Below, piece by piece: positions 1 through 64,000 of a DNA stretch of 64,000 nucleotides; position 1 is the first letter of the stretch, and each line of letters begins with the position of its first letter. This stretch comes from Nonomuraea sediminis (GTDB taxonomy: Bacteria; Actinomycetota; Actinomycetes; Streptosporangiales; Streptosporangiaceae). The translations under genes and the position numbers were made by a program. The notes under the pieces are model-generated. The model made no database searches. It saw only the letters and a program-made list of their open reading frames with translations, and had not been told where the DNA came from. Location: NCBI RefSeq assembly GCF_018531495.1, contig NZ_JAHDTI010000010.1, positions 248,001-312,000 on the forward strand, given 5' to 3'.

Positions 1-50
1 TGTTCAAGGGCTCGCCGGGAGCTGGGTGCCCTGGAAGGCGAGGGGTTCTC

Positions 51-1148
51 TCAGAGGGTTTGTTCGTGGGGGTTCCAGTTGGCAGGGAGTGGGGGTGGGA
101 TGTCGACCGTGCTTGCCACTTCGACGGGCTCCCCGCTCGTGAGGGAGTCGTTGATGGACAGCATCGTGTCGAGGACGTGGTAGGCAAGCTCCCCCGAAGC
201 CCGCTCCCCCACCCCCGCACGGATCGCGCGGGCGAGTTCGAGGGCGCCGGTGCCGCGTTGGGCGGTGTGGCCGTGGGGGGTGAGGGGCACGGGTTCGCGG
301 GAGCCCAGCAGGTGCAGGGCCGTCGGGCCGTCGAAGCGGTTCGGGTCGGGGACGACCGCGGTGCCCAGGGTGCCGGTGACCTCGAAGAAGCCGGTACGCG
401 CCAGACCGGAGTCGAAGGTGAGCAGCACCTGCGCCGAAGCCCCCGACTCGAAGGTCACCAGCGCGGTGACCGTCGTGGGCACCGTCACCTCGAACGAGGC
501 CCCGGCCCGCGGCCCCGACCCGATCTCCCGCCTTTCACGCGCCCGCCCGCCCGCCGCGAACACCCGACGCACCGGCCCGAGCAACTGCACCAGCCCGGTC
601 AGGTAGTAGGGACCCATGTCCATCAGCGGCCCGCCACCTGCCTGGAACAGGAACTCCGGGCTCGGATGCCACACCTCGGGCCCTGGCGTCTGGAAGAGCG
701 TCAACGCCGTGAGCGGCGTCCCGATCCGTCCCTCGGCCACGGCCCGCCTGGCGGTCTGGAACCCGGCGCCGAGCACCGTGTCCGGCGCGCAGGCCACCCG
801 CAGCCCGCCGGCGGCCGCCCGATCCAGCAGCGCCCGCCCCCCTGCCCGGTCGAGGGCTAACGGCTTCTCGGTCCACACGTGCTTGCCGGAGTCGAGCACC
901 GCCAGGCCCACCTCGACATGCGCCGCCGGGATGGTCAGATTGACGACGATCTCGATGTCGTCGTCCGCGAGCAACTGCTCCACGCTTCCCGCACCTGCCA
1001 CGCCGTACTTGTCGGCCTGTGCCTTGGCCCGCTCGATATCGAGATCGGCCACGAAGCGCACCCGCAGATCGGGAAAGCTGGTCAGATTCTTCAGGTAGGT
1101 ATCGCTGATAACCCCAGCACCAACGACGCCAACCCCAACGACGCTCAT
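51..1148 (-). CDS. Gfo/Idh/MocA family oxidoreductase
   Basis: Predicted NAD(P)-dependent sugar or inositol dehydrogenase of about 365 residues, the usual family length. The N-terminal Rossmann fold has a glycine-rich GVGVVGAGVI loop at the extreme N-terminus. The family's EKP signature, which carries the catalytic lysine, lies near residue 95 in HVWTEKPLAL. The C-terminal half is the alpha/beta substrate domain. I chose the ATG at 1148 over an upstream in-frame start at 1166 because a GGAGGGG ribosome site lies just before it and the fold starts there. Together with the downstream-transcribed isomerase at 1725-2462 and the LacI regulator it suggests a carbohydrate catabolic locus. The substrate cannot be read from the sequence. 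Confidence 0.9.
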   Translation of the reverse strand: MSVVGVGVVGAGVISDTYLKNLTSFPDLRVRFVADLDIERAKAQADKYGVAGAGSVEQLLADDDIEIVVNLTIPAAHVEVGLAVLDSGKHVWTEKPLALDRAGGRALLDRAAAGGLRVACAPDTVLGAGFQTARRAVAEGRIGTPLTALTLFQTPGPEVWHPSPEFLFQAGGGPLMDMGPYYLTGLVQLLGPVRRVFAAGGRARERREIGSGPRAGASFEVTVPTTVTALVTFESGASAQVLLTFDSGLARTGFFEVTGTLGTAVVPDPNRFDGPTALHLLGSREPVPLTPHGHTAQRGTGALELARAIRAGVGERASGELAYHVLDTMLSINDSLTSGEPVEVASTVDIPPPLPANWNPHEQTL

Positions 1149-1256
1149 ACCCACCCCTCCACACACCCCACAGCCCGCTCCACCAGCTCGCTCATCCCGA
1201 ACCCCACGCGGCGGTCCCGCACCACCTGCTCGCCCTTCCCGGGCCCCACGCGGTGA

Positions 1257-1735
1257 GCTCGCACCACCAGCTCACTCACGCCGCCCGACACCAGCACGAC
1301 GCCGCCGCGCCTGCGAACTCGCCCGCTGACGCAGCTCCGCTCGAGCGCAGCACCGCAGTTCCTGTGGGCTGGCGCGCTAACACCACACCACGTGAACGCA
1401 GCTCCGCCGAGACGTCCGGCTCGGCCGCTCCGCTCGAGCGCAGCACCGCCGTTTCTGTGGGCTGGCGCGCTAACACCACACCACGTGAACGCAGCCCGCT
1501 GAGACGTCGGGCTCGCTCGCTCACGCAGTGCCGCACGGGCACAACGTCACCGCGCCTGTGGGCTCGCCCGCTGACGGCGCTCAGCGTGAACGCGGCGCCG
1601 CCGTGCTCGTGGGCTCGCTTGCTCACGACGCGCCGCGCGAACACGGTGTGGCAGTTCTGTCGAGCTCGCACGTTCACGGCGTTCCGCACGAGCACGGCGG
1701 TGCCGCGGCTGTGGGCTTGGTCGTTCACGCCGCCT
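1257..1735. repeat. Degenerate 51-bp tandem array
   Basis: About nine head-to-tail units with a 51-bp period fill the spacer between two minus-strand genes. Unit boundaries fall near 1313, 1364, 1415 (a shortened 42-bp unit), 1457, 1507, 1558, 1609, 1660 and 1711. Each full unit begins with a variant of GTGGGCTCGC and carries GAACGC or GAGCAC near position 30. A 69-bp stretch at 1334-1402 recurs at 1427-1495 with two mismatches. The array runs into the last codons of the isomerase gene. One unit differs by 1 bp, so it is not kept in a single reading frame and I regard it as non-coding. Confidence 0.8.
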
Positions 1736-2462
1736 CTCCGGTGAGGTAGGCGTAGCTGGCGGACAGGCCGTCGTAGATGTCGCCGTCGTAGTTGTCGAAC
1801 TCCACCACCCGCAGCGCCGACGGGGATGCCGCGAGCACATCGCGCATCGGGACCCGTCCTTGGCCTGCCGGGACCTGGCCGGTGGTGTCCTGGGCCAGGT
1901 CGCCGTCCTTGACGTGGATGGCGCGCACCCGGTCGCCCAGGCGGCGCAGCAGCTCGGGCGTGTCGGCGCCGCCGACGGTCGACCAGTAGGTGTCGACCTC
2001 CAGCACGACCTCGGGATCCAGCTGGTCGGCGAAGGCCTCGAGCGCGCTGCGCCCGCCCAGCTGCGACTTCAGCTCCCACCAGTGGTTGTGGTAGCCGACC
2101 GTGATCCCGTGCGGGGCCGCGGCCTTGGCGGCGGCGTTGATCGCGGCGGCGATGTCGGCCACCTCGACCGGATCGCTCCAGCGCTCGGGCTGCGTGAACG
2201 GGTCGATCACGGTCGTCACGCCCAGCACCTTGGCGGCCTCGAACACCTCCTCCAGGTCGCGCCCGATGAGCTGCTGGTGAGCGGTGGGCGCGGTCAGTCC
2301 CGCCGCGGTCAGTCCCTCGCGCAGCGCCTGCAGGTTGTCGACGATCCCGTACGGCTCGGCCTGGCGGAACCCGATTCCCGCCAGCCGCGTGAGCGTGCCA
2401 CCCGGGTCGGCGGCGAAATCCTGCCTGACGGAGTAGAGCTGGACGGACAGTTGCGTGCTCAT
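1725..2462 (-). CDS. Sugar phosphate isomerase/epimerase, TIM barrel
   Basis: A 245-residue protein of the xylose isomerase-like TIM-barrel family (AP endonuclease 2 fold). It opens with LSVQLYSVRQDF and contains the family's GYHNHWWE segment around residue 120 and a VDTYWSTVGGAD segment that usually supplies metal ligands. Such enzymes epimerise or isomerise sugars and inositol derivatives and are commonly paired with Gfo/Idh/MocA dehydrogenases, as here. The start is supported by a GGGGAGC ribosome site. The last codons overlap the final partial unit of the 51-bp array. The exact substrate is unknown. Confidence 0.88.
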   Translation of the reverse strand: MSTQLSVQLYSVRQDFAADPGGTLTRLAGIGFRQAEPYGIVDNLQALREGLTAAGLTAPTAHQQLIGRDLEEVFEAAKVLGVTTVIDPFTQPERWSDPVEVADIAAAINAAAKAAAPHGITVGYHNHWWELKSQLGGRSALEAFADQLDPEVVLEVDTYWSTVGGADTPELLRRLGDRVRAIHVKDGDLAQDTTGQVPAGQGRVPMRDVLAASPSALRVVEFDNYDGDIYDGLSASYAYLTGEAA

Positions 2463-2580
2463 GGAGCTCCCCGATCTACGACGCTACTGACACGAGTAAG
2501 TTATGCTCGGCGTAGGATCCTGACAAGAGGCAATCCACCTCCACGGATCCGACGATTCACCCCATGGCACGACTCTGTCC

Positions 2581-2860
2581 GTGGTGTGGCGCTCGGGGAT
2601 CGCCACACCACGCCCAGGTGGTGCAGGCTTGCCGTACCACGCGACGGGGTGCGGGTCTGCCGCATCACCCGACGTGTGGCACGGGTCGGCCGCTCGCGAC
2701 GCACGCGGGCGCGGGCCTGCCGTATCACCCGACGTGTGGTGCCGGGCGGCCGTTCGCGGCTCATGCGCGTGTGGCGCGGCCTCGCCACACCACGCGGCGT
2801 GTACGGCGGGCTTGCCGTTTGCGCGGCGTGTACGGCGGGCTTGCTGCTCGCGCGGCGTGT
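2581..2860. repeat. Degenerate 60-bp tandem array
   Basis: The spacer between the isomerase start and the LacI gene carries a 60-bp period. Positions 2641-2700 align base for base with 2701-2760 and, more weakly, with 2581-2640 and 2761-2820. The conserved core reads TATCACCCGACGTGTGG or close variants. At its right end there is a nested 29-bp duplication (2795-2823 and 2824-2852) containing GTGTACGGCGGGCTTGC. No convincing gene is encoded here. The 2463-2580 part must contain the isomerase promoter, but I could not assign -35 and -10 boxes with confidence. Confidence 0.7.
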
Positions 2861-2956
2861 GGGTGTCGGGCGGGATTGTCGTGGCGTGTGGTGGGTGGTG
2901 CGGGCTTGTTGTAGTGGGCGGCGTACAGTGCGTCGTGTGTGGTGGAAGGGGGTGCG

Positions 2957-3937
2957 GTGGGGCGTCGGGTGACGAGCGTGGACGTGGCGCGCGAGGCCGG
3001 GGTTTCGCGGGCGACGGTCAGTTATGTGCTCAACGACGTGTCCACCCAGAAGATCCCTGAGAGCACCAGGGAACGGGTGCTGGCGGCGGCCGAGCGGCTG
3101 GGCTATGCGCCCTCCGCCGCCGCGCGGGCGTTGCGGGCCGGGCGGAGCGATGTGGTGCTGTGCCTGCTTCCGGACTGGCCGATCGGGCCTACGGCGGGCG
3201 AGTTCCTTGACCACATGTCGACGGCGCTGGCCGACTACGGGCTGACGTTCATGGTGCATCCGCGGGGACGGCACGCGCGGCCGATCACCGAGGTGTGGAA
3301 GGCGATCACGCCGTGCGCGGTGATCGCGTATGAGGACTTCGACGAGGCGGAGCTTGCCGCGATGCGGGCGGCCGGGGTGCTGGCCACCCACGTGATCCCG
3401 GGCACGGCCAAGGCCAGGGCCAAGGCGGTCGACCAGGTGCGGATCGGCCGGATGCAGGCCGAGTACCTGCACGGACGCGGCCACCGCCGCCTCGGCTACG
3501 CCTTCTACCCCGACGAGCGGCTGACCGATCTGTGCCGGCCTCGGCTGGAAGGGGTCCAGCAGGCGTGTGCCTCGCTCGGCCTGCCCGAGCCGCTGGTCGT
3601 GGACGTCCCGCTCAACGCCGCGGCGGCGGCCCGCGCGGTGGACCGCTGGAAGGGCGAGGTCACGGCGGTGTGCTGCTACAACGACGAGACGGCCTTCGCG
3701 GTGCTGGCCGGTATGCGCGAACGCGGCCTCTCGGCGCCCGCCGACCTGGCCGTCATCGGGGTCGACGACATCCCCACCGCACCGCTGAGCGCCCCACCGC
3801 TCACCACGATCCGCACCGACCACGACACGACCGCCAGCCGGGTCGTGGACCGCCTCCTTTCCCTCATGTCAGGCGAGACCCCTCCATCCCCCACCCCTCC
3901 AGTCAGCATCCGCCTGATCCACCGCGAATCCGCCTAA
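2957..3937 (+). CDS. LacI family transcriptional regulator
   Basis: A DNA-binding repressor with the classic LacI helix-turn-helix at the N-terminus (TSVDVAREAGVSRATVSYVL) followed by a periplasmic-binding-protein-like effector domain. The domain ends with the DLAVIGVDDIP segment typical of the family. It most likely controls the neighbouring dehydrogenase and isomerase in response to a sugar. I chose the GTG at 2957 because a GGAAGGGGG ribosome site sits about six bases upstream and the translation then begins MGRRVTSVDV, as in relatives. A GTG at 2939 is also in frame. Length, about 326 residues, is normal. Confidence 0.92.
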   Translation: MGRRVTSVDVAREAGVSRATVSYVLNDVSTQKIPESTRERVLAAAERLGYAPSAAARALRAGRSDVVLCLLPDWPIGPTAGEFLDHMSTALADYGLTFMVHPRGRHARPITEVWKAITPCAVIAYEDFDEAELAAMRAAGVLATHVIPGTAKARAKAVDQVRIGRMQAEYLHGRGHRRLGYAFYPDERLTDLCRPRLEGVQQACASLGLPEPLVVDVPLNAAAAARAVDRWKGEVTAVCCYNDETAFAVLAGMRERGLSAPADLAVIGVDDIPTAPLSAPPLTTIRTDHDTTASRVVDRLLSLMSGETPPSPTPPVSIRLIHRESA

Positions 3938-4120
3938 CCACCATCCCCTGCCAAGGCCCCTGGGCCTCCCGAGATCCCCACCAAGGTCCTGGGGCCTCCC
4001 GAGCCCGCCGACCCATCGCATCTCCGGGCCATCACGACCTTGAGGGCCACCAAGACCACGGGGCATCCCGGACGACCGGGGTCACAGCGAGCGACTGAAG
4101 CCGCGAGGACCACCGGGGCT

Positions 4121-4433
4121 GTCCCGGGGACCCACCAGGTCACCCCACCAGGCGGCCATGTCGACCTGACCGGTCCCCGGGGACCCACGAGGTCACCCAT
4201 CAGGCGCCGTGTCGACTTGGCCGCCGAGGCTGTCCCGGGACCTATGGGGTCACCCACCCGGCGGCCATGCCGACCTGGTCGCCGGGGTTGTCCCGGGGAA
4301 CCACGAGGCCTATCAGGCGCCGGGCCGCCGAGGCGGTCCCGGGACCTACGAGATCGCCTGCCAGGCGCCATGTCGGTCAGACTGCCGGGGGTGTCCCGGT
4401 ACCCACGAGATCGCCTGCCAGGTGAGGAGGTGG
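4121..4433. repeat. Degenerate ~58-bp tandem array
   Basis: The 3938-4630 stretch between the LacI gene and the deaminase gene holds no gene. It contains six imperfect units starting at about 4121, 4174, 4232, 4290, 4336 and 4393, each opening with GTCCCGGGGACC-like sequence and continuing through ACGAGGTCACC and GGCGGCCATGTCGACCTG variants. Spacing is 53, 58, 58, 46 and 57 bp. A separate short direct duplication (GGGCCTCCCGAGATCCCC and its partner) lies at 3952-4002. This is the third unrelated array in four kilobases. Confidence 0.7.
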
Positions 4434-4453
4434 ACGGCGGAGGTCGGCGCCCG

Positions 4454-4594
4454 GTGCGGCGGGAAACCGTGGCCGGGGTGCCGCGATCACGAAGCGCCGT
4501 GGCGGCGGGCAAGTGGAACCGACTCGCCGGAAGCGCCGGTCACAGGCCCTCAGCCGGAGTACGGCGGGCGGCCGGTTGCGGCGGCTCGCCGTAC
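4454..4594 (-). repeat. 142-bp GTAC-bounded element, copy 1
   Basis: A copy of the dispersed element described in the findings, oriented on the minus strand. Its left end is degenerate (GTGCGGCGGG) and its right end is GGCTCGCCGTAC. The internal core, read on the minus strand, has the GGCTGAGG and GGCGAGTCG words seen in other copies with a few changes. It begins 36 bp after the stop codon of the deaminase gene and points the same way as that gene. Confidence 0.75.
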
Positions 4595-4630
4595 AGGAAA
4601 CTGCAGGCCTTACGAAGCCACGGACGAGGC

Positions 4631-5590
4631 CTAAGCGCTTGTGGAGTCGCGGCGGGACGTCTCCCAGGCGGCGATCTCCGCGCGGAGCCGGGCCTTCACG
4701 TCGTCGGGGGCGAACGAGGCGTCGACCCCCGCCACCGCCAGGGTGGCCAGGTCGAAGCCGAAGAGGTCGTGGACGCGCGCGTACTCCTCCGCCAGGGACG
4801 TCTCGCCGTCGGTGTTGAGCGTGACGCGCAGCCCCGCCTCGGCCAGCAGCGGCAGCGGGTGGTCGGCGAGAGTCGGGACGAGACCGAGCAGGACGTTCGA
4901 GCTCGGGCACACCTCCAGCGGCACCCCCCGATCGCGTAGTTCGGCGACGAGCGCCGGGTCCTCGAGGGCGCGGATGCCGTGGCCGATGCGTTCGGCGTGC
5001 CCGAGGTCGAGGGCCTCGCGGATGCTGGCGGGTCCCGCGGTCTCGCCGGCGTGGTGGACCAGGTGGAGACCGGCGTCCCTGGCCGCGTCGAGGACGGGGG
5101 CGAAGGGTGCCAGCGGGAACGCCTCGTCGCCCGCCAGGCCGATCCCGATGACCTCGTCGTGCCGGGTGGCCAGCTCGAGGGTCTGCCGGAGGCGTTCCAC
5201 GGGACGGCGGCGGGAGTGGTCGAGCAGCAGGCGGCACTCGATCCCGTGGGCGCGTCCTTCGGCGAGCCCGTCGATCACGGCGGCCAGGGGCATGCCGAGG
5301 TCGCCGACGCGCTCGCCGTGGGCGGCGGCGGTGAAGGTGAGCTCGGCGTAGCGGGTGCCCTGGGCGGCCTCGTCCTCGCAGAACTCGGCCGCGATCCTCC
5401 GGAAGTCGTCATAGGTCCGGACTCGTTCGCGGACCCGGGCCCGGTGGTCGGCGAACTCCGCGAAGCTCGCGAACGGCCTGTCCGGCTCGGGCGGCCCGCC
5501 CAGCTCCAGCACGGTCGAGGGCCTGATGGTGCTCTCCAGGTGCACGTGCAGGTGCGCCTTGGGCGGCCCGCTAGGCCTTGGGCTTGGCAC
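4631..5590 (-). CDS. Adenosine deaminase family protein
   Basis: A 319-residue amidohydrolase of the adenosine/adenine deaminase family, which hydrolyses the 6-amino group of purines using a catalytic zinc. The HxH zinc motif is in KAHLHVHLE near residue 12, the catalytic HAGE follows at mid-protein, and SSN and the terminal zinc aspartate in LNTDGE are present. The residue after that aspartate is glycine. Classical adenosine deaminase has a second aspartate there that contacts the purine, so substrate preference may differ. It overlaps the 3' end of the upstream XRE-cupin gene by 20 bp, so the two are probably cotranscribed and translationally coupled. Confidence 0.85.
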   Translation of the reverse strand: MPSPRPSGPPKAHLHVHLESTIRPSTVLELGGPPEPDRPFASFAEFADHRARVRERVRTYDDFRRIAAEFCEDEAAQGTRYAELTFTAAAHGERVGDLGMPLAAVIDGLAEGRAHGIECRLLLDHSRRRPVERLRQTLELATRHDEVIGIGLAGDEAFPLAPFAPVLDAARDAGLHLVHHAGETAGPASIREALDLGHAERIGHGIRALEDPALVAELRDRGVPLEVCPSSNVLLGLVPTLADHPLPLLAEAGLRVTLNTDGETSLAEEYARVHDLFGFDLATLAVAGVDASFAPDDVKARLRAEIAAWETSRRDSTSA

Positions 5591-6146
5591 GGACGTGGAT
5601 CCTTTCTCCCTGACGGCCGAAAAGGCTGAGCACCTCGACCGGCCCCTCTCCCGTGCTGCCGAACCAGTGCGGCAGCCGGGTGTCGAACTCGGCCGCCTCC
5701 CCGGGCCCGAGCACCAGATCGTGGTCGGCCAGCACCAGCCGGAGCCGTCCGGCGAGCACGTAGAGCCACTCGAAGCCCTCGTGGGTGCACAGATCGGGCG
5801 TGCTGCGGGAGGCCGGGATGATCGACTTGAACGCCTGCAGCGGCCCAGGATGGCGGGTCAGCGGCAGCACCACCTGGTCGTTGACGCGGCGGGGCGTCAG
5901 CCGCACGCGCGGGTCGCCGACCTCGGGCGCGCCGACCAGCTCGTCGAGCGGCACCTGGTGGGCCTGCGCGATCGGCAGCAGCAACTCCAGGCTCGGACGC
6001 CGCTGGCCCGTCTCCAGTCGCGAAAGCGTGCTCTTGGAGATGCCGGTGGACTCCGCCAGGGCGGCCAGCGTCACGCCCCGCTCGGTACGCAGGCGCTTGA
6101 GCCGGGGCCCCACCTCGGCCAGCGCGGCGGCGATCCGGTCTTCCAC
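5571..6146 (-). CDS. XRE family regulator with cupin domain
   Basis: A 191-residue regulator. Residues about 10-65 form an HTH_3 domain (LAALAESTGISKSTLSRLE) and the C-terminal half is a small beta-barrel cupin (THEGFEWLYVLAGRLRLVLA) that probably senses a small ligand. I start it at the GTG at 6146 because the homology begins there, although the ribosome site is weak. Upstream in-frame codons run through the divergent flavoprotein gene. It is transcribed away from the thioredoxin-reductase-like gene at 6214, with a CAAC-AAAA-GTTG palindrome between them as a likely operator. Confidence 0.87.
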   Translation of the reverse strand: MEDRIAAALAEVGPRLKRLRTERGVTLAALAESTGISKSTLSRLETGQRRPSLELLLPIAQAHQVPLDELVGAPEVGDPRVRLTPRRVNDQVVLPLTRHPGPLQAFKSIIPASRSTPDLCTHEGFEWLYVLAGRLRLVLADHDLVLGPGEAAEFDTRLPHWFGSTGEGPVEVLSLFGRQGERIHVRAKPKA

Positions 6147-6168
6147 CCGGACATCGTCCCAGAAACGG

Positions 6169-6180
6169 CAACAAAAGTTG
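6169..6180. promoter_or_regulatory. Candidate XRE operator palindrome
   Basis: A perfect CAAC-AAAA-GTTG inverted repeat lies in the 67-bp gap between two divergent genes, the XRE-cupin regulator and the flavoprotein. Its position and symmetry suit an autoregulatory operator controlling both directions. This is inferred from position only. Confidence 0.45.
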
Positions 6181-6213
6181 TCATCGGGGTACCCGCTGCG
6201 CAGTCTTGGCCGC

Positions 6214-7119
6214 ATGGACGACACATACGACGTGGTGATCATAGGCGGCGGCGCGGCCGGGCTGAGCACGGCACTCGTCCTCGGACGGGCACGCCGCCGG
6301 GTGGCGGTGATCGATTCCGGCGAGCCGCGCAACGCGCCCGCCGAGCACATGCACAGCTTCCTGTCGCGCGACGGCATGCCGCCCTCGGCGCTGTTGGAGG
6401 CGGGCCGCGCCGAGGTGACCGAGTACGGCGTGCGGCTCGTCGAGGGGCGCGTCGAGGGTGTCGAGCCCGGGTTCACGGTCCGGCTGGCCGGCGGGGCGAC
6501 GCCGGCGGCGCGGCGGATCGTGGTGGCCACCGGGCTGCGCGACGAGCTGCCCGACATTCCCGGCCTGCGTGAGCGGTGGGGCGTCGACGTGCTGCACTGC
6601 CCCTACTGCCACGGCTACGAGGTGCGCGACGAGGCGCTCGGGGTGCTGGGCAACGTGCAGCACGCCTTGCTGCTGCGGCAGTGGTCGGACGACGTCGTCT
6701 TCTTCCCCGGCGACATCGAGCCGTCAGCTGAGGAGCTGGAGCGGCTGGCGGCGCGCGGCGTGCCCGTCGTGGCGGGGAAGATCACCCGGATCGTGGTCGA
6801 GGGCGGCAGGCTGCGCGGGGTCGAGCTCGCCGACGGCCGGGTGGTGCCGCGGACGGCCGTGTTCGTCATGCCGCGGATGCTGCCCCACGACGCGGTGCTG
6901 ACCAAGCTGGGCTGCCGGAAGTCCGACGGCTGGGTGGTCACCGACCCCTCCGGACGCACCAGCGTCGAAGGGGTGTGGGCGGTCGGGAACGTGGTCGATC
7001 CCCGGGCCCAGGTCATCACCGCTGCCGGAATGGGTGCCGCGGCGGCCTTCGCGCTCAACCACGACCTGGTGGAGGAGGAGGTGGTTCGGGCTCTGACTAT
7101 CCGGTCTCGAATAGGCTGA
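6214..7119 (+). CDS. Thioredoxin-reductase-like FAD oxidoreductase
   Basis: A 301-residue flavoprotein of the thioredoxin reductase fold. The FAD loop is VVIIGGGAAGLS near residue 8. The redox-active CPYC disulfide is in HCPYCHGYE around residue 130. The second FAD motif, WAVGNV, is near residue 255. The NADPH domain normally has GGGxSA or GxGxxA, but the equivalent stretch here reads GVLGNVQHALL. This suggests altered or absent NADPH use, as in the GliT/HlmI-type dithiol oxidases, though plain FAD/NAD oxidoreductases of unknown role also look like this. It is followed five bases later by a MarR gene, so the two form an operon. Confidence 0.88.
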   Translation: MDDTYDVVIIGGGAAGLSTALVLGRARRRVAVIDSGEPRNAPAEHMHSFLSRDGMPPSALLEAGRAEVTEYGVRLVEGRVEGVEPGFTVRLAGGATPAARRIVVATGLRDELPDIPGLRERWGVDVLHCPYCHGYEVRDEALGVLGNVQHALLLRQWSDDVVFFPGDIEPSAEELERLAARGVPVVAGKITRIVVEGGRLRGVELADGRVVPRTAVFVMPRMLPHDAVLTKLGCRKSDGWVVTDPSGRTSVEGVWAVGNVVDPRAQVITAAGMGAAAAFALNHDLVEEEVVRALTIRSRIG

Positions 7120-7124
7120 CCTGC

Positions 7125-7604
7125 ATGGAGGACGCGATCGACGTGATACTCGCCCAGTGGCGCCGCGAACGGCCCGACCTCGACCTGGAGGCCATGAGCG
7201 TCTTCGCCCGCCTGGCCAGGGCGTCCCGGCTGGTCGAGGACGCGGTGGACCAGGTCTTCACCCGGCACGGCCTGCGGCAGGGCGAGTTCGACGTGCTGGC
7301 GGCGCTGCGCCGCTCCGGCCCGCCGTACACGCTGATCCCGTCGGAGCTGTCGCAGGTGCTGATGATGTCGCGGGCCGGCATGACCAACCGCCTCGACCGC
7401 CTGGAGGCGGCCGGCCTCGTCTCGCGCGCCCTCGACCCCGCCGACCGCCGCAGCTTCCGCGTCACGCTCACGGACGAGGGCCTCCGCGTCATCGACGCCG
7501 CCCTCACCGACCACGCCGCCAACCTCGCCCGCCTGTCCTCCCGCCTCTCCCCCGCCGACACCGCCACCCTCGACACCCTCCTCCGCACATTCCTCTCACC
7601 CTGA
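7125..7604 (+). CDS. MarR family transcriptional regulator
   Basis: A 159-residue winged-helix regulator. The DNA-binding core runs through GEFDVLAALRRSG, LIPSELSQVLMMSRAGMTNR and the wing DPADRRSFRVTLTDEG, all hallmarks of MarR proteins. The recognition helix region is around residues 85-100. It starts five bases after the flavoprotein stop, so it is probably cotranscribed and may respond to oxidants or phenolic ligands. It has no strong Shine-Dalgarno, which fits translational coupling. A 142-bp repeat element follows 61 bp after its stop. Confidence 0.92.
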   Translation: MEDAIDVILAQWRRERPDLDLEAMSVFARLARASRLVEDAVDQVFTRHGLRQGEFDVLAALRRSGPPYTLIPSELSQVLMMSRAGMTNRLDRLEAAGLVSRALDPADRRSFRVTLTDEGLRVIDAALTDHAANLARLSSRLSPADTATLDTLLRTFLSP

Positions 7605-7665
7605 CCTCTACGGTGGTTCTCTGGGCATTCCGGTGCGGGCGAGGTTCTTGTACGGCGAGGTGCTT

Positions 7666-7805
7666 GTACGGCAAGCCACCGCCACCGGCCGCCCACCGCA
7701 CTTCGGCTGATGACCCGCGCCCGGCGCTTCCGGCGAGTCGACGCCGCTGACCCGCCGCAACGCCCCTTCGTAACCGTGACACCCCGGCCACGCCCCCCGC
7801 CGCAC
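7666..7805 (+). repeat. 142-bp GTAC-bounded element, copy 2
   Basis: Plus-oriented copy, 140 bp, opening with GTACGGCAAGCC and ending with a degenerate GCCGCAC. The core words ACTTCGGCTGA and TTCCGGCGAGTCGA are conserved. An additional GTACGGCGAGG half-copy lies at 7650. The gene-free stretch 7605-8183 consists mainly of this copy, a 109-bp centre, copy 3 in inverse orientation, and a short GTAC-delimited tail (8054-8140) with AAGCCCAGA repeats. Confidence 0.78.
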
Positions 7806-7914
7806 AGGGCGCCACCCTCCACCGCACACCTCCCCACCGACCCGGCGCCAGAAATGCGAGCCCGTGGTCACCCGAGAAACCCCAGAGCTCCCCAGGCACC
7901 CGGGCGGCAGGGCG

Positions 7915-8057
7915 TGGGCGGCGGGCAACCGGAGGCCGGGGTGTCACGATCACGTAGCGCCGTGGCGGTGGGAAGCGGCGTCGACTCGCCGGAAGCGCCG
8001 GGCGCGGGTCCTCAGCCGAAGTGCGGTGGGCGGCCGGTGGCGGCGGCCTCGCCGTAC
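7915..8057 (-). repeat. 142-bp GTAC-bounded element, copy 3
   Basis: Minus-oriented copy of about 143 bp ending in CCTCGCCGTAC at 8057, with a degenerate left end. It is the inverse of copy 2, so together they form a long imperfect inverted repeat (7666-7805 against 7915-8057) between convergent MarR genes. It could fold into a large stem in either transcript and might act as a bidirectional terminator. Confidence 0.75.
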
Positions 8058-8183
8058 AGAAGCCCAGAAAGACAGAAGCCCAGAAAGCCTGCCAACCAGG
8101 AGAGCCTCACGCTCGCCGTACAGCAAGCCCAGAGGACCTGCCATAACAGAGAGCTCAGAAAATCAGGAGCGCCCGGGGAGGCG

Positions 8184-8621
8184 TCAGACCTTGATGGTGA
8201 GGGTTTCGAGGGCTTGGACGAGGGGGGTGAGTTCGGGGAGGTGGGCGGCTTCGGCGAGGGCGGATTCGAGGGCCGCGTTGTGGGTCGGGGCGGCCTGGTC
8301 GTGGAGGAGGCGGCCCGAGTCGGTGGCCTGGGCGTAGATGCCGCGGCGGTCCTCCTCCGACAGGACGCGGGTGAGCAGGCCGCGCCTCTCCAGGCGGGCG
8401 ACCAGGCGCGTGGTGGCGCTCTGGCTGAGCACGAGCAGGTCGGCGAGCTGCTGCATGCGCGTGTGAGGTCCGTCGGGTCCGGCCAGGTGGTGCAGGACGC
8501 AGAACTCGTTGACGCTGAGGCCGTGTTCGTCCTGCAGGGCGCGCTCGATCTTGACCTCGATGCGGTTCTGCAGGGCCGCGAGCGTGCGCCAGCCCTGCGC
8601 GCGGGCCTCGGTGAGTGTCAC
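8184..8621 (-). CDS. MarR family transcriptional regulator
   Basis: A 145-residue MarR protein with SVNEFCVLHHLAG, the recognition helix LVLSQSATTRLVARLERRG and a wing containing SEEDRRGIYAQAT. The gene overlaps the stop of the upstream heparinase-like gene by four bases in an ATGA arrangement, so the pair is translationally coupled. The regulator may therefore control the polysaccharide lyase or sense its products. Nothing in the sequence reveals the ligand. The downstream side faces a minus-oriented 142-bp repeat. Confidence 0.9.
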   Translation of the reverse strand: MTLTEARAQGWRTLAALQNRIEVKIERALQDEHGLSVNEFCVLHHLAGPDGPHTRMQQLADLLVLSQSATTRLVARLERRGLLTRVLSEEDRRGIYAQATDSGRLLHDQAAPTHNAALESALAEAAHLPELTPLVQALETLTIKV

Positions 8622-10519
8622 TGCAGCAGATTACCCTCGAAGGTGGCTTCGAAGGTCGCCTGCCTGGCGCGTCCGCGCAGCAGGATCAGGCCGAGCGGGC
8701 GGCCGTTCGGGTTGCCGTCCGCGGTGGCGGTGTAGGCGTGGAAGCCGTCGGGGATCGGCATCGTGAGGCGCGGCGAGCCGGGCCAGTGCCCTTCGACGCG
8801 GTCGCCGGTGATGCGCCTGGTGTCGCGGAGCCAGGGGGCGTCGAGCTCGGCGGGTTCGGTCTCGTCCGCCTGGAAGGCGCCGTCGCCGTGGAAGATCCAC
8901 TCGAGGTCGTGCTCGCCGTCGAGGCGGGCCTGGTAGGTGTCGGTCCAGCCGGTGTCGGTGATGGTGACCGTACGGCGGAAGGTGTGGCCGTCCCAGGCGG
9001 ACTCGGCGGACAGGTGGCGCGGCGAGCCGTCCAGCAGGCGGCCCGTGTGCGAGGGCTGGCGAGCGCCGTCGACGACGACGAGGTTGTGGGCGCGCGGCGA
9101 GCGCAGCCAGGTGGTGAAGTCGGAGCCGTAGCCGCTGGTGCCCAGGTCCAGGCTGGTCCAGCCGGTGGCGGTCTCCACGTCCACGGCCAGCTTGTCGCGG
9201 TGGTCGTGGCCGCCCGCGTCGGGGCCGAACCGCATGGCCAGCCGCACGTGCGGTGATCGCAGCACGCCGATGCCCGCCTCGGGCCAGATGAAGCTCCGGC
9301 GTGGCTCCTGGGCGGCGGGCAGGTCGTCGGGGCCGAAGACCAGCGCCGCCACCGACGAGCGGCCGGGCAGCACGACGTTCCTGTCGGCGTGGTCGGGGTT
9401 GCCGAACCACAGCCGCACCGGGTTCTTGCGGCGGTCGGCGTAGTAGGAGCCCAGGTCCACCGGGCCGAGCCGGGCCCAGGCGGCCTCGGCCTGGGGTGCG
9501 AAGTCGCCGAGGAAGCACCTGGCCCACCCGTCGCCGTAGGCGGGCAGGCGGCCGTCGGAGTAGGCCAGGGCGGGCGGGGCGTCGATCGCGCGGGCCAGGC
9601 GGGTGCGGGCCTCGTCGCTCAGCCCGCCCACCTCGGCGTAGGAGAGCAGGGCGGCGACGGTGTAGTAGTGGTAGTGCGGGTTGATCTCGTACCAGAGGCC
9701 CTCCGGGTGGAAGCCCTGGCGGATCTGGGCCTCGATGCCGTGTTCGCTGTCGCGGCACCAGGCCAGCAGGGGCTGGTCGTCGAGCAGGGCGGCGCACTCC
9801 GCCAGCGCGGCCAGCAGCCAGCAGTGGATGTTGTGTATCGCGCCGACCTGGGGTTTGAGCAGGTCGATGACGCCTCGCGCCAGCGTGGCCGCCGCTTCGA
9901 CCGTGTCCCTGGTCGCCGCGTCGCCCGCCCATCTGAGGGCGCGCAGCATGCCGACGGTCCAGACGGCCTCGTCCAGGGATTGGGGGTGGACGCGGCCGAT
10001 GCCGGCGTGGACGCCGTGGGGCTCGTAGGCCTGGTAGTCGTAGGCGGTGAAGATCCGCTCCAGCTCGGCGACAGGGGACCGGATCTTCTCCGAGGTGCCG
10101 ACCGTGATGAGACCGGCGTCTCCAGCCTGAACCCGCCAGGGCACTTTCGCCTGCTTGGCCGCCGCGATCCGCCTGCCCGCCGGCGAGGCGTTCTCCGCCA
10201 GGCGGATCAGGAGGGCGGCGCGCTGGGCCTGGGCCGCCGCCTGGTTGTGCATGCGGGTCCGCCAGGCGCCGTCCCACGGTTCACCCGTGTAGAGGCGGCC
10301 GCACCTGGTGCACGCGTGCCGTTCCGGGGATGCCACGTCGAAGCGCAGCGGCGCTCCGTCGGAGTCGCAGAAGTAGTGGTGCGTCCACGCCGACGGTTTG
10401 TCGGGGCCCGGGATCCGCAGGTCCAGGCGCCACCGCTCGTACTGGGCCCGCACCTGCGCCACGACGTCCCTCGCCCAGCCACGCGTGCGCACCTTCCGCC
10501 TTACGGCGTGCCAGTCCAT
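8618..10519 (-). CDS. Heparinase II/III family protein
   Basis: A 633-residue protein matching the polysaccharide lyase architecture: an alpha/alpha toroid in the first two thirds (INPHYHYYTVAALLSY near residue 275) followed by a heparinase II/III beta-sandwich. The beta-sandwich contains the family's GGHDHRDKLAVDV segment, with likely catalytic or metal-binding histidines. An ACTRCGRLY element near residue 70 could bind zinc. No signal peptide is visible, so it probably acts in the cytoplasm on imported uronic-acid oligosaccharides. It is cotranscribed with the overlapping MarR gene. The polysaccharide target is unknown. Confidence 0.82.
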   Translation of the reverse strand: MDWHAVRRKVRTRGWARDVVAQVRAQYERWRLDLRIPGPDKPSAWTHHYFCDSDGAPLRFDVASPERHACTRCGRLYTGEPWDGAWRTRMHNQAAAQAQRAALLIRLAENASPAGRRIAAAKQAKVPWRVQAGDAGLITVGTSEKIRSPVAELERIFTAYDYQAYEPHGVHAGIGRVHPQSLDEAVWTVGMLRALRWAGDAATRDTVEAAATLARGVIDLLKPQVGAIHNIHCWLLAALAECAALLDDQPLLAWCRDSEHGIEAQIRQGFHPEGLWYEINPHYHYYTVAALLSYAEVGGLSDEARTRLARAIDAPPALAYSDGRLPAYGDGWARCFLGDFAPQAEAAWARLGPVDLGSYYADRRKNPVRLWFGNPDHADRNVVLPGRSSVAALVFGPDDLPAAQEPRRSFIWPEAGIGVLRSPHVRLAMRFGPDAGGHDHRDKLAVDVETATGWTSLDLGTSGYGSDFTTWLRSPRAHNLVVVDGARQPSHTGRLLDGSPRHLSAESAWDGHTFRRTVTITDTGWTDTYQARLDGEHDLEWIFHGDGAFQADETEPAELDAPWLRDTRRITGDRVEGHWPGSPRLTMPIPDGFHAYTATADGNPNGRPLGLILLRGRARQATFEATFEGNLLQ

Positions 10520-10529
10520 CCTGCCATTC

Positions 10530-11705
10530 TCACGCGTGCCCTCCCACAGTCACAGTGCCGATCGTGAGCCGGGGCGTCCCCTCGAGGATCTCCCCGAGCC
10601 GAGCCACCTGCTCGTCGAGCTCCCCCAGTTCCCGCTGCGTGAGCGTCCGGAGCGGCTCCACCGTGACGTCGATCCTGCTGCCCGAACGCCGCTGATGCCA
10701 CACCCCCGTCACCTGCCCGCCGGCCAGCAGCACGGGGTAGTTGCCCGCCTGCCCTCCGGCCAGCGCCCGCTCGGCCGCCCGCCCCGGATACAGCAGCTCA
10801 CGCGGCCGCCCCGCCACCACATAGGCGTCGAAGTACGGCAGCAGCCGCATCCCGCCCGCGGCCTCCCCATCCTCGGTGTCACCGGCCAGCACCCAGGCGG
10901 GCGTCCCTTCGACGGCCACCTCCTCCAGGTCCACCAGCCCGAAGGCCGCCACGGCCCACGACTTGGGCGCCCCGATCCACTGGGCGAACCATTCCGGGGT
11001 GGCCGGGCCGTACGCGTGCAGGTAGCGCCTGACCAGCTCGGCCCGCCCGTCGACCACCGGCAGCCCGGACGGCGGGCTGGTGTAGGTGACCTTGCGCCCC
11101 CGGTTGCGCCCGAACACGAATGCGCCCCTGTGCGACGCCAGCGCCATCGCCTGCCGCCAGCGCGGCCACATCGTCTGGAACGCCGGCATCACCAGATCCC
11201 CCGCCCACGGCCCGGTCGCCGCCACGACCGCGTCGCTCAGCTCGTCGATCGTCAACTCCACACCATCGACGGCCTGCGCGATCGCGGCAACCACCGCATC
11301 GGTCTGCTCGCCCGTCATCCGCACGTCCCGCGCCTGCGTGCTGCCGCCCGGGATCGACGACAACGCCCCCACCCACATCGGCAGTTCCGCCGCGGGCAGC
11401 AGATGCACGGTCCCCCGCGGCCCGTGCGTCTTGACCAGGCTCCGCCCGCTCCACAGCGCCTCACGCACGTCCACCCTGGTGACGCCCTCCAGCCGCATCC
11501 CCACGGACATCTCGGCTGCCGACATCACCTGCGCGTGCGCCCCGCACATCGCCCCCACGACCCCGGCCACGCCGTACGGCTCGCCGCTTTTGTGCGGCGA
11601 GTCGCTCTGGTACGGCGAGCCTTCGACGCTGCCCTTGTACGGCGTGCCGAGCCCCTGCCGCTCGAACCGCCTCGCGCTGACCTCTGCCCACGTCATCTGC
11701 CTCAT
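10530..11705 (-). CDS. Winged-helix DNA-binding protein, AlkZ/YcaQ-like (paralogue 1)
   Basis: About 391 residues of the HTH_42 family that includes the DNA glycosylases AlkZ and YcaQ/AlkX. The segment SLVKTHGPRGTVHLLPA and the C-terminal barrel with LLPYFDAYVVAG are diagnostic. At the position of the QxQ catalytic motif it has HAQ, so glycosylase activity is doubtful. Residues 20-45 are an insertion rich in SPY and EPY turns, encoded by the GTAC-module repeat found between genes elsewhere in the window. I start at the ATG at 11705; the longer version begins with TTG at 11726. It lies downstream of TrmO on the same strand. Confidence 0.85.
   Translation of the reverse strand: MRQMTWAEVSARRFERQGLGTPYKGSVEGSPYQSDSPHKSGEPYGVAGVVGAMCGAHAQVMSAAEMSVGMRLEGVTRVDVREALWSGRSLVKTHGPRGTVHLLPAAELPMWVGALSSIPGGSTQARDVRMTGEQTDAVVAAIAQAVDGVELTIDELSDAVVAATGPWAGDLVMPAFQTMWPRWRQAMALASHRGAFVFGRNRGRKVTYTSPPSGLPVVDGRAELVRRYLHAYGPATPEWFAQWIGAPKSWAVAAFGLVDLEEVAVEGTPAWVLAGDTEDGEAAGGMRLLPYFDAYVVAGRPRELLYPGRAAERALAGGQAGNYPVLLAGGQVTGVWHQRRSGSRIDVTVEPLRTLTQRELGELDEQVARLGEILEGTPRLTIGTVTVGGHA
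11571..11648 (-). repeat. GTAC-module array inside a coding region
   Basis: On the minus strand this stretch is a chain of short modules, each beginning GTAC (one GCAC) and ending CTCGCC or GAGCC, the same grammar as the intergenic repeats at 28.7, 30.2 and 31.3 kb. Its length and phase keep the winged-helix gene open, adding about 26 residues after the first helix. It looks like a repeat that entered the gene in frame. Confidence 0.65.
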
Positions 11706-11750
11706 GGACACCACCGTAGAGGCCAATGCGGCAAGGTTGCTTCCGCGATG

Positions 11751-12200
11751 TCAGTAGTACTCGCGCATCAACTCCACCGCCCACGCGGGCTGCCGCACCT
11801 CGCCCCGCGGCCCGAACTCCCGCATGTACGGCTTGATGTCGAGCACCGGGGTTCCCTCGATCGCGTCGAGCCCCTTGACGTGCACGTCCAGGCCGTCGAC
11901 CTTGACCAGCTCGCACCGCGAGACGCCGATCCGGTTCGGCCGGTTCTTCCCCCGCTGCGCGAAGATCCCGACCAGCGGCCACTCGGAGTTGTTCCGCGGA
12001 TGCCGCGCCCCCGTCTCGACCTTGTCCTCGCTCACCAGGTGAAACCGATAGACCACCTCGAGGTGCGAGAACTGATCGAGCCCGAACAAGGCCTCCTCCG
12101 GGAACCCCTCGACCCGGATCACCGCGACCTCCTCCCCCCAGTGATCGTCGACCGCTTCGCCCCGCCCGCCCAGAACAATCCCAACCGCCTCAACATCCAT
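11751..12200 (-). CDS. trmO: tRNA methyltransferase TrmO (TsaA/YaeB family)
   Basis: A 149-residue TrmO/UPF0066 domain protein, the short single-domain version common in actinobacteria. Members use S-adenosylmethionine to N6-methylate the t6A37 base of ANN-decoding tRNAs. Diagnostic segments are FSHLEVVYRFHLV, ARHPRNNSEWPLVGIFAQRGKNRPNRIG and the LDIKPYM tail motif. The fold is a small beta barrel that binds the cofactor at a dimer interface. It lies 45 bases upstream of the winged-helix gene on the same strand and may share its transcript. Confidence 0.85.
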   Translation of the reverse strand: MDVEAVGIVLGGRGEAVDDHWGEEVAVIRVEGFPEEALFGLDQFSHLEVVYRFHLVSEDKVETGARHPRNNSEWPLVGIFAQRGKNRPNRIGVSRCELVKVDGLDVHVKGLDAIEGTPVLDIKPYMREFGPRGEVRQPAWAVELMREYY

Positions 12201-12708
12201 AACCCCCTATATACCGCCCCCAGGGCTCCCACCACGTACCCACCGGGGGTGCCAACCAAAGTCACCAGGAGAGGTGTCCGAAGTGTCTGGCGAAGGCAAC
12301 CTGGGCTGTCACGTTCCGGCCGTCCGCCAGCAGAGGCAGGCTCCCAGCGCCCGGCACGCTGGCCCCCATGAACGCACCCGACAGACCCAAGGGCGGCCGA
12401 CGCCCCGCGTTGCCGCTCGCGATGATCACCCGGTCATCGCCGAGCTCGCCCTGGGCAACCCGCCGCTCGGCCGGATCTGGCTGGTCGTGGTCGGCGCCGA
12501 AGGCGGAGGGCGGGGCCAGCACGCCGAGATGGATCCCTACGACGCCGGCACGGCGCTGATCCGGGAGCTGGTACGACGGCGCCGCGGGGGCTGGCCGTCG
12601 ATCCTGCTACCCGGACCGGCGTGCGGCAGCGTCCTTCGTGCGCCAGATGTAGAGAACGTCGCCACGGCGACGACTCACCCGCGAAAGCAAACAGAACAGG
12701 CGCCGGAC
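12201..12708. other. 508-bp stretch without a confident gene
   Basis: An open frame precedes and is continuous with the reductase gene, but it has no clear start signal and no recognisable domain. Its translation around 12430-12600 (ALGNPPLGRIWLVVVGAEGG) looks protein-like and an ATG at 12368 opens a different frame, so a decayed gene is possible. I recognise no family. The last 100 bp should hold the promoter of the reductase. Confidence 0.35.
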
Positions 12709-13269
12709 ATGCGTAAGATCATCTTCTGGGTGCACACCTCGATCGACGGCCACATCGACGGCCCGAACGGCGAGTTCGACTGGCCCGTGATGGGCGAGGA
12801 ACTGTCGGCGTACTCCGAGGCGCTGAGCGACCGTTCCGACACCTTCCTGTACGGGCGCGGCGTCTGGGAAGGCATGGTGGCCTTCTGGCCGAATGCCGAG
12901 TCGATGTCGGATCACCCGCACGTCCTGAAGTTCGCCCCTCTCTGGCGCGACACGCCGAAGATCGTCTTCTCGAGGACGCTGAAGGAGGCCGACTGGGCCA
13001 CCCGGATCATCGGCGACGACCTCGCCGAGCAGGTCGCCGAGCTCAAGCGACAGGACGGCAAGGACCTGCTGCTCACCGGCGGCTCCAGCCTGGCCGCCGC
13101 GCTCACCGATCACGGCCTGATCGACGAGTACCACATCGCGGTGCACCCGGTCGTGCTGGGCGGTGGCCGGCCGCTGTTCGTCCCGCGCGACGAGCAGCTG
13201 GGCCTACGGCTGGCCGAGTCGCGCACCTGCGATTCGCAGGTGCTGGTGATGCGCTACGACCGCGCCTAG
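12709..13269 (+). CDS. Dihydrofolate reductase family protein (RibD C-terminal type)
   Basis: A 186-residue single-domain reductase of the RibD-C family. It opens MRKIIFWVHTSIDGHID, has the LLTGGSSLAAALTDHGLIDEY segment near residue 125 and ends with a strand resembling bacterial dihydrofolate reductase-like proteins. Members bind NADPH; many have no proven substrate and are not true folate enzymes. I chose the ATG at 12709 because family homology begins exactly there, although the same frame is open further upstream. The next gene is convergent. Confidence 0.85.
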   Translation: MRKIIFWVHTSIDGHIDGPNGEFDWPVMGEELSAYSEALSDRSDTFLYGRGVWEGMVAFWPNAESMSDHPHVLKFAPLWRDTPKIVFSRTLKEADWATRIIGDDLAEQVAELKRQDGKDLLLTGGSSLAAALTDHGLIDEYHIAVHPVVLGGGRPLFVPRDEQLGLRLAESRTCDSQVLVMRYDRA

Positions 13270-13583
13270 CCGAGCGTGGCAGTGAATGCCCTCAGCGGCA
13301 CCGTTCCTGGACTACGGCCGCTGAACCATTCGGGCCGCCTTGAATACCGACCGCTGTCGGCATCCCTCCCCCAGAACGCACTCGACCCAGCCAGTTCCGC
13401 CCGTACTCCCGCGCATCCATCGCAGACCTGTCGGTAACCCGCCCTATCGCGCTCCCCGCCGTACATAGGCACGCGCCCCGGCAGGGCCCCACCGGTGACC
13501 CGCCGTGCGGGCCCCGGCGGCGTTCGTCGGGTCGCGTGGGCGGGTCGGCGGGTTGGAGGTGGCCTGCCGTACAGGTGCCGGGG
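13270..13583. other. 314-bp convergent intergenic stretch
   Basis: Between the convergent reductase and sigma factor genes I see no gene. The only notable word is CCTGCCGTACAGG at 13565-13577, immediately downstream of the sigma factor stop. It matches the terminal word of the dispersed GTAC-bounded repeat. Confidence 0.5.
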
Positions 13584-14552
13584 TCAGCTGAGGTAGTCGC
13601 GGAGGGCGAGTGAGCGGGAGGGGTGGCGGAGTTTGGACATGGTCTTGGCTTCGATCTGCCTGATGCGTTCCCGGGTGACGCCGTAGACGCGGCCGATCTC
13701 GTCGAGGGTCATGGGCCTGCCGTCCAGCAGGCCGTACCGCATGGAGATGACGCCCGCCTCGCGCTCGGTGAGGTCGCCGAGCAGTTGCCGCAGTTGCTGC
13801 TGCAGCAGCGTGAACGACACCGCGTCGGCGGGCGAGATGGCCTCGGTGTCCTCGATGAGGTCGCCGAACTGGCTGTCGCCCTCCTCCCCGAGCGGCGTCT
13901 CCAGGGAGATGGGCTCGCGGCCGTAGCTCTGGATCTCGATGACACGGTCGGGCGTCAGCTCGGTATCGGTGGCGAGCTCCTCGGGCGTGGCCTCGCGGCC
14001 GAGCTCCGTCTGCAGGCGGCGCTGCGCCCGCGCCACCTTGTTGATCAGCTCGACCATGTGCACGGGGATGCGGATCGTGCGGGCCTGGTCGGCCATGGCG
14101 CGGGTGATCGCCTGCTTGATCCACCAGGTGGCGTAGGTTGAGAACTTGAACCCGAGCCGGTAGTCGAACTTCTCGATCGTCCGGATCAGGCCGAGGTTGC
14201 CCTCCTGGATGAGGTCCAGGAAGAGCATGCCGCGCCCGGTGTAGCGCTTGGCGATGGACACGACCAGGCGGAGGTTGGCCTCCAGCATCCGTTCCTTGGC
14301 TTGGATGCCGTCCTCGGCGATCCACTCCAGGTCGGCTCGCAGGTCGGCGGACAGGCCCGGCTCGGTGTCGAGCCGCTCGCGGGCGAACAGTCCTGCCTCG
14401 ATGCGCTTGGCAAGCTCGATCTCCTGCTCGGCGTTGAGCAGCGGCACCCGGCCGATCTCTTTCAGATACACCTTGACCGAGTCGGCGCCGGCGGCCGGGG
14501 AGCCGTCGCTGACGTTGTCGTCCAGGACGAGTTCCTCTGCGGCTTGGGACAA
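13584..14552 (-). CDS. Group 2 sigma-70 factor (HrdB/SigB-like)
   Basis: A 322-residue primary-like sigma factor. Region 1.2 ([16 protein letters not shown]), region 2 ([47 protein letters not shown]), region 3 and region 4 ([20 protein letters not shown]) are all intact. It lacks the long acidic N-terminal extension of the principal HrdB, which points to an alternative group 2 factor such as the mycobacterial SigB or streptomycete HrdA/C/D. A good promoter, TTGACG-N17-TAAAGT, reads toward it and overlaps the half-sites discussed for the divergent TetR. It directs core polymerase to a housekeeping-like promoter set under particular conditions. Confidence 0.93.
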
Positions 14553-14598
14553 GATCTTCTCCTCGCTCGGATTACGTCCAAACTTAGGCTGAACACAA

Positions 14599-14651
14599 CT
14601 TTAGGTCGCTCCAACCGGATCGTCAACCTAAAAACAGGTCGGACCTAAAAT
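14599..14651. promoter_or_regulatory. Divergent promoters with TTTAGGTC/GACCTAAA half-sites
   Basis: Between the sigma and TetR genes there are three related half-sites: TTTAGGTC (14600-14607), AACCTAAA (14625-14632) and GACCTAAA (14642-14649). There is also an AGGT-CGG-ACCT palindrome at 14636-14646. The minus-strand promoter TTGACG-N17-TAAAGT for the sigma gene runs from 14626 down to about 14598. A TAAAAT -10 box at 14646-14651 faces the TetR gene. The half-sites overlap both -10 boxes, which is ideal for repression of both genes by the TetR protein. Confidence 0.6.
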
Positions 14652-14671
14652 TTCGTGGCACACTAAGGGCT

Positions 14672-15421
14672 ATGGGCATCGACACCTTGGGGTTGCGGGA
14701 ACAGAAGAAGCGGGAGACCAGGCAGGCCATCTCTGACCACGCTACCCAACTCTTCCTGCAGCGCGGCTTCGACAAAACCACCATCGCCGACATCGCCAAC
14801 GCGGCGCGCGTGGCCAAGATGACCGTCACGAACTACTTCCCGCGCAAGGAGGACCTGGCGCTCGACCACCACGAGGCGTTCGTGGCGAGCCTGGCCGACG
14901 CGGTCGGCGACCGCGCTCCCGGCGAGTCGGCCCTGGCGGCGGTGCGCCGGGCCTTCATGGAGGCGCTCGAGCGGCGCGATCCGGTGATCGGCTTCACCGG
15001 GCGCGAGTTCGCCCGCATGATCGCCGACAGCCCGACGCTGGTGGCCCGCCTGCGCGACCTGCACGAGCAGCGCGAAGCCGCCCTCGCCGCGGTCCTCGTC
15101 CACGAGCTCACCCCCTCGAGCACTTCCGCTATTCCGGGCGGTCGAACCTCTCCAGGTACGGCGGGCCCCCGGGGACCCGTATCCCCATCCCCGGATGCTC
15201 CCGAACCCGGGTCACCTCTTAACGCTCCCGGAGCGGAAACCGTTACCGCCCGCGCCGTGGCCGCCCAGCTCGCCGCCACCGGCCGCCTCCTGTTCCGCGA
15301 GCTCCAGACCCGCACGCTGGCAGGCGAATCCCCCGACACCATCGCCGCCGCCCTCCAGCCCATGGCCGAGCAGGTCTTCGACCTCCTCGAACCCTCCATC
15401 GGCACCTACGCCACCCGTTGA
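14672..15421 (+). CDS. TetR family regulator with a low-complexity insertion
   Basis: A 249-residue TetR repressor. The helix-turn-helix spans residues 15-60 (TIADIANAARVAKMTVTNYF). The ligand domain continues with MIADSPTLVARLRDLHEQRE and ends with a normal C-terminal helix. Residues about 149-187 are a Pro/Ser/Gly-rich segment absent from ordinary family members. Its DNA (15116-15235) contains GTACGGCGGGCC, the word that starts the dispersed repeats, so it may derive from one. It faces away from the sigma factor gene and probably binds the half-sites in the shared promoter region. Confidence 0.88.
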   Translation: MGIDTLGLREQKKRETRQAISDHATQLFLQRGFDKTTIADIANAARVAKMTVTNYFPRKEDLALDHHEAFVASLADAVGDRAPGESALAAVRRAFMEALERRDPVIGFTGREFARMIADSPTLVARLRDLHEQREAALAAVLVHELTPSSTSAIPGGRTSPGTAGPRGPVSPSPDAPEPGSPLNAPGAETVTARAVAAQLAATGRLLFRELQTRTLAGESPDTIAAALQPMAEQVFDLLEPSIGTYATR

Positions 15422-15443
15422 CCCCATCGGCCGCGTTCCTGTC

Positions 15444-16361
15444 TCAAACACCCGCTCCGCCGGGGGCCACCGCCTGCTCCCGCAGAGCCTGGATCAGCGT
15501 CGTGACCTGGGGGTGGTCGCGGCGGCGGCCGATCGTGGCAACACCGATGTGCCGGGTCGGAGCCGGCGGCTCGATCGGGACGGTGCGCAGGCCGGGCACG
15601 TCCGGCATCAGCGCGATGGAGGGAATCAGCGAGATCCCCATGCCCGCGGCGACGAGCGAGCGGGCGAAGAAGTAGTCGGTCGTCGTGCCGCGCACCTCCG
15701 GGTCGAAGCCCGCACGCTCGGCGTAGCGGCGCAGGTAGGCCTCGGTCTTGAGGCAGCCGAGCACCCAGGGCTCGGCCGCCAGATCGGCGATGTCGAGCGC
15801 GTCGCGGTCGGCCAGCCGATGCCTCTCCGGCAGGACGACGTGCAGAGGGTCTTCCATGAGCGCAGTCCACCGCATGCCGGAGTTCTGGCCCAGCTGACCG
15901 GGCAGCGGGCCGTCGAAGTGGTAGGCGAGGGCGAGGTCCACGGCGCCCTGGCGGACGAGGGGCAGGCTGTCTTCTGGCTCGCCTTCCCTGACGTGGAGCA
16001 CCGTGTCGGGATGGGCCGCCGTCAGCCGGGCGAGGGCCCCGGGCAGCAGGAGCCTTCCGCCGCTGCTGAACGTCGCGACGGTGAGCTGGGTGCGGCCGGT
16101 CCCGAGCCGGTCGACCTGCTGCTTCGCGTGTTCGAGCTCTGCGGCGACCGACTCGGCGGCGCCGACCATGATGCGGCCGGCCTGGGTCAGGGTGACCCCG
16201 CGGGTGCTGCGCGCCACGACCTGGGCGCCGAGGCTGCGCTCCAGGGCAGCCACGTGCTGGGAAACGGCCGAAGGGGTGAGGTGGAGGGCCGTCGCCGCCT
16301 GATTGAAGCTGCCGTGCTCCGCCACGGCCCGCAGGACGCGCAGCCGCTGTACTTCGATCAA
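15444..16361 (-). CDS. LysR family transcriptional regulator
   Basis: A 305-residue LysR protein with the N-terminal winged helix (VAEHGSFNQAATALHLTPSA, residues 14-33) and a type 2 periplasmic-binding effector domain. The start is TTG at 16361, preceded by AAGGAA. The gene is divergent from an epimerase and aldo/keto reductase pair, the usual arrangement for a LysR activator and its targets. A GTATT-CCTT-AATAC palindrome overlaps its ribosome site. The inducer is unknown. Confidence 0.92.
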   Translation of the reverse strand: MIEVQRLRVLRAVAEHGSFNQAATALHLTPSAVSQHVAALERSLGAQVVARSTRGVTLTQAGRIMVGAAESVAAELEHAKQQVDRLGTGRTQLTVATFSSGGRLLLPGALARLTAAHPDTVLHVREGEPEDSLPLVRQGAVDLALAYHFDGPLPGQLGQNSGMRWTALMEDPLHVVLPERHRLADRDALDIADLAAEPWVLGCLKTEAYLRRYAERAGFDPEVRGTTTDYFFARSLVAAGMGISLIPSIALMPDVPGLRTVPIEPPAPTRHIGVATIGRRRDHPQVTTLIQALREQAVAPGGAGV

Positions 16362-16363
16362 CA

Positions 16364-16377
16364 GTATTCCTTAATAC
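16364..16377. promoter_or_regulatory. Candidate LysR binding palindrome
   Basis: A perfect GTATT-CCTT-AATAC inverted repeat lies directly upstream of the LysR start, in the 70-bp gap to the divergent epimerase gene. LysR proteins bind AT-rich dyads in just this position, so it is a plausible autoregulatory site. No biochemical evidence is available from the sequence. Confidence 0.5.
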
Positions 16378-16431
16378 GTTTCCAGTAAGTCGGCCATTCT
16401 GCTGGTGACCGTAGGTGGCCAGGATGGGGGC

Positions 16432-17361
16432 ATGCAAGAGATCTGCGTCATCGGCGGCAGCCGGTACTTCGGCAAGCTCCTGGTCCAGCGGCTGCATGCC
16501 GCGGGACACCGGGTCACTGTGGTCAACCGCGGCTCCACCCCGCCGCCCCACGGTGTCGAGCACCTCGTCGCCGACCGCAACGACGAGGCCGCCCTCACCG
16601 CCGCCATCGGTTCCCGCACCTTCGACGTTGTCGTCGACCAGGTCTGCTACACCCCCGTGCAGGCCGCGATCGCCGCCCGCGCCTTTCACGGTCGTACCCG
16701 GCGTCTCGTCATGACGTCAACGATCGAGGTGTACGACCCGGCGACCGCCGCGCTGCCGTCCGTCCCGCATGGCACCGCGGTGCCGGAAGGGATCGTGGAC
16801 CCGGCCGCCTGGCTGGTTCGGATGGACCTGCCCTGGCACGACGACGCCTACCTGGAGGCCCACTACGCCGAGGGCAAGCGCCAGGCGGAGGCCGTCTTCG
16901 CCCGGGACGGCGGGTTCGACTTCGCCTCCGTGCGCAGCGCCCACGTGCTCGGCGGCGGCGCGCAGGAGTTCACCGGCCGGCTGGCGCACTACGTCGAGCG
17001 CATCGCCCGCGACGAGGAGATCGCCGTGCACGCCGAGGCGCTGCCCACCGTCTTCATCCACTACGAGGAGCTGGCGGACCTGCTGCTGTGGGCGGCCACG
17101 ACCGCCGGCTTCACCGGTCCGATCAACGCCTGCTCCGACGGCCTGCTCGACGTACGCGACCTGGCCTCGGCCATCGCCGCCCAGACCCGGCGTGAGCCCG
17201 TGTACCGCGTCGTCGGCGCGGGCGAGACGGCCTCGCCGTTCTCCTTCGACCGCCACTACGCCATGAGCAATGCCCGCGCGAAGGAGCTGGGCTTCGGCTT
17301 CGCCCGCACCGCGGACTGGCTGCCCGGCGCCGTCGCCGAAGCCATCACCCCTACTGCCTGA
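16432..17361 (+). CDS. NAD-dependent epimerase/dehydratase family protein
   Basis: A 309-residue short-chain dehydrogenase-like sugar-nucleotide epimerase or reductase. The Rossmann loop is slightly unusual (EICVIGGSRYFGKLLVQRL), as in the isoflavone reductase and CSP41-like subgroup. It continues with NRGSTPPP and an AHYAEGKRQAEAVF segment in which the catalytic Tyr-Lys spacing is retained. I start at the ATG at 16432, preceded by GGATGGGGG; the frame is open from 16405. It is followed 14 bp later by the aldo/keto reductase, so the two form an operon divergent from LysR. Confidence 0.85.
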   Translation: MQEICVIGGSRYFGKLLVQRLHAAGHRVTVVNRGSTPPPHGVEHLVADRNDEAALTAAIGSRTFDVVVDQVCYTPVQAAIAARAFHGRTRRLVMTSTIEVYDPATAALPSVPHGTAVPEGIVDPAAWLVRMDLPWHDDAYLEAHYAEGKRQAEAVFARDGGFDFASVRSAHVLGGGAQEFTGRLAHYVERIARDEEIAVHAEALPTVFIHYEELADLLLWAATTAGFTGPINACSDGLLDVRDLASAIAAQTRREPVYRVVGAGETASPFSFDRHYAMSNARAKELGFGFARTADWLPGAVAEAITPTA

Positions 17362-17375
17362 GGAACAGACCTGCC

Positions 17376-18260
17376 ATGCAGTACCGCACCATCGGAGACA
17401 CCGCCGTCAGCGCCGTCGGCCTGGGCGCGATGCCGCTGTCCATCGAGCACCGCCCCGACGAGGCGCGGGCCGTCGCCACCATCCACGCCGCCCTCGACGC
17501 CGGGGTCACGCTCATCGACACCGCCGACAGCTACCACTGGCACGCCGGCGAGACCGGCCACAACGAGCTGCTTGTCGCCCGAGCCCTGGCCGGCTACGGC
17601 GGCGACACCTCCGGCGTCCTGGTCGCCACCAAGGGCGGCCGCGGTCGCCCCGGCGACGGCAGCTGGACGGTCACCGGCAGCCCCGCCCACCTCAAGCGCG
17701 CCGCCGAGGCTTCCAGGCGCCGGCTGGGCGTCGAGGCCATCGGCCTGTACCAGTTGCACAAGCCGGACCCGGCCGTGCCCTGGGCCGACTCCGTCGGCGC
17801 GCTGCGCGAGTTGCTCGACGCCGGCACGATCCGTGCCGCCGGGATCTCCAATGTGACCACTGACGAGATCCGCGAGGCGCACGCGATCCTCGGCGACGGG
17901 CTCGTGTCGGTGCAGAACCAGTACTCGCCCGCCGTGCGCACCAGCGAGGCGGAGCTACAGCTGAGCGCACAGCTGGGCCTGGCCTTCCTGCCCTGGAGCC
18001 CGCTGGGCGGCATCTCCCGCAGCTCCCTCGACGGGCCCTCGGGCCCGACCTCGGCGGGCACCGCGTTCCACCGGATCGCGGCGGTCCACGGTGTCAGCCC
18101 GCAGCAGATCGCCCTGGCCTGGCTGCTGTCCCGCTCCCCGACGGTGATCCCGCTGCCGGGAGCCAGCCGTCCGGCCTCCATCCAGGACTCTGCCCGGGCC
18201 GCGGAACTCAAGCTGAGCGAGGCAGAGCTGTCCCAGCTCGAGGACGCCCTGCCAAGCTGA
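17376..18260 (+). CDS. Aldo/keto reductase
   Basis: A 294-residue NADPH-dependent TIM-barrel oxidoreductase. The catalytic aspartate and tyrosine are in LIDTADSYHWHAG near residue 50, a lysine follows in VATKGG, and the histidine in YQLHKPDP completes the tetrad. The cofactor region IPLPGASRPASI is near residue 265. It is the second gene of the epimerase operon and is probably induced by the divergent LysR protein. The natural substrate cannot be predicted; the family reduces sugars, ketones and quinones. Confidence 0.92.
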   Translation: MQYRTIGDTAVSAVGLGAMPLSIEHRPDEARAVATIHAALDAGVTLIDTADSYHWHAGETGHNELLVARALAGYGGDTSGVLVATKGGRGRPGDGSWTVTGSPAHLKRAAEASRRRLGVEAIGLYQLHKPDPAVPWADSVGALRELLDAGTIRAAGISNVTTDEIREAHAILGDGLVSVQNQYSPAVRTSEAELQLSAQLGLAFLPWSPLGGISRSSLDGPSGPTSAGTAFHRIAAVHGVSPQQIALAWLLSRSPTVIPLPGASRPASIQDSARAAELKLSEAELSQLEDALPS

Positions 18261-18322
18261 ACCGACGCCGCACGACCGTGACCCTGGACCGCCGGTTGCC
18301 GCCGTGCAAGCGCGCCGGCGAC

Positions 18323-18640
18323 CGCCGTGCCACGTCTCGCCGACCCGGCGCGAGAGACGGGCCGTACTCCGGGCCGCGTTTCGCCTCTCAGCCGTCGGGG
18401 CGCGTCCCCGGAGTGCCGGTGGCGCGCCATACGAAGGCGCCGGTGGCCCGTCATACGAGCGCGCCAATGGTCGCCGTGCCACGTCTCGCCGGCCCGGCGC
18501 GGGAGGGGGCCCGTGCTCCGGGCCGCGTTTCGGTCGTCGGGGCGCGTTTCCGGAGTGCCAGTGGTCCGTCGTACGAGGATGCCGATGGCCGCCGTGTCTC
18601 GGAGCACGTCGCAGGAGTGGCGGTGCGCGCCGTATGAGGA
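18323..18640. repeat. 149-bp tandem duplication related to the B modules
   Basis: The gene-free stretch 18261-18690 contains two adjacent units starting at 18323 and 18472. Both open with CGCCGTGCCACGTCTCGCC and continue with CCGGGCCGCGTTTCG and GGGGCGCGT words. A third partial start appears near 18589. The opening word is close to the core of the 64-bp B module (CCGTACAACGTCTCGCC) found around the recombinase, so this is probably a divergent branch of the same family. Confidence 0.6.
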
Positions 18641-18690
18641 TGCAGCGTCTCGGGGGGACGGCGTAGGCGGGGTGGGCGGGGTCGTGTGGA

Positions 18691-19002
18691 TCAGGGGGAA
18701 TGGGTGGAGACGAAGGTGTAGGACTCGGCCAGGAGGGGTTCCCAGGAGGCTTGGGTGGTGATGGCTACCCATTCGCGCATCTTGCGGTTGCCGGAGGTGA
18801 AGATGTGGGCTTCGCCGTCGGTGACCAGGGCGGTGACGCGAGCGGCCGGGAGTTTGAGTATGAGCCGGTCCTGGGAGACGAAGGCGAAGAACTTGCCGTT
18901 GACCTTGAGGCCTTCGGCGTGCAGCATGCGCCCGGTGCTCACCGCGGGCCTGATGAGGTATTCCTGCATCAGGTCATCGAAGAGCTCCTGTGTGGTTGCC
19001 AT
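18691..19002 (-). CDS. TfoX/Sxy N-terminal domain protein
   Basis: A 103-residue protein that matches the small TfoX-N fold: GLKVNGKFFAFVSQDRLILKLP, a central loop and the C-terminal REWVAITTQASWEPLLAESY helix. Stand-alone versions are common in actinobacteria and have no established role, despite the competence regulator name. A GGAGGGAAC ribosome site precedes the ATG. The start overlaps the 3' end of the upstream AlkZ-like gene by 34 bp, so they are probably translationally coupled. Confidence 0.72.
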   Translation of the reverse strand: MATTQELFDDLMQEYLIRPAVSTGRMLHAEGLKVNGKFFAFVSQDRLILKLPAARVTALVTDGEAHIFTSGNRKMREWVAITTQASWEPLLAESYTFVSTHSP

Positions 19003-20054
19003 GCGATGTTCCCTCCAGACACGCCCGCGAACGCCAGCAGCCGCTCCCCCTCGGCGGCCAGTTCGTCCATCGCCGCAGGGGGCAAGGGGTGGAAGGGCCG
19101 GAGGGTCAGCGTGGCCTCCTTAAGGTCCCACATGCCACCGACAATTCCGTCGACCAGGAACGTGGGGTACACCATCGAGCCGACGCAGATCTCCTTGCGC
19201 TGATCCGTGGTCATCAGCCGGGAGCGGTCGTGGAAGGCCACGATGAGGTTGTCGAAGTAGGGCAGGAACCGGACTGGCGCGGGGGCGTCGGCGGAGGCCA
19301 GCGGCGCATCGGGCAGGTCATACAGGACACGTCCAGAAATATCGTGGTAATGGCGGAGCTGCATCCCCTCGACGACGGACCGCAGCCGCGTCAGGCCCGA
19401 CCACGCCTGGATGTCCATGACACTGGCCGGCCCGAAGGCCGCCAGGTAGCGCACGACCAGCCGCTCGACGGATGGCGACGCCGACAGCGACCGCCCGAGC
19501 CACTCCTCGGCCAGCGTGAAGGGCGTACCGCCGCCCCGGTTCCAGATCCCGGACGGAGGCGTGTGGATCACCGCGAGCAGCGCCTGCACCGACCACCCGA
19601 GCGCCGCCGGATCCACCGAGGGCCACTGCGGCGCCAGCAGGTCGCGCAGCTGGGTGCGGGTCAGCGTCCGCCCCCGCAGGTGCTCGCGCGCCGCCCGCGC
19701 CAACTCGGCCAGGTCGACCGAGCGGGTCTCCTTGCCGAAGGCCGCCTGCCGCCCCTTGCCGAGGCGTTCCTGCATCAGCGGCCGCACCCACAGGTAGTCC
19801 TCGGCCCCGACCAGGTGCTGGGTGCCGCGCAGGAGCCCGCCCCGCACGACCTGCTTGCCGTACAGCAGGTCGATCAGCTCGTCCTGGGTGAAGGACGACA
19901 GTCGCGTCCACAGCCCGACATAGGGGGCGTTGGTGTCCTGGGCCTGCAGCGCGACGAGGCGCTCGACGGCGGCCATCGGCGACAGGTCCGCGCGGCGCAG
20001 CAGCAGCTGCCGTTCCAGCGTGGTGCGGTTGAGGGTGCGGGTGCTCAGCTCCAT
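18969..20054 (-). CDS. AlkZ-like winged-helix DNA glycosylase family (paralogue 2)
   Basis: A 361-residue HTH_42 family protein. The catalytic-type QxQ motif is intact in ERLVALQAQDTNAPYVGLW near residue 30. The rest shows the winged-helix repeats, RGTQHLVGAEDY, the YLAAFGPASVMDIQAWSG segment and the terminal FLPYFDNLIVAFHDRSR barrel. AlkZ uses this fold to excise bulky or crosslinked bases, and resistance to DNA-damaging metabolites is a known role. The start at 20054 matches the conserved RTLNRTTLERQLLL beginning. It overlaps the TfoX-like gene downstream. Confidence 0.87.
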   Translation of the reverse strand: MELSTRTLNRTTLERQLLLRRADLSPMAAVERLVALQAQDTNAPYVGLWTRLSSFTQDELIDLLYGKQVVRGGLLRGTQHLVGAEDYLWVRPLMQERLGKGRQAAFGKETRSVDLAELARAAREHLRGRTLTRTQLRDLLAPQWPSVDPAALGWSVQALLAVIHTPPSGIWNRGGGTPFTLAEEWLGRSLSASPSVERLVVRYLAAFGPASVMDIQAWSGLTRLRSVVEGMQLRHYHDISGRVLYDLPDAPLASADAPAPVRFLPYFDNLIVAFHDRSRLMTTDQRKEICVGSMVYPTFLVDGIVGGMWDLKEATLTLRPFHPLPPAAMDELAAEGERLLAFAGVSGGNIAWQPHRSSSMT

Positions 20055-20086
20055 GCTGCGAACGCTACGGCCTATCGCGGCAAGGT

Positions 20087-21499
20087 TCATTCCGCGATGA
20101 GCAGCAGCTCGTCGAGTGACGAGCGCAGGTATCCGGTCAGCTCCCAGGCGTCGGGCACCATCTCCCGGTCGGTGACGACGCCGATGTCCAGGGACCCGTT
20201 GTAGGAGAAGGCGGTGATGTTGACCCCGCCGCTCACGTCGGTGATCACCGAGACCGGGTAGTGGGTCAGCAGCCGCGCCCCGCACACGTACAGCGGGAAC
20301 TGCGGCCCCGGCACGTTGGAGATGGCCACGTTGATCGGCGGCGCCGTCTGCCCGACCAGCCCGAAGGCCGAGCGCGAGGCCAGCCCCATGAGCGCGGCGG
20401 GCATCGACTCGCTGAACTCCCGCAGCCACCGGGCGGGCGCCAGCGAGAACCGCTCCTTGATCCGCTGCATGGCCTGCCGTACCTGCCGCAGCCGCTCGAC
20501 GGGATCGTCCACCTGTACGGCCAGCGGCGCGGTCATGAAGGCGACCTGGTTGCCGCCGCCGACGCCCGCCTCCCGCAGCGAGAACGGGATGCCCGCCACC
20601 AGCGGCTGAGCCGGGACACCGCCGTGGGCGGCCAGCCAGCGCCGCAGCGCCCCCGCGCACACCGCCATCACCACGTCGTTGACCGTCGCCTCGAACGCCT
20701 TGCGCACCAGCTTGATCTCATCCAGCGGCAGCGACACGAACGCGAAACGCCGGTGCGCCGAGACGGGACCGCTGAAGGGCGTGCGCGGCGCGGGCAGCGA
20801 CGGCAGCCCGGGCGCCTCCCCCGACCCGGCCAGGCGTCTGGCCAGCCCGGACACCAGCCGCGTGCCGGGCATCCAGGACACCACCGGGATCTCGTCCAGA
20901 TGCGGTAATGCCCGGGCGGCGAAGCGGACGGCCTGGGCGGGGTTGGCGCCCAGCCGGATGAGGGCCCGCCCGAGCATCTCGAGCCGGTCGGGCGGCGGCT
21001 CGTCGCGTTCAGGCTCACCGTCGCGCAGCGCGGGCACGGGGGTGAGGTCGAGCAGCGCGGCCAGCACGTCTGCCCCGCCGACGCCGTCGACGGCGGCGTG
21101 GTGGATCTTGGTGTAGAGGCCCATGCGGCCGCCGGACAGGCCGTGGATCAGGTCGATCTCCCACAGCGGCCGGTTGCGGTCGAGCCGCCGGGCGTGCAGG
21201 CGGGAGATCTGCTCGGCCAGTTGCCGGTCGTCGCCGGGCGGCGGCAGCCCGATCTCGCGCACGTGGTAGTCGAGGTCGAGGTCGTCCTCCTGCACCCAGT
21301 AGGGGTGGTCGAGTCCGAAGGGGACGGGCGCGAGTTTGCGCCGCATCGCGGGGACGTGGGGCAGGCGCTGTTCGAGCAGCGCCTGCAGGTCGCTGCGGTT
21401 GACGTCGCCCTCCAGGATGGCCAGCCCGGCGATGTTGGCCACGTTGGTGGCGGTCTCGAAGTGAAGGAACTGGGCGTCCAGGGGGGTCAGCTGCGGCAT
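20087..21499 (-). CDS. Wax ester synthase/diacylglycerol acyltransferase
   Basis: A 470-residue WS/DGAT enzyme that transfers acyl-CoA chains to diacylglycerol or fatty alcohols to make storage lipid. The catalytic HHxxxDG motif is in KIHHAAVDGVGG near residue 135. The conserved PLW (NRPLWEIDLI), ND (TVNDVVMAV) and C-terminal ISNVPGPQ motifs are also present. Length is typical of actinobacterial members. It lies 32 bp upstream of the second AlkZ-like gene and 29 bp downstream of the third, all on one strand. Confidence 0.93.
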   Translation of the reverse strand: MPQLTPLDAQFLHFETATNVANIAGLAILEGDVNRSDLQALLEQRLPHVPAMRRKLAPVPFGLDHPYWVQEDDLDLDYHVREIGLPPPGDDRQLAEQISRLHARRLDRNRPLWEIDLIHGLSGGRMGLYTKIHHAAVDGVGGADVLAALLDLTPVPALRDGEPERDEPPPDRLEMLGRALIRLGANPAQAVRFAARALPHLDEIPVVSWMPGTRLVSGLARRLAGSGEAPGLPSLPAPRTPFSGPVSAHRRFAFVSLPLDEIKLVRKAFEATVNDVVMAVCAGALRRWLAAHGGVPAQPLVAGIPFSLREAGVGGGNQVAFMTAPLAVQVDDPVERLRQVRQAMQRIKERFSLAPARWLREFSESMPAALMGLASRSAFGLVGQTAPPINVAISNVPGPQFPLYVCGARLLTHYPVSVITDVSGGVNITAFSYNGSLDIGVVTDREMVPDAWELTGYLRSSLDELLLIAE

Positions 21500-21528
21500 G
21501 GGGCACCTCCGCCACGAACAAACCAGAC

Positions 21529-22578
21529 TCAGCCCACCACTTCAAGGCCGAAGTCGGCGGCGTCGGGCTCGGCGAAGCGCAGCGCGCGCAGCCCCTCCTC
21601 CTCCAGGTCGGCGACCTTGACCGGCACGAACGGCGTCAGCAGCAGCCTGGCCTTCTTGCCCGAGCGTTTGATCTGCCAGGTGCCCGCCGCGAACCCGTCG
21701 ACCAGGAACACCGCCCTGACCCGCAGGTTCTTGGTGGTGACCTCGCCCTTGAAGGCGTCGTCGAGCACCCGGGTGCGGTCGGCGTGGCCGAGCACCAGGT
21801 TGTCGAAATCGGGCAGGAACCGCACAGGAGCGGGCACGTCGCCGCCGGGCCGCGGCGCGCCGGGCAGGTCGAACAGCTCCCGCCCCGCCGAGTCCTGCAG
21901 GGCCACGAGCCGGTCGCGCATGCCGTACACGATCTTCTTCATGGCGCCGACGCCGGAGAAGGCCTGCACGTCGGCGGCGGTGGCGGGGCCGAAGGCGGCC
22001 AGGTAGCGCTCGACGAAGGCCTCCAGGTCGGGCGCGGCCATCGGCACCCCGGGCAGACCGAAGGCCGACTCGCGCGGGAACCCCCACCGGTCGTCGGTGG
22101 GCACCATGACCAGCGGCGTCAGCATCCGCACCGCGTAGCCGAGCGCGCGGTCGTAGGCGTCGGGGAACTCCTCCTGCAGCCGGGGCCGCAGCTCGTTGAA
22201 GGTGTGCGGCCGCTCGGCCAGCAGGCGCAGCGCGGCCTGCACCACGGCGTCGGAGTCGAGCTCGTCGAAGCGGCGCATGGCGGCCTCCAGCATCGTCTGA
22301 AGGACAGGCCGGAACAGCGCGAAATCCTCGGCGAGCGCCATGTGCAGGGTGCCGCGGAACAGGGTGCCGCGCACCACCTGGCCGGAATGCAGCGCGCCGT
22401 GCAGATCCTCCCGCTCGAAGGAGGACAGGCGGGCTGCCAGCGCCAGGTAGGGCGGGCGCGGCTCCTGCGCCTGCAGCGCGACCAGCCGCCGCACCGCCGA
22501 CGGCACGTCCAGCTCGTGCCGCTCGAGCAGCAGCTGGCGGGCGAGGGTGGCGCGGTTGAGGTCCCTGAGCGTGAGCAT
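21529..22578 (-). CDS. AlkZ-like winged-helix DNA glycosylase family (paralogue 3)
   Basis: About 349 residues of the HTH_42 family, closely similar in layout to the protein at 18969-20054. The QxQ motif is intact in RRLVALQAQEPRPPYLAL, followed by RGTLFRGTLHMALAEDF, YLAAFGPATAADVQAFSG and the FLPDFDNLVLGHADRTR barrel. I start at the ATG that gives LTLRDLNRATL, matching paralogue 2; an in-frame ATG lies nine bases upstream and the frame is open to 22608. It is divergent from the cysteine desulfurase-like gene with only about 30 bp between. Confidence 0.87.
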   Translation of the reverse strand: MLTLRDLNRATLARQLLLERHELDVPSAVRRLVALQAQEPRPPYLALAARLSSFEREDLHGALHSGQVVRGTLFRGTLHMALAEDFALFRPVLQTMLEAAMRRFDELDSDAVVQAALRLLAERPHTFNELRPRLQEEFPDAYDRALGYAVRMLTPLVMVPTDDRWGFPRESAFGLPGVPMAAPDLEAFVERYLAAFGPATAADVQAFSGVGAMKKIVYGMRDRLVALQDSAGRELFDLPGAPRPGGDVPAPVRFLPDFDNLVLGHADRTRVLDDAFKGEVTTKNLRVRAVFLVDGFAAGTWQIKRSGKKARLLLTPFVPVKVADLEEEGLRALRFAEPDAADFGLEVVG

Positions 22579-22610
22579 GAGGCCCATCCAACCAGGGGAG
22601 GCTGACAAGT

Positions 22611-23801
22611 ATGCGTTTCCCCATTGAAGAGGTTCGCGCCGCTTATCCAGCTCTGTCCGACGGCTACGCCTACCTCGACGGCGCGGCCGGAACCCAGACC
22701 CCGACCCCGGTGATCGAGGCCATCGCCCGCGCCTACCGCGAGGGCATCGGCAACGTCGGCGGCGCCTTCCCTGCCAGCGGGCGCTCCGACGCCATCGTCG
22801 CCGAGGCCCGCAGGGCCGTGGCCGACCTGGTCGGCGGCGACCCGCGCGGCGTGATCCTCGGGCCGAACATGACCACGCTCACCTACCGCCTCTCGCGCGC
22901 CCTGGTCGGCCCCGGCGACGAGGTGGTGCTGTCGCGGCTCGACCACGACGCCAACGTGCGGCCCTGGGTGCAGACCGGCGCCACGATCCGCTGGGCCGAG
23001 GTGGACACCGTCACCGGCGAGCTGCCGGTCGAGCAGTACGGCGAGCTGATCGGCCCGCGCACCAAGCTGGTCGCGGTGACCGCGGCGAGCAACGTGCTCG
23101 GCACCCGCCCCGACGTGGCCGCCATCACCGACCTCGCGCACCGGGCGGGCGCGCTGACCTACGTCGACGGCGTGCACGCCACCGCACACGGCCCGGTCGA
23201 CGTGCGCGAGCTTGGCGCCGACTTCTACGCCACCAGCGCCTACAAGTGGTCGGGCCCGCACATCGGCGCCGTGATCGCCGACCCGGCGCTGCTGGAGACC
23301 GTCCGCCCGGACAAGCTGGCCTCCTCCTCAGACGAGGTGCCCGAACGGTTCGAATGGGGCACCAGCGCCTTCGCCGACCTGGCCGGGGTGGCCGCCGCCG
23401 TCGACCATCTGGCGGGCCTCGTCGAAGCGTCCGGGACGCGGCGCGAGCGGCTGCTGGCCTCGATGGCCGCCGCGGAGGCCCACGAGCTGGCCCTGTTCGA
23501 CCTGCTGATCGAGGGCCTGCAGACCTTGCCGCACGTCACGCTGTACGGCAAGCCGGCGCGGCGCACGGCCACCGCCTACTTCACCGTGGCAGGCCGCACG
23601 CCACGCGAGGTTGCCGAGCATCTGGCCGGGCTCGGGGTGAACGTGTGGAACGGCCACAACTACGCCTGGGAGCTGACCGGCGCGCTGGGCATCCGCGAGA
23701 CGGGTTCGGCCGTGCGCGCCGGGCTGGTCCACTACAACGACGCCTCGGACGTGGAGCGGCTCCTCGAAGGCGTCAGATCCATCCCTCGATCGAGGCCATG
23801 A
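22611..23801 (+). CDS. Cysteine desulfurase-like aminotransferase class V
   Basis: A 396-residue PLP enzyme of the aminotransferase V/SufS fold. The PLP lysine is in ATSAYKWSGPHIG near residue 210, and the cofactor aspartate is in YVDGVHATAHG. The N-terminal AYLDGAAGTQTP and AASNVLGTRPD segments place it in the cysteine desulfurase-like VC1184-type subfamily rather than true SufS or IscS. No Suf or Isc genes lie nearby, so an Fe-S assembly role is unsupported. Its 3' end overlaps that of the convergent hydrolase by 29 bp. Confidence 0.86.
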   Translation: MRFPIEEVRAAYPALSDGYAYLDGAAGTQTPTPVIEAIARAYREGIGNVGGAFPASGRSDAIVAEARRAVADLVGGDPRGVILGPNMTTLTYRLSRALVGPGDEVVLSRLDHDANVRPWVQTGATIRWAEVDTVTGELPVEQYGELIGPRTKLVAVTAASNVLGTRPDVAAITDLAHRAGALTYVDGVHATAHGPVDVRELGADFYATSAYKWSGPHIGAVIADPALLETVRPDKLASSSDEVPERFEWGTSAFADLAGVAAAVDHLAGLVEASGTRRERLLASMAAAEAHELALFDLLIEGLQTLPHVTLYGKPARRTATAYFTVAGRTPREVAEHLAGLGVNVWNGHNYAWELTGALGIRETGSAVRAGLVHYNDASDVERLLEGVRSIPRSRP

Positions 23802-24465
23802 AGCCGGCGAAGTCGTCGCGGTGCACGCAGTGGCCGGCACCCTTGACCGTGCGGATCTCGAAGCCGCGCCGCGACAGTTCGTCGGCCGCGTCCGGCTTGA
23901 TGGTCAGGCTGGGGTCCGCCAGCTGCACCAGCGACGGCACGATGGCGGTCCGGGGCAGGTAGTCGCCGTCGAAGCCGCGCACGCCGTCCAGGAACGTGGG
24001 GTCGAACAGGGCGAACCCCGCCAGTTCGGCCTCCACGTCGGCCTGCGACCAGCGCGGGTTCATGGTCTTGACGCTGTCCTCGGTGGCGGTGGTGACCATG
24101 TGCTTCATGAAGGCCATCGCCTCGGCGGGGACGGCGTCGAGGGTGAAACCGGGGTCGGAGTAGACGGCCTTGCTGGGCCGCAGCCGCTCGACGGCCAGCG
24201 CCAGCGACAGCCCGCCGAGCGAGTGGCCGATCGCGACGTCGGCGCCCTGGGGCAGGTTCTCGGCCAGGTCGTCACCGAGCAGCTCGGCCTGGTACTCGCC
24301 GCGCGGGCTGAGGCCGTGGCCGCGCAGGTCCGGTGCGACGACGCGGTAGCCGCGGGCGATCAGCTCGTCCTCGACGGCGTGCCAGGTGCGGTGGTCGGAC
24401 ATGCCGCCGTGGATGAGCAGCGCCACCTTCTCGCCGTCGCCGCGCTCGTGCACGTTGAGCTTCAC
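23773..24465 (-). CDS. Alpha/beta hydrolase
   Basis: A 230-residue alpha/beta-fold hydrolase. LLIHGGMSDHRTWH forms the oxyanion loop, GHSLGG near residue 80 supplies the nucleophilic serine, and the catalytic histidine is in GAGHCVHRDD near the C-terminus. There is no signal peptide. It is convergent with the desulfurase-like gene and divergent from the acetolactate synthase-like gene. No substrate can be named. Confidence 0.9.
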   Translation of the reverse strand: MKLNVHERGDGEKVALLIHGGMSDHRTWHAVEDELIARGYRVVAPDLRGHGLSPRGEYQAELLGDDLAENLPQGADVAIGHSLGGLSLALAVERLRPSKAVYSDPGFTLDAVPAEAMAFMKHMVTTATEDSVKTMNPRWSQADVEAELAGFALFDPTFLDGVRGFDGDYLPRTAIVPSLVQLADPSLTIKPDAADELSRRGFEIRTVKGAGHCVHRDDFAGFMASIEGWI

Positions 24466-24580
24466 GGAATTACCTCCTCAGGGTTTATACGTATAACCGA
24501 ACCTTACTCTGCCGAGGAATGAACTGCGCCCCGCCGGTGCTGTGCAGGAGCGCAACGTTCCTGAGGAAAGGCTTGTCACC

Positions 24581-26236
24581 ATGTCCACCCAGGCCGACGC
24601 GGCCCGTCTGCTGGTCAGGGCCCTGGAGGCGGAGGGCGTCGAGTACGTCTTCGGCATCCCCGGCGAGGAGAACATCCACTTCGTCGACGCGCTCAACGAC
24701 TCCTCCATCCGCTACGTCCTGGTCCGCCACGAGCAGGGCGCGGCGTTCATGGCCGAGATGTACGGCAGGCTGACGGGGAAGGCGGGTGTCGCCTCGGCCA
24801 CCCTCGGACCCGGCGCGATCAACCTGCAGCTGGGCGTGGCCGACGCCACGACCAACTCCACGCCCGTGGTCGCCATCACCGCCCAGGTCGGCCTGGACCG
24901 CATCTACAAGGAGTCGCACCAGGTGGTGGACCTGGTGTCGCTGTTCCGCCCGATCACCAAGTGGGCCGAGCTGGTGCCCACGGCCCAGGCGCTGCCGGAG
25001 ATGATCCGCAAGGCGTTCAAGACCGCACAGACCGAACGGCCCGGCGCGGTCTACCTGGCCATCCCCGAGGACGTCGAATCCGCCTCTGTCCCCGACGACC
25101 TGCGTCCCCTGCCGGTCAACGTGGTGCGGGCGCAGGATCCCTCGCCGTCGCAGATCGCCCGCGCCGCCGACGTGCTGACCACGGCCCGCCGCCCGATCAT
25201 CCTGGCCGGGCACGGCGCCACCCGCGCCGGCGCCTCGCACGCGCTGGTGCGCTTCTCCGAGCAGCTCGGCCTGCCGGTGGCCACCACGTTCAACGGCAAG
25301 GGCGTCTTCCCCGACGACCACCGCAACGCGCTCGGCGCGGTCGGCTTCATGCGCCACGACTACGTCAACTTCGGCTTCGACGAGGCCGACGTGCTGATCA
25401 GCGTCGGCTACGAACTGCAGGAGTTCGACCCCGTCAAGATCAACCCGCACCGGGACAAGCAGATCATCCACATCCACCAGTTCCCCGCCGAGGTCGACGA
25501 CCACTACCCGGTGTCGGTCGGCATCCAGGGCGACATCTCCCGCTCGCTGCACGCGCTGGGCGAGGCCGTACACCGGCGTTTCGAGATCAACGGCACGGGC
25601 GAGAAGATCCGTCAGATGATCGCCGGCGAGCTGTCCTCGGGCGCGGTCGACGACCGCTTCCCGATGTCGCCGCGGCGCGTGGTGTCCGACATCCGCCAGG
25701 CGATGCGGCGCGAGGACATCGTGCTGGCCGACACCGGCGCGGTGAAGATGTGGATGGCGCGCATGTACCCGACCTACGCGCCCAACACGATGCTGGTGTC
25801 CAACGGGCTGTCGTCGATGGGCTTCTCGGTGCCGGGCGCGCTGGCGGCCAAGCTGGCCCTGCCCGACCGGCGCGTGCTGGCGGCCACCGGCGACGGCGCG
25901 TTCCTGATGAACTCCCAGGAGATCGAGACCGCGGTCCGCGAGCGCGTCCCCTTCGTGATCCTGGTCTGGGTGGACGACGCCTACGGACTGATCGAATGGA
26001 AGATGGACCTGGAGCTGGGCCGCAACTCCAACATCGCCTTCGGCAACCCGGACTTCGTCAAGTACGCCGAGAGCTTCGGCGCCAAGGGCTACCGCATCAC
26101 CGCGGCCGCCGACCTCCTGCCCACCCTCCGCAAGGCCCTGTCGGACGACACGGTCTCGATCATCGCCGTTCCGGTCGACTACACCGACAACCTCGCCCTC
26201 ACCACCAAACTCGGCGACCTCACCGGCCCCTTCTGA
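24581..26236 (+). CDS. Thiamine diphosphate enzyme, acetolactate synthase large subunit-like
   Basis: A 551-residue ThDP-dependent enzyme. The catalytic glutamate is in VRHEQGAAFMAEMYGR near residue 50, and the cofactor-binding GDGAFLMNSQEIETA motif starts near residue 440. Between them is the TPP central domain with LAGHGATRAG. It resembles the single-subunit, FAD-independent AlsS/BudB type: no small regulatory subunit is adjacent, unlike IlvB-IlvN. The reaction would be condensation of two pyruvates to acetolactate, but a related carboligase is possible. GAGGAAAGG precedes the ATG at 24581. Confidence 0.8.
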   Translation: MSTQADAARLLVRALEAEGVEYVFGIPGEENIHFVDALNDSSIRYVLVRHEQGAAFMAEMYGRLTGKAGVASATLGPGAINLQLGVADATTNSTPVVAITAQVGLDRIYKESHQVVDLVSLFRPITKWAELVPTAQALPEMIRKAFKTAQTERPGAVYLAIPEDVESASVPDDLRPLPVNVVRAQDPSPSQIARAADVLTTARRPIILAGHGATRAGASHALVRFSEQLGLPVATTFNGKGVFPDDHRNALGAVGFMRHDYVNFGFDEADVLISVGYELQEFDPVKINPHRDKQIIHIHQFPAEVDDHYPVSVGIQGDISRSLHALGEAVHRRFEINGTGEKIRQMIAGELSSGAVDDRFPMSPRRVVSDIRQAMRREDIVLADTGAVKMWMARMYPTYAPNTMLVSNGLSSMGFSVPGALAAKLALPDRRVLAATGDGAFLMNSQEIETAVRERVPFVILVWVDDAYGLIEWKMDLELGRNSNIAFGNPDFVKYAESFGAKGYRITAAADLLPTLRKALSDDTVSIIAVPVDYTDNLALTTKLGDLTGPF

Positions 26237-26308
26237 CACGGTTCCCCGCGGGCACCGTACGGGGCGCTCGGACAGCCGTGAAGACGCACAGCGAAAGCCA
26301 GCACCCTG

Positions 26309-26400
26309 TACGGCGGGCCCCCGGGCGGCGTGCGGCGGAATGTCCTGTACGGCTAGCCACCACGGGCACCGCGTCGGCGGGACGTCGTACGGCGCAGCCC
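26309..26400 (-). repeat. GTAC-delimited module remnants
   Basis: The convergent gap between the ThDP enzyme and the TetR gene (26237-26477) contains GTACGGCGGGCC at 26309, GTACGGCTAGCC at about 26351 and GTACGGCGCAGCC at about 26387. They are separated by GCGTCGGCGGGACG, which is the reverse complement of the B-module core. No full 142-bp copy is present. Confidence 0.6.
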
Positions 26401-26477
26401 CCTGGTAGGCGCCGCAGCAGCGTGTGGAGCATGTCGTCGGTGATGACGGCGGGTCGCCCGCCGCGGAAGTGTCGCGG

Positions 26478-27038
26478 TCAGCGCACGAGGGGGAGGAAGA
26501 TCGTGTCGACGATCTCCTCGAGGACGTGGTCGGGCACGGGGGCGAAGGCCACGAGGATTTCGTGGCGCAGCAGGTCGAAGGGGAGGGACTTGATGCGTTC
26601 GCTGAGGTGTTCCGGCTTGATCTCGCCGCGTTCGACGGCGCGGTCGAAGAGCACGTCGGCGGTGTTCTCGCGCGCTGTGGCGAGAAGGTCGCCGGGGCTG
26701 GTGCCCGTCTCCTGGTAGTAGCCGGCCAGGTGCACGTTCATGACGGTGATGAGCTGGGCGCGGGTGGAGTTGATCGTCCGCATGAGGGTGAGGACGTCCT
26801 CGCGCAGGCTCCCGGTGTCGGGGACGTCGATGCGGGACCGCTCCAGGACGTGGGCGATGGCCGCCCGTACGAGCTCGTCGCGGTCGGACCAGCGGCGGTA
26901 GAGCACGGGAGGGCTGGTGCCGGCGCGCTGGACGACGGCGTCCATGGTGAATCTGGCGTAGCCGTTGGCCGCGAGTTCTTCCCAGGCCGCATCGAGGAGC
27001 GCCTTCTCCAGTGCCGGTCCGCGGCGTCGCTCGGGCAT
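26478..27038 (-). CDS. TetR family transcriptional regulator
   Basis: A 186-residue TetR repressor. The helix-turn-helix is in FTMDAVVQRAGTSPPVLYRRW, residues about 32-52. It is followed by a TetR_C-type ligand domain with RTINSTRAQLITVM and a C-terminal DHVLEEIVDTIFLPLV helix. The ATG at 27038 has GGAG five bases upstream. It is divergent from an MFS exporter, and two AGATAG-N6-CTATCT-type operators lie between the genes. A local drug-responsive repressor is the natural reading. Confidence 0.92.
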   Translation of the reverse strand: MPERRRGPALEKALLDAAWEELAANGYARFTMDAVVQRAGTSPPVLYRRWSDRDELVRAAIAHVLERSRIDVPDTGSLREDVLTLMRTINSTRAQLITVMNVHLAGYYQETGTSPGDLLATARENTADVLFDRAVERGEIKPEHLSERIKSLPFDLLRHEILVAFAPVPDHVLEEIVDTIFLPLVR

Positions 27039-27050
27039 CCACACTCCATT

Positions 27051-27115
27051 AGATAGATTTGCCTATCTTATCTCAGCGGCCTACTCTGAGGATCTCAAGA
27101 TAAGCCACTCTATCT
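27051..27115. promoter_or_regulatory. TetR operators and MFS promoter
   Basis: Two dyads are visible: AGATAG-N6-CTATCT at 27051-27068 (perfect) and AGATAA-N6-CTATCT at 27098-27115 (one mismatch). A promoter reading toward the MFS gene, TTGCCT (27059-27064)-N17-TACTCT (27082-27087), has its -35 box inside the first dyad. The second dyad lies just beyond the expected start point. Repressor bound at either site would block transcription of the exporter. Confidence 0.65.
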
Positions 27116-27128
27116 AAAGGAGGTGGCC

Positions 27129-28583
27129 GTGAGCACTCCCAACGCGCCCGCGGCGCCGGACTCCGACCGCGTCGACCCTGCCGTGTGGCGCCTGGCCTTC
27201 ACGGTCATCGTCGGCGCCCTCGCCGTCGTCTTCGACACCACCATCGTCACCGTCGCCATCAACGACCTGGCCAAGGACCTGGGCGCTCCGCTGTCCACGA
27301 TCCAGTGGGTGAGCACCGCCTACCTGCTGGCCGTGTTCGTCACCATCCCCCTCGCCGGATGGGCCCAGTCCCGGCTCGGCGGCAAACACCTGTGGATCGC
27401 CGCGCTGGGCATGTTCCTGCTCGGCTCGGTCCTGTGCGCGCTGGCGTGGAACGTGGCCAGTCTCATCGTCTTCCGCGCCGTCCAGGGCATCGGGGGCGGC
27501 ATCATGATGCCGCTCATGGTCACGCTGGTCATTCAGGCCGCCAAGGGCCGCAACATCGGCAAGGTCATGGCCACCGTCACCCTGCCCACCGCGCTCGGCC
27601 CCATCCTGGGCCCGGTCCTGGGCGGCATCATCCTGAGTCTGGCCGACTGGCGCTGGACCTTCTTCGTCAACATTCCCTTCTGCGTCGTCGGCGGCTGGCT
27701 CGCGTGGCGCAACCTGCCCCACGACCGTCCCGCGCCCGACCGCCCCCGCTTGGACATCGTCGGCCTGCTCCTGCTCTCCCCGGGGGTCGCCGCCATCATC
27801 TACGGACTGTCCAGGGTCGAGGGCAGCTCAGGCTTCACAAGCACCGAGGTACTCGTGCCGCTGGTCGGCGGGCTCGCCCTGGCCGGCGGCTTCGCCGCCT
27901 GGGCACTGCCGCGCGCGGGCGCGCTGGTCAACCTGCGGCTCTTCCGCCACCGCGCGCTGGCCTCCTCCGCCACCCTGACCTTCCTGGCCGGCACCACCCT
28001 GTACGGGGCGATGCTGCTGCTGCCGCTGTACTGGCAGCAGGTCCGGGGCGAGGACGCGCTCGGCGCCGGACTGCTCCTCATCCCGCAGGGCGTCGGCGCA
28101 CTCATCGCACGCACCCGGGCCGGCGACTACACCGACCGGATCGGCCCGCGCTGGGTCGCCTTCGCCGGATTCGCTCTCGCGACCGCGGCCACCGTGCCGT
28201 TCTTCGTCGCCACCCCCGACACCAGCGAGGTGCTGCTCATGGCCGCACTGCTCGTGCGCGGCATCGGCATGGGCGCTGCCATGATCCCGCTCAACGGCGC
28301 CGCGTACTTCGGTCTGGGACACGGGGAGATCCCCGACGCCAGCATCATCACCCGTGTCGCCCAGCAGGTCGGCGGCTCGGTGGGCATCGCCGTCCTCGCC
28401 GTCATCCTCCAGCGCACCACCGACGGCGCCCACACCCCGGGCGCCGTGTCCGACGGCTTCGGCGCCGCCTTCTGGTGGGCGGTCGCCTTCACCGCCGTGG
28501 CCGTACCACTCTGCCTGCTCCTACCCACCCGCCCCAACCCACAGACCCCAACCGACAAGCCCGAACCCGAAAGAGCCACCTAG
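27129..28583 (+). CDS. MFS transporter, DHA2 (EmrB/QacA-like) family
   Basis: A 484-residue inner-membrane proton-coupled exporter with many hydrophobic segments. The first helix carries the motif D1-like DTTIVTVAINDLAKDLG. It continues with IQWVSTAYLLAVFV, GWAQSRLGGKHLW (motif A) and PTALGPILGPVLGG (antiporter motif C). Length and motifs suggest a 14-helix DHA2 drug exporter. The GTG at 27129 sits five bases after AAAGGAGG and is preferred to the GTG at 27123. It is probably repressed by the divergent TetR protein and induced by its substrate. Confidence 0.92.
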   Translation: MSTPNAPAAPDSDRVDPAVWRLAFTVIVGALAVVFDTTIVTVAINDLAKDLGAPLSTIQWVSTAYLLAVFVTIPLAGWAQSRLGGKHLWIAALGMFLLGSVLCALAWNVASLIVFRAVQGIGGGIMMPLMVTLVIQAAKGRNIGKVMATVTLPTALGPILGPVLGGIILSLADWRWTFFVNIPFCVVGGWLAWRNLPHDRPAPDRPRLDIVGLLLLSPGVAAIIYGLSRVEGSSGFTSTEVLVPLVGGLALAGGFAAWALPRAGALVNLRLFRHRALASSATLTFLAGTTLYGAMLLLPLYWQQVRGEDALGAGLLLIPQGVGALIARTRAGDYTDRIGPRWVAFAGFALATAATVPFFVATPDTSEVLLMAALLVRGIGMGAAMIPLNGAAYFGLGHGEIPDASIITRVAQQVGGSVGIAVLAVILQRTTDGAHTPGAVSDGFGAAFWWAVAFTAVAVPLCLLLPTRPNPQTPTDKPEPERAT

Positions 28584-28660
28584 GGACGCGCCTTTCCGAT
28601 CATCCGAGACGGGCCACCGACCATGTTCCGACGAGCCCCCGAGACCTACAGCGGGCCCCG

Positions 28661-28772
28661 ACAGGCCCCGCGTCGGCGGGACGTTGTGCGGCGGAAGCCG
28701 ACGCCCTCGTACGGCGAGCCACCCACCGGCGCCGCGTCGGCGGGACGGTACACGGCGGAAGCCGACGCCCTC
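28661..28772 (-). repeat. Tandem 64-bp B modules
   Basis: Read on the minus strand, the modules begin GTACGAGGGCGTCGGCTTCC, contain CCGTCCCGCCGACGCGGCGCC and end TGGCTCGCC, giving a 64-bp unit repeated almost twice. They abut the 142-bp element at 28773 and share its GTAC boundary. The stretch 28584-28660 after the MFS stop shows nothing else. Confidence 0.7.
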
Positions 28773-28914
28773 GTACGGCGGGCTACCCGGGGCCGTGGTG
28801 CCCGGATTACGTAGCGCCGTGGCGGCGGGAAAGCGGCATCGACTCGCCGGAAGCGCCGGGCGCGGGTCCTCAGCCGAAGTGCGGAGGGCGGCCGGGAGCG
28901 GCGGCTCGCCGTAC
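28773..28914 (-). repeat. 142-bp GTAC-bounded element, copy 4
   Basis: Exactly 142 bp, opening GTACGGCGGGCTACC and ending GGCTCGCCGTAC on the plus strand, so it is oriented on the minus strand. It lies 33 bp before the recombinase start codon and is one of two copies that do not follow a gene in the same orientation. It is the inverse of copy 5 on the other side of the recombinase gene. Confidence 0.82.
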
Positions 28915-28947
28915 ACGAGACCAACGAGTCTCTACCCGAGGGGCAAT

Positions 28948-29913
28948 ATGATCGACCCCGTGACGGTGCCCGCTGTGCAGATGCCCGCACCCGCGGTGGA
29001 GCCGGCGCGCGACCCCTATCACGTCTACCTGGACTCGCTGACCAGCCCCGAGTCCCGTCGCACCATGCGCGGCTGCCTCGACAGGCTGGCCAAGCTGCTG
29101 ACCGGCGACGAGGCCGCGACGGGCGCGGGCCAGCCGTGGCATCTGCTGCGATACGAGCACACGGTCCGCATCCGCAGCCTGCTGACCGATCAGGGATGGT
29201 CGCCCGCTTATGTCAACAAGCATCTGGTGGCGTTGCGGCGCGTGCTGAAGGAGGCCTGGCGGCTCGGCCAGACCAGCTCCGAGGACTACGCCCGCGCCTC
29301 CGACCTGGCCCCGGTGCGCCAGACGCGGCTGCCGACCGGCCACCACGTGGCCAAGGAGGTGGTCGGCGCCGCGCTGTCCACGTGCGACGACTCCACCGCC
29401 GGGATCCGTGACGCGGCGCTGATCGCCACGCTGTACTCCACCGGGTGCCGCCGCGCCGAGCTGGCGGGGCTGATGCTGGCCGACTACGATCCGGGCGCCC
29501 GTTCGCTGCGGGTGCGCGGCAAGCGCGACAAGGAACGCCTGGTCTACCTCACCACCGACGCGATCGGCCTGCTCGAACGCTGGCTGGCGGTGCGCGGCGG
29601 CAGCGCGGGCCCGCTGTTCAGCCCGATCAGCAAGGCGGGCAGGATCCGTCCGCGGCCGCTCAGCGGGCAGGGCATCGCCGACATCCTGTCGCGCCGGCTG
29701 GGCGAGGCGGGTGCGAGCCGCCGTACGGCGCACGACTTCCGCCGCACCTTCATCGGCGAACTGCTGGACGCCGGCGTCGACCTGGCGACCGCGCAGGCAC
29801 TGGTCGGCCACTCCTCCCCCGCGACGACGGCCCGCTACGACCGCCGCCCCGAACGCACCCGCCGCGAGGCCGTCGACCGCCTCACCCTGCCCCCCGCCCG
29901 CCCCCTCGCCTGA
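28948..29913 (+). CDS. Tyrosine recombinase/integrase
   Basis: A 321-residue site-specific recombinase. An N-terminal SAM-like core-binding domain (residues about 20-110) precedes the catalytic domain. All the catalytic residues can be placed: R168 in TGCRRAEL, lysine at 192 or 195 in GKRDKERLV, H262 and R265 in HDFRRTF, H288 in VGHSSPATT, and nucleophile Y297. GAGGGG precedes the ATG. No phage, excisionase or relaxase gene is adjacent and no tRNA target is visible, so it is an orphan. It is bracketed by inverse copies of the 142-bp repeat. XerC/XerD have similar size, but the setting argues against a housekeeping role. Confidence 0.92.
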   Translation: MIDPVTVPAVQMPAPAVEPARDPYHVYLDSLTSPESRRTMRGCLDRLAKLLTGDEAATGAGQPWHLLRYEHTVRIRSLLTDQGWSPAYVNKHLVALRRVLKEAWRLGQTSSEDYARASDLAPVRQTRLPTGHHVAKEVVGAALSTCDDSTAGIRDAALIATLYSTGCRRAELAGLMLADYDPGARSLRVRGKRDKERLVYLTTDAIGLLERWLAVRGGSAGPLFSPISKAGRIRPRPLSGQGIADILSRRLGEAGASRRTAHDFRRTFIGELLDAGVDLATAQALVGHSSPATTARYDRRPERTRREAVDRLTLPPARPLA

Positions 29914-30006
29914 CCCCCAGTCACCTCCCCTCCTGCCCCAGTCACCTCTCCTGCCCTCGTCACGTCTCCTGTCGTCGTCGCCTCTCCTGTCGTCGTCGCG
30001 TTTTCT

Positions 30007-30148
30007 GTACGGCGAGCCCCCGCCACCGGCCGCCCTCCGCACTTCGGCTGAGGACCCGCGCCCGGCGCTCCCGGCGAGTCGATGCCACTTTCCCGCCGAT
30101 ACGGCGCTGCGTGTCCCGGGCACCGCGGCCCCGTGTGACCCGCCGTAC
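30007..30148 (+). repeat. 142-bp GTAC-bounded element, copy 5
   Basis: A clean 142-bp copy opening GTACGGCGAGCC and ending CCCGCCGTAC, with core words ACTTCGGCTGAGGACCCG and GGCGAGTCGATGCC. It lies 93 bp after the recombinase stop and points the same way. A run of TCCTGTCGTCGTCGC-like duplications precedes it at 29960-30000. Confidence 0.85.
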
Positions 30149-30330
30149 AGGGGCGCCGATCTCCGCCGTACAACGTCTCGCCAACACGGCGCCCGGCGGT
30201 GCTCGCCGTAAGCCTCGGCCTCGGAGACCCGCCGCACAAGGCGCCGAATTTCACCGCACGATGTCTCGCCGACGCGGCGCCGGTGGGTGGCTCGCCGTAC
30301 AGGGCGCCGACTTCGAAGCTCGGTGATCCC
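30149..30330 (+). repeat. B-module chain after copy 5
   Basis: Successive modules begin at GTAC or GTAAG/GCAC boundaries and contain AACGTCTCGCCAACACGGCG and GATGTCTCGCCGACGCGGCG. They end at GGCTCGCCGTACAGG near 30303. Both the order relative to copy 5 and the sequence mirror the 28661-28772 block on the other side of the recombinase. The stretch 29914-30418 contains no gene. Confidence 0.68.
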
Positions 30331-30418
30331 CCGTGCGAGGCGGCGTGGTCCCCCGTGCGGGGGAGGAAGGGGTGGCGATGTCCCTGGGAGGGTGGCGGGG
30401 TGACTGAGGAGCCGCGCC

Positions 30419-31123
30419 ATGCCGTCGCATGATTCGTCGTCGTCCAAGGGCCTGGAGATCCAGCGGACGTTCAACAAGATCACTGACTACTACGACCGGA
30501 TGAACAGCCTCATGACGCTGGGACGGCATGCCGCCTGGTGCCGTGAGGTCGCGGTGCGTACGAAGGTCCCCGCGGGTGGGAGCATGCTCGACGTCGCCAC
30601 CGGGACTGGTGTCATCGCTCTTGCCGCACTGAAGAAGTATCCGGACTCGACCATCTACGGTGTCGATTTCTCGGAGCGGATGCTTTCGGAGGCGGCGAGC
30701 AAACCTGGGGCCTCCGCCGTCAGGTGGCAGCACGCGGATGCGAACGAGCTGCCCTTCGGCGATGAGTCCTTCGATGCCATCACGCATGGGTATCTCCTGC
30801 GCAATGTCGAAGATGTCGAGCGCGTGCTCGAAGAGCAGTACCGGGTGCTCAAGCCCGGGGGCCGGGTCGTCATTCTGGAGACTTGCCCACCTCGAGGGCT
30901 GCTCCGATACCCAGTGACGCTGGGCGTTCGGGTCTTGATTCCCCTGCTCGGCCAGGTAGTCGCCCGTGATCGTGAGTCATACGCATACCTGCAGAAATCC
31001 ACGCTCGGATTCATGACCCCGAACGAGGTCGTCACGATCCTTCGCCGGGTCGGCTTCGCCTCCATATCGTGGCGGAAGAAGTTCTTCGGCACCCACATGA
31101 TCATCTCAGCCCAAAAACCGTAG
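30419..31123 (+). CDS. UbiE/MenG-type class I methyltransferase
   Basis: A 234-residue SAM-dependent methyltransferase of the UbiE/COQ5 family. FNKITDYYDRMNSLMTLGRH is the family signature at the N-terminus. The SAM motif is LDVATGTGVIALAAL near residue 58, and HGYLLRNVEDVERVL and RVLKPGGRVVILE follow. The family methylates demethylmenaquinone, so it could be a second menaquinone enzyme, but tailoring enzymes look similar. Its base composition is visibly lower in GC than its neighbours, and it lies between repeat blocks next to the recombinase, suggesting acquisition by transfer. GAGGAG precedes the ATG. Confidence 0.85.
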   Translation: MPSHDSSSSKGLEIQRTFNKITDYYDRMNSLMTLGRHAAWCREVAVRTKVPAGGSMLDVATGTGVIALAALKKYPDSTIYGVDFSERMLSEAASKPGASAVRWQHADANELPFGDESFDAITHGYLLRNVEDVERVLEEQYRVLKPGGRVVILETCPPRGLLRYPVTLGVRVLIPLLGQVVARDRESYAYLQKSTLGFMTPNEVVTILRRVGFASISWRKKFFGTHMIISAQKP

Positions 31124-31126
31124 CCT

Positions 31127-31268
31127 GTACGGCATGCCGCCGCTCCCGGCCGCCCTCCGCACTTCGGCTGAGGACCCGCTCCCGGCGCTTCCGGCGAGTC
31201 GATGCCCCTTGCCCGCCGATACGGCGCTCCGTAGTCCGGGCACCACGGCCCCGTGTGGCCCGCCGTAC
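31127..31268 (+). repeat. 142-bp GTAC-bounded element, copy 6
   Basis: A 142-bp copy opening GTACGGCATGCC and ending GGCCCGCCGTAC, beginning three bases after the methyltransferase stop codon. It is collinear with copy 5 at about 85 per cent identity by eye. Its placement directly on the stop codon is the tightest gene-repeat junction in the window. Confidence 0.85.
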
Positions 31269-31500
31269 GAGGGCGCCGACTTCCGCCATATACCGTCCCG
31301 CCGACGCGGCGCTGTGGTGACTCGCCGTACCGGGCGCCGCCGCGGCGCCCGGCGTGGCTCGCCGTAGGCCTCGGACTCAGAGGCCCGCCGTACCGGGCGC
31401 AGGCTTCCGCCGTACAACGTCTCGCCGACCCGGCGCCTGTGGTGACTCGCCGTAGGCCTGCGTGGCTCGCCGTACAGAGCACCGACGTTCGTCGTGCGCC
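31269..31500 (+). repeat. B-module chain after copy 6
   Basis: Modules delimited by GTAC or GTAGG follow copy 6. One is a full 64-bp-type unit with CCGTCCCGCCGACGCGGCGC; the others are shortened pieces ending CTCGCC; the next full unit has AACGTCTCGCCGACCCGGCG. The chain ends near 31500, about 85 bp before the stop of the convergent ABC permease gene. The stretch 31124-31584 contains no gene. Confidence 0.7.
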
Positions 31501-31584
31501 TTCCCGTAGACCCTGCGTCTGGGGACGCCGGGCCAACCAGGCCGGCGTCCCCGGGATGCCCGCCGTACATCCCTGCCCCGAGGG

Positions 31585-32397
31585 CTAGTCGAGGGCGCCG
31601 AGGGTGATGCCTTCGATGACGTGGCGTTGGGCGGTGAGGGCTACCAGGAGGACGGGGACGATCGTGATGAGGGAGGCGGCCATGATCAGGTTGTACTGGG
31701 TGGTGAACTGGCTCTGGAAGACCGACAGGCCCTGGGACAGGACCGACATGTCGGTGGTGTTGACGACGATCAGCGGGAACAGGAAGTTGTTCCAGTTCTG
31801 CAGGAACAGGATGATGGCCAGGGCCGCGACGACGGGCCGGGCCAGTGGGGCGTAGACGCGGAAGAAGACGCGCGCCTCGGAGGCGCCGTCCATGCGGGCG
31901 GCCTCCCCCAGTTCGCGGGGCGTGCCGAGGAAGAACTGGCGGAACAGGAACGCGCCGAGCGCCGAGGCGATGTTGGGGACGATGAGCCCCTGGTAGGTGT
32001 TGAGCCAGCCGAGGTCGCCGAGCAACTGCGACATGGGCACGATGATGGCGCTGAAGGGCACCATCAGCCCGCTGAGCGCCACCAGGAACAGCGGCCGCTT
32101 GGCGGGGAAGTCGAGCAGGGCGAAGGCGTAGCCGGCCAGCAGCCCGCTGGCGAGCTGCCCGGCGGTGGCGGCCACGCCGAAGATCGCGGTGTTGAGGAAC
32201 CAGCGGCCGAAGGGGGCCTGTGACAGGGCGCGGCCGATGTTGGACGAGTCGGGGTGCTCGGGCCACAGCGGCGCGGCCGGGTTGATGATCTCGGCGTCGG
32301 TTTTCAGCGCGCTGAGCAGCATCCACACCAGCGGGAAGGCGACGATGAGGACGGCCAGAGCGAGCAGGACGTAGACGAGCAGACGGCTAGCGCGCAC
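31585..32397 (-). CDS. Carbohydrate ABC transporter permease (MalG-like)
   Basis: A 270-residue inner-membrane permease with about six hydrophobic helices. The EAA loop that docks the ATPase is in LGEAARMDGASEARVFF near residue 180. The N-terminal YVLLALAVLIVAFPLVWML and C-terminal MAASLITIVPVLLVALTAQR are typical of MalG/UgpE proteins. It overlaps the second permease by 11 bp and is the last gene of a three-gene sugar import operon. No ATPase gene is present, so a shared MsiK-type ATPase elsewhere probably drives uptake. Confidence 0.93.
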   Translation of the reverse strand: MRASRLLVYVLLALAVLIVAFPLVWMLLSALKTDAEIINPAAPLWPEHPDSSNIGRALSQAPFGRWFLNTAIFGVAATAGQLASGLLAGYAFALLDFPAKRPLFLVALSGLMVPFSAIIVPMSQLLGDLGWLNTYQGLIVPNIASALGAFLFRQFFLGTPRELGEAARMDGASEARVFFRVYAPLARPVVAALAIILFLQNWNNFLFPLIVVNTTDMSVLSQGLSVFQSQFTTQYNLIMAASLITIVPVLLVALTAQRHVIEGITLGALD

Positions 32398-33262
32398 GGT
32401 CCACCCGCCCGATGAGCCAGATCTGGCCGAGGGTGATCAGCAGCGACAGCAGGAACAGCACCACGCCCATGGCGTTGGCGCGGCCGGTGTCGAACTGGAC
32501 GAATCCCTCGTTGTAGACGTAGTAGAGGGCGGTCCGGGTGGCGCCGTCGGGCCCGCCCTGGGTGAGGACGTAGATCTGGGTGAAGGTCTGCAGCCCGGTC
32601 AGGGTGGTGACGACCCAGATCAGCAGGGTCTGGCGGCGCATCATGGGCCACTGGATGCTGGTGAAGCGGCGCCAGGCGCCGGCGCCGTCGACGCTGGCGG
32701 CGTCCAGCACGTCGCCGGGCAGCGATTTGAGGGCGGCCAGGTAGAGGATGACGTTCTGTCCGAAGAACTGCCACGACCCGAAGCTGAGTACGGCCAGCAG
32801 CGCCAGCCCGGGCGTGGACAGGAAGTCGGCCTGCGGCAGGCGGACCAGGCTGAGCAGCCGGTTGATCAGCCCGAACTGGGGCGCGAACATGTTGGCCCAG
32901 ATGAGCGCGGTGGCCACGACGGGCACGACGAGCGGGATGACGAACGGCGCCCGCAGCCGGGCCACGCCGGGCGCCTTGGAGTTGAGCAGCAGCGCGAGCG
33001 CGAGCCCGGCTCCCATGGTGAGGACGACGAACCCGGCGGTGTAGACGGCGGTGACGCCGAGGGCGTGGCCGCCGCCCTCGGCGAGCATCTGCCGGTAGTT
33101 GTCCAGCCCGACGTACTGCGGCGAGGCGTCGAACACCCCGCCGCCGTACAGGCTGCGCCAGATGAGCATGGCCAGCGGGATGAGGGAGAAGGCCACCGTG
33201 AGCAGCACGGTGGGCGCGACGAAGGCGTAGGCCAGCGCCCAGGTGCGGTAGCGCCGGCGCAT
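32387..33262 (-). CDS. Carbohydrate ABC transporter permease (MalF/UgpA-like)
   Basis: A 291-residue integral membrane permease with about six helices. It begins AYAFVAPTVLLTVAFSLIPL and has the EAA-type loop LPGDVLDAASVDGAGAWRRF near residue 190. It forms the translocation pore with the MalG-like partner encoded immediately downstream. Its ATG overlaps the TGA of the solute-binding protein gene, giving tight translational coupling. Sugar specificity is set by the binding protein and cannot be read here. Confidence 0.93.
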   Translation of the reverse strand: MRRRYRTWALAYAFVAPTVLLTVAFSLIPLAMLIWRSLYGGGVFDASPQYVGLDNYRQMLAEGGGHALGVTAVYTAGFVVLTMGAGLALALLLNSKAPGVARLRAPFVIPLVVPVVATALIWANMFAPQFGLINRLLSLVRLPQADFLSTPGLALLAVLSFGSWQFFGQNVILYLAALKSLPGDVLDAASVDGAGAWRRFTSIQWPMMRRQTLLIWVVTTLTGLQTFTQIYVLTQGGPDGATRTALYYVYNEGFVQFDTGRANAMGVVLFLLSLLITLGQIWLIGRVDRAR

Positions 33263-34542
33263 CAGCCCAGCTTCTTCAGCGCCGCATCGCCGTCCTGGGC
33301 GGCCTTGGCCAGCGCCTCGGCGGGGGTCTTCTGGCCTTTGAGCGCGGCGTTGATCTGGGTCCACAGGCTCTGGGAGATCGCGTCGTAGGCGGGGGTGATG
33401 GGGCGGACCTTGCCGGTCTTCTCGGCTTCGGCGAACACCGGGTAGGTGGGGTTCTTGGCGATGTGGTCCTTGAGCACCTGCTGGTCGAGCTGGGCGGGGT
33501 CGGAGGGCAGGCCGCCGTTCTTGGCGGCCAGGTAGGCGCCCTGGGCGGGGGTGGTGAGGAATTTCAGGAATTCCAGGCCCGCCTTCTCGGCCTGCTCGTC
33601 GGTCTTGAGCAGGGCGGCCACGCCGATGCCCATGCTGGTGGAGGTGCCGGCGGCGCCGGCGGGCATGGGGGCGACGCCGAAGTCGATGCCGGCCTTCTCG
33701 AACGTGGGCACCGCCCACTGGCCGTTGACGATCATGGAGACGGTGCCGCTGGCGAAGGCGGGCGCGCCGTCGAAGCTGCCGGCCTGGGCGTAGCTGGTGC
33801 TGGGGGCGGCCTTGTTCTTGATCAGGTCGGCCCAGGTGGTGAGCGCCTTGACGCCGGCGGGGCTGTTGAAGGCGGTGGCGGTGCCGTCGGCGGTCAGGAA
33901 CGAGCCGCCCTCGGCGTAGAGCATGGGCTCCCAGGCGAAGGAGATCCACTCGGACTCGCCGAGCGGGACGTAGAAGCCGTACTTGTTCTTGGCCGGGTCC
34001 GACAGCTTCTTGGCGTAGTCGGCCAGCTCGGTCCAGGTCTTGGGCGGGTTCTGCAGGCCGGCGTCGGCGAAGGCCTTCTTGTTGTAGAACAGCACGATGT
34101 CGCCGACGCCCGCCAGGGCGATGCCCAGCTGGTGGCCCTTGTAGAACAGCGAGTCCTTGATGCCCGGGTACAGGGCGTTGGTCTCGGCGGTGAGCTTGCC
34201 GTCCAGCGGGACGAGTTTGCCGCTCTGGGCGATCACGGGCAGGTCGGAGGGGTTCTGGGTGAGCAGGACGGTCGGCTGGGTGCCGTTCTTGACGGCGGCG
34301 ATGACCTTGGGCAGGTACTGGTCGGAGCTGGCGATGTACTGGCCCTTGGCGTGCATGCCGGGGTGGGCCTTGTCGAAGGCGGCGTCGATCTCGGCGATCT
34401 GGTCGGGCTGCCAGCCGCTGGTCCAGTAGGTGAACGTGCCGCCCTGGGCGCCGCCGGTGCCGCTCGATCCGCCGCAGGCTGCGGCGGTGAGGACGAGGCC
34501 GAGCGTGGCGGCGGCTCCTGCGACCTTGTTCCTGATCATCAT
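33262..34542 (-). CDS. Sugar ABC transporter solute-binding lipoprotein
   Basis: A 426-residue extracellular binding protein (family 1). The N-terminus is a lipoprotein signal, with a hydrophobic core and a lipobox ending in LTAAACGG, so the mature protein is anchored by a lipid-modified cysteine. The body has the two-lobe layout, with GTFTYWTSGWQPDQ, SDQYLPKVIAAVKNG and the YGFYVPLGESEW region. AAGGAGAC precedes the start; ATGs at 34542 and 34539 are both possible. It is the first gene of the operon, and a TAAC-CAA-GTTA dyad lies about 50 bp upstream. Confidence 0.92.
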   Translation of the reverse strand: MMIRNKVAGAAATLGLVLTAAACGGSSGTGGAQGGTFTYWTSGWQPDQIAEIDAAFDKAHPGMHAKGQYIASSDQYLPKVIAAVKNGTQPTVLLTQNPSDLPVIAQSGKLVPLDGKLTAETNALYPGIKDSLFYKGHQLGIALAGVGDIVLFYNKKAFADAGLQNPPKTWTELADYAKKLSDPAKNKYGFYVPLGESEWISFAWEPMLYAEGGSFLTADGTATAFNSPAGVKALTTWADLIKNKAAPSTSYAQAGSFDGAPAFASGTVSMIVNGQWAVPTFEKAGIDFGVAPMPAGAAGTSTSMGIGVAALLKTDEQAEKAGLEFLKFLTTPAQGAYLAAKNGGLPSDPAQLDQQVLKDHIAKNPTYPVFAEAEKTGKVRPITPAYDAISQSLWTQINAALKGQKTPAEALAKAAQDGDAALKKLG

Positions 34543-34589
34543 CCGGTTTCGTCTCCTTGCGGCGAAGCGGGCTCGGCTGGGAGCCATGA

Positions 34590-34600
34590 TAACCAAGTTA
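34590..34600. promoter_or_regulatory. TAAC-N3-GTTA operator upstream of the sugar ABC operon
   Basis: A perfect 11-bp dyad, TAAC-CAA-GTTA, lies 48 bp before the binding-protein start. A TATCAT-like -10 box in the minus direction overlaps it. The same half-sites occur twice in front of the TetR gene at 35454, which makes that TetR a candidate regulator of this operon. Confidence 0.5.
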
Positions 34601-34686
34601 ATGAATCGGTAATGCGGGGATGATGTGGTGATCTGCTGCACACCAGGTAAGTGATCTTTCCCGTTCAAGTCAACAGCTGAAGAGAT

Positions 34687-34829
34687 GTACGGCGAGGCCG
34701 CCGCCCCCGGCCGCCCGCCGCACTCCGGCTGAGGACCCGCGACCGGCGCTCGCGGCGAGTTGGTGACGGTCGCCCGCCGCCACGGCGCCTCGACCCGCGG
34801 GCACCGCGGTCCCGCCAGGCCTGCCGTAC
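34687..34829 (+). repeat. 142-bp GTAC-bounded element, copy 7
   Basis: A 143-bp copy opening GTACGGCGAGGCC and ending GGCCTGCCGTAC. The core is more diverged (GGCTGAGGACCCGCGACCGG, GGCGAGTTGGTGAC). It lies between the start of the sugar operon and the TetR stop, and its right end is 11 bp from that stop. Its orientation is opposite to both neighbours, so it is an exception to the same-direction rule. Confidence 0.8.
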
Positions 34830-34839
34830 CGGAGGCAGG

Positions 34840-35448
34840 TCAGGGAAGGCGCAGCAGGGCGAAGGCGCGGTCGGCCTCCGCGCTCGCCTCGGCGGTGACC
34901 TGGGCCAGGGGGCGCCCGGCGGCCAGGGCCTGATGGTTGCGCCGGGCCAGGACCCGCAGGGTGGCCTGGACGTGGGCGGCGAGCAGTTCGGCGGCGAGCC
35001 GGTCGGGCGCGGCGGGCATCACCCCGGCCAGCGCGTCGGCCAGGGCACGCTCGGCCTCGGCCATGTAGTGGTGCAACCGGGCGGCCAGGCTCGGGGTGTC
35101 GAACACCATCCGGTGGAAGGCCATCACCTCGGGGGTGTCGTTCAGCCCGGTGACCGGGTCGTTGCGCCGCAGCCCCTGCTGGAAGTGGGCGTGCAGCGCC
35201 TGGATCGGGTCGCCCCCTGCGGCGGCCACGACGCGGGCCGACTCGTCCTGGTGGTCGGCGATGCGGTGCAGGACCAGGTCCTCCTTGGTGGGGAAGTACT
35301 TGAACAGCGTCGGCTTGGACACCCCGGCGGCCGCGGCGATCTCGGTGACGGGCACCTGGTCGAAGCCTCGCTCCAGGAAGAGCGCGATGGCCGCGGCGGA
35401 GATGGCGTCATGCTGTCGGCGGCGCTGCTGCTCGCGTAGTCCGGTCAT
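34840..35448 (-). CDS. TetR family transcriptional regulator
   Basis: A 202-residue TetR repressor. LREQQRRRQHDAISAAAIAL leads into the helix-turn-helix VPVTEIAAAAGVSKPTLFKYF, residues about 30-50. The C-terminal domain has PEVMAFHRMVFDTPSLAARL. I use the ATG at 35448; an in-frame GTG at 35454 is possible. It is divergent from the helicase gene, with two TTAAC-N3-GTYAA dyads in the 50-bp gap. A third similar dyad lies upstream of the sugar ABC operon. The ligand is unknown. Confidence 0.92.
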   Translation of the reverse strand: MTGLREQQRRRQHDAISAAAIALFLERGFDQVPVTEIAAAAGVSKPTLFKYFPTKEDLVLHRIADHQDESARVVAAAGGDPIQALHAHFQQGLRRNDPVTGLNDTPEVMAFHRMVFDTPSLAARLHHYMAEAERALADALAGVMPAAPDRLAAELLAAHVQATLRVLARRNHQALAAGRPLAQVTAEASAEADRAFALLRLP

Positions 35449-35458
35449 GCCCACAATG

Positions 35459-35488
35459 TTAACCTGGTCAAAGTCTTAACCGAGTTAA
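35459..35488. promoter_or_regulatory. Paired TTAAC-N3-GTTAA operators, TetR/helicase
   Basis: TTAAC-CTG-GTCAA at 35459-35471 has one changed base in its right half; TTAAC-CGA-GTTAA at 35476-35488 is perfect. Their centres are 17 bp apart, suitable for two repressor dimers on nearby faces. They fill almost the whole gap between the divergent genes, so one protein could silence both. Confidence 0.62.
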
Positions 35489-35503
35489 CACATGGGGGAC
35501 TGG

Positions 35504-37453
35504 ATGCTGGAGGAGGAGCGCGCCTACGTCGAGGTGTGCCGGGCGGGCCTGCGCCGGATGCTGCGGGGCGCCCGCGACAACGTGATCATCGGCGAGACCG
35601 TGGCAGGCGACCGCTACAGCGCCGAACGGCTCGGCCGCCACCTCAAGAGCCTGGCCAAGCAGCTCGGCGAGGAGCCCGACGGGCCGCCCTTCTTCGGCCG
35701 GCTGGACTTCACGCCCGCCTCCGAGCACCACGGCCGCGCCTACCACATCGGGCGGCGCCACATCCCCGGCGAGCACGGCGGCCCGCCCGTGGTCATCGAC
35801 TGGCGGGCGCCGGTGTCGCGGGCCTTCTACCGGGCCAGCGCGCGCGAGCCGATGGGCGTGGCGGTGCGCCGCCGCTTCGGCTGGTCGCACCTGTCGCTGA
35901 CCGGGTTCGAGGACGAGCGGCTCGGGCAGGGCGAGCAGCGCGACAGCGAGATCCTGGCCGCCGAGATCGAACGGCCGCGGGTGGGCCCGATGCGCGACAT
36001 CGTGGCCACCATCCAGCCCGAGCAGGACGAGCTGGTGCGCGCCGGGCTGGAGGCGACGATCTGCGTGCAGGGCGCGCCGGGCACCGGCAAGACCGCGGTG
36101 GGCCTGCACCGGGCCGCCTACCTGCTGTATGCGCACCGGCAGCGGCTGGAGCGGCGCGGCGTGCTCATCCTGGGGCCCAACCCGACGTTCCTGCGCTACA
36201 TCGAGCAGGTGCTGCCGGCCCTGGGCGAGGTCGACGTCGAGCAGACCACCCTGGAGCGGCTGCTGGGCGCCACGGAAGTCGGGGCCGCCGACACGGCCGA
36301 GGCCGCGGCGGTCAAGCACGACGCCCGCATGGCCGAGGTGCTGCGCCGGGCGCTGTTCGGCCGCATCGGCAAGCCGGTCGAGCCGCTGGCGGTGCCCGAC
36401 GGCTCCTACCGGTGGCGGGTGGAGGAGGACGAGCTGCGCCGCATCGTCGACGACACCCGGCGCGAGGGCCTGCCGTACGGGGTGGGGCGCGAGCGCGTGC
36501 GGGCCCGGGTCGTGGAGCGGGTGCGCAGGCAGGCCGAGCTGCGCGGGCAGAGCACGGGCGCCACCTGGGTCAAGCGGATCGGCAGGGGCGTGACCCCGTT
36601 CCTGGATGCCGTCTGGCCCGCGGCCCGGCCGGAGCAGGTGCTGGCCGAGGTGCTGTCGGGCCCGGCCGACGACGGGATCCTGGACGCGGCCGAGCGGCAG
36701 GCCATCACCTGGGCCAGGCCGCCGCGCACGGCCGCCGGCGCCCGATGGTCGGCCGCGGACCTGGTACTGCTCGACGAGCTGGCCGGGCTCATCGACCGGC
36801 CGCGCGGCTACGGCCACGTCATCGTCGACGAGGCGCAGGACCTGTCGCCGATGCAGTGCCGGGCCATCGCCCGCCGCAGCGAGCACGCCTCGCTGACGGT
36901 GCTGGGCGACCTGGCGCAGGCCACCACGCCGTGGGCGGCGCGCGACTGGCGCGAGCAGCTGGCCGCGCTCGGCAAACCCGGCGGGCGGGTGGTGGCGCTG
37001 ACCACCGGGTTCCGGGTGCCCGGCGCGGTGGTGGACCTGGCCAACCGGCTGCTGGCCAGGCTGGAGGTCGACGTGCCGCCGACCCGCTCGTACCGCTCCG
37101 ACGGGCTGCTGCGCCTGACCCCCGCCGCCGACCTGGACGCCGCGGTGGTCGCCGCGGCGTCGCAGGCGCTGGCCTTCGAGGGGTCGATCGGGGTGATCGC
37201 CGCCGACGACAGGGTGGAGCCGCTGACGGAGGCGCTCTGGGACGCGGGGCTCGAGCTGGGCGAACGCCTGGCCGTGGTCGGCGCGTCCGCGGTCAAGGGG
37301 CTGGAGTACGACCACGTGATCGTGGCCGAGCCCGCCGCGATCACCGGCGCCGGGCCGCGCGGCCTCAACCGGCTGTATGTGGCGCTGACGCGGGCGGTGT
37401 CGCGGCTGGAGGTCGTGCACGCCCTGCCGCTGCCGGCCGAACTGACCAGGTGA
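35504..37453 (+). CDS. UvrD-like helicase, HelD/HelR family
   Basis: A 649-residue superfamily 1 ATPase. Walker A is GAPGTGKTAVGLHRAAYLL near residue 185, Walker B is VIVDEAQDLSPMQCR near residue 440, and late motifs are GLEYDHVIV and RLYVALTRAVSRLEV. The N-terminal EEERAYVEVCRAGLRRML coiled segment and the DWRAPVSRAFYRA motif match HelD-like proteins. Those bind RNA polymerase and release stalled or rifamycin-blocked enzyme. GGGGGA before the ATG at 35504 favours that start over 35492. The divergent TetR protein probably represses it. DNA repair is the alternative role. Confidence 0.82.
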   Translation: MLEEERAYVEVCRAGLRRMLRGARDNVIIGETVAGDRYSAERLGRHLKSLAKQLGEEPDGPPFFGRLDFTPASEHHGRAYHIGRRHIPGEHGGPPVVIDWRAPVSRAFYRASAREPMGVAVRRRFGWSHLSLTGFEDERLGQGEQRDSEILAAEIERPRVGPMRDIVATIQPEQDELVRAGLEATICVQGAPGTGKTAVGLHRAAYLLYAHRQRLERRGVLILGPNPTFLRYIEQVLPALGEVDVEQTTLERLLGATEVGAADTAEAAAVKHDARMAEVLRRALFGRIGKPVEPLAVPDGSYRWRVEEDELRRIVDDTRREGLPYGVGRERVRARVVERVRRQAELRGQSTGATWVKRIGRGVTPFLDAVWPAARPEQVLAEVLSGPADDGILDAAERQAITWARPPRTAAGARWSAADLVLLDELAGLIDRPRGYGHVIVDEAQDLSPMQCRAIARRSEHASLTVLGDLAQATTPWAARDWREQLAALGKPGGRVVALTTGFRVPGAVVDLANRLLARLEVDVPPTRSYRSDGLLRLTPAADLDAAVVAAASQALAFEGSIGVIAADDRVEPLTEALWDAGLELGERLAVVGASAVKGLEYDHVIVAEPAAITGAGPRGLNRLYVALTRAVSRLEVVHALPLPAELTR

Positions 37454-37538
37454 GGCCGCCCCAGGTCCTTGATCGTTGATACCGTGGCCTCGGCCGCCCG
37501 GCCAGGGTCCGCCTTCCCCCTCATGAGATCCTGGCCGG

Positions 37539-38135
37539 GTGCTTCCCCCACCCGAGCGGCTGCGCGAGGTCGTCACCGCCAACCTGGCCGCCTTCCCCGT
37601 GCGGCGGGCACCGGTATCCGACGGGCTGCGCCGTGCCGCGGTCACCGTGTGCGTGCTGGAGGATCCGCACGGCCTGCCGTACACGATCCTCATCAAGCGC
37701 GCCCCGCGCGGCCGCAACGCCGGGCAGTGGGCGCTGCCGGGCGGGCGGCTGGACGACGGCGAGGAGCCGGTGCAGGCGGCGCTGCGCGAGCTGGCCGAGG
37801 AGACCTCGGTGCGCGACGTGCGGGTGGCGGGGCTGCTGGACGACTTCGTGACCGACTCGGGGTTCGTCATCACCCCGGTGGTGGCCTTCGGCGGGGCGCA
37901 GCGGCCGGTGGCCGATCCGCGCGAGGTGGCCTCGGTGCACGCGGTGACCCTGGAGCGCTTCCTGGCGCCGGGGGTGCCGCGCTGGCGCGGCGGGCTGCTG
38001 CAGATGCCGCTGGGCCCCGGCATCGTGGTGCACGCGCCGACCGGCGCGATTTTGTGGCAGTTCGCCGAAGTGGCGCTGCGAGGCCGTGAGCTGCGCGTTC
38101 TCGACGTGGAGCAGCCCCGGTGGACCAGAACGTGA
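37539..38135 (+). CDS. Nudix hydrolase
   Basis: A 198-residue Nudix enzyme. The full Nudix box is present in GGRLDDGEEPVQAALRELAE followed by ET, near residues 68-90, with the REL-x-EE metal-binding glutamates. The IKRAPRGRNAGQWALPGG approach is typical of CoA- or nucleotide-pyrophosphatases. The start is GTG at 37539 with only a weak ribosome site. It begins 85 bp after the helicase stop and may be on the same transcript. Substrate is not predictable. Confidence 0.9.
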   Translation: MLPPPERLREVVTANLAAFPVRRAPVSDGLRRAAVTVCVLEDPHGLPYTILIKRAPRGRNAGQWALPGGRLDDGEEPVQAALRELAEETSVRDVRVAGLLDDFVTDSGFVITPVVAFGGAQRPVADPREVASVHAVTLERFLAPGVPRWRGGLLQMPLGPGIVVHAPTGAILWQFAEVALRGRELRVLDVEQPRWTRT

Positions 38136-38154
38136 CGCAATCTTGGGCCGGGAT

Positions 38155-38185
38155 GGAATACGTGCCGGTGGATGTCCGTTAGAGT
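38155..38185 (+). promoter_or_regulatory. SigR-like promoter, GGAAT-N18-GTT
   Basis: GGAAT at 38155-38159 is separated by exactly 18 bp from GTT at 38178-38180. This matches the actinobacterial SigR/SigH oxidative-stress promoter pattern. Transcription would start at about 38187-38191, precisely where the structured RNA candidate begins. A TAGAGT hexamer at 38180-38185 could also act as a vegetative -10 box. Confidence 0.5.
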
Positions 38186-38186
38186 C

Positions 38187-38341
38187 AAGTGGCCGATGTG
38201 GTTTGTGTCCCCCGGGCCGCAAATTACCGCCTTCACGGAATACCGTTCGGCTGGAGCCGTGTTGTGCCTCTCGCCGAGGAGGCGACCGCCACATCGGCCT
38301 TAAAGGCTTCTCAGGCGCCCCGCCGTCAGGCGGGGCGCCTG
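38187..38341 (+). ncRNA. Candidate structured small RNA or leader
   Basis: This intergenic stretch folds convincingly on paper. GGCCGATGTGG at 38191-38201 pairs perfectly with CCACATCGGCC at 38289-38299. The enclosed 87 bases contain an ACGG-AATA-CCGT hairpin, a GGC-TGGA-GCC hairpin and a GCCTC/GAGGC hairpin. A perfect 13-bp terminator stem follows at 38312-38341. It has its own promoter candidate and no ORF. It does not match riboswitch, tmRNA, RNase P or SRP consensus elements that I know. It may be a free-standing sRNA, or a leader of the acyltransferase gene 47 bp beyond. Confidence 0.55.
38312..38341 (+). terminator. Intrinsic terminator hairpin
   Basis: Perfect 13-bp stem with a four-base GTCA loop, arms CAGGCGCCCCGCC and its complement. 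The following bases (CTCTATGG) are only weakly T-rich, as is usual in actinomycetes. It ends the candidate RNA and precedes the plsC start. Confidence 0.75.
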
Positions 38342-38387
38342 CTCTATGGTGGGGTGCGCCCGTCCGAGGAACGTCCAGGAGAGCCTG

Positions 38388-39047
38388 TTGCTATACCAAG
38401 TGGTCAAGTCCGTCGCCACGCCGCTGGCCCACGCGATGTGCCGCCCGCACATCTCCGGCGCGGCGCACGTGCCCAGGCGGGGCGGGGCGATCCTGGCCGC
38501 CAACCACCTGTCGGTGATCGACTCCTTCCTGCTGCCGGCGCTGCTGCCGCGCCACGTCACCTTCACCGCCAAGAACGAGTACTTCTCCGGCAACCCGCTC
38601 TCCCAGTTCTTCATGCGCCTGGGCGGCAGCCTGCCCATCGACCGCGACAGCGCCCACGCCGCGCAGGCCATGCTGGACGCCGCCGCCGACCTGCTGGAGC
38701 GCGGCGAGCTGTTCGGCATCCACCCCGAGGGCACCCGCTCGCCCGACGGCCGCCTGTACCGCGGCAAGATCGGCGTGGCGTGGCTTGCGCTCAAGACCGG
38801 CGCACCGGTGCTGCCGGTGGCCCTCAGCGGCACCGAGAAAGTCCTGCCGCTCGGGGCGAAGGTTCCGCGACCCGCCCGGGTGGGCATCACCATCGGCAAG
38901 CCGATGACCTTCGACGGCGACCACGCCAGCGCCCGCGACCGGCGCCGCGTCACCGACGAGATCATGGCCGCCATCCAGGAGCTGTCCGGTCAGGAGTACG
39001 TGCCCGCCTACGCCGCGAGCGTCAAAGCGTCGGGCGGTATGACCTGA
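38388..39047 (+). CDS. plsC: 1-acyl-sn-glycerol-3-phosphate acyltransferase
   Basis: A 219-residue PlsC-type acyltransferase that adds the second acyl chain to lysophosphatidate in phospholipid synthesis, at the inner face of the membrane. The catalytic NHxxxxD is in AANHLSVIDSFLL near residue 37, and the glycerol-phosphate-binding HPEGTRSPDG is near residue 110. I prefer the TTG at 38388 because AGGAGAG lies four bases upstream. The ATG at 38346 follows directly on the terminator hairpin and has no ribosome site. Confidence 0.88.
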   Translation: MLYQVVKSVATPLAHAMCRPHISGAAHVPRRGGAILAANHLSVIDSFLLPALLPRHVTFTAKNEYFSGNPLSQFFMRLGGSLPIDRDSAHAAQAMLDAAADLLERGELFGIHPEGTRSPDGRLYRGKIGVAWLALKTGAPVLPVALSGTEKVLPLGAKVPRPARVGITIGKPMTFDGDHASARDRRRVTDEIMAAIQELSGQEYVPAYAASVKASGGMT

Positions 39048-39093
39048 TCTGTCGCTAAGCTCGGGGATCCGTCAACGTTCAGGGGGCTGACCA

Positions 39094-40695
39094 GTGGCGC
39101 GAGGCCGCACCATCGCGATCGTGTCCGGCGCCGTCGTGCTGGTGGTGGGGGCCGCCGCCGGCGGCGCCTACTACGTGCTGCACACCCGCGGCACGCCCGC
39201 CGAGACCGCCGCCCGCTTCGCCGCGGCCTGGCAGGCGGGCAACGACACCGCCATGACCGCCGAACTGACCCGCCCCCAGCCGCTTGCCGCCTACGACCAG
39301 ATGCGCACCGCGCTGGCCGTGCAGACCACCACGGTCGCCCTCGGCAAGGTCACCGAGGGCGACGGTACGGCCAGCGTCCCGTACACCGCCACGCTGCGCC
39401 TGCGCAACCTCGGCGAGTGGAGCTACCAGGGCGCCATCGACCTGAAGGTGGCCGACCGCACCTGGAAGGTCGACTGGAGCCCCAAGACCCTCTACCCCGG
39501 CATGACGGCCGGGCAGAGCTTCACGCTGAAGACCCGCTGGCCGGCGCGTGCCGGCATCACCGACGCCGGCGGCACCCGCATCGACGACGGCACCGCGGGC
39601 GGCTCGGTCCAGCAGCTGGTCGGCTTCCTGGACAAGGCCACCAAGAAGGACGTGGCCAAGCTCGGCCCCTCCTACAAGGTGGGCCAGGCCGTCGGCCGCG
39701 GCGGGCTGCAGGAGACCTTCCAGCAGCGCCTGGCCGGCACCCCCACCACCGACATCCAGCTGGCCGGCAAGACGCTGCACACCATCGAGGGCCACGACGG
39801 CAAGGACGTGCGCACCACCCTCGACCCGCGCGCCCAGGCCGCCGCCGTGGCCGCGGTCAAGGACATGAAGAAGCCCACCTCGATGGTGGCCATCAAGCCC
39901 GAAACCGGCGAGATCCTGGCCGTGGTCAACAACCAGGGCGGCTTCAACCGCGCGCTGGACGGCCGCTACCCGCCCGGCTCGACCTTCAAGGCCGTCACCG
40001 CGCTCGGCCTGCTCGGCGCCGGCCTGTCCCCCACCGACAAGGTCACCTGCCCCCAGTACGCCACCGTCGGCGGGCTGAAGATCCAGAACTCCGAGAAGGA
40101 GGAGTTCGGGTCGCTGACCTTCTCCGACTCCTTCGCCTACTCCTGCAACACCACCTTCGCCCCGCTGGCCGAGCAGAAGCTGGGCGCCGCCAAGCTGCTG
40201 GCCGCCGCCGAGCAGGTGGGCTTCAACCAGCCGCTCAACATCGGCGTGCCGGCCACCAAGCCCAGCTTCCCCAAGGCCACCTCCGACTCCGAACTGGCCG
40301 CCGAGGCCTTCGGGCAGGGCCGCATCACCGCCAGCCCGCTGACCATGGCCTCGGTCGCGGCCGCGATCGCCTCCGGCACCTGGCGCCCGCCCACGCTGGT
40401 GCCCGACCTGAAGCAGAAGGCCGAGCCGCGCGAGCTGCCCGCCGAGGCCGTCGGCGAGCTGCACTCGATGATGTCGGCGGTGGTCACCAAGGGCACCGCC
40501 AAGTCGGCCGGGCTGCCGTCGGGCACGCGCGGCAAGACGGGCACCGCCGAGTTCGGCACCGGCGACAAGCTCGACACGCACGCCTGGTTCATGGGGTTCA
40601 AGGGGGACGTGGCCTTCGCCGTGGTGGTCGAGGCCGGGGGTACCGGGGGTAAGGTGGCGGCTCCGGTGGCGGCCGCGTTCCTTCGGGGCTTGTAG
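39094..40695 (+). CDS. Penicillin-binding protein (transpeptidase)
   Basis: A 533-residue class B-like penicillin-binding protein that crosslinks peptidoglycan outside the membrane. An uncleaved signal anchor (residues about 5-30) is followed by an NTF2-like domain of the MecA/PBP2a type (ETAARFAAAWQAGN) and a short linker domain. The transpeptidase domain has S296 in PGSTFK, S350-C-N and K481-T-G all intact. The start is GTG at 39094. It is convergent with the DUF3040 gene. Low-affinity beta-lactam tolerance is possible by analogy with PBP2a but is not shown. Confidence 0.92.
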   Translation: MARGRTIAIVSGAVVLVVGAAAGGAYYVLHTRGTPAETAARFAAAWQAGNDTAMTAELTRPQPLAAYDQMRTALAVQTTTVALGKVTEGDGTASVPYTATLRLRNLGEWSYQGAIDLKVADRTWKVDWSPKTLYPGMTAGQSFTLKTRWPARAGITDAGGTRIDDGTAGGSVQQLVGFLDKATKKDVAKLGPSYKVGQAVGRGGLQETFQQRLAGTPTTDIQLAGKTLHTIEGHDGKDVRTTLDPRAQAAAVAAVKDMKKPTSMVAIKPETGEILAVVNNQGGFNRALDGRYPPGSTFKAVTALGLLGAGLSPTDKVTCPQYATVGGLKIQNSEKEEFGSLTFSDSFAYSCNTTFAPLAEQKLGAAKLLAAAEQVGFNQPLNIGVPATKPSFPKATSDSELAAEAFGQGRITASPLTMASVAAAIASGTWRPPTLVPDLKQKAEPRELPAEAVGELHSMMSAVVTKGTAKSAGLPSGTRGKTGTAEFGTGDKLDTHAWFMGFKGDVAFAVVVEAGGTGGKVAAPVAAAFLRGL

Positions 40696-40768
40696 GCGGG
40701 ACACGCCGATTTTGGGCGGCATGCCGTACTTGACCCTTTTATTTCGGACAGTTTTGTACGGCGGGCTT

Positions 40769-41047
40769 TTACAGGGAAGCGGCCAGGGCCAGGGCCGCGG
40801 CCTCGTGACGCAACACCATGATCAGGAGTGTGGCGACCAGCGTGGCGATCAGCAGCCAGCTGATCAGGATGATGATCGTCGAACGGCGCGGCCGGCGATG
40901 CTTGCGCGGCTCGCCCTGGGCCTTCGCCTCGCTGCGCCGGGCACGGTCGTTGAACGACTCGAGCCGCGCGACCAGGCGAGGGTCCTCGTCGACGAGGTGC
41001 TGCTCGATCTGCGCGAGCATCCGCTCCTCGTCCTGCGACCAGGCCAT
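40769..41047 (-). CDS. DUF3040 small membrane protein
   Basis: A 92-residue protein. The conserved N-terminal MAWSQDEERMLAQIEQHL and DEDPRLVARL motifs define DUF3040. They are followed by a basic stretch and one or two hydrophobic helices (STIIILISWLLIATLVATLL). GGAGGTG precedes the ATG at 41047. Members are widespread small actinobacterial membrane proteins without a known function. The short gap to the PBP gene contains GTACTTG and TTGTACGGCGGGC words related to the dispersed repeats. Confidence 0.88.
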   Translation of the reverse strand: MAWSQDEERMLAQIEQHLVDEDPRLVARLESFNDRARRSEAKAQGEPRKHRRPRRSTIIILISWLLIATLVATLLIMVLRHEAAALALAASL

Positions 41048-41155
41048 AGTGCACCTCCGGAACGCAAGCTCTGTGCGGACTTTCTGCCCAACCCTGAAGA
41101 TCATTAGCCCCCACCTGGGCAGGTAATTGCAAGCTCTTTCCTGTTGCGATCAACC

Positions 41156-41171
41156 TCGAAAACTTGTTCTA
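41156..41171. promoter_or_regulatory. LexA-like SOS box
   Basis: TCGAAA-ACTT-GTTCTA matches the actinobacterial LexA consensus TCGAAC-N4-GTTCGA at ten of twelve defined positions. It lies nine bases before the start codon of the radical-SAM gene, a position that would give strong repression. It suggests DNA-damage induction of that gene. Confidence 0.6.
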
Positions 41172-41179
41172 ATCATGGG

Positions 41180-42217
41180 ATGCGCTGGGACAACCTGCGG
41201 CTGACCGATTCCGTCGAGGCCGAACCCCTCGCGCCGCTGTTCGCCCGCGGCGCGATCACCCGCACCTTCGACACGCCGGAGTTCCGCGGGATGACCTTCT
41301 ACGAGATCCAGGCCCGCTCCATCATCAACCGCGTCCCACCCGCCAGCCGAGTCCCCTTCACCCACACCATCAACCCCTACAGAGGCTGCGGGCACCGCTG
41401 TACCTATTGTTTTGCCCGGAAAACGCACGAATATCTGGATCTGGATGCCGGGGCGGACTTCGATTCGAAGATCGTGGTGAAGGTGAACGCGGGTGAGCTG
41501 GCGCGGCGGGAGCTGGGGGCGGCGCGGTGGCGGGGGCAGGCCATCGCGATGGGGACGAACGTCGACTGCTACCAGCGGGCCGAGGGGCGGTACCGGCTGA
41601 TGCGGGGCATTCTGGAGGCGCTGCGGGATGCGGCCAACCCGTTCTCCATCCTGACCAAGGGGACGCTGATCCTGCGGGACCTGGATCTGCTGACCGAGGC
41701 GGCGCAGGTCACCACGGTGGGGGCGAACCTGTCGGTGGGGTTCGTGGACGCGGACGTGTGGCGGTCCGTCGAGGCCGGCACGCCGCATCCGCTGCGGCGG
41801 CTGGAGACGTGCGCCACGCTCAACGACCACGGGATCGGGTGCGGCGTGCTGATGGCGCCGATCCTGCCGTACCTGACCGACTCGCCCGCCCAGTTGGAGC
41901 GCACCGTCAAGGAGATCGCCGCGGCCGGGGCCACCCACCTGGCGCCCATCGTGCTGCACCTGCGGCCCGGCGCGCGCGAGTGGTATCTGGGCTGGCTGTC
42001 GCGCGAGCACCCGCGCCTGGTGCCGCGCTATCTCGAGCTGTACGGCAGAGGCGCCTACGCACCCCAGGCCTACCGCCGGCGCATCACCGCCCAGGTCAAA
42101 GCCCTGGCCACCCGCCACGGCATCGGCCGCGCCACCCCCTCCCGAGCCCGCCGCCTGCCCACCCGCCCAACAGCCCCCGCGCCCGAGCAGCTGCCGCTCG
42201 ACCTGGGCCTCGGTTGA
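41180..42217 (+). CDS. Radical SAM protein, Rv2578c/SplB-like family
   Basis: A 345-residue radical-SAM enzyme. The [4Fe-4S]-binding CxxxCxYC motif is in RGCGHRCTYCFARKTHEYL near residue 75. ILTKGTLILRDLDLL and VGFVDADVWRSVEAG follow, as in the mycobacterial Rv2578c family, relatives of spore photoproduct lyase-type enzymes. The reaction is unknown. The LexA-like box directly upstream suggests a DNA-damage role. The ATG at 41180 gives the conserved MRWDNLRL start. The proline-rich tail is probably disordered. Confidence 0.87.
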   Translation: MRWDNLRLTDSVEAEPLAPLFARGAITRTFDTPEFRGMTFYEIQARSIINRVPPASRVPFTHTINPYRGCGHRCTYCFARKTHEYLDLDAGADFDSKIVVKVNAGELARRELGAARWRGQAIAMGTNVDCYQRAEGRYRLMRGILEALRDAANPFSILTKGTLILRDLDLLTEAAQVTTVGANLSVGFVDADVWRSVEAGTPHPLRRLETCATLNDHGIGCGVLMAPILPYLTDSPAQLERTVKEIAAAGATHLAPIVLHLRPGAREWYLGWLSREHPRLVPRYLELYGRGAYAPQAYRRRITAQVKALATRHGIGRATPSRARRLPTRPTAPAPEQLPLDLGLG

Positions 42218-42235
42218 GCCGCCCGCCGTACCCGG

Positions 42236-42463
42236 CTAGAACGGCGGCGCGAATCGGCGGTCGGTGAAGTGGTCGTAGATCGCGCGTAACCAGGGCCGCC
42301 GGACCTCCGGTAGCCGGTCGGGGTCGACGGCGTAGGTTCCGGGTTCCATGAGCACGCCGAGGAGATCATGGCCGTAGCGCCCGTGGGCATGGACGGGAAG
42401 CACGACCCGCGACAGCGGCACGGTCAGCACGGCCCCACACCCGGCACACGCGAACACGGTCAT
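42236..42463 (-). CDS. Small CxxC hypothetical protein
   Basis: A 75-residue protein with one N-terminal CAGC pair (FACAGCGAVLTVPLSRV), which suggests half of a zinc ribbon, and a C-terminal RPWLRAIYDHFTDRRFAPPF segment. I do not recognise a characterised family, though similar short proteins occur in actinomycetes. It is convergent with the radical-SAM gene, 18 bp from its stop, and divergent from the patatin gene. The function is unknown. Confidence 0.55.
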   Translation of the reverse strand: MTVFACAGCGAVLTVPLSRVVLPVHAHGRYGHDLLGVLMEPGTYAVDPDRLPEVRRPWLRAIYDHFTDRRFAPPF

Positions 42464-42519
42464 GCGCCCTCATTATCCGGTTGATCTCAACCGTGGTTGA
42501 GGTAGCAGACTGACGTGTC

Positions 42520-43314
42520 ATGAATGCACTGGTTCTTGGGCCTGGCGGGGTCGTCGGGACGGCCTGGCTGGCCGGGCTCGCGGTCGGACTGCGGCGGCAC
42601 GGGGTCGATCTGGGCGGCGCCGATCTGATCGTCGGTACCTCGGCGGGGGCCATCGTGGGGGCGTTGCTGGCCACGGGAAGTGATCTCGAGCGCCTGGGCG
42701 TCTCTCGCCGCCCGGACACTTCGGCCACCGAGGGAGCCGGGGAAAATGACCCGGCGGCGATGGGGCGGGTGTTCGCGCTGCTCGGCGAGGAGGGGGTGGA
42801 GCCTGCCGAACGGCTGCGGCGGGTGGGGCGGCTGGCGGTCGAGGCGGCGGCCGCGCCCGAGGAGGTCCATCTGGGCAGGATGTCCGCGCTGGTGCCCGCC
42901 GCGGAGTGGCCGGATCGCCTGGTCATCACCGCGGTGGACGTCGAGTCCGGGCAGCCAGTGGCCTGGGACGCCGGCAGCGGCGTCCCCCTGCAGGCGGCGG
43001 TGGCCGCCAGCACCGCCATGCCCGGCGCCTTCCCGCCGATCACGATCGGCGGGCGACGCTACATGGACGGCGCTCTGGGCGGCGGCAGCAACGCGCACCT
43101 CGCCGGGGATGCCGGCCCGCTGTTGCTGATCGAGCCTCTGGCCCACCTGTTCCGGCAGCCGCCGCCCGCCGGTGCCGTCACCGTGGCCCCGGACGAGCAG
43201 ACGATCGCCGTCTTCGGCGCCGATCTCCACAACCGTGCCGCCTGGCTGCCGTCCTACCAGGCGGGCCTGCGTCAGGCCGCGCCCGCCATCGTGCGCGGCT
43301 GGCCGGGAAATTAG
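42520..43314 (+). CDS. Patatin-like phospholipase family protein
   Basis: A 264-residue patatin-domain lipid acyl hydrolase. The nucleophile elbow GTSAGAIVGALL is near residue 42 and the catalytic aspartate is in MDGALGGGSNAHL near residue 185. The glycine-rich oxyanion loop is LGPGGVVGTAW at the N-terminus. It lacks a signal peptide and a CBS or cyclic-nucleotide domain, so it is a simple cytoplasmic esterase or phospholipase. A Ser/Thr/Glu-rich loop at residues 63-77 is atypical. Confidence 0.88.
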   Translation: MNALVLGPGGVVGTAWLAGLAVGLRRHGVDLGGADLIVGTSAGAIVGALLATGSDLERLGVSRRPDTSATEGAGENDPAAMGRVFALLGEEGVEPAERLRRVGRLAVEAAAAPEEVHLGRMSALVPAAEWPDRLVITAVDVESGQPVAWDAGSGVPLQAAVAASTAMPGAFPPITIGGRRYMDGALGGGSNAHLAGDAGPLLLIEPLAHLFRQPPPAGAVTVAPDEQTIAVFGADLHNRAAWLPSYQAGLRQAAPAIVRGWPGN

Positions 43315-43343
43315 GTCGACCGGGGCCGGGGCGGGATGGCAGG

Positions 43344-43373
43344 ATGAGCGGGTTCAGGTGGTCGATCTTGTGA
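43344..43373 (+). CDS. Possible 9-residue leader peptide
   Basis: ATG at 43344 opens a nine-codon frame, MSGFRWSIL, ending in TGA. It lies about 80 bases before the ribosomal protection gene and is preceded by GCAGG. Short leaders are known to control tet(M)-type genes. Only its position and the following strong ribosome site support it. Confidence 0.3.
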   Translation: MSGFRWSIL

Positions 43374-43384
43374 AGGAGCTCGCG

Positions 43385-43501
43385 ATGCGGCGGGGCCTCG
43401 AGGTATCCCAGCGCCCCATTGGCACGCGAGTCCCCGAAGGCCCGACCACGCATGCAAGCTTCACTGAACATCGGCATCCTGGCGCACGTAGACGCGGGTA
43501 A
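43385..43501 (+). CDS. Possible 38-residue leader ORF overlapping the ribosomal protection gene
   Basis: An ATG at 43385 has a perfect AAGGAG eight bases upstream and opens a 38-codon basic frame. It overlaps the first 50 bases of the ribosomal protection gene in another frame. Ribosomes stalled in this ORF by an antibiotic could change access to the main start at 43452. It could equally be a chance frame. Confidence 0.35.
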   Translation: MRRGLEVSQRPIGTRVPEGPTTHASFTEHRHPGARRRG

Positions 43502-45257
43502 GACCAGCCTGACCGAGCGGCTGCTGTTCCAGACCGGCGCGATCGACCGGCTCGGCAGCGTCGACCGCGGCGACACCCAGACCGACACCGGCGACATCGA
43601 GCGGCGGCGCGGCATCACCATCCGTACGGCGGTGGCCGCGTTCACCGTCGGCGACCTGCACGTCAACCTGATCGACACGCCAGGTCACTCCGACTTCATC
43701 GCCGAGGTGGAGCGGGCGCTGGGCGTGCTGGACGGCGCGATCCTGGTCGTGTCGGCGGTGGAGGGCGTCCAGCCGCAGACGCGGATCCTGATGAAGACGC
43801 TGCGCCGCCTGGCGCTCCCGACGTTGATCTTCGTCAACAAGCTCGACCGGGCCGGCGCCCGGCCGCGGGAGGTGCTCGGGCAGATCCGGCGGCGCCTGTC
43901 GCCCTCCGCCGTCGCCCTCGGCGATGACAACGTGCCGGAGATCCTGGCCGAGCACGACGACGGCATCCTCAAGCGCCTGGTCGACGGCGACACGCCGAGC
44001 CGGGAGGAGATCCGGGAGGCGATCGCCAGGCAGTGCGCCGAGGGCGTGCTGCACCCGGTGTTCCTCGGTTCGGCGGTGACCGGCCAGGGCGTCGCCGACC
44101 TGCTGGACGGGCTGCGCCTGCTGCCCACGAGCGCGGCGGGCACGGGCCTCAGTGGCACGGTGTTCGCCGTCGAACGCACCCCCACCGGCGAGAAGGTCGC
44201 CTACGTCCGCCTGCGCGCGGGCACGCTGCACGCCCGACGCCGCAGCACCTGGTACCGCAGGCGACCGGGCGGCGGCGTGCAGGAGTACGAGGCCAGGCCC
44301 ACGGCGCTGCGCGTCATCGGGGGCCGGCGGGACGAGCCGCGCGCCGGCGACATCGCCAAGGTGTGGGGCGTGCCGCAGGTGCGGGTGGGCGACCGCGTCG
44401 GCAGCCCGCCGGAGCCGGGCGAGCTCACCCACCACTTCGCGCTGCCCAGCCTGGAGACGGTGGTACGGCCGCGCCGTACCGAGGAGCGGGGGCGCGTGCA
44501 CCAGGCGCTGGCGGCGCTGGCCGAGCAGGACCCGCTGATCAGCATCAGGACGCTGGCCGGCGGCCAGACGTCGGTGCTGCTGTACGGGGAGGTGCAGAAG
44601 GAGGTCATCGCCGAGACGCTGGCCCGCGACTTCGGCGTCGAGGCCGACTTCGAGCCGAGCAGCCCCGTCTACCTGGAGCGCCCGGCCGGGGCCGGGGAGA
44701 CGGCCGAGGAGATCACCCGGCACGGCCGCAACGACTTCTGGGCCACGGTGGGTCTGCGGGTGGAGCCGGGGCCGCGCGGCTCCGGCCTGACCTACCGGCT
44801 GGGGGTGGAGCTGGGGTCGCTGCCGCCGGCCTTCCAGCGGGCGATCGAGGACACGGTCGCGGCCACGCTGCGGCGGGGACCGCACGGCTGGCCGGTGACC
44901 GACGTGGTCGTGACGCTGACCCGTTCCGGGTACGCCTCGCCGATCTCGACCGCGGGCGACTTCCGCGGCCGCACGGCCGAGGTGCTGATGGACGCGCTGC
45001 GCAGGGCGGGCACCCGGGTGTACGAGCCGTGCCACCGTTTCGAGCTGGAGATCCCGGCGCAGGCCTTCAGCCAGGTGACCGCGCGCCTGGCCGGGCTGGG
45101 CGCCGAACTGTCGGACACCCTGCAGCAGGGCGACACCTGGCTGATCAAGGGTGAGCTGCCGGCCCGGCGGGTGCACGAGTTCGAGCAGCAACTGCCGGGC
45201 CTGTCGCACGGCGAGGGCGTGTGGCTGTCGGCGCCGTCGGGGGACCGCCCGCTCTAG
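43452..45257 (+). CDS. TetM/OtrA-like ribosomal protection GTPase
   Basis: A 601-residue translational GTPase of the EF-G-like tetracycline-resistance family. The G1 motif is AHVDAGKTSLTERLL, followed by RRRGITIRTAV (switch I), IDTPGHSDF (G3) and FVNKLDRAG (G4). Domains II-V follow, with a C-terminal SHGEGVWLSAPSG tail equivalent to that of TetM. The family removes tetracyclines from the ribosomal A site. Actinomycete homologues such as OtrA can also be intrinsic factors, so true resistance is not certain. The ATG at 43452 is supported by GAAGG. Leader ORFs lie upstream. Confidence 0.87.
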   Translation: MQASLNIGILAHVDAGKTSLTERLLFQTGAIDRLGSVDRGDTQTDTGDIERRRGITIRTAVAAFTVGDLHVNLIDTPGHSDFIAEVERALGVLDGAILVVSAVEGVQPQTRILMKTLRRLALPTLIFVNKLDRAGARPREVLGQIRRRLSPSAVALGDDNVPEILAEHDDGILKRLVDGDTPSREEIREAIARQCAEGVLHPVFLGSAVTGQGVADLLDGLRLLPTSAAGTGLSGTVFAVERTPTGEKVAYVRLRAGTLHARRRSTWYRRRPGGGVQEYEARPTALRVIGGRRDEPRAGDIAKVWGVPQVRVGDRVGSPPEPGELTHHFALPSLETVVRPRRTEERGRVHQALAALAEQDPLISIRTLAGGQTSVLLYGEVQKEVIAETLARDFGVEADFEPSSPVYLERPAGAGETAEEITRHGRNDFWATVGLRVEPGPRGSGLTYRLGVELGSLPPAFQRAIEDTVAATLRRGPHGWPVTDVVVTLTRSGYASPISTAGDFRGRTAEVLMDALRRAGTRVYEPCHRFELEIPAQAFSQVTARLAGLGAELSDTLQQGDTWLIKGELPARRVHEFEQQLPGLSHGEGVWLSAPSGDRPL

Positions 45258-45679
45258 GGGGCGAACACGCCGAGGTTGCCCTGGCTCCACATGCCCGTCA
45301 GCTCCCGGGAGGCGATCTTCCAGCCTTCCGGGGTGCGGCGCAGCACGTCGCTGTAGCGTCCCGCGACCGTGTAGGTGTCGCCGCGCCGCACGTGCTGGGC
45401 CTGGAAGTAGCAGGTGTGCTCGGCCCGGTCGCCGTCCAGGCGGATGTGGTGGTTGCCGAGCAGGTGCTGGGTGGCCTCCAGCCCGCCCAGCGCCGCGCCG
45501 AGGGCGGCGGCGATCGGCTCGGGCCCGCGCACCTGCTCGATCATCCCCGGGTAGGCCCAGGTGGCGTCGGGCGTGAACTGCTCGGCCAGCAGCCTCCAGT
45601 CGCGGGTGTCGAGCGCGGTGGCGTAGGCGACGGCGACGTCCATGATCGCGGCGCGGTCGGCGAGCTCGGCCAGGTCCAT
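45254..45679 (-). CDS. Nuclear transport factor 2 / SnoaL-like protein
   Basis: A 141-residue protein of the SnoaL_4 cone-shaped alpha+beta fold. DRAAIMDVAVAYATALDTRD at the N-terminus and GRYSDVLRRTPEGWKIASRE near the C-terminus are characteristic. Members include ring-hydroxylating subunits, isomerases and dehydratases, so the activity is open. The stop overlaps that of the ribosomal protection gene by four bases in convergent orientation. GTACGGCGGGGCG occurs 22 bp upstream of its start. Confidence 0.86.
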   Translation of the reverse strand: MDLAELADRAAIMDVAVAYATALDTRDWRLLAEQFTPDATWAYPGMIEQVRGPEPIAAALGAALGGLEATQHLLGNHHIRLDGDRAEHTCYFQAQHVRRGDTYTVAGRYSDVLRRTPEGWKIASRELTGMWSQGNLGVFAP

Positions 45680-45809
45680 GCGGTCACACTCCAGGAGTAC
45701 GGCGGGGCGTCTCGACCACCATCGACGTGTCAGGTTTGCGGGGCAAGTGGGTATTAAGCGCTTTGGTGCGCCAAACAGCGCATCTCATCTCATTCGGGGG
45801 GAAACAAAG

Positions 45810-45965
45810 ATGGCTGAGACGAGCAAGAAACCAGTCGCCAAGTCCGGCAAGGCCAAGAAGGCCGCCATGAAGGAATCCCGGCAGGCCAAGGCCGCCAAGC
45901 GCCAGGCCACGACGCAGCCCACCCAGGCAGGCATGCAGAACGCCTGGGAGCGCTCGGAGGACTGA
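45810..45965 (+). CDS. Small lysine-rich basic protein
   Basis: A 51-residue protein, about a quarter lysine (KKPVAKSGKAKKAAMKESRQ), ending NAWERSED. A strong GGGGGGAAA ribosome site lies seven bases before the ATG. A TTTGG-TGCG-CCAAA dyad and a GGGTAT hexamer lie further upstream and may be regulatory. Its composition resembles histone-like or nucleic-acid-binding tails, but I recognise no family. An intrinsic terminator follows 50 bp after the stop, so it may be a single-gene transcript. Confidence 0.65.
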   Translation: MAETSKKPVAKSGKAKKAAMKESRQAKAAKRQATTQPTQAGMQNAWERSED

Positions 45966-46017
45966 GCCGCCGGACGGCGCGGGTGTGAGTCCCGGCCGTC
46001 CTGGACATCGATCAGGC

Positions 46018-46041
46018 AACCGGGGGCACCGGCCCCCGGTT
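46018..46041 (+). terminator. Intrinsic terminator hairpin
   Basis: A perfect 10-bp stem (AACCGGGGGC and its complement) with a four-base ACCG loop is followed by GTCTCGTCTT. It ends the transcript of the small basic protein 20 bp before the tricorn protease start codon. Confidence 0.7.
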
Positions 46042-46060
46042 GTCTCGTCTTGGAGGCCGC

Positions 46061-49000
46061 ATGTCCGCCTACCTGCGCTTCCCCGCCGTCTTCCAGGACG
46101 TGGTCGTCTTCGCCGCCGAGGACGACCTGTGGATGGTGGCCGCCGCCGGAGGCCGCGCCTTCCGCCTGACCGCCGGCCAGGCCGAGGCCCGCTCGCCGCG
46201 CATCTCCCCGCGCGGCGAGCAGCTCGCCTTCGTCGGCCGCGAGGAGGGGCCCGAGGAGGTGTACGTGATGCCGGCCGAGGGCGGCGCCGCCCACCGCCTG
46301 ACCTTCCACGGCGCCCGCTGCACCGTCACCGGCTGGGACCCCGAGGGCCGCATCCTGTACGCCAGCGACGCCAGCCAGCCCTTCGACGGCCGCGCCTGGC
46401 TGCACCGCGTCGAGCCCGGCGGGGTCCCGGAACGCCTGCCGTACGGGCCGGCCGCCTCCATCGCCCACGGGCCAGGCGGCATGATCGTGCTGGGCCGCAA
46501 CACCGCCGACCCCGCCCGCTGGAAGCGCTACCGCGGCGGCACCACCGGCGACCTGTGGATCGACCCCGGCGACGGGCAGTTCCGCAGGCTGATCCGCCTG
46601 CCCGGCAACCTGGCCTCGCCCTGCTGGAGCGGCGAGCGGGTGTTCTTCCTGTCCGACCACGAAGGCGTCGGCAACGTCTACTCCTGCACCCCTGACGGCG
46701 ACGACCTGCGCAAACACACCCACCACCGCGACTTCTACGCCCGCAACCTGACCGGCGACGGCCGCCGCCTGGTCTACCACGCCGGCGCCGACCTGTACCT
46801 GCTCGACCCGGGCCAGGAGGCGCGCAGGCTGGAGGTACGGCTGGCCTCCTCCCGCACCCAGCGCAACCGCCGCTTCGTCGAGGCCGCCGACTACCTCGAC
46901 GGCGCCACCCTCGCCCCCGACGGCAGCGCCCTGGCGGTCACCGCCCGCGGCAAGGCCTACACCATGGCCTGCTGGGAGGGACCCGTCCGCCAGCACGGCG
47001 AACAGGACGGGGTGCGCTACCGGCTGGTGACCTGGCTCGGCGACGGCCGCCTGATCGCCGCGGCCAGCGACGACGGCGACGAGGAGTACCTGCTGGTGCT
47101 CGGCGGGCCCGTCCTCGCGCGGCTCGGCAGGATCGTCGAGCTGGCCTGCGACCCGGTCCACGACCGCGTCGCGGTCACCAACCACCGCCACGAGCTGCAC
47201 CTGCTCGACCTGGCCGGCGGGCCCGCCGTCCTGGTGGAGGCCAACCCCTACGGCGCGCCGGAAGACCTGGCCTGGTCGCCCGACGGGCAGTGGCTGGCCT
47301 GGGCCGGCCCCCTCACCCCGCAGACCACCGCGATCAAGCTGTACCACCCGGAGTCCGGCCGGACCGCGCACGCCAGCGAGCCGGTGCTGAAGGACGGCCG
47401 GCCCGCCTTCGACCCGCGCGGCGACTACCTGTACTTCATCGGCCAGCGCGTCTTCTCCCCCGTCTACGACCAGCTGCGGTTCGACCTCGGCTTCCCGCTG
47501 GGCACCCGCCCCTACGCGGTCGCCCTGCGCGCCGACGCGCCCGACCCGTTCGTGCCGCTGCCACGCCCGCTGGAGGTCAAGGAACCCGCCGAGGACGACG
47601 ACGAGCCGCCGCAGGTGCGCGTGGATCTGGACGGGCTGGCCCGCCGCGTCACCGCCTTCCCCCTGCCCGAGGGCCGCTACGAGCGGGTCGCCGGGCTGAA
47701 GGGCAAGGCGCTGCTGCTGACCACCGCCCTGGACGGCGAGGGCACCCTGCACCTGTACGACTTCGCCAAACTCGAGCAGGAGACCTTCGCCGAGGACGTC
47801 ACCGACTTCCAGCTCGGCCGCGACCACAAGAGCCTGCTCTACCGCAGCGGCGACCGGCTGCGCGTGGTCAAGGCCGACCAGGTCCCCGAAGGCGACGACG
47901 ACGAGCCCGGCCGGGCCGGCGGCTGGATCGACCTGTCGCGCGTCAAGGTGTCGGTCCGGCCCGAGGCCGAATGGCGGCAGATGTTCCGCGAGGCCTGGCG
48001 GCTGCAGCGCGAGCACTTCTGGAGCCAGGACATGGCCGGCGTCGACTGGCAGGCCGTCTACCAGCGCTACCTGCCGCTGGTCGAGCGCGTGTCCACCCGC
48101 GGGGAGTTCTCCGACCTGCTGTGGGAGCTGCACGGCGAGCTGGGCACCAGCCACGCCTACGAATCAGGCGGCGAATACCGGCCCGGGCCCGACTACCGGC
48201 AGGGCAAGCTCGGCGTCGACTGGGACTACCGCGACGGCATCTACCACATCGGCCACATCGTGGCCGGCGACCCCTGGGACCCGGCCGCCACCTCGCCGCT
48301 GAACCGGCTGGGAGCCGACGTACGGCGCGGCGACGCCGTACTGGCGATCAACGGCACGCCCATCGGCGCCGCGGGCACCCCCGACGAGCGGCTGGTCAAC
48401 CAGGCGGGCCAGGAGGTCGAGCTGACGCTGCGCCGCGACGGGCGCGAGTTCACCGTCACCGTCAAGGCGCTGGCCGACGAGCAGCCCGCCCGCTACCGCG
48501 ACTGGGTCGACGGCAACCGCCACCACTGCCACCGCAAAACCGGAAACAAAGTCGGATATCTGCATATACCGGATATGGGGCCGGAGGGTTTCGGGGAATT
48601 CCATCGCGGCTTCCTCGCCGAATACGACCACCCCGCCCTCATCGTCGACGTCCGCTACAACCGCGGCGGCCACGTCTCCTCCCTCCTGCTGGAAAAGCTC
48701 GCCCGCCACCGCCTCGGCTACGACTACCCCCGCTGGGGGCAACCCCAGCCCTACCCGCCCCAATCACCGCGCGGCCCCCTGGTGGCCATCGCCAACGAAT
48801 ACGCCGGATCCGACGGCGACATCTTCAGCCACACCTTCAAACTGCTGCGCCTGGGCCCCCTCGTCGGCAAACGCACCTGGGGCGGCGTCATCGGCATCTG
48901 GCCCCGCCACCGCCTGGCCGACGGCACCCTCACCACGCAACCGGAATTCTCCTTCGCCTTCGACGACGTCGGCTGGCAGGTCGAGAACTACGGCACCGAC

Positions 49001-49150
49001 CCGGACATCGAGGTCGACATCACGCCGCAGGACTGGGCAGCCGGAATCGACCGGCAACTCGAAACCGCCATCAACGCGGCCCTCGACCTGCTGAAACAAC
49101 ACCCGCCGCACACCCCGGACCCAAACCGCCGACCACGCATGCAACCTTGA
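46061..49150 (+). CDS. Tricorn-like S41 peptidase
   Basis: A 1029-residue tricorn protease homologue, the full family length. Tricorn is a cytoplasmic protease that trims peptides released by the proteasome, consistent with actinobacteria. The N-terminal half is two beta-propellers rich in [14 protein letters not shown] repeats. Around residues 640-740 is the core helical domain ([13 protein letters not shown]), then a PDZ domain ([16 protein letters not shown]), then the S41 catalytic domain with S917 in YAGSDGD and NRGGHVS before it. GGAGG precedes the ATG at 46061. No signal peptide is visible. Confidence 0.92.
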
Positions 49151-49233
49151 GAGCACTTATGACGTCTAAAGACGGTAGATGGGGACAGCACCACGGGGAC
49201 TGACCGGTGCACTCCACAGAAGCGAGACAATAA

Positions 49234-49264
49234 GCCGGTGGCGGGAGCAACTCCCACCACCGGC
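49234..49264 (+). terminator. Hairpin after the tricorn gene
   Basis: Stem of 8 bp, one mismatch and 5 bp (GCCGGTGG-c-GGGAG and complement) with a CAA loop. It lies 84 bp after the tricorn stop and 50 bp before the glycosyltransferase start, so it could terminate the first transcript or structure the leader of the second. Confidence 0.55.
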
Positions 49265-49313
49265 CACGTGTGTTAAAGACACTCTCTTTCCGCTACAAAG
49301 GGGGATCCCGCAG

Positions 49314-50600
49314 GTGCGCGCAGTGGCACGCAAGGCGAAGGCGATGGCAGGCAGGCTCTACAGGGCCTACAACCGGCGCAAACTGCGCAACGCGCCGCCT
49401 CCCTCCACCGACAAGATCCGGATCCTCCTGCTGCACGCCTACGGCATGGGCGGCACCATCAGGACCGTGTTCAACCTCGCCAACTACCTGTGCGAGAACC
49501 ACGACGTCGAGATCGTGTCCATCCTCAAAGAGGCCGAAGAACCCTTCTTCCCCCTCGACCCCCGCGTCAAGGTCCGCTTCCTCGACAACAGGCTCAAGCC
49601 CCACCACGGCATCCCCGCGTGGCTGTCGAAGATGCACAGCCGCCTCATCCCCGAAGAGGAAACCGCCTACCACCGCTTCAACGTCTGGACCGACCTCAAG
49701 ATCGCCCGCTACATCCGCGCCCTGGACGGCGGCGTGCTCATGTCCACCCGCCCCGGCCTCAACCTGGCCATGGCCCAGCTCGCCCCGCCCGGCGTCATCA
49801 CCATCGGCCAGGAACACGTCGCCCTGCGCACCCAGCCCGAATCGGTCCAGGAACTCATCCGGTGGCGCTACCGCCGCTTCGACGCCCTGGTCACCCTCAC
49901 CAAGGCCGACCTGCGCGACTACCGCAACGCCCTGACCCGCAAGCCCAAGCGCCTGGCCCGCATCCCCAACGCCGTGCCGTCCATGACCGGCGGCCAGGCC
50001 AAACTCGAGTCCAAGGTCGTCGTCGCCGTCGGCCGCATGACCCGCATCAAGGGCTTCCACCGCCTCATCACCGCCTGGGAACAGGTCGCCAAGGCCCACC
50101 CCGACTGGACGCTGCGCATCTACGGCGCCGGCCCCCAGGAGGAGAACCTCGCCAACCAGGTCGTCGAAGCCGGCCTGCAGGGCAAGGTCGAACTGCCCGG
50201 CGCCACCAGCGACGTCGGCGCCGTCCTGGAGCAGGCCTCCATCTTCGTGCTCAGCTCCCGCCACGAAGGCTTCCCCATGACCATCCTGGAAGCCATGGGC
50301 AAGGGACTGGCCATCGTCAGCTTCAACAGCCCGCACGGCCCCAAGGAAATGATCACCGACGAGGTCGACGGCCTGCTGGTCAAACCCCGCACCAACGACA
50401 ACCTCGCCGCCGCCATCATCCGCGTCATCGAAGACGAGCAGCTGCGCCGCCACCTGGCCGCCAACGCCCTCGAAACCGCCCACACCTACGGCGTCGACGT
50501 CATCGGCGCGCAGTGGGAGGCCCTCATGGACGAACTCGTCGCCCGCCGCAACGGCACCTACGTCAAACCCGAGCCGCCCCCCGCCACCACCGCGGTGTAG
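49314..50600 (+). CDS. Glycosyltransferase family 4
   Basis: A 428-residue GT-B fold retaining glycosyltransferase. The N-terminal domain starts IRILLLHAYGMGGTIRTVFN. The C-terminal nucleotide-sugar domain has VAVGRMTRIKGFHRLI near residue 235 and the E-x7-E motif in SSRHEGFPMTILEAMGKG near residue 320. The basic N-terminus (RKAKAMAGRLYRAYNRRKLR) suggests membrane or teichoic-acid-glycan association, and the sequence resembles GT4 enzymes of cell-wall polymer synthesis. GTG at 49314 lies nine bases after AAAGGGGG; GTG at 49323 is an alternative. Confidence 0.88.
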   Translation: MRAVARKAKAMAGRLYRAYNRRKLRNAPPPSTDKIRILLLHAYGMGGTIRTVFNLANYLCENHDVEIVSILKEAEEPFFPLDPRVKVRFLDNRLKPHHGIPAWLSKMHSRLIPEEETAYHRFNVWTDLKIARYIRALDGGVLMSTRPGLNLAMAQLAPPGVITIGQEHVALRTQPESVQELIRWRYRRFDALVTLTKADLRDYRNALTRKPKRLARIPNAVPSMTGGQAKLESKVVVAVGRMTRIKGFHRLITAWEQVAKAHPDWTLRIYGAGPQEENLANQVVEAGLQGKVELPGATSDVGAVLEQASIFVLSSRHEGFPMTILEAMGKGLAIVSFNSPHGPKEMITDEVDGLLVKPRTNDNLAAAIIRVIEDEQLRRHLAANALETAHTYGVDVIGAQWEALMDELVARRNGTYVKPEPPPATTAV

Positions 50601-50605
50601 AAGGG

Positions 50606-51526
50606 TCAGGCCTGGGCGCCGGTGAGCTCGACGGGTTCGGCGATCACGTCCACCAGCGCGCCGTTGCGGAAGACCGTGATGGGCAGCGGCCTGCCGATCG
50701 CCTCGGCGAACATCAGCCGCTGCAGGCTCTGCGCATCCACCACCGGCGCCCGCCCCGCGCTCAGCACCAGATCCCCCGTCCGCAGCCCCGCCCGGTCGGC
50801 CGGTGAACCCGGCACCACCTCCACCACCCGCAACGCGCCGTCCTGCCCGGTGCGCCGCCGCAACGCCTCGGGCAGCGGCGCAGGCGAGGTCACCAGGCCC
50901 AGGTAGGCCCGCCGTACGCGGCCGTCGCGGATCAGCGCGGCGATGATCGAGCGGGTCGTGGCGTTCATCGGCACCGCCAGCCCCACCCCGATCCCCGCCA
51001 CGGCCGTGTTGATCCCGACCACCCGCGACCGCGAGTCCGCCAAAGCCCCGCCCGAATTGCCGGGGTTCAGCGCGGCATCGGTCTGGATCACATCCTCGAT
51101 CAGCCGTACGGCGGCGCCGCTGCGAGCCGGCAGCGACCGCCCCAGCCCCGACACCACCCCCGCCGTCACCGACCCGGTCAGCCCCAGCGGATTGCCCACC
51201 GCCACCACCAGCTGCCCCACCACCAGCTCGTCACTGTCGCCCAGCACCGCGGGCGCGGGCGTGGGAACCTGCGCCCTGATCACCGCCAGATCCGACAGCG
51301 GGTCACGCCCCACCACCAGGAAATCGCCCGCCGAACCGTCGGCGAAGCCGACCGTGCCCGACCTGGACGAGCCCACCACGTGGGCATTGGTCAGCAAGAA
51401 CCCGTCAGCGGTGAACACCACCGCAGACCCACTGCCCCGCCCCGCCCGCACGCTGGCCACCTTCGGCAGCAGCTCGGCCGCCACGGACGAGACCACATGA
51501 GAGTAGGCGTCGAGGGGATCCGCCAT
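50606..51526 (-). CDS. HtrA-like serine protease with PDZ domain
   Basis: A 306-residue trypsin-fold protease. The triad is histidine in TNAHVVG near residue 48, aspartate in PLSDLAVIR near residue 80 and serine in NPGNSGGALADS near residue 155. A PDZ domain (AGLRTGDLVLSAGRAPVVD) ends the protein. Unlike DegP or actinobacterial HtrA it has no signal peptide or membrane anchor, so it should be cytoplasmic. It is convergent with the glycosyltransferase gene at six bases. Confidence 0.9.
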   Translation of the reverse strand: MADPLDAYSHVVSSVAAELLPKVASVRAGRGSGSAVVFTADGFLLTNAHVVGSSRSGTVGFADGSAGDFLVVGRDPLSDLAVIRAQVPTPAPAVLGDSDELVVGQLVVAVGNPLGLTGSVTAGVVSGLGRSLPARSGAAVRLIEDVIQTDAALNPGNSGGALADSRSRVVGINTAVAGIGVGLAVPMNATTRSIIAALIRDGRVRRAYLGLVTSPAPLPEALRRRTGQDGALRVVEVVPGSPADRAGLRTGDLVLSAGRAPVVDAQSLQRLMFAEAIGRPLPITVFRNGALVDVIAEPVELTGAQA

Positions 51527-51590
51527 CGCGCACTCCTTTGCTTACAGGATTACACGGTAACTCCCCACCCCGCCGGCGCCCACCCCGACC

Positions 51591-51947
51591 TCACAAAGCC
51601 TGAGCGACAGCCACCCCGAGATAAGCCGCGCCCAGCCCCGCCACGATGCTGGCCACCGCGTTGGCGACCGCGTGGAACCGGGCCCCCACCTCCACCAGCC
51701 GCACCGTCTCGTACCCGAACGTCGAATACGTCGTCAGCGCCCCGCACAACCCCGTGCCCAGCAACGACATGGCCCCGCCCGACGCGGGCAACGCGGCCAG
51801 GAACCCCAGCAACGCCGACCCCACCACGTTGACCGTCAACGTCCCCCACGGAAAGACCGTCGCATGCCGGGCCTGCACCGCCCGATCCGCCAGATACCGC
51901 AACGGCGCCCCCACCGCCGCCCCCAGCACCACGAGCAGCACCGTCAC
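51591..51947 (-). CDS. crcB: Fluoride efflux transporter CrcB/Fluc subunit
   Basis: A 118-residue four-helix membrane protein of the Fluc fluoride channel family. WGTLTVNVVGSALLGFL near residue 35 holds the conserved asparagine, and GLCGALTTYSTFGYETVRL near residue 68 holds the central TTYSTF motif that coordinates sodium and fluoride. It overlaps the upstream crcB paralogue by four bases. Paired crcB genes in actinobacteria make an antiparallel heterodimer. Confidence 0.93.
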   Translation of the reverse strand: MTVLLVVLGAAVGAPLRYLADRAVQARHATVFPWGTLTVNVVGSALLGFLAALPASGGAMSLLGTGLCGALTTYSTFGYETVRLVEVGARFHAVANAVASIVAGLGAAYLGVAVAQAL

Positions 51948-52402
51948 GACGCCACCAGAACCCGGGCCAGCGAACGCGTCACCCGCACCCCCAGCACCAC
52001 CGCCACCAGAGCCGCCACCAGCGTCCCCGCCAGATACGCCAACCCCACCACCGGCGCCCCCTGAGCCACCGCCCGCTGAATGTCCACCACATAAGCCGAA
52101 AACGTGGTGAACCCGCCCAGCACCCCGACCCCCAGGAACGGCCGCACCAGCCGATGCGCCGACACCACCTCAGTGATCAACACCATGAGCACCCCGATCA
52201 ACAGGCAACCCACCACGTTGATCCAGAACGTCACCCACGGAAACCCGCCGAACGGCACAGGAAAGGCCGCCTGCAACCCGAACCGGGCCAACGCCCCCAG
52301 CACACCACCCGCCGAAATCACCGAGAGCACCGGCCAATGCAGCTCAGAACGCTGCGCGGCTATATGCAGATCCACATCCGGATCTATCGGTCGCTCCTCC
52401 AC
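51944..52402 (-). CDS. crcB: Fluoride efflux transporter CrcB/Fluc, second subunit
   Basis: A 152-residue Fluc protein with a 25-residue N-terminal extension before the first helix (LSVISAGGVLGALARFGLQA). It carries the conserved WVTFWINVVGCLLIGVL and GVLGGFTTFSAYVVDI (TTFSAY motif). It is the first gene of the two-gene operon. I looked for a fluoride riboswitch in the 145 bp upstream and did not find one, so control differs from many crcB genes or lies elsewhere. Confidence 0.93.
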   Translation of the reverse strand: MEERPIDPDVDLHIAAQRSELHWPVLSVISAGGVLGALARFGLQAAFPVPFGGFPWVTFWINVVGCLLIGVLMVLITEVVSAHRLVRPFLGVGVLGGFTTFSAYVVDIQRAVAQGAPVVGLAYLAGTLVAALVAVVLGVRVTRSLARVLVAS

Positions 52403-52547
52403 GACAAACCCCCATCACACAAAGAGCGGACAGGGACCGTTGGCGACCAAGCGCGAATTCAGGCGGCGAGCCCCACCACCGCAGATCCCTTAGCGTACCC
52501 ACCCGTGTCAAACCGCCCCACAAAGGGAATGCAACCCAACGACGACC

Positions 52548-53288
52548 ATGCGGGGATGGTTCACGGAGGCGCGCTTGAGCACCAAAGACGCGGTCGCCAT
52601 CCTGGCCGGCGCCGTACTCGTCGTCTCCTTACTCGGCAACACCAAAACCCAACAGGCCACCGCCGCCAGCCCCCTCGGCAACACCGCCGGAACCCGGCCC
52701 GGCCTCGCCCCCATCACCAACGCAGCCGACAAAGCCGACGCCCGCGCCCTCATCACCAGACTCACCACCAAAGGCCGCGGCCCAGGCACCGGCTACGAAC
52801 GCACCAAATACGGCGCCAACTGGGCCGACACCGCCGCCGGCGTCCCCTACGCCCACAACGGCTGCCGCACCCGCGACGACCTGCTCGCCCGCGACGGCAC
52901 CGACCTCACCTACCGGCCCGGCTCCCACTGCGAGCTCATCGCCCTACGCCTCACCGACCCCTACACCGGCCGCACCATCAACTGGCACAAGGACAAAGCC
53001 GACGAAATCCAGGTCGACCACATCGTCCCCCTCGCCTACGCCTGGCACATGGGCGCCAACCACTGGCCCATGACCAAACGCATCGACTTCGCCAACGACC
53101 CCCTCGAACTCCTACCCGTCGACGGCGCCGCCAACGAACAGAAAGACGCCTCAGGACCCGCCTCCTGGCTACCCCCGCAACACACCATCCGCTGCGCCTA
53201 CGTCACCCGCTTCGCCCAGGTCGCCCTCAAATACGACCTGCCCGTCACCAAAGCCGACAAGGCCACCATGCTCGCCCAGTGCCGCTAA
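52548..53288 (+). CDS. Secreted HNH endonuclease family protein (DUF1524-like)
   Basis: A 246-residue extracellular nuclease candidate. Residues about 14-32 (AVAILAGAVLVVSLLGNT) form a signal peptide or anchor. The catalytic HNH/DUF1524 core is IQVDHIVPLAYAWHMGANHW near residue 155, followed by FANDPLELLPVDGAANEQKD and ASWLPP. This matches the common streptomycete secreted HNH proteins, which probably scavenge DNA. Its stop overlaps that of the convergent SGNH hydrolase gene by four bases. Confidence 0.88.
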   Translation: MRGWFTEARLSTKDAVAILAGAVLVVSLLGNTKTQQATAASPLGNTAGTRPGLAPITNAADKADARALITRLTTKGRGPGTGYERTKYGANWADTAAGVPYAHNGCRTRDDLLARDGTDLTYRPGSHCELIALRLTDPYTGRTINWHKDKADEIQVDHIVPLAYAWHMGANHWPMTKRIDFANDPLELLPVDGAANEQKDASGPASWLPPQHTIRCAYVTRFAQVALKYDLPVTKADKATMLAQCR

Positions 53289-54121
53289 CGCACATCCGCC
53301 CAGTCGAACCCGTGCTTGAACGTCTGCTCCGCCAGCAACCGCTGCCCATCGGCATTCGGATGGAAGTAATCCCACCGGCTGATGTGATCAATCGAGTACG
53401 GATACGAGAACACCGCCCCCTCATCCGTACGACACTCCGGACCGAACGCCGCACACGCCCGCGCCGACTCCCGGTTGAACGCCACCAACCGAGCCCGCAC
53501 CCGCGCCCGCCGATCCACATCCCGCCGCTTCGTCGACGTCGGATTCGCCAGCATCGTCGGACAGATCCGCCCCACCGCCCAGAACATCCGCGCGATCGGA
53601 TTACTCTTACCCGCCAGCCACAACCGCCGCAGATCCGGAATGCTCGACACGAACACCCGCACCCCCGGCAACCCCCCACGCAACGCTGCCAGCGCCGCAT
53701 CCAACCGCTGCCGATACACCGGGACCGGTGTCATCTCCCGCTCCGACGGCGTACACACATCCGTCGCCCCTATGAGAATCGTCACATAGCCGGCCTTCGC
53801 CTCGATCGCCTGACGAACCTGCCCCATCAGATCCGCACTCGTCGCCCCCGGCACCGCGAAATTCCGGTTATGCCCCTTGATCGCCGAACTCACCTGCAAC
53901 AACCGCAGATAGTGGCTGTCCACCTGCGCGTTGTCCCCAGCCGACCACGACCGCGACGTACACGACACATACCAGCCACACGCATTGAAACCCGCCGAAA
54001 TCGAGTCCCCCAGCGCCGCCATCACCCCCGGCACCGGCTCCACCGACGCGGCACGCGCCGTACCCGAAACAAACACCAACACGACAGCGGCCAGGACAGG
54101 CACGAGGCGGCGACCGATCAT
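53285..54121 (-). CDS. Secreted SGNH/GDSL hydrolase
   Basis: A 278-residue extracellular esterase. A signal peptide (RRLVPVLAAVVLVFVSGTARA) precedes block I, MAALGDSISAGF, with the nucleophilic serine. Block III is ILIGATDVCTPSE with the aspartate replacing the more common asparagine. Block V, WDYFHPNADGQ, carries the Asp-His pair. Paired cysteines around residues 50 and 160 suggest disulfides. I start at the ATG at 54121, two codons inside the longest frame. The substrate is unknown. Confidence 0.9.
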   Translation of the reverse strand: MIGRRLVPVLAAVVLVFVSGTARAASVEPVPGVMAALGDSISAGFNACGWYVSCTSRSWSAGDNAQVDSHYLRLLQVSSAIKGHNRNFAVPGATSADLMGQVRQAIEAKAGYVTILIGATDVCTPSEREMTPVPVYRQRLDAALAALRGGLPGVRVFVSSIPDLRRLWLAGKSNPIARMFWAVGRICPTMLANPTSTKRRDVDRRARVRARLVAFNRESARACAAFGPECRTDEGAVFSYPYSIDHISRWDYFHPNADGQRLLAEQTFKHGFDWADVR

Positions 54122-54278
54122 GGTCCACACGCTAAGGACCCAACCGCCCCCCGGCCCTCACATTGGCCGACACACAACCCACTTAATATCACCGCTTGAC
54201 AGACCACCCACCGCCAGGATGCCCCTATTCGGCGGGGTCCGAGTCGAACGTGTTCAGTTGCCGCATAGCATGTGTTGA

Positions 54279-55508
54279 GTGAGTGTCGCGCTCGGGACCA
54301 CCCGCCCACTACCGGTTCGCAGCACCCCTATCGGTGACCCCGGTGACCTGCTGGCAGCCCTACCCAAGACCGCACCCTTCGCCTGGGTCAAGCACGGCGA
54401 AGGGCTCGTCGGCTGGGGAGAAGCCGCCCGCGTCGACGTACCCCCAGGACCCGACCGCTTCACCTGGGCCCGCACCTGGCTCACCACCGTATTCGAAGAC
54501 GCCCACGTCAACGACCACGTCCGCACCCCCGGCAGCGGACCCGTCGCCTTCGGCACCTTCACCTTCGACGAAGACGCCACCGGCAGCGTCCTCGTCGTCC
54601 CCCAAACCATCCTCGCCCGCCGCAACGGCCAAGCCTGGCTCACCACCATCGGCGACGCCCCACTCCAACCCATCACCCCCCTCCAAGACCCCGGACGCAT
54701 CAGCTACGGCGACGGCAGCCTCACCGCACCCGAATGGGAACACCTCGTCGCCCGCGCCATCCGCCGCATCCGCAACGGCGAACTCGAAAAAGTCGTCCTC
54801 GCCCGCGACCTCCTCGCCACCGCCGAACACCCCATCGACATCCGCCTCCTCCTCGCCCGCCTCGCCCACCGCTACCCCGACTGCTACACCTTCTCCGTAG
54901 CAGGCCTCGTCGGCGCCACCCCCGAACTCCTCATCCGCCGCACAGGACAAGAAATCGAATCCCTCGTCCTGGCAGGCACCACACCACGCGGCACCGACCC
55001 CGCCGACGACCTCACCCGCGGCGCCGCCCTCTTCGCCTCAGAAAAAGACCGCTACGAACACGAATGCGCCATCGCCTCCGTCCGCGACACCCTGGCGCCC
55101 CTCTGCTCCTCCCTCACCACCCCCGACGAACCCGAACTCCTCGTCCTCCCCAACGTCCAACACCTGGCCAGCCACGTCACCGGCCGCCTCGCCGACGGAG
55201 CCTCCGTCCTCGACGTCGTCGCCGCCATGCACCCCACCGCCGCCGTCGGCGGCACCCCCACCGACACCGCCATCAAAGTCATCCGCGAACTCGAAGGCAT
55301 GAACCGCGCCGGCTACGCAGGCCCCGTCGGCTGGATCGACGCCCACGGCGACGGCGAATGGGGCATCGCCCTCCGCAGCGGCATCATCAACGGCCGCCGC
55401 GCCCGCCTGTTCGCCGGCGGCGGCATCATGGCCAACTCCAACCCCGCCATGGAGCTCGCCGAAGCCCAGGCCAAATTCCGCGTCATGCAATACGCCCTCG
55501 AAGGATGA
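54279..55508 (+). CDS. menF: Isochorismate synthase
   Basis: A 409-residue chorismate-utilising enzyme that makes isochorismate for menaquinone or a siderophore. The conserved C-terminal core is complete: ELEKVVLARDLL, FSVAGLVGATPELLIRR, LAGTTPRGTDPADD, HLASHVTGRL, MHPTAAVGGTP and ELEGMNRAGYAGPVGWID, ending in FAGGGIMANSNPAMELAE. No siderophore genes are near, so MenF is more likely than EntC/DhbC. The start is GTG at 54279 with a poor ribosome site. A shortened 142-bp element begins 16 bp after its stop. Confidence 0.9.
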   Translation: MSVALGTTRPLPVRSTPIGDPGDLLAALPKTAPFAWVKHGEGLVGWGEAARVDVPPGPDRFTWARTWLTTVFEDAHVNDHVRTPGSGPVAFGTFTFDEDATGSVLVVPQTILARRNGQAWLTTIGDAPLQPITPLQDPGRISYGDGSLTAPEWEHLVARAIRRIRNGELEKVVLARDLLATAEHPIDIRLLLARLAHRYPDCYTFSVAGLVGATPELLIRRTGQEIESLVLAGTTPRGTDPADDLTRGAALFASEKDRYEHECAIASVRDTLAPLCSSLTTPDEPELLVLPNVQHLASHVTGRLADGASVLDVVAAMHPTAAVGGTPTDTAIKVIRELEGMNRAGYAGPVGWIDAHGDGEWGIALRSGIINGRRARLFAGGGIMANSNPAMELAEAQAKFRVMQYALEG

Positions 55509-55524
55509 CCTTCTCCCCCGCTTG

Positions 55525-55637
55525 TACGGCAGGCCGCCCGCCACACTCCGGCTGAGGACCCGTGCCCGGCGCTTCCGGCGAGTCGATGCCACTCACCCAC
55601 CGCCACGGCGACACGTGTCCCGGGTTGTCCGCCATAC
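55525..55637 (+). repeat. 142-bp GTAC-bounded element, copy 8 (shortened)
   Basis: Opens GTACGGCAGGCC, contains ACTCCGGCTGAGGACCCG and TTCCGGCGAGTCGATGCC, and ends GTCCGCCATAC at 113 bp. About 30 bp of the right half is missing relative to other copies. It follows the isochorismate synthase stop by 16 bp in the same orientation. A B-module fragment (TTCTCGCCGACGCGGCGCC) follows at once. Confidence 0.75.
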
Positions 55638-55685
55638 ACCTTCTCGCCGACGCGGCGCCTGGAAGAACCGCGCGCGGGAATGCCG

Positions 55686-56297
55686 TCAGGCCGGGACGTG
55701 GATGTCTGAGATCACCTCGACGGCGCCCCTGCCCGCCGTCAGGGTCGCGATCCAGTCGGTGAAACGGGGCACGTCCTCCACCGCCACCGAGAAGCGGACC
55801 TGCTGGGCATAGACCACATCCTGCACCGGATAGGCGGAAGCACGCAGATCGTTCTCCACCCGGCCCGCCTGATCGTGCGCCACGAAAACGTGGACGAGCT
55901 TGGCGGGCACCATCCTGATCGGGTCCACGCGATCCAGCGTCTCCGTCACCGCCGAGCCGTACGCCCTGACCAGACCGCCCGCCCCCAGCAGGATGCCGCC
56001 GAAATAGCGCGTCACCACCGCGACGACATCGCTGTAACCGCGGCCCACCAGGGCCTGCACCATCGGCGTACCGGCCGTGCCGCCGGGCTCGCCGTCGTCG
56101 TCACCCTTCTGCAGGCGCTCGCCGATCACGTACGCGGTGCAGTTGTGCGACGCCCCGGCGTGCAGGCGGCGGCGCTCGGCGATGAACTCCGCCGCCTCCT
56201 CCACGCTCGACGCGGGCGCGATCGCACACACGAACCTCGACCGTCGGACCTCGCTCTCGTGCTCGACGATGGTTTTGAGAGTGAGATAGGAGGCCAC
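55686..56297 (-). CDS. YigZ/IMPACT family protein
   Basis: A 203-residue protein of the YigZ family. The N-terminal UPF0029/Impact domain has RRSRFVCAIAPASSVEEAAE and the diagnostic DDDGEPGGTAGTPMVQAL with VTRYFGGILLGAGGLVRAY, near residues 70-115. The C-terminal ferredoxin-like domain (DUF1949) follows. The family is linked to translation, but its bacterial role is unclear. I start at the GTG at 56297, where homology begins. The upstream region carries a 16-bp motif also found before the 61412-61882 gene. Confidence 0.88.
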   Translation of the reverse strand: MASYLTLKTIVEHESEVRRSRFVCAIAPASSVEEAAEFIAERRRLHAGASHNCTAYVIGERLQKGDDDGEPGGTAGTPMVQALVGRGYSDVVAVVTRYFGGILLGAGGLVRAYGSAVTETLDRVDPIRMVPAKLVHVFVAHDQAGRVENDLRASAYPVQDVVYAQQVRFSVAVEDVPRFTDWIATLTAGRGAVEVISDIHVPA

Positions 56298-56313
56298 GCC
56301 TTCCAGGCTAGCG

Positions 56314-56329
56314 CCTTTACAAAGTAGAT
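56314..56329 (-). promoter_or_regulatory. Shared 16-bp upstream motif, copy 1
   Basis: CCTTTACAAAGTAGAT lies 17 bp upstream of the YigZ-like start. An identical 16-bp sequence lies nine bases upstream of the pyridoxamine oxidase-like gene at 61882. It contains the 9-bp dyad TAC-TTT-GTA on the minus strand. A common operator or promoter is likely. Confidence 0.5.
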
Positions 56330-56588
56330 CAAACAGCCCAGGACGACGCGACACCCCCGGTCAGCGCCACGCCCACCCCGACGGCCGCCGCTCCGTGCGC
56401 CGTGCCCCCCTGCGCTGGGTGGCGCGGTTCTCCCACACCACCCCGTCCCCCAGCCCCCGCGTTCTCCATTCCCAGCTCCACGTTCTCCATCGAGGAGGCG
56501 CGCGAAAGCCACTCGCCCAGGCACTCCTGACCGCGGAACTTTCGCGGGTCCGGCCGCGTCAATCCATGCAGGACCTCAGGAGGTGCCC

Positions 56589-56981
56589 GTGGACATCGCG
56601 AGCGACGTCATGCCGTACGTCACCTCGGCCATCAGCGCGTACGGCGCCGCCGTACTGACCAAGACCACTGAGCTGGCAGCGGACACCACCGTCGGGCGCG
56701 GCACCCGCATCCTGCAGCGGATCTTCGGCCGCGGCGACGCCGACAGCAGCAAGGCCATCGAGCGCGTGGCCAAGGCGCCCGACGACGAGCTCAACCGCTC
56801 GGCGCTGCAGCTTGCCATCCGCGAGGCCCTCGAGGAGGACCCGACGCTCGCCGACGAGATCGCCCAGATGCTGCCCGCGGGTCGGGTCGTGGCCTCCGGC
56901 GAACGTTCGGTGGCCGTCGGCGGCGACAACAGCGGCCTGATCATCACCGGCGACAGCGCCAAGGTGGAATACCCGCGCTGA
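56589..56981 (+). CDS. Hypothetical protein with GGDNSG-type tail
   Basis: A 130-residue protein of unknown function. The N-terminal 100 residues are mostly helical (DDELNRSALQLAIREALEED). The last 25 contain SVAVGGDNSGLIITGDSA, a glycine/asparagine-rich strand motif resembling the tails of some actinobacterial signalling and conflict proteins, including RHIM-like amyloid motifs. AGGAGG precedes the GTG at 56589 by five bases. An inverted repeat CGCGAAAG/CTTTCGCG lies 40-90 bp upstream. It precedes the SDR gene on the same strand. Confidence 0.6.
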   Translation: MDIASDVMPYVTSAISAYGAAVLTKTTELAADTTVGRGTRILQRIFGRGDADSSKAIERVAKAPDDELNRSALQLAIREALEEDPTLADEIAQMLPAGRVVASGERSVAVGGDNSGLIITGDSAKVEYPR

Positions 56982-56999
56982 GTGGTAGTTTGGCCACTC

Positions 57000-57755
57000 G
57001 TGTACCTGCATGACCTCTTCTCCCTGGACGGCTGGCGCGCGCTCGTGACCGGCGGCAGCTCCGGCATCGGCTACGTCATGGCCGAGGCCATCGGCCGCGC
57101 CGGCGCCGAGGTCGTCCTGGTCGCCCGCCGCGAACCCGAGCTCGAGACCGCCACGCAGCGACTCGCCGGGCACGGCGTCAAAGCCTCCTGGATCAGCGCC
57201 GACATGGGCTCCCGCGACGACGTCGCGCGCGTCTGCGCCGCCGCCGGCGAGATCGACATCCTCGTCAACGACGCGGCCAACAACATCCGCAAGCCCATGG
57301 CCGAGCTCGACCTCGACGACTACGACCAGACGATCGCGGTCAACCTCACTGCGCCCTACCTGCTCGGGCAGCACCACGGGCCGCGCATGGCCGCCCGCGG
57401 CTGGGGCCGCATCATCAACCTCGGCTCACAGCAGACCATCAGCGCCTTCGGCAACAGCGGCGTGTACGGCGCGGCCAAGGCGGCCATCGCCGGGCTCACC
57501 CGCTCCCAGGCGGAGGCGTGGTCGAAACACGGCGTCTGCGTCAACACCATCGTGCCCGGCTTCGTCCTGACCCCCCTCACCGAACCCGCCCAGGCGATCC
57601 CCGGCCGCATCGAGGAACTCGCGGCCCGCCACATGTCCGGCCGCAACGGCCTACCGGAAGACTTCGCCGGTGCCGCCGTCTTCCTCGCCTCCAACGCCAG
57701 CGCCTTCATCACAGGCCAAATCCTCTACGTCGACGGCGGCTTCTCCGTCCACTGA
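57000..57755 (+). CDS. SDR family oxidoreductase
   Basis: A 251-residue classical short-chain dehydrogenase. The cofactor loop is ALVTGGSSGIGYVMAEAIG near residue 15. LVNDAANN replaces the usual NNAG with a modest change. The catalytic serine is in INLGSQQTIS and YxxxK is in VYGAAKAAIAG near residue 155. The C-terminus ends ITGQILYVDGGFSVH. It most resembles gluconate 5-dehydrogenase-like proteins. The start is uncertain: GTG at 57000 or GTG at 56982, directly after the upstream stop. It may be coupled to the preceding gene. Confidence 0.88.
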   Translation: MYLHDLFSLDGWRALVTGGSSGIGYVMAEAIGRAGAEVVLVARREPELETATQRLAGHGVKASWISADMGSRDDVARVCAAAGEIDILVNDAANNIRKPMAELDLDDYDQTIAVNLTAPYLLGQHHGPRMAARGWGRIINLGSQQTISAFGNSGVYGAAKAAIAGLTRSQAEAWSKHGVCVNTIVPGFVLTPLTEPAQAIPGRIEELAARHMSGRNGLPEDFAGAAVFLASNASAFITGQILYVDGGFSVH

Positions 57756-58150
57756 CCACTCCCCCGCCCAGAGCCGCCCCATCCCCCGCCCCCGGGCTTG
57801 CCCGCCGTACAGGGGCGCCGACGACCGCCGCACCACGTCCCGCCGACCCGGCACCCAAGGGGCGCGTCCGGGAGCATGGCGACGTGCGGTGCTCGCCGCC
57901 AGCCCCCGGGGCTTCCTGTTGCCCACCAACCCCAGACCCCGACTCGCCCGCAGTCCCCCGGTGTTGCTGCCCGCCTCTCTCCGGGCGTCGACTTGCCCAC
58001 CGTCCCCAGCGTCAAGGTCTCCGTCGGCGTCGTCCACAAGACCCTCACCGCCGCCCAGCAGAATCAGCGACCGTAGCCGCACCGCTACGCTCAAGATCTA
58101 CTCAATGCGGGTAACAGGCGTACTTGGTTTCTGGACCCGGGGTTGAGTGG
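57756..58150. repeat. Non-coding stretch with a B module
   Basis: After the SDR stop, CCCGCCGTACAGGGGCGCCG at about 57797-57816 starts a partial 64-bp B module (CACCACGTCCCGCCGACCCGG) ending near 57866. The remainder is GC-rich with no recognisable gene. Base composition drops from about 58080 onward, before the lower-GC reductase gene. Confidence 0.5.
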
Positions 58151-58252
58151 ATGCCCCCGCCCTCCACCAAGCTTCTCCCCGAATTCCGTCAGAACGAGGG
58201 ACGTTACTTCAACACCGATGAACGCGACTCCGTCGCCGTCTACAGCAGTTAG
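58151..58252 (+). CDS. Possible 33-residue ORF or gene remnant
   Basis: An ATG at 58151 opens a 33-codon frame beginning MPPPSTKLLPEFRQNEGRYF and ending VAVYSS. Composition is protein-like rather than random. There is no clear ribosome site, and the end overlaps the stop of the convergent reductase by four bases. It might be the tail of a gene lost by rearrangement or a genuine small protein. I recognise no family. Confidence 0.3.
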   Translation: MPPPSTKLLPEFRQNEGRYFNTDERDSVAVYSS

Positions 58253-58839
58253 CCTTGCCCGAATTCGTAGGTGCAGAACACCAGGCCGTCACCCATCTTT
58301 CGGGTGCTGACCAGGTGCAGCGGCTTCTTGTCGCTGGTCTCGTCGAAGATACGCAGGCCGGTTCCCAGCACGACCGGGAAAACTACCAGCCGCAGTTCAT
58401 CGGCCAGGTTCTCCTCCATCAGTATGCGCACGAGCTGATAGCTGCCGTAGACCAGGATTTCCCCGTCCACTTTCCGCTTCAGCTCCGAAATCTCCTTTAC
58501 CGCATCGCCGTTGAGGACCGTGGTGTTGCTCCACTGAGGATCTTCGAGAGTCGACGACACGACGTACTTGGGGATGCTGTTCATTCTGTCCGCCCACTTG
58601 CGGCTTACGCGGACACCGAACGATGGCATCCGGGACGCGAACCACTCACTGCTCCGCCTGCCCAGCAGTAGCGCCTCGGCACCCAGCGCTTCCTCCGTCT
58701 CATTGGCGGCCCAGCCTTCGAGGTCCTTGCCCCCCACGACCTGGTGGAACCAGCCCCCCAGCTCGAAGCCTTCCTGGCCGTCCGGGTCTTGGACCACTCC
58801 ATCGAGTGTGACATTTGAGCTGATGACGATCTTTCCCAT
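58249..58839 (-). CDS. Dihydrofolate reductase family protein (RibD C-terminal type)
   Basis: A 196-residue RibD-C reductase-like protein. It starts KIVISSNVTLDGVVQDPDG, has LLLGRRSSEWFASRMPS near residue 60, and GEILVYGSYQLVRILMEENL near residue 125. Members bind NADPH, but physiological substrates are unknown. The gene is noticeably lower in GC than its neighbours, which suggests horizontal acquisition. AAAGGAGCA precedes the ATG. It lies in a cluster with a YCII-like protein and an ECF sigma factor, a recurrent grouping. Confidence 0.87.
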   Translation of the reverse strand: MGKIVISSNVTLDGVVQDPDGQEGFELGGWFHQVVGGKDLEGWAANETEEALGAEALLLGRRSSEWFASRMPSFGVRVSRKWADRMNSIPKYVVSSTLEDPQWSNTTVLNGDAVKEISELKRKVDGEILVYGSYQLVRILMEENLADELRLVVFPVVLGTGLRIFDETSDKKPLHLVSTRKMGDGLVFCTYEFGQG

Positions 58840-59027
58840 TTCCGTGCTCCTTTGACAATGTTGTCGGCTATCACTGGTCTAGATGCGTACGGATGGTCGG
58901 CAGCGCGACGTTCACGATGGAGCCGTACGTCCAGGAACGTCACCGCGCACAGCAGCGTCGGCGTGACCATGCCGCGCCCGGTCGCCAGGAACGACCCCTG
59001 CGGCGGCGCGATGCGGTCAGGCGTCGC

Positions 59028-59326
59028 TCACGACCCGGCGGCCTCCATCACGGGGCCGACCTCGACCCCGCCGCCGACCCGCATCACCGGGCAGTCCTTG
59101 GCCAGCGCCAGCGCGGAGTCGATGTCCTCGGCGGACACCACCGAGTAGGCGATCATCCGGGAGTGGCTGCCGCCGACCTCGCCGAGCGAGGCGTACTCGG
59201 TGACCGCGTTGCCGATGTCCACCAGGGCCGAGCCCAGCCCGCCGAACCAGGCCTGCCACTCGGCCGTCGTCTCGGCGCCGGGCGCGTAGTCGGAGGGCAC
59301 GCGGAAGGAGAAAACGTACTTGGCCA
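59028..59326 (-). CDS. YCII-related (DGPF-like) protein
   Basis: A 98-residue ferredoxin-like fold protein of the YciI/YCII family, beginning MAKYVFSFRVPSDYAPGAE and containing LGEVGGSHSRMIAYSVVSAE and a final CPVMRVGGGVEVGPVMEA. YCII/DGPF proteins are often encoded beside particular ECF sigma factors and are thought to be their targets or partners. Here the ECF gene is divergent at 59506. The ATG at 59326 fits the family start. Catalytic function is unproven. Confidence 0.82.
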
Positions 59327-59407
59327 TAATCCCGGTCCTGTTCTGTATCCGGGGCGCGCCCCGGACTGGGGCCGCCTCCAACCGGGTAGACGCCATCGCC
59401 CGCCCCG

Positions 59408-59432
59408 ATTGGGCGGCGCAACGCCGCCCAAT
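59408..59432. promoter_or_regulatory. Perfect 11-bp inverted repeat between YCII and ECF genes
   Basis: ATTGGGCGGCG and its exact complement flank a CAA loop. It lies in the 179-bp divergent region. It could be an operator, or a leader hairpin in the sigma factor transcript. No T-run follows in either direction, so simple termination is less likely. Confidence 0.45.
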
Positions 59433-59505
59433 TCGCCAAGCCGACGGCGTCTTTATTGTTGAGCGAGCCGAACGGGCCCTGCGGAAAGAAGAAGAGCGAG
59501 GATGC

Positions 59506-60555
59506 ATGCCGATGGAGATGGACACGACGGACCTGATCGCTCGGGCTCGGGCCGGCGACCACAACGCGTTCCGCGACCTGGTCCAGGGCCACTCCCGCGA
59601 GTTACAGGTGCACTGCTACCGCATCCTGGGATCCCTGCAGGACGCCGAGGACGCACTCCAGGAGACCCTCGTGTCCGCCTGGCGTAACCTCGGCGAGTTC
59701 GGCCAGCGGTCCTCGCTCCGGACCTGGCTGTATCAGATCGCGACCAATCGGTGCCTGAGCATGTTGCGCGCCGACAGCCGGCGCCCCCGCATCGCCTCCC
59801 CGCTGCCCGAGGCCACCCTGCCCGAACCCACCGGCGCCGGCGACGCCCCACCCTGGTTGGAACCCTACCCCGACGTCCTGCTCGACCACTTCGTCGACCA
59901 GTGCCCCGGACCGGAGGCCCGCTACGAGACCACCGAGGCCATCTCCCTGGCCTTCATCACCGCCCTGCAACTGCTGCCCCCACGCCAACGCGCCGCGCTC
60001 GTCCTCCGCGACGTCCTGGGCTACCGCGCCGGCGAGGTAGCCCAGATGCTCGATGCCACCCAGGAATCGGTTCAAAGCGCCCTCAAACGCGCCCGCGCCA
60101 CCGTCGACAACCACCTCGCCGACTCCAGCAGCGGCACCGGCAGCCGTAAGCCCGCACGCCAACCCGACACCGCCGCCGAACACCGGCTCATCGCCCGGCT
60201 CACCGACGCCCTGGAACGCGCCGACCTGGACGCCCTGATCGGACTGCTCGTCACCGACGTGAGACTCTCCATGCCCCCGGCCATGCTGGAATTCCGCGGC
60301 ATCGAATCAGCCCAGCGCGTCTTCGCCGCCGTCGTCTTCAGCCCCGGCCGCACCTACCGCGCGGTACCCACCCGCGCCAACGGCCAGCCCGCCCTCGGCC
60401 TGTACCTGGCAGACCCCCACGCCAGTGTCTACCGCGCCTACAGCCTCCTGGTCATCACCACCGCCGGCGACCACATCACCACCATCACCGGCTTCAACAA
60501 CACCAACGTCATGACACGCTTCGGACTACCCCGAACCCTCCCCGAAACAGATTGA
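59506..60555 (+). CDS. ECF sigma factor with C-terminal SnoaL-like domain
   Basis: A 349-residue sigma-70 family factor. Region 2 is FRDLVQGHSRELQVHCYRIL through DAEDALQETLVSAWRNL. Region 4 is LQLLPPRQRAALVLRDVLGY followed by AGEVAQMLDATQESVQSAL. The C-terminal 130 residues form a SnoaL/NTF2-like domain that tunes activity in such ECFs (SigG/SigJ-like, TIGR02960 type, with the LEPYPDVLLD linker). No anti-sigma gene is adjacent, consistent with self-regulation by the extension. GCGAGGA precedes the ATG. Confidence 0.9.
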   Translation: MPMEMDTTDLIARARAGDHNAFRDLVQGHSRELQVHCYRILGSLQDAEDALQETLVSAWRNLGEFGQRSSLRTWLYQIATNRCLSMLRADSRRPRIASPLPEATLPEPTGAGDAPPWLEPYPDVLLDHFVDQCPGPEARYETTEAISLAFITALQLLPPRQRAALVLRDVLGYRAGEVAQMLDATQESVQSALKRARATVDNHLADSSSGTGSRKPARQPDTAAEHRLIARLTDALERADLDALIGLLVTDVRLSMPPAMLEFRGIESAQRVFAAVVFSPGRTYRAVPTRANGQPALGLYLADPHASVYRAYSLLVITTAGDHITTITGFNNTNVMTRFGLPRTLPETD

Positions 60556-60776
60556 CAGACTCCTGCCGCCACCCGTTGTCCCGCGCCTGAAGGCAGAGCC
60601 CGGATGATTGCCTCAGGCTTCTTCAACGAAGTTCCGGCGCGGGACGCCGTGGCGTGGCTGTCACACCGGCGAACCGCGAACAAGTGCGGGGTGGCCATCC
60701 TCCCATTCGATTCGAGAACAGCTCTTGGGTGGAAGAAGACGATCGTCGGCAGCGAGGCCATGGCCAGGCCAGGCGA
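60556..60776. other. Spacer with unassigned sequence
   Basis: Between the ECF stop and the truncated ABC gene, both strands show short open frames whose translations look protein-like but frameshifted. I could not assign a family. Sequence foreign to ABC transporters continues to about 60875. It is probably the material whose insertion or rearrangement truncated the ABC gene. Confidence 0.3.
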
Positions 60777-61223
60777 TCAACACGTTCTGCAGCCAGGACT
60801 GTGCCAGCAGGAGACGGGGTCTGAGGAACATCGGAACCGGATCGTGCGCCAATGCCCAGTCCGCGCCTCCTCCACGCCGGGCCGGCGCCCCGCCAGGCGG
60901 AGCGGGAGGGCGACGTTCTGCTCCGCGGTCAGGGCGGAGACCAGGTTGAAGGACTGGAAGACGAACCCGACCCGCTCGCGGCGTAGCAGCGTCAGCTCGT
61001 TCTCCGCCAGCGTGCCGAGGTCAGTGCCGTCGATGACGACATTTCCGCCGCTGGGCCGGTCCAGCCCGGCGGCGCAGTGCAGCAACGTGGACTTGCCCGA
61101 GCCGGACGGGCCCATCACCGCGGTGAACGTGCCCGGCGCGAAACCGGTGGTCACGGCGTCCAGCGCTGCCACCGCTTGGTCTCCGGAGCCGTACACCATG
61201 CTCACCGACCGCAACTGGACCAT
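60777..61223 (-). pseudogene. Truncated ABC transporter ATPase (MacB/LolD-like)
   Basis: The first 115 codons are a good MacB/FtsE-type ATPase: VQLRSVSMVYGSGDQAVAAL, Walker A GPSGSGKSTLLHCAAGLDRP and the Q-loop VGFVFQSFNLVSALTAEQNV. After LAGRRPGVEEA, near 60875, homology stops and about 30 unrelated codons lead to a stop. The LSGGQ signature, Walker B and the switch histidine are all missing, and no permease gene is present. It cannot be a working ATPase and is best read as a deletion or insertion remnant. Confidence 0.75.
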
Positions 61224-61367
61224 ATCTGTCGATGTCGTGCTTCGATCCAACCGGCGCGGGGATCTTGGCACATGGGCGCTGAGGCGAAAAGTGCCGGTGT
61301 ACCCAGCACTACCCCTCCAGGACGCTACCGGTGACCGGGCCCGCGGGACGCCACCCGACGACCACCC

Positions 61368-61398
61368 GCATCGGAACGGCCACTGGCCGTTCCGATGC
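61368..61398 (-). terminator. Strong hairpin after the pyridoxamine oxidase-like gene
   Basis: Two perfect 15-bp arms flank a single unpaired base. It starts 14 bp beyond the stop of the minus-strand gene at 61412, the right place for an intrinsic terminator. There is no T-run, as is common in actinomycetes. Confidence 0.7.
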
Positions 61399-61411
61399 TG
61401 CTCAACCCCCG

Positions 61412-61882
61412 TTACTTGCGGCGGAGTTGGCGTGGGGGGTTGCCCGGGTGCCGGGTGTCGATGATGAGGTCGTCCTGGTCGACGTGGGTCCAGGTGACCT
61501 CTGTGAGGTCGATGCGGAACAGGTGGGAGTGGGGTGAGGGCATGTTGAAGGACTCGCGGATCTGCTGGTCGTGGATCTCGGTGGCGCGGCCCGACAGCTT
61601 GACGTCGCCCTCCCAGGCTGACGCGTTGGACGCGTCCGTGTCGGGTGAGGTGGTGTGGATCGCCATGCGGGGGTCGCGGCGCAGGTCGTGGGCCTTGCGG
61701 GCGTTGGGCATCGAGCCCATCCAGAGCTCGCCGTCGCGGAACTGCGACTCCGTCCCGCTGACCCGGGGCGAGCCGTCCTTGCGCAGCGTCGCGAGCACCT
61801 TGTGCTTGTGGCGCTCCATGAGGGCCCGCGCCACCTTGGCGAGCTCGGGTGCTTGCGTTTCGAAGTTCTGCCAAGATGCCAC
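61412..61882 (-). CDS. Pyridoxamine 5'-phosphate oxidase family protein
   Basis: A 156-residue split-barrel flavin- or F420-binding protein. HKHKVLATLRKDGSPRVSG near residue 25 and MGSMPNARKAHDLRRDPRM near residue 55 are characteristic. They are followed by VKLSGRATEIHD and a C-terminal RIDLTEVTWTHVDQDDLII strand. Such small proteins are often F420- or FMN-dependent reductases, not true PdxH. The start is preceded by the 16-bp motif shared with the YigZ-like gene and there is a strong terminator after it. Confidence 0.87.
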   Translation of the reverse strand: MASWQNFETQAPELAKVARALMERHKHKVLATLRKDGSPRVSGTESQFRDGELWMGSMPNARKAHDLRRDPRMAIHTTSPDTDASNASAWEGDVKLSGRATEIHDQQIRESFNMPSPHSHLFRIDLTEVTWTHVDQDDLIIDTRHPGNPPRQLRRK

Positions 61883-61891
61883 AGCGCACGC

Positions 61892-61907
61892 CCTTTACAA
61901 AGTAGAT
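61892..61907 (-). promoter_or_regulatory. Shared 16-bp upstream motif, copy 2
   Basis: CCTTTACAAAGTAGAT, identical over 16 bp to the sequence at 56314-56329, ends nine bases upstream of the start at 61882. The spacing to the start codon is shorter than in copy 1 (17 bp). The site lies in the divergent gap with the SCO6745-family gene. Confidence 0.5.
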
Positions 61908-61966
61908 TCACAAGGTGCGACGTCGACGGTAGCAACCGGGTCCGACACTTCTGTAAGGTCCGACGC

Positions 61967-62833
61967 GTGAATTTCGCGCGCAGCATGTGGCACCAACTGG
62001 AGCCCGTGCACTCCGTCCTGTACTTCTCCCCGCAGGCCTTCGAGGAGGCCGCCGCGCTCGGCTACGACATCGAGTCCCGCTGGCCCAGCTACTTCGCCTA
62101 CCGCACCGCCCCGCTGGGTCCCGTGGGCGCCAACGCGGCCGTGGCCGCCTACTACAGCTTCAGCCCCCGCGCCATCGGCGAGCACGTGCCCGCCATCTGG
62201 CAGGTCGCCTCCCCCGAGCAGGTGCTGCGGACCCGGCTGCGCGCCGTCGAACGGACCTACCGGGCGCTGCTCGGCGACCGGGTCGACGGGCCCGGGGTGG
62301 CCGAGGCCGCCGAGCTGGCCAGGCGGGCGGCCGAGAGCGTGAGCGTGCCCGCCCGGCTGTTCACCGCGGCCAACCTGGACCTGCCTTGGCCGGAGGAGCC
62401 GCTGCTAGCCCTGTGGCATGCGACCACGATCCTGCGCGAGCACCGCGGCGACGGGCATCTGGCCGCGCTGCTGGCCGCCGGGCTCGACGGGTGCGAGGCG
62501 CTGGTGTCGTTCGCCGCGATCGGGGCCGCCCCGGTGCAGGCGTTCGCCGGGCGCGGCTGGTCCGGGCAGGAGTGGGCCGAGGCTCAGGAACGGCTGGCCG
62601 TACGGGGACTCGTCGACGGGGACGGGCAGGCGACCGAGCGGGGGCGTGAGCTGCGCGAGGAGGTGGAGCGGACGACCGACCGGCTGGCGGCGCCGCCGTG
62701 GCAGGCGCTGGGCGAGGAGCGGGCGCAGCGCCTGTCGCAGCTGATCGGGCCGCTGCTGGGGGCGGTGTTCGAGTCGGGCATGCTGCCGATGACCAGCACG
62801 CTCGGCATCGCCACGGTCAAGGCTCCCGACTAG
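61967..62833 (+). CDS. SCO6745 family hypothetical protein
   Basis: A 288-residue mostly helical protein. MWHQLEPVHSVLYFSPQAFE at the N-terminus, GYDIESRWPSYFAYRTAPLG and the RGLVDGDGQATERGRELRE segment near residue 220 are typical of the actinobacterial SCO6745 family. The later part resembles a winged helix. No biochemical function is known. The GTG at 61967 has AAGG eight bases upstream. The stop overlaps that of the convergent small HTH gene by four bases. Confidence 0.75.
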   Translation: MNFARSMWHQLEPVHSVLYFSPQAFEEAAALGYDIESRWPSYFAYRTAPLGPVGANAAVAAYYSFSPRAIGEHVPAIWQVASPEQVLRTRLRAVERTYRALLGDRVDGPGVAEAAELARRAAESVSVPARLFTAANLDLPWPEEPLLALWHATTILREHRGDGHLAALLAAGLDGCEALVSFAAIGAAPVQAFAGRGWSGQEWAEAQERLAVRGLVDGDGQATERGRELREEVERTTDRLAAPPWQALGEERAQRLSQLIGPLLGAVFESGMLPMTSTLGIATVKAPD

Positions 62834-63042
62834 CCCCTGCCGTACTTCTTGTGCACGGCCTGCTTGCTGACCCCGATCGCGTTGGCGATCTGGGCCCAGG
62901 CCAGGCCCGCGACCCGGGCGCGGCGCACCTGCACCGCCTCCATGCGTTCCAGCTCGTGGCGCAGGGCGGTGGTGGCGCGCAGCGCCTGGAGCGGGTCCTC
63001 GTCCTGCGCCTGCCGCATCAGGGTCGCCAGGTCGTTCGTCAT
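62830..63042 (-). CDS. Small helix-turn-helix protein
   Basis: A 70-residue protein. The N-terminal half is a helix (ALRATTALRHELERMEAVQV) and the C-terminal half is a helix-turn-helix with LAWAQIANAIGVSKQAVHKK. Such short DNA-binding proteins are common next to hydrolases in actinomycetes. Its start is three bases after the stop of the upstream alpha/beta hydrolase, so they form an operon. Targets are unknown. Confidence 0.82.
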   Translation of the reverse strand: MTNDLATLMRQAQDEDPLQALRATTALRHELERMEAVQVRRARVAGLAWAQIANAIGVSKQAVHKKYGRG

Positions 63043-63045
63043 CCC

Positions 63046-63786
63046 CTAAAGGTAGTCCAGGAGCAGGGCCGTGATCTCCTCCGGCCGCTCCAGGCTGGGC
63101 AGGTGCCCGGCCCACTCCAGCTCCATCAGCTCGGCCCGCGGCAGCTCGGCGGCCAGGTGCTCGGCGCCGCGCCGGAAGTACTCCAGATCGCGACCGCCGA
63201 ACACCACCAGCGCAGGGAGGTCGAGCTCGGCCGGCCGTACCTCTCGCGCGACCTGGGTCGGCTCGGGGTCGGCGGCCAGCTGCAGCTCGTAGGCGTTGCG
63301 CTGCATCTCGACGAGGTGGCGGCGGGTGGCGGAAGCGGCGCTGGGGCCCAGCAGGGCGCGCGCCACCAGCTCGGACGCGCCGTCCAGGTCGCCGCTCGTG
63401 ACGAGCTCCTCCTCCTCGATGAACAGCTGCTTGGCGTCGGGCGTGAGCGGCGCCTCGATGGCCGGGTTCAGCAGCACCAGCCGGGTCGCCTCGACCGCGT
63501 CGCCGGAGGCCAGCTCCAGCGCCACGCGGCAGCCGTAGGAGGAGCCCACCAGCGCCGCGCGCCGTACGCCCAGCTCTGCCAGCACGGCCTCGACGTCCTC
63601 GGCGTCGCTGTAGCGCACGCCAGGAACGAGGGGCGAGCGACCGTAGCCGCGGGAGTCGGCGCGGATCACCCTGAAGCGGTCGGACAGCGCCTCGACCTGC
63701 GGGTCCCACATCTCGGAGTCGGCGGCGCTCGAGTGCAGCAGGACGACCGCCTCACCCGAACCGTACGAGTCGTGCCAGATCGTCAT
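63046..63786 (-). CDS. Alpha/beta hydrolase
   Basis: A 246-residue alpha/beta hydrolase similar in size to 3-oxoadipate enol-lactonase and related esterases. VVLLHSSAADSEMWDPQ is the oxyanion loop, GSSYGCRVALELA near residue 90 supplies the serine, and LEWAGHLPSLERPEE near residue 230 supplies the histidine. The ATG at 63786 overlaps the stop of the upstream LysE-type gene by four bases, so it is translationally coupled to it. Confidence 0.9.
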   Translation of the reverse strand: MTIWHDSYGSGEAVVLLHSSAADSEMWDPQVEALSDRFRVIRADSRGYGRSPLVPGVRYSDAEDVEAVLAELGVRRAALVGSSYGCRVALELASGDAVEATRLVLLNPAIEAPLTPDAKQLFIEEEELVTSGDLDGASELVARALLGPSAASATRRHLVEMQRNAYELQLAADPEPTQVAREVRPAELDLPALVVFGGRDLEYFRRGAEHLAAELPRAELMELEWAGHLPSLERPEEITALLLDYL

Positions 63787-64000
63787 CGTGCCTCCGTCAT
63801 CAGCCGCACGCCGAGCCCGATCAGCACCACGCCGGAGATCTGCTCCAGGCGGCGCTTGACGGCCGGGCGGCCGAGGATCGCCTTGGCGCGCGCGACCATC
63901 CAGATGACCAGCGAGAACCACGCGATGTCCACGACCACCCAGATGACCGCGAGCAGGGCCAGCGTCAGCGGCACGTTCTGCCCCTGCGGCACGAACTGCG
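63783..64000 (-). CDS. LysE family translocator, 5'-truncated by the window edge
   Basis: Only the last 72 or so codons are in the window; the start lies beyond 64000. The visible part, VPQGQNVPLTLALLAVIWVV followed by ARAKAILGRPAVKRRLEQIS and GVVLIGLGVRLM, is the C-terminal half of a RhtB/LysE amino acid exporter with two or three membrane helices. It overlaps the hydrolase gene by four bases (ATGA) and leads a three-gene operon with the hydrolase and the HTH protein. Confidence 0.85.
   Translation of the reverse strand, partial: QFVPQGQNVPLTLALLAVIWVVVDIAWFSLVIWMVARAKAILGRPAVKRRLEQISGVVLIGLGVRLMTEAR

Follow-up and report, generated by a model that had tools for sequence, protein, structure and literature searches.

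The 64,000-nt window analysed here, a stretch of the Nonomuraea sediminis genome (contig NZ_JAHDTI010000010.1, positions 248,001 to 312,000), carries eight copies of a dispersed repeat that we read, with a probability of about two in three, as a small palindromic repeat of the intergenic type represented by REP, ERIC and YPAL, mobile but non-autonomous, with a hairpin-defined end and spread by insertion behind genes. The repeat is more than chance similarity, since its core word GGCTGAGGACCCGNNNCCGGCG, allowing up to two mismatches, has 183 matches genome-wide against 6 for a reversed control. The genome comprises 12.1 Mb in 43 contigs (the window lies in the one labelled C42); stretches around the listed matches, two Y1 transposase genes and the window borders were merged into 71 pieces totalling 1.6 Mb, and because these pieces were chosen around matches, densities within them are not genome averages. 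A profile built on seven window copies and iterated once gives 171 hits in the pieces at E up to 0.01, 141 of them reaching 60 bits. A set of 128 copies was defined by a score of at least 60 bits, a start within model position 3 and an exact GTAC there; the 13 of 141 that drop out include some with TTAC. Over 100 nt, identity to the consensus is 80-95% (mean 89%), and copies agree with one another at a mean of 84%. With the best pair at 97% and a mean of 89% to the consensus, there is no sign of recent movement.

The original prediction had placed all eight window copies correctly, except that the last begins one base earlier, at 55524 (Table 1). Read in one orientation, those beginning at 7666, 30007, 31127, 34687 and 55524 lie on the forward strand and the other three on the reverse. 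The terminal inverted repeats claimed for the element hold at one end, GTACGGC being present in 8/8 copies, but the opposite GTAC is found in just four (28773, 30148, 31268 and 34829); two copies have GCAC in its place (4454, 7805), one has ATAC (55637) and one has none (7915). A repeat search of the window shows several copies running beyond this second end at 142 nt: a 188-nt family is recovered at 30005, 31125, 7664 and 34686 (64-87% to the reference), and the 187-nt segment 28729-28915 forms inverted arms with 31126-31312 at 92%. Rfam covariance models give no match in the window at gathering scores and none in the region 28600-31500 at E up to 1; plasmid and phage sequences hold no match to the repeat at E 0.01.

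Table 1. Repeat copies, associated modules and neighbouring genes in the window
Feature	Position	Strand	Remark
Copy	4454..4594	-	5' end at 4594, 36 bp from adenosine deaminase stop; 3' end GCAC
Adenosine deaminase gene	4631-5545	-	Neighbour of copy 4454..4594
Short tandem repeat, flank + GTACGGCGAG	7638..7672	+	Precedes copy at 7666
Copy	7666..7805	+	Left arm of outward-facing pair; 5' end 61 bp from stop of MarR gene (+)
Composite, 392 bp	7666..8057		Two inverted copies, 5' ends outward
Copy	7915..8057	-	Right arm of outward-facing pair; lacks GYAC 3' end; 5' end 126 bp from stop of MarR gene (-)
3' extension module	28729..28772	-	Extends copy 28773-28914 to about 188-nt form; 92% inverted arms
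Copy	28773..28914	-	5' end 33 bp from start of tyrosine recombinase gene
Tyrosine recombinase gene	28948-29913	+	Between two inverted copies
Copy	30007..30148	+	5' end 93 bp behind stop of recombinase gene
3' extension module	30149..30192	+	Related modules continue beyond it to about 30300
Copy	31127..31268	+	5' end 3 bp behind stop of UbiE-type methyltransferase gene (30419-31123)
3' extension module	31269..31312	+	Continues copy 31127..31268
Copy	34687..34829	+	3' end 10 bp from stop of TetR gene
TetR gene	34840-35454	-	Adjoins copy 34687..34829
Shortened copy	55524..55637	+	Between convergent chorismate-binding enzyme and UPF0029/YigZ genes; 15 bp behind first stop; relatives' site without element

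Genome-wide, the two ends of the element behave differently. Among 144 copies the sequence changes abruptly at GTAC, where YTTCYT gives way to GTACGGCRAGCC and a hairpin formed by the first 36 nt of the element; the flank before this sharp 5' boundary is rich in pyrimidines, with T in 71% at position -4 and C or T in 88% at position -2. The boundary conservation expected of a defined unit is thus confirmed for the 5' end, which is constant, but not for the 3' extent, which varies across the 128 copies. When the copies are aligned locally to a consensus of 188 nt, this extent falls below 90 in 1 copy, at 90-110 in 39, at 111-135 in 20, at 136-146 in 10, at 147-178 in 11 and at 179-188 in 47. 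A second end of the form GCCG[TC][AC]C near 142 occurs in 65/128 copies, and just 10/128 end there. Because the 3' ends spread over several classes, the 142-bp form with its two GTAC ends represents a single length class, and the constant length originally proposed does not hold; nor are paired GTAC termini supported as the ends of the unit. Target duplications were sought in two tests, with no clear excess over shuffles: none of the 65 copies with a second GYAC-type end shows a flanking repeat of at least 3 bp (shuffled mean 0.6), and an earlier test that accepted any downstream GTAC found 6/128 with at least 3 bp, against 3.7 in shuffles.

The hairpin stem was assessed over its ten outer pairs in 113/128 copies, the other 15 being without the second-arm motif. 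In these 113 copies 902 cells are Watson-Crick; the 228 that are not comprise 205 A.C, 3 G.T (both read on the sense strand) and 20 others, and, the copies being related, their stem changes do not count as independent. Since an A.C mismatch of the sense strand reads as a G.T pair on the bottom strand, pairing survives on the latter. Folding energy of the whole unit is likewise lower for the bottom strand in 119/128 copies. Compared with dinucleotide shuffles the folding is modest (mean z -0.7 for the sense strand, -1.3 for the bottom strand), and in this test, on the first 110 nt, the bottom strand is lower in 24 of 36 copies sampled from the 128. With z-scores this small, the strand difference in folding energy is mostly base composition.

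Placement relative to genes was judged with a home-made gene caller, which overlooked one window gene (30419-31123) or more. No copy of 141 lies inside a called gene, and one overlaps a gene. Convergent gaps hold 77/140 copies, co-oriented gaps 54 and divergent gaps 9, whereas intergenic DNA of at least 150 bp in the same pieces is, by bases, 26% convergent, 49% co-oriented and 25% divergent. In 103/140 copies the 5' end is turned toward the stop of a gene on its own strand; within co-oriented gaps no orientation is preferred (26 vs 28). Of the neighbouring hits within the 171, those spanning less than 1 kb form 24 outward-facing inverted pairs (292-905 bp), no inward pair and 3 tandem pairs, a count that includes weak second arms down to 17 bits, and 8 further outward pairs lie at 1.6-5 kb. 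The tyrosine recombinase gene enclosed by two inverted copies in the window was considered as a linked gene and set aside; it is probably flanked by chance, as the fetched stretches hold just one further relative, at 31% identity.

Evidence for mobility comes from orthologous junctions. At each of the regX, rho and yigZ junctions this genome matches the profile of the element and 0/29 relatives do, the clean presence or absence anticipated for a mobile unit, and the sister-family consensus (see below) likewise finds no match in the relatives' loci. The comparison used the 30 best-matching loci per junction, of which 19/29 relatives at regX, 8/29 at rho and 23/29 at yigZ were also read by eye; regX-lipoprotein and rho-rlmA were named by reading the sequence, and chorismate-enzyme-yigZ by Pfam. 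The two stop codons at yigZ are 177 bp apart here, against 1-105 bp (median 23) in those 23 relatives. The spacer with hairpin and T-run that relatives show at regX is retained beside the element, and insertion at or beside a dyad symmetry is seen there and at a few other loci. Presence here and absence from all 29 relatives at three junctions support a mobile REP- or MITE-like repeat, so that this part of the original proposal survives, while fixed length and paired GTAC ends are not supported.

Many copies are preceded by a tandem array made up of locus-specific flank plus the element's first nucleotides, some arrays including a stop codon. Flank repeats reaching 8 nt or more occur at 21/128 copies (shuffled mean 2.3, maximum 8), and these repeats stand before the element, not across it. 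Stop-codon arrays without the element also exist in relatives, and one array differs between sister species; for these two reasons we take the arrays to come from a distinct duplication process in which the end of the element is caught up.

Relatives of the repeat are widespread in the genus. With 16 candidates scored in every genome, full-length matches did not turn up in any of the 53 other congeners, and among 200 genomes of the taxonomic family they occur in this genome only (4 scored each, itself included). A diverged sister family, modelled from 10 copies in 9 genomes (model R1), is found under strict filters at E 0.001 or better in 48/53 other congeners, in widely differing numbers; the model matches this genome as well (49/54 counting it). 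A survey of 120 genomes of the taxonomic family detected the sister family in 4 Nonomuraea genomes; 3 genomes from outside the genus gave a single weak match apiece. CCGCCGCACTTCGGCTGAGGACC is common to the two families, which also agree in the end that bears a hairpin; the middle part is about CCTCCAGGGAAACGGCCTCTGACCCTTCA in the sister family and CGCGCCCGGCGCTTCCGGCGAGTCG in the family described here. Sister-family copies begin with GTAC or TTAC, and outward pairs occur among them too. Pattern searches of genome contigs gave one match for the sister family, in Nonomuraea turkmeniaca, and none for the present family, this genome's records perhaps being excluded. Of 9 sister-family copies compared between sister species, 7 are common to both. 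About 102 bp, most of one element, is present in G049 and missing from G037, a gain or a loss; one weak G049 copy has no counterpart hit in G037, and a further sister-species query (L261) has no counterpart in the stretches taken. Consensus RNA structure in the sister family is weak: no pair is changed on both sides, and a second analysis, on 25/26 oriented sequences with one cut locus dropped, shows few changes.

Neither a mobilising enzyme nor an autonomous copy turned up within the searched sequence, and the earlier statement that no transposase matches the repeat stands within that scope. Outward pairs below 1 kb offer no autonomous-element candidate by size. Four Y1 transposase matches occur in this genome, two of them full length; the full-length pair has no copy closer than 9 kb, and the two partial matches sit at contig ends, outside this adjacency test. 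The Y1 genes look like IS200 TnpA, a putative assignment. Across the genus, 20/53 other congeners have no Y1 match, and 14 of these hold 11-45 sister-family matches (one with 45 is 63% complete). Y1 transposase was rejected as the mover, given no adjacency to the full-length genes and no dependence seen across the genus.

Under the preferred reading, each element is defined at one end by the 36-nt hairpin starting with GTAC and has a variable other end, at about 100, 142 or 188 nt. Spread would have taken place in this species' own lineage within Nonomuraea, with insertions into short gaps behind genes, often near a stop codon. An enzyme acting in trans would recognise the hairpin end, probably in single-stranded form and on the bottom strand, and would insert it without target duplication; selection may then have purged copies from genes and promoters. 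A wider version, which we consider rather unlikely, has one-ended elements throughout the genus moving as single-stranded hairpin DNA without a transposase of their own and entering transcript ends (stop codon, terminator) with the help of a host enzyme or of end-joining repair, with the flank duplications as traces.

Other origins have to be weighed against the insertion of a hairpin-ended element. Derivation by deletion from a DDE-transposase insertion sequence, giving a classical MITE with GTACGGC..GCCGTAC ends and target duplications, would account for the imperfect 12-bp terminal inverted repeats of the 142-nt class and for outward inverted pairs that resemble long terminal repeats. We judge it unlikely, because two-ended copies lack flanking repeats of at least 3 bp (0/65); at about 11% divergence many duplications should stay readable; 25-nt flanks recur downstream no oftener than in one shuffle, few copies end at 136-146, and the outward pairs below 1 kb are mostly too short for a transposase gene. 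Movement of a REP by a RAYT or an IS200/IS605-type Y1 transposase seems improbable to a similar degree: a hairpin with a one-end tetranucleotide and paired dimers recalls the GTAG REPs as presented in the available part of PMC3733652, but the tag is GTAC, the full-length Y1 genes here have no adjoining copy, and congeners without a Y1 match still carry the sister family.

The position of the repeat behind genes could instead reflect function, a 3'-UTR terminator or stability element that is selected and not mobile, in keeping with 5' ends turned toward same-strand stops and with strand-biased wobble pairs. Such a role would hardly explain why 0/29 relatives carry the element at each of three junctions, the equal orientations in co-oriented gaps, or the regX hairpin-and-T-run spacer that persists beside the element, and it appears very unlikely. 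We find it just as hard to credit that no transposition took place and that slippage, recombination or repair let intergenic repeats grow and spread, as in the stop-codon tandem duplications of the genus. The flank-plus-start repeats before copies, arrays that vary between sister species (one case) and exist without the element in relatives, and the lack of any enzyme found all speak for that view; a defined 5' boundary at many more than 100 varied sites, with 84% mean pairwise identity, nevertheless needs a copying-and-insertion step.

Read as a mobile hairpin-ended element, the repeat would represent a family of small mobile sequences between the genes of large actinomycete genomes, for which both filled and empty sites are in hand. 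What moves such small elements is an open question (PMC2229807, as far as available), and the genus could help to find the mover because copy numbers of the sister family differ greatly among the 48/53 other congeners that have it. No description of the repeat was found in the literature searched, which covered few subscription journals, and the words Actinobacteria and Streptomyces are absent from the main text of PMC3733652.

Comparison with known systems rests on published descriptions, in the accessible portions of two papers. ERIC/RU-1, Correia/NEMIS and RUP are likewise non-autonomous intergenic repeats below 200 bp with inverted repeats, but they have TA termini and target duplications (PMC2229807), neither of which was found in the Nonomuraea repeat. 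REPs resemble the repeat in the architecture of their end: GTAG REPs are RAYT-associated hairpins of 20-40 bp with a tetranucleotide tag at one end, REPs form head-to-head or tail-to-tail dimers, and CGTC REPs have no dedicated transposase (PMC3733652), none having been found for the present repeat either. They differ in length and tag (20-40 bp with GTAG or CGTC, against 100-190 nt with GTAC), and neither of the two full-length Y1 genes is flanked by the Nonomuraea repeat. YPAL (RU-2) of Yersinia and Erwinia is similar by description in its size (168 bp), intergenic location, composition that is not A+T-rich, internal inverted repeats, and known empty and filled sites, and its targets at or next to dyad symmetries recall what is seen here at regX and a few other loci; it duplicates 3-26 bp of its target (PMC2229807), whereas no duplication was found here, and the hosts differ. 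Since GTAG tag, adjacent RAYT, TA termini and target duplication all fail, we place the repeat outside these families, as a further variant of the REP, YPAL and ERIC kind, which it resembles in the way it works.

Several outward pairs, in which two inverted copies of the element (the short intergenic repeat with a GTAC-plus-hairpin 5' end) point their 5' ends outward, carry as their other arm a diverged copy of a second type, which by eye appears closer to the sister family, its diverged relative in other Nonomuraea. Two inverted copies in the window flank a tyrosine recombinase gene (PF00589), both with their 5' ends toward the gene.

The window also contains a separate repeat, built of units of about 85 nt and lacking the element core, which is 61-65% similar to stretches 3' of two element copies and to one other stretch; additional tandem arrays have periods of about 42, 93, 53 and 57 bp.

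In Nonomuraea relatives, short tandem arrays lie 3' of genes, their units of about 13-30 bp being the repeated stop-codon region of the adjacent gene, and such arrays are present without the element. Another array, in genome G049, has units of about 30 bp and separates a sister-family element from a stop codon; its counterpart in the sister species G037 holds about one unit.

Locations of the repeats and associated features
Feature	Location
Recombinase gene	28948-29913
Separate repeat	18299-18590
Similar stretches 3' of copies	30140, 31260
Other similar stretch	57802
Additional tandem arrays	1172-1744, 4113-4424
Second-type arms (N. sediminis contig pieces)	C7_40000, C9_153009, C33_1229240, C11_34913
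Stop-codon arrays, locus (genome)	L223 (G018), L229 (G046), L243 (G023), L215 (G053), L202 (G039)
G049 array	L282:5000-5180
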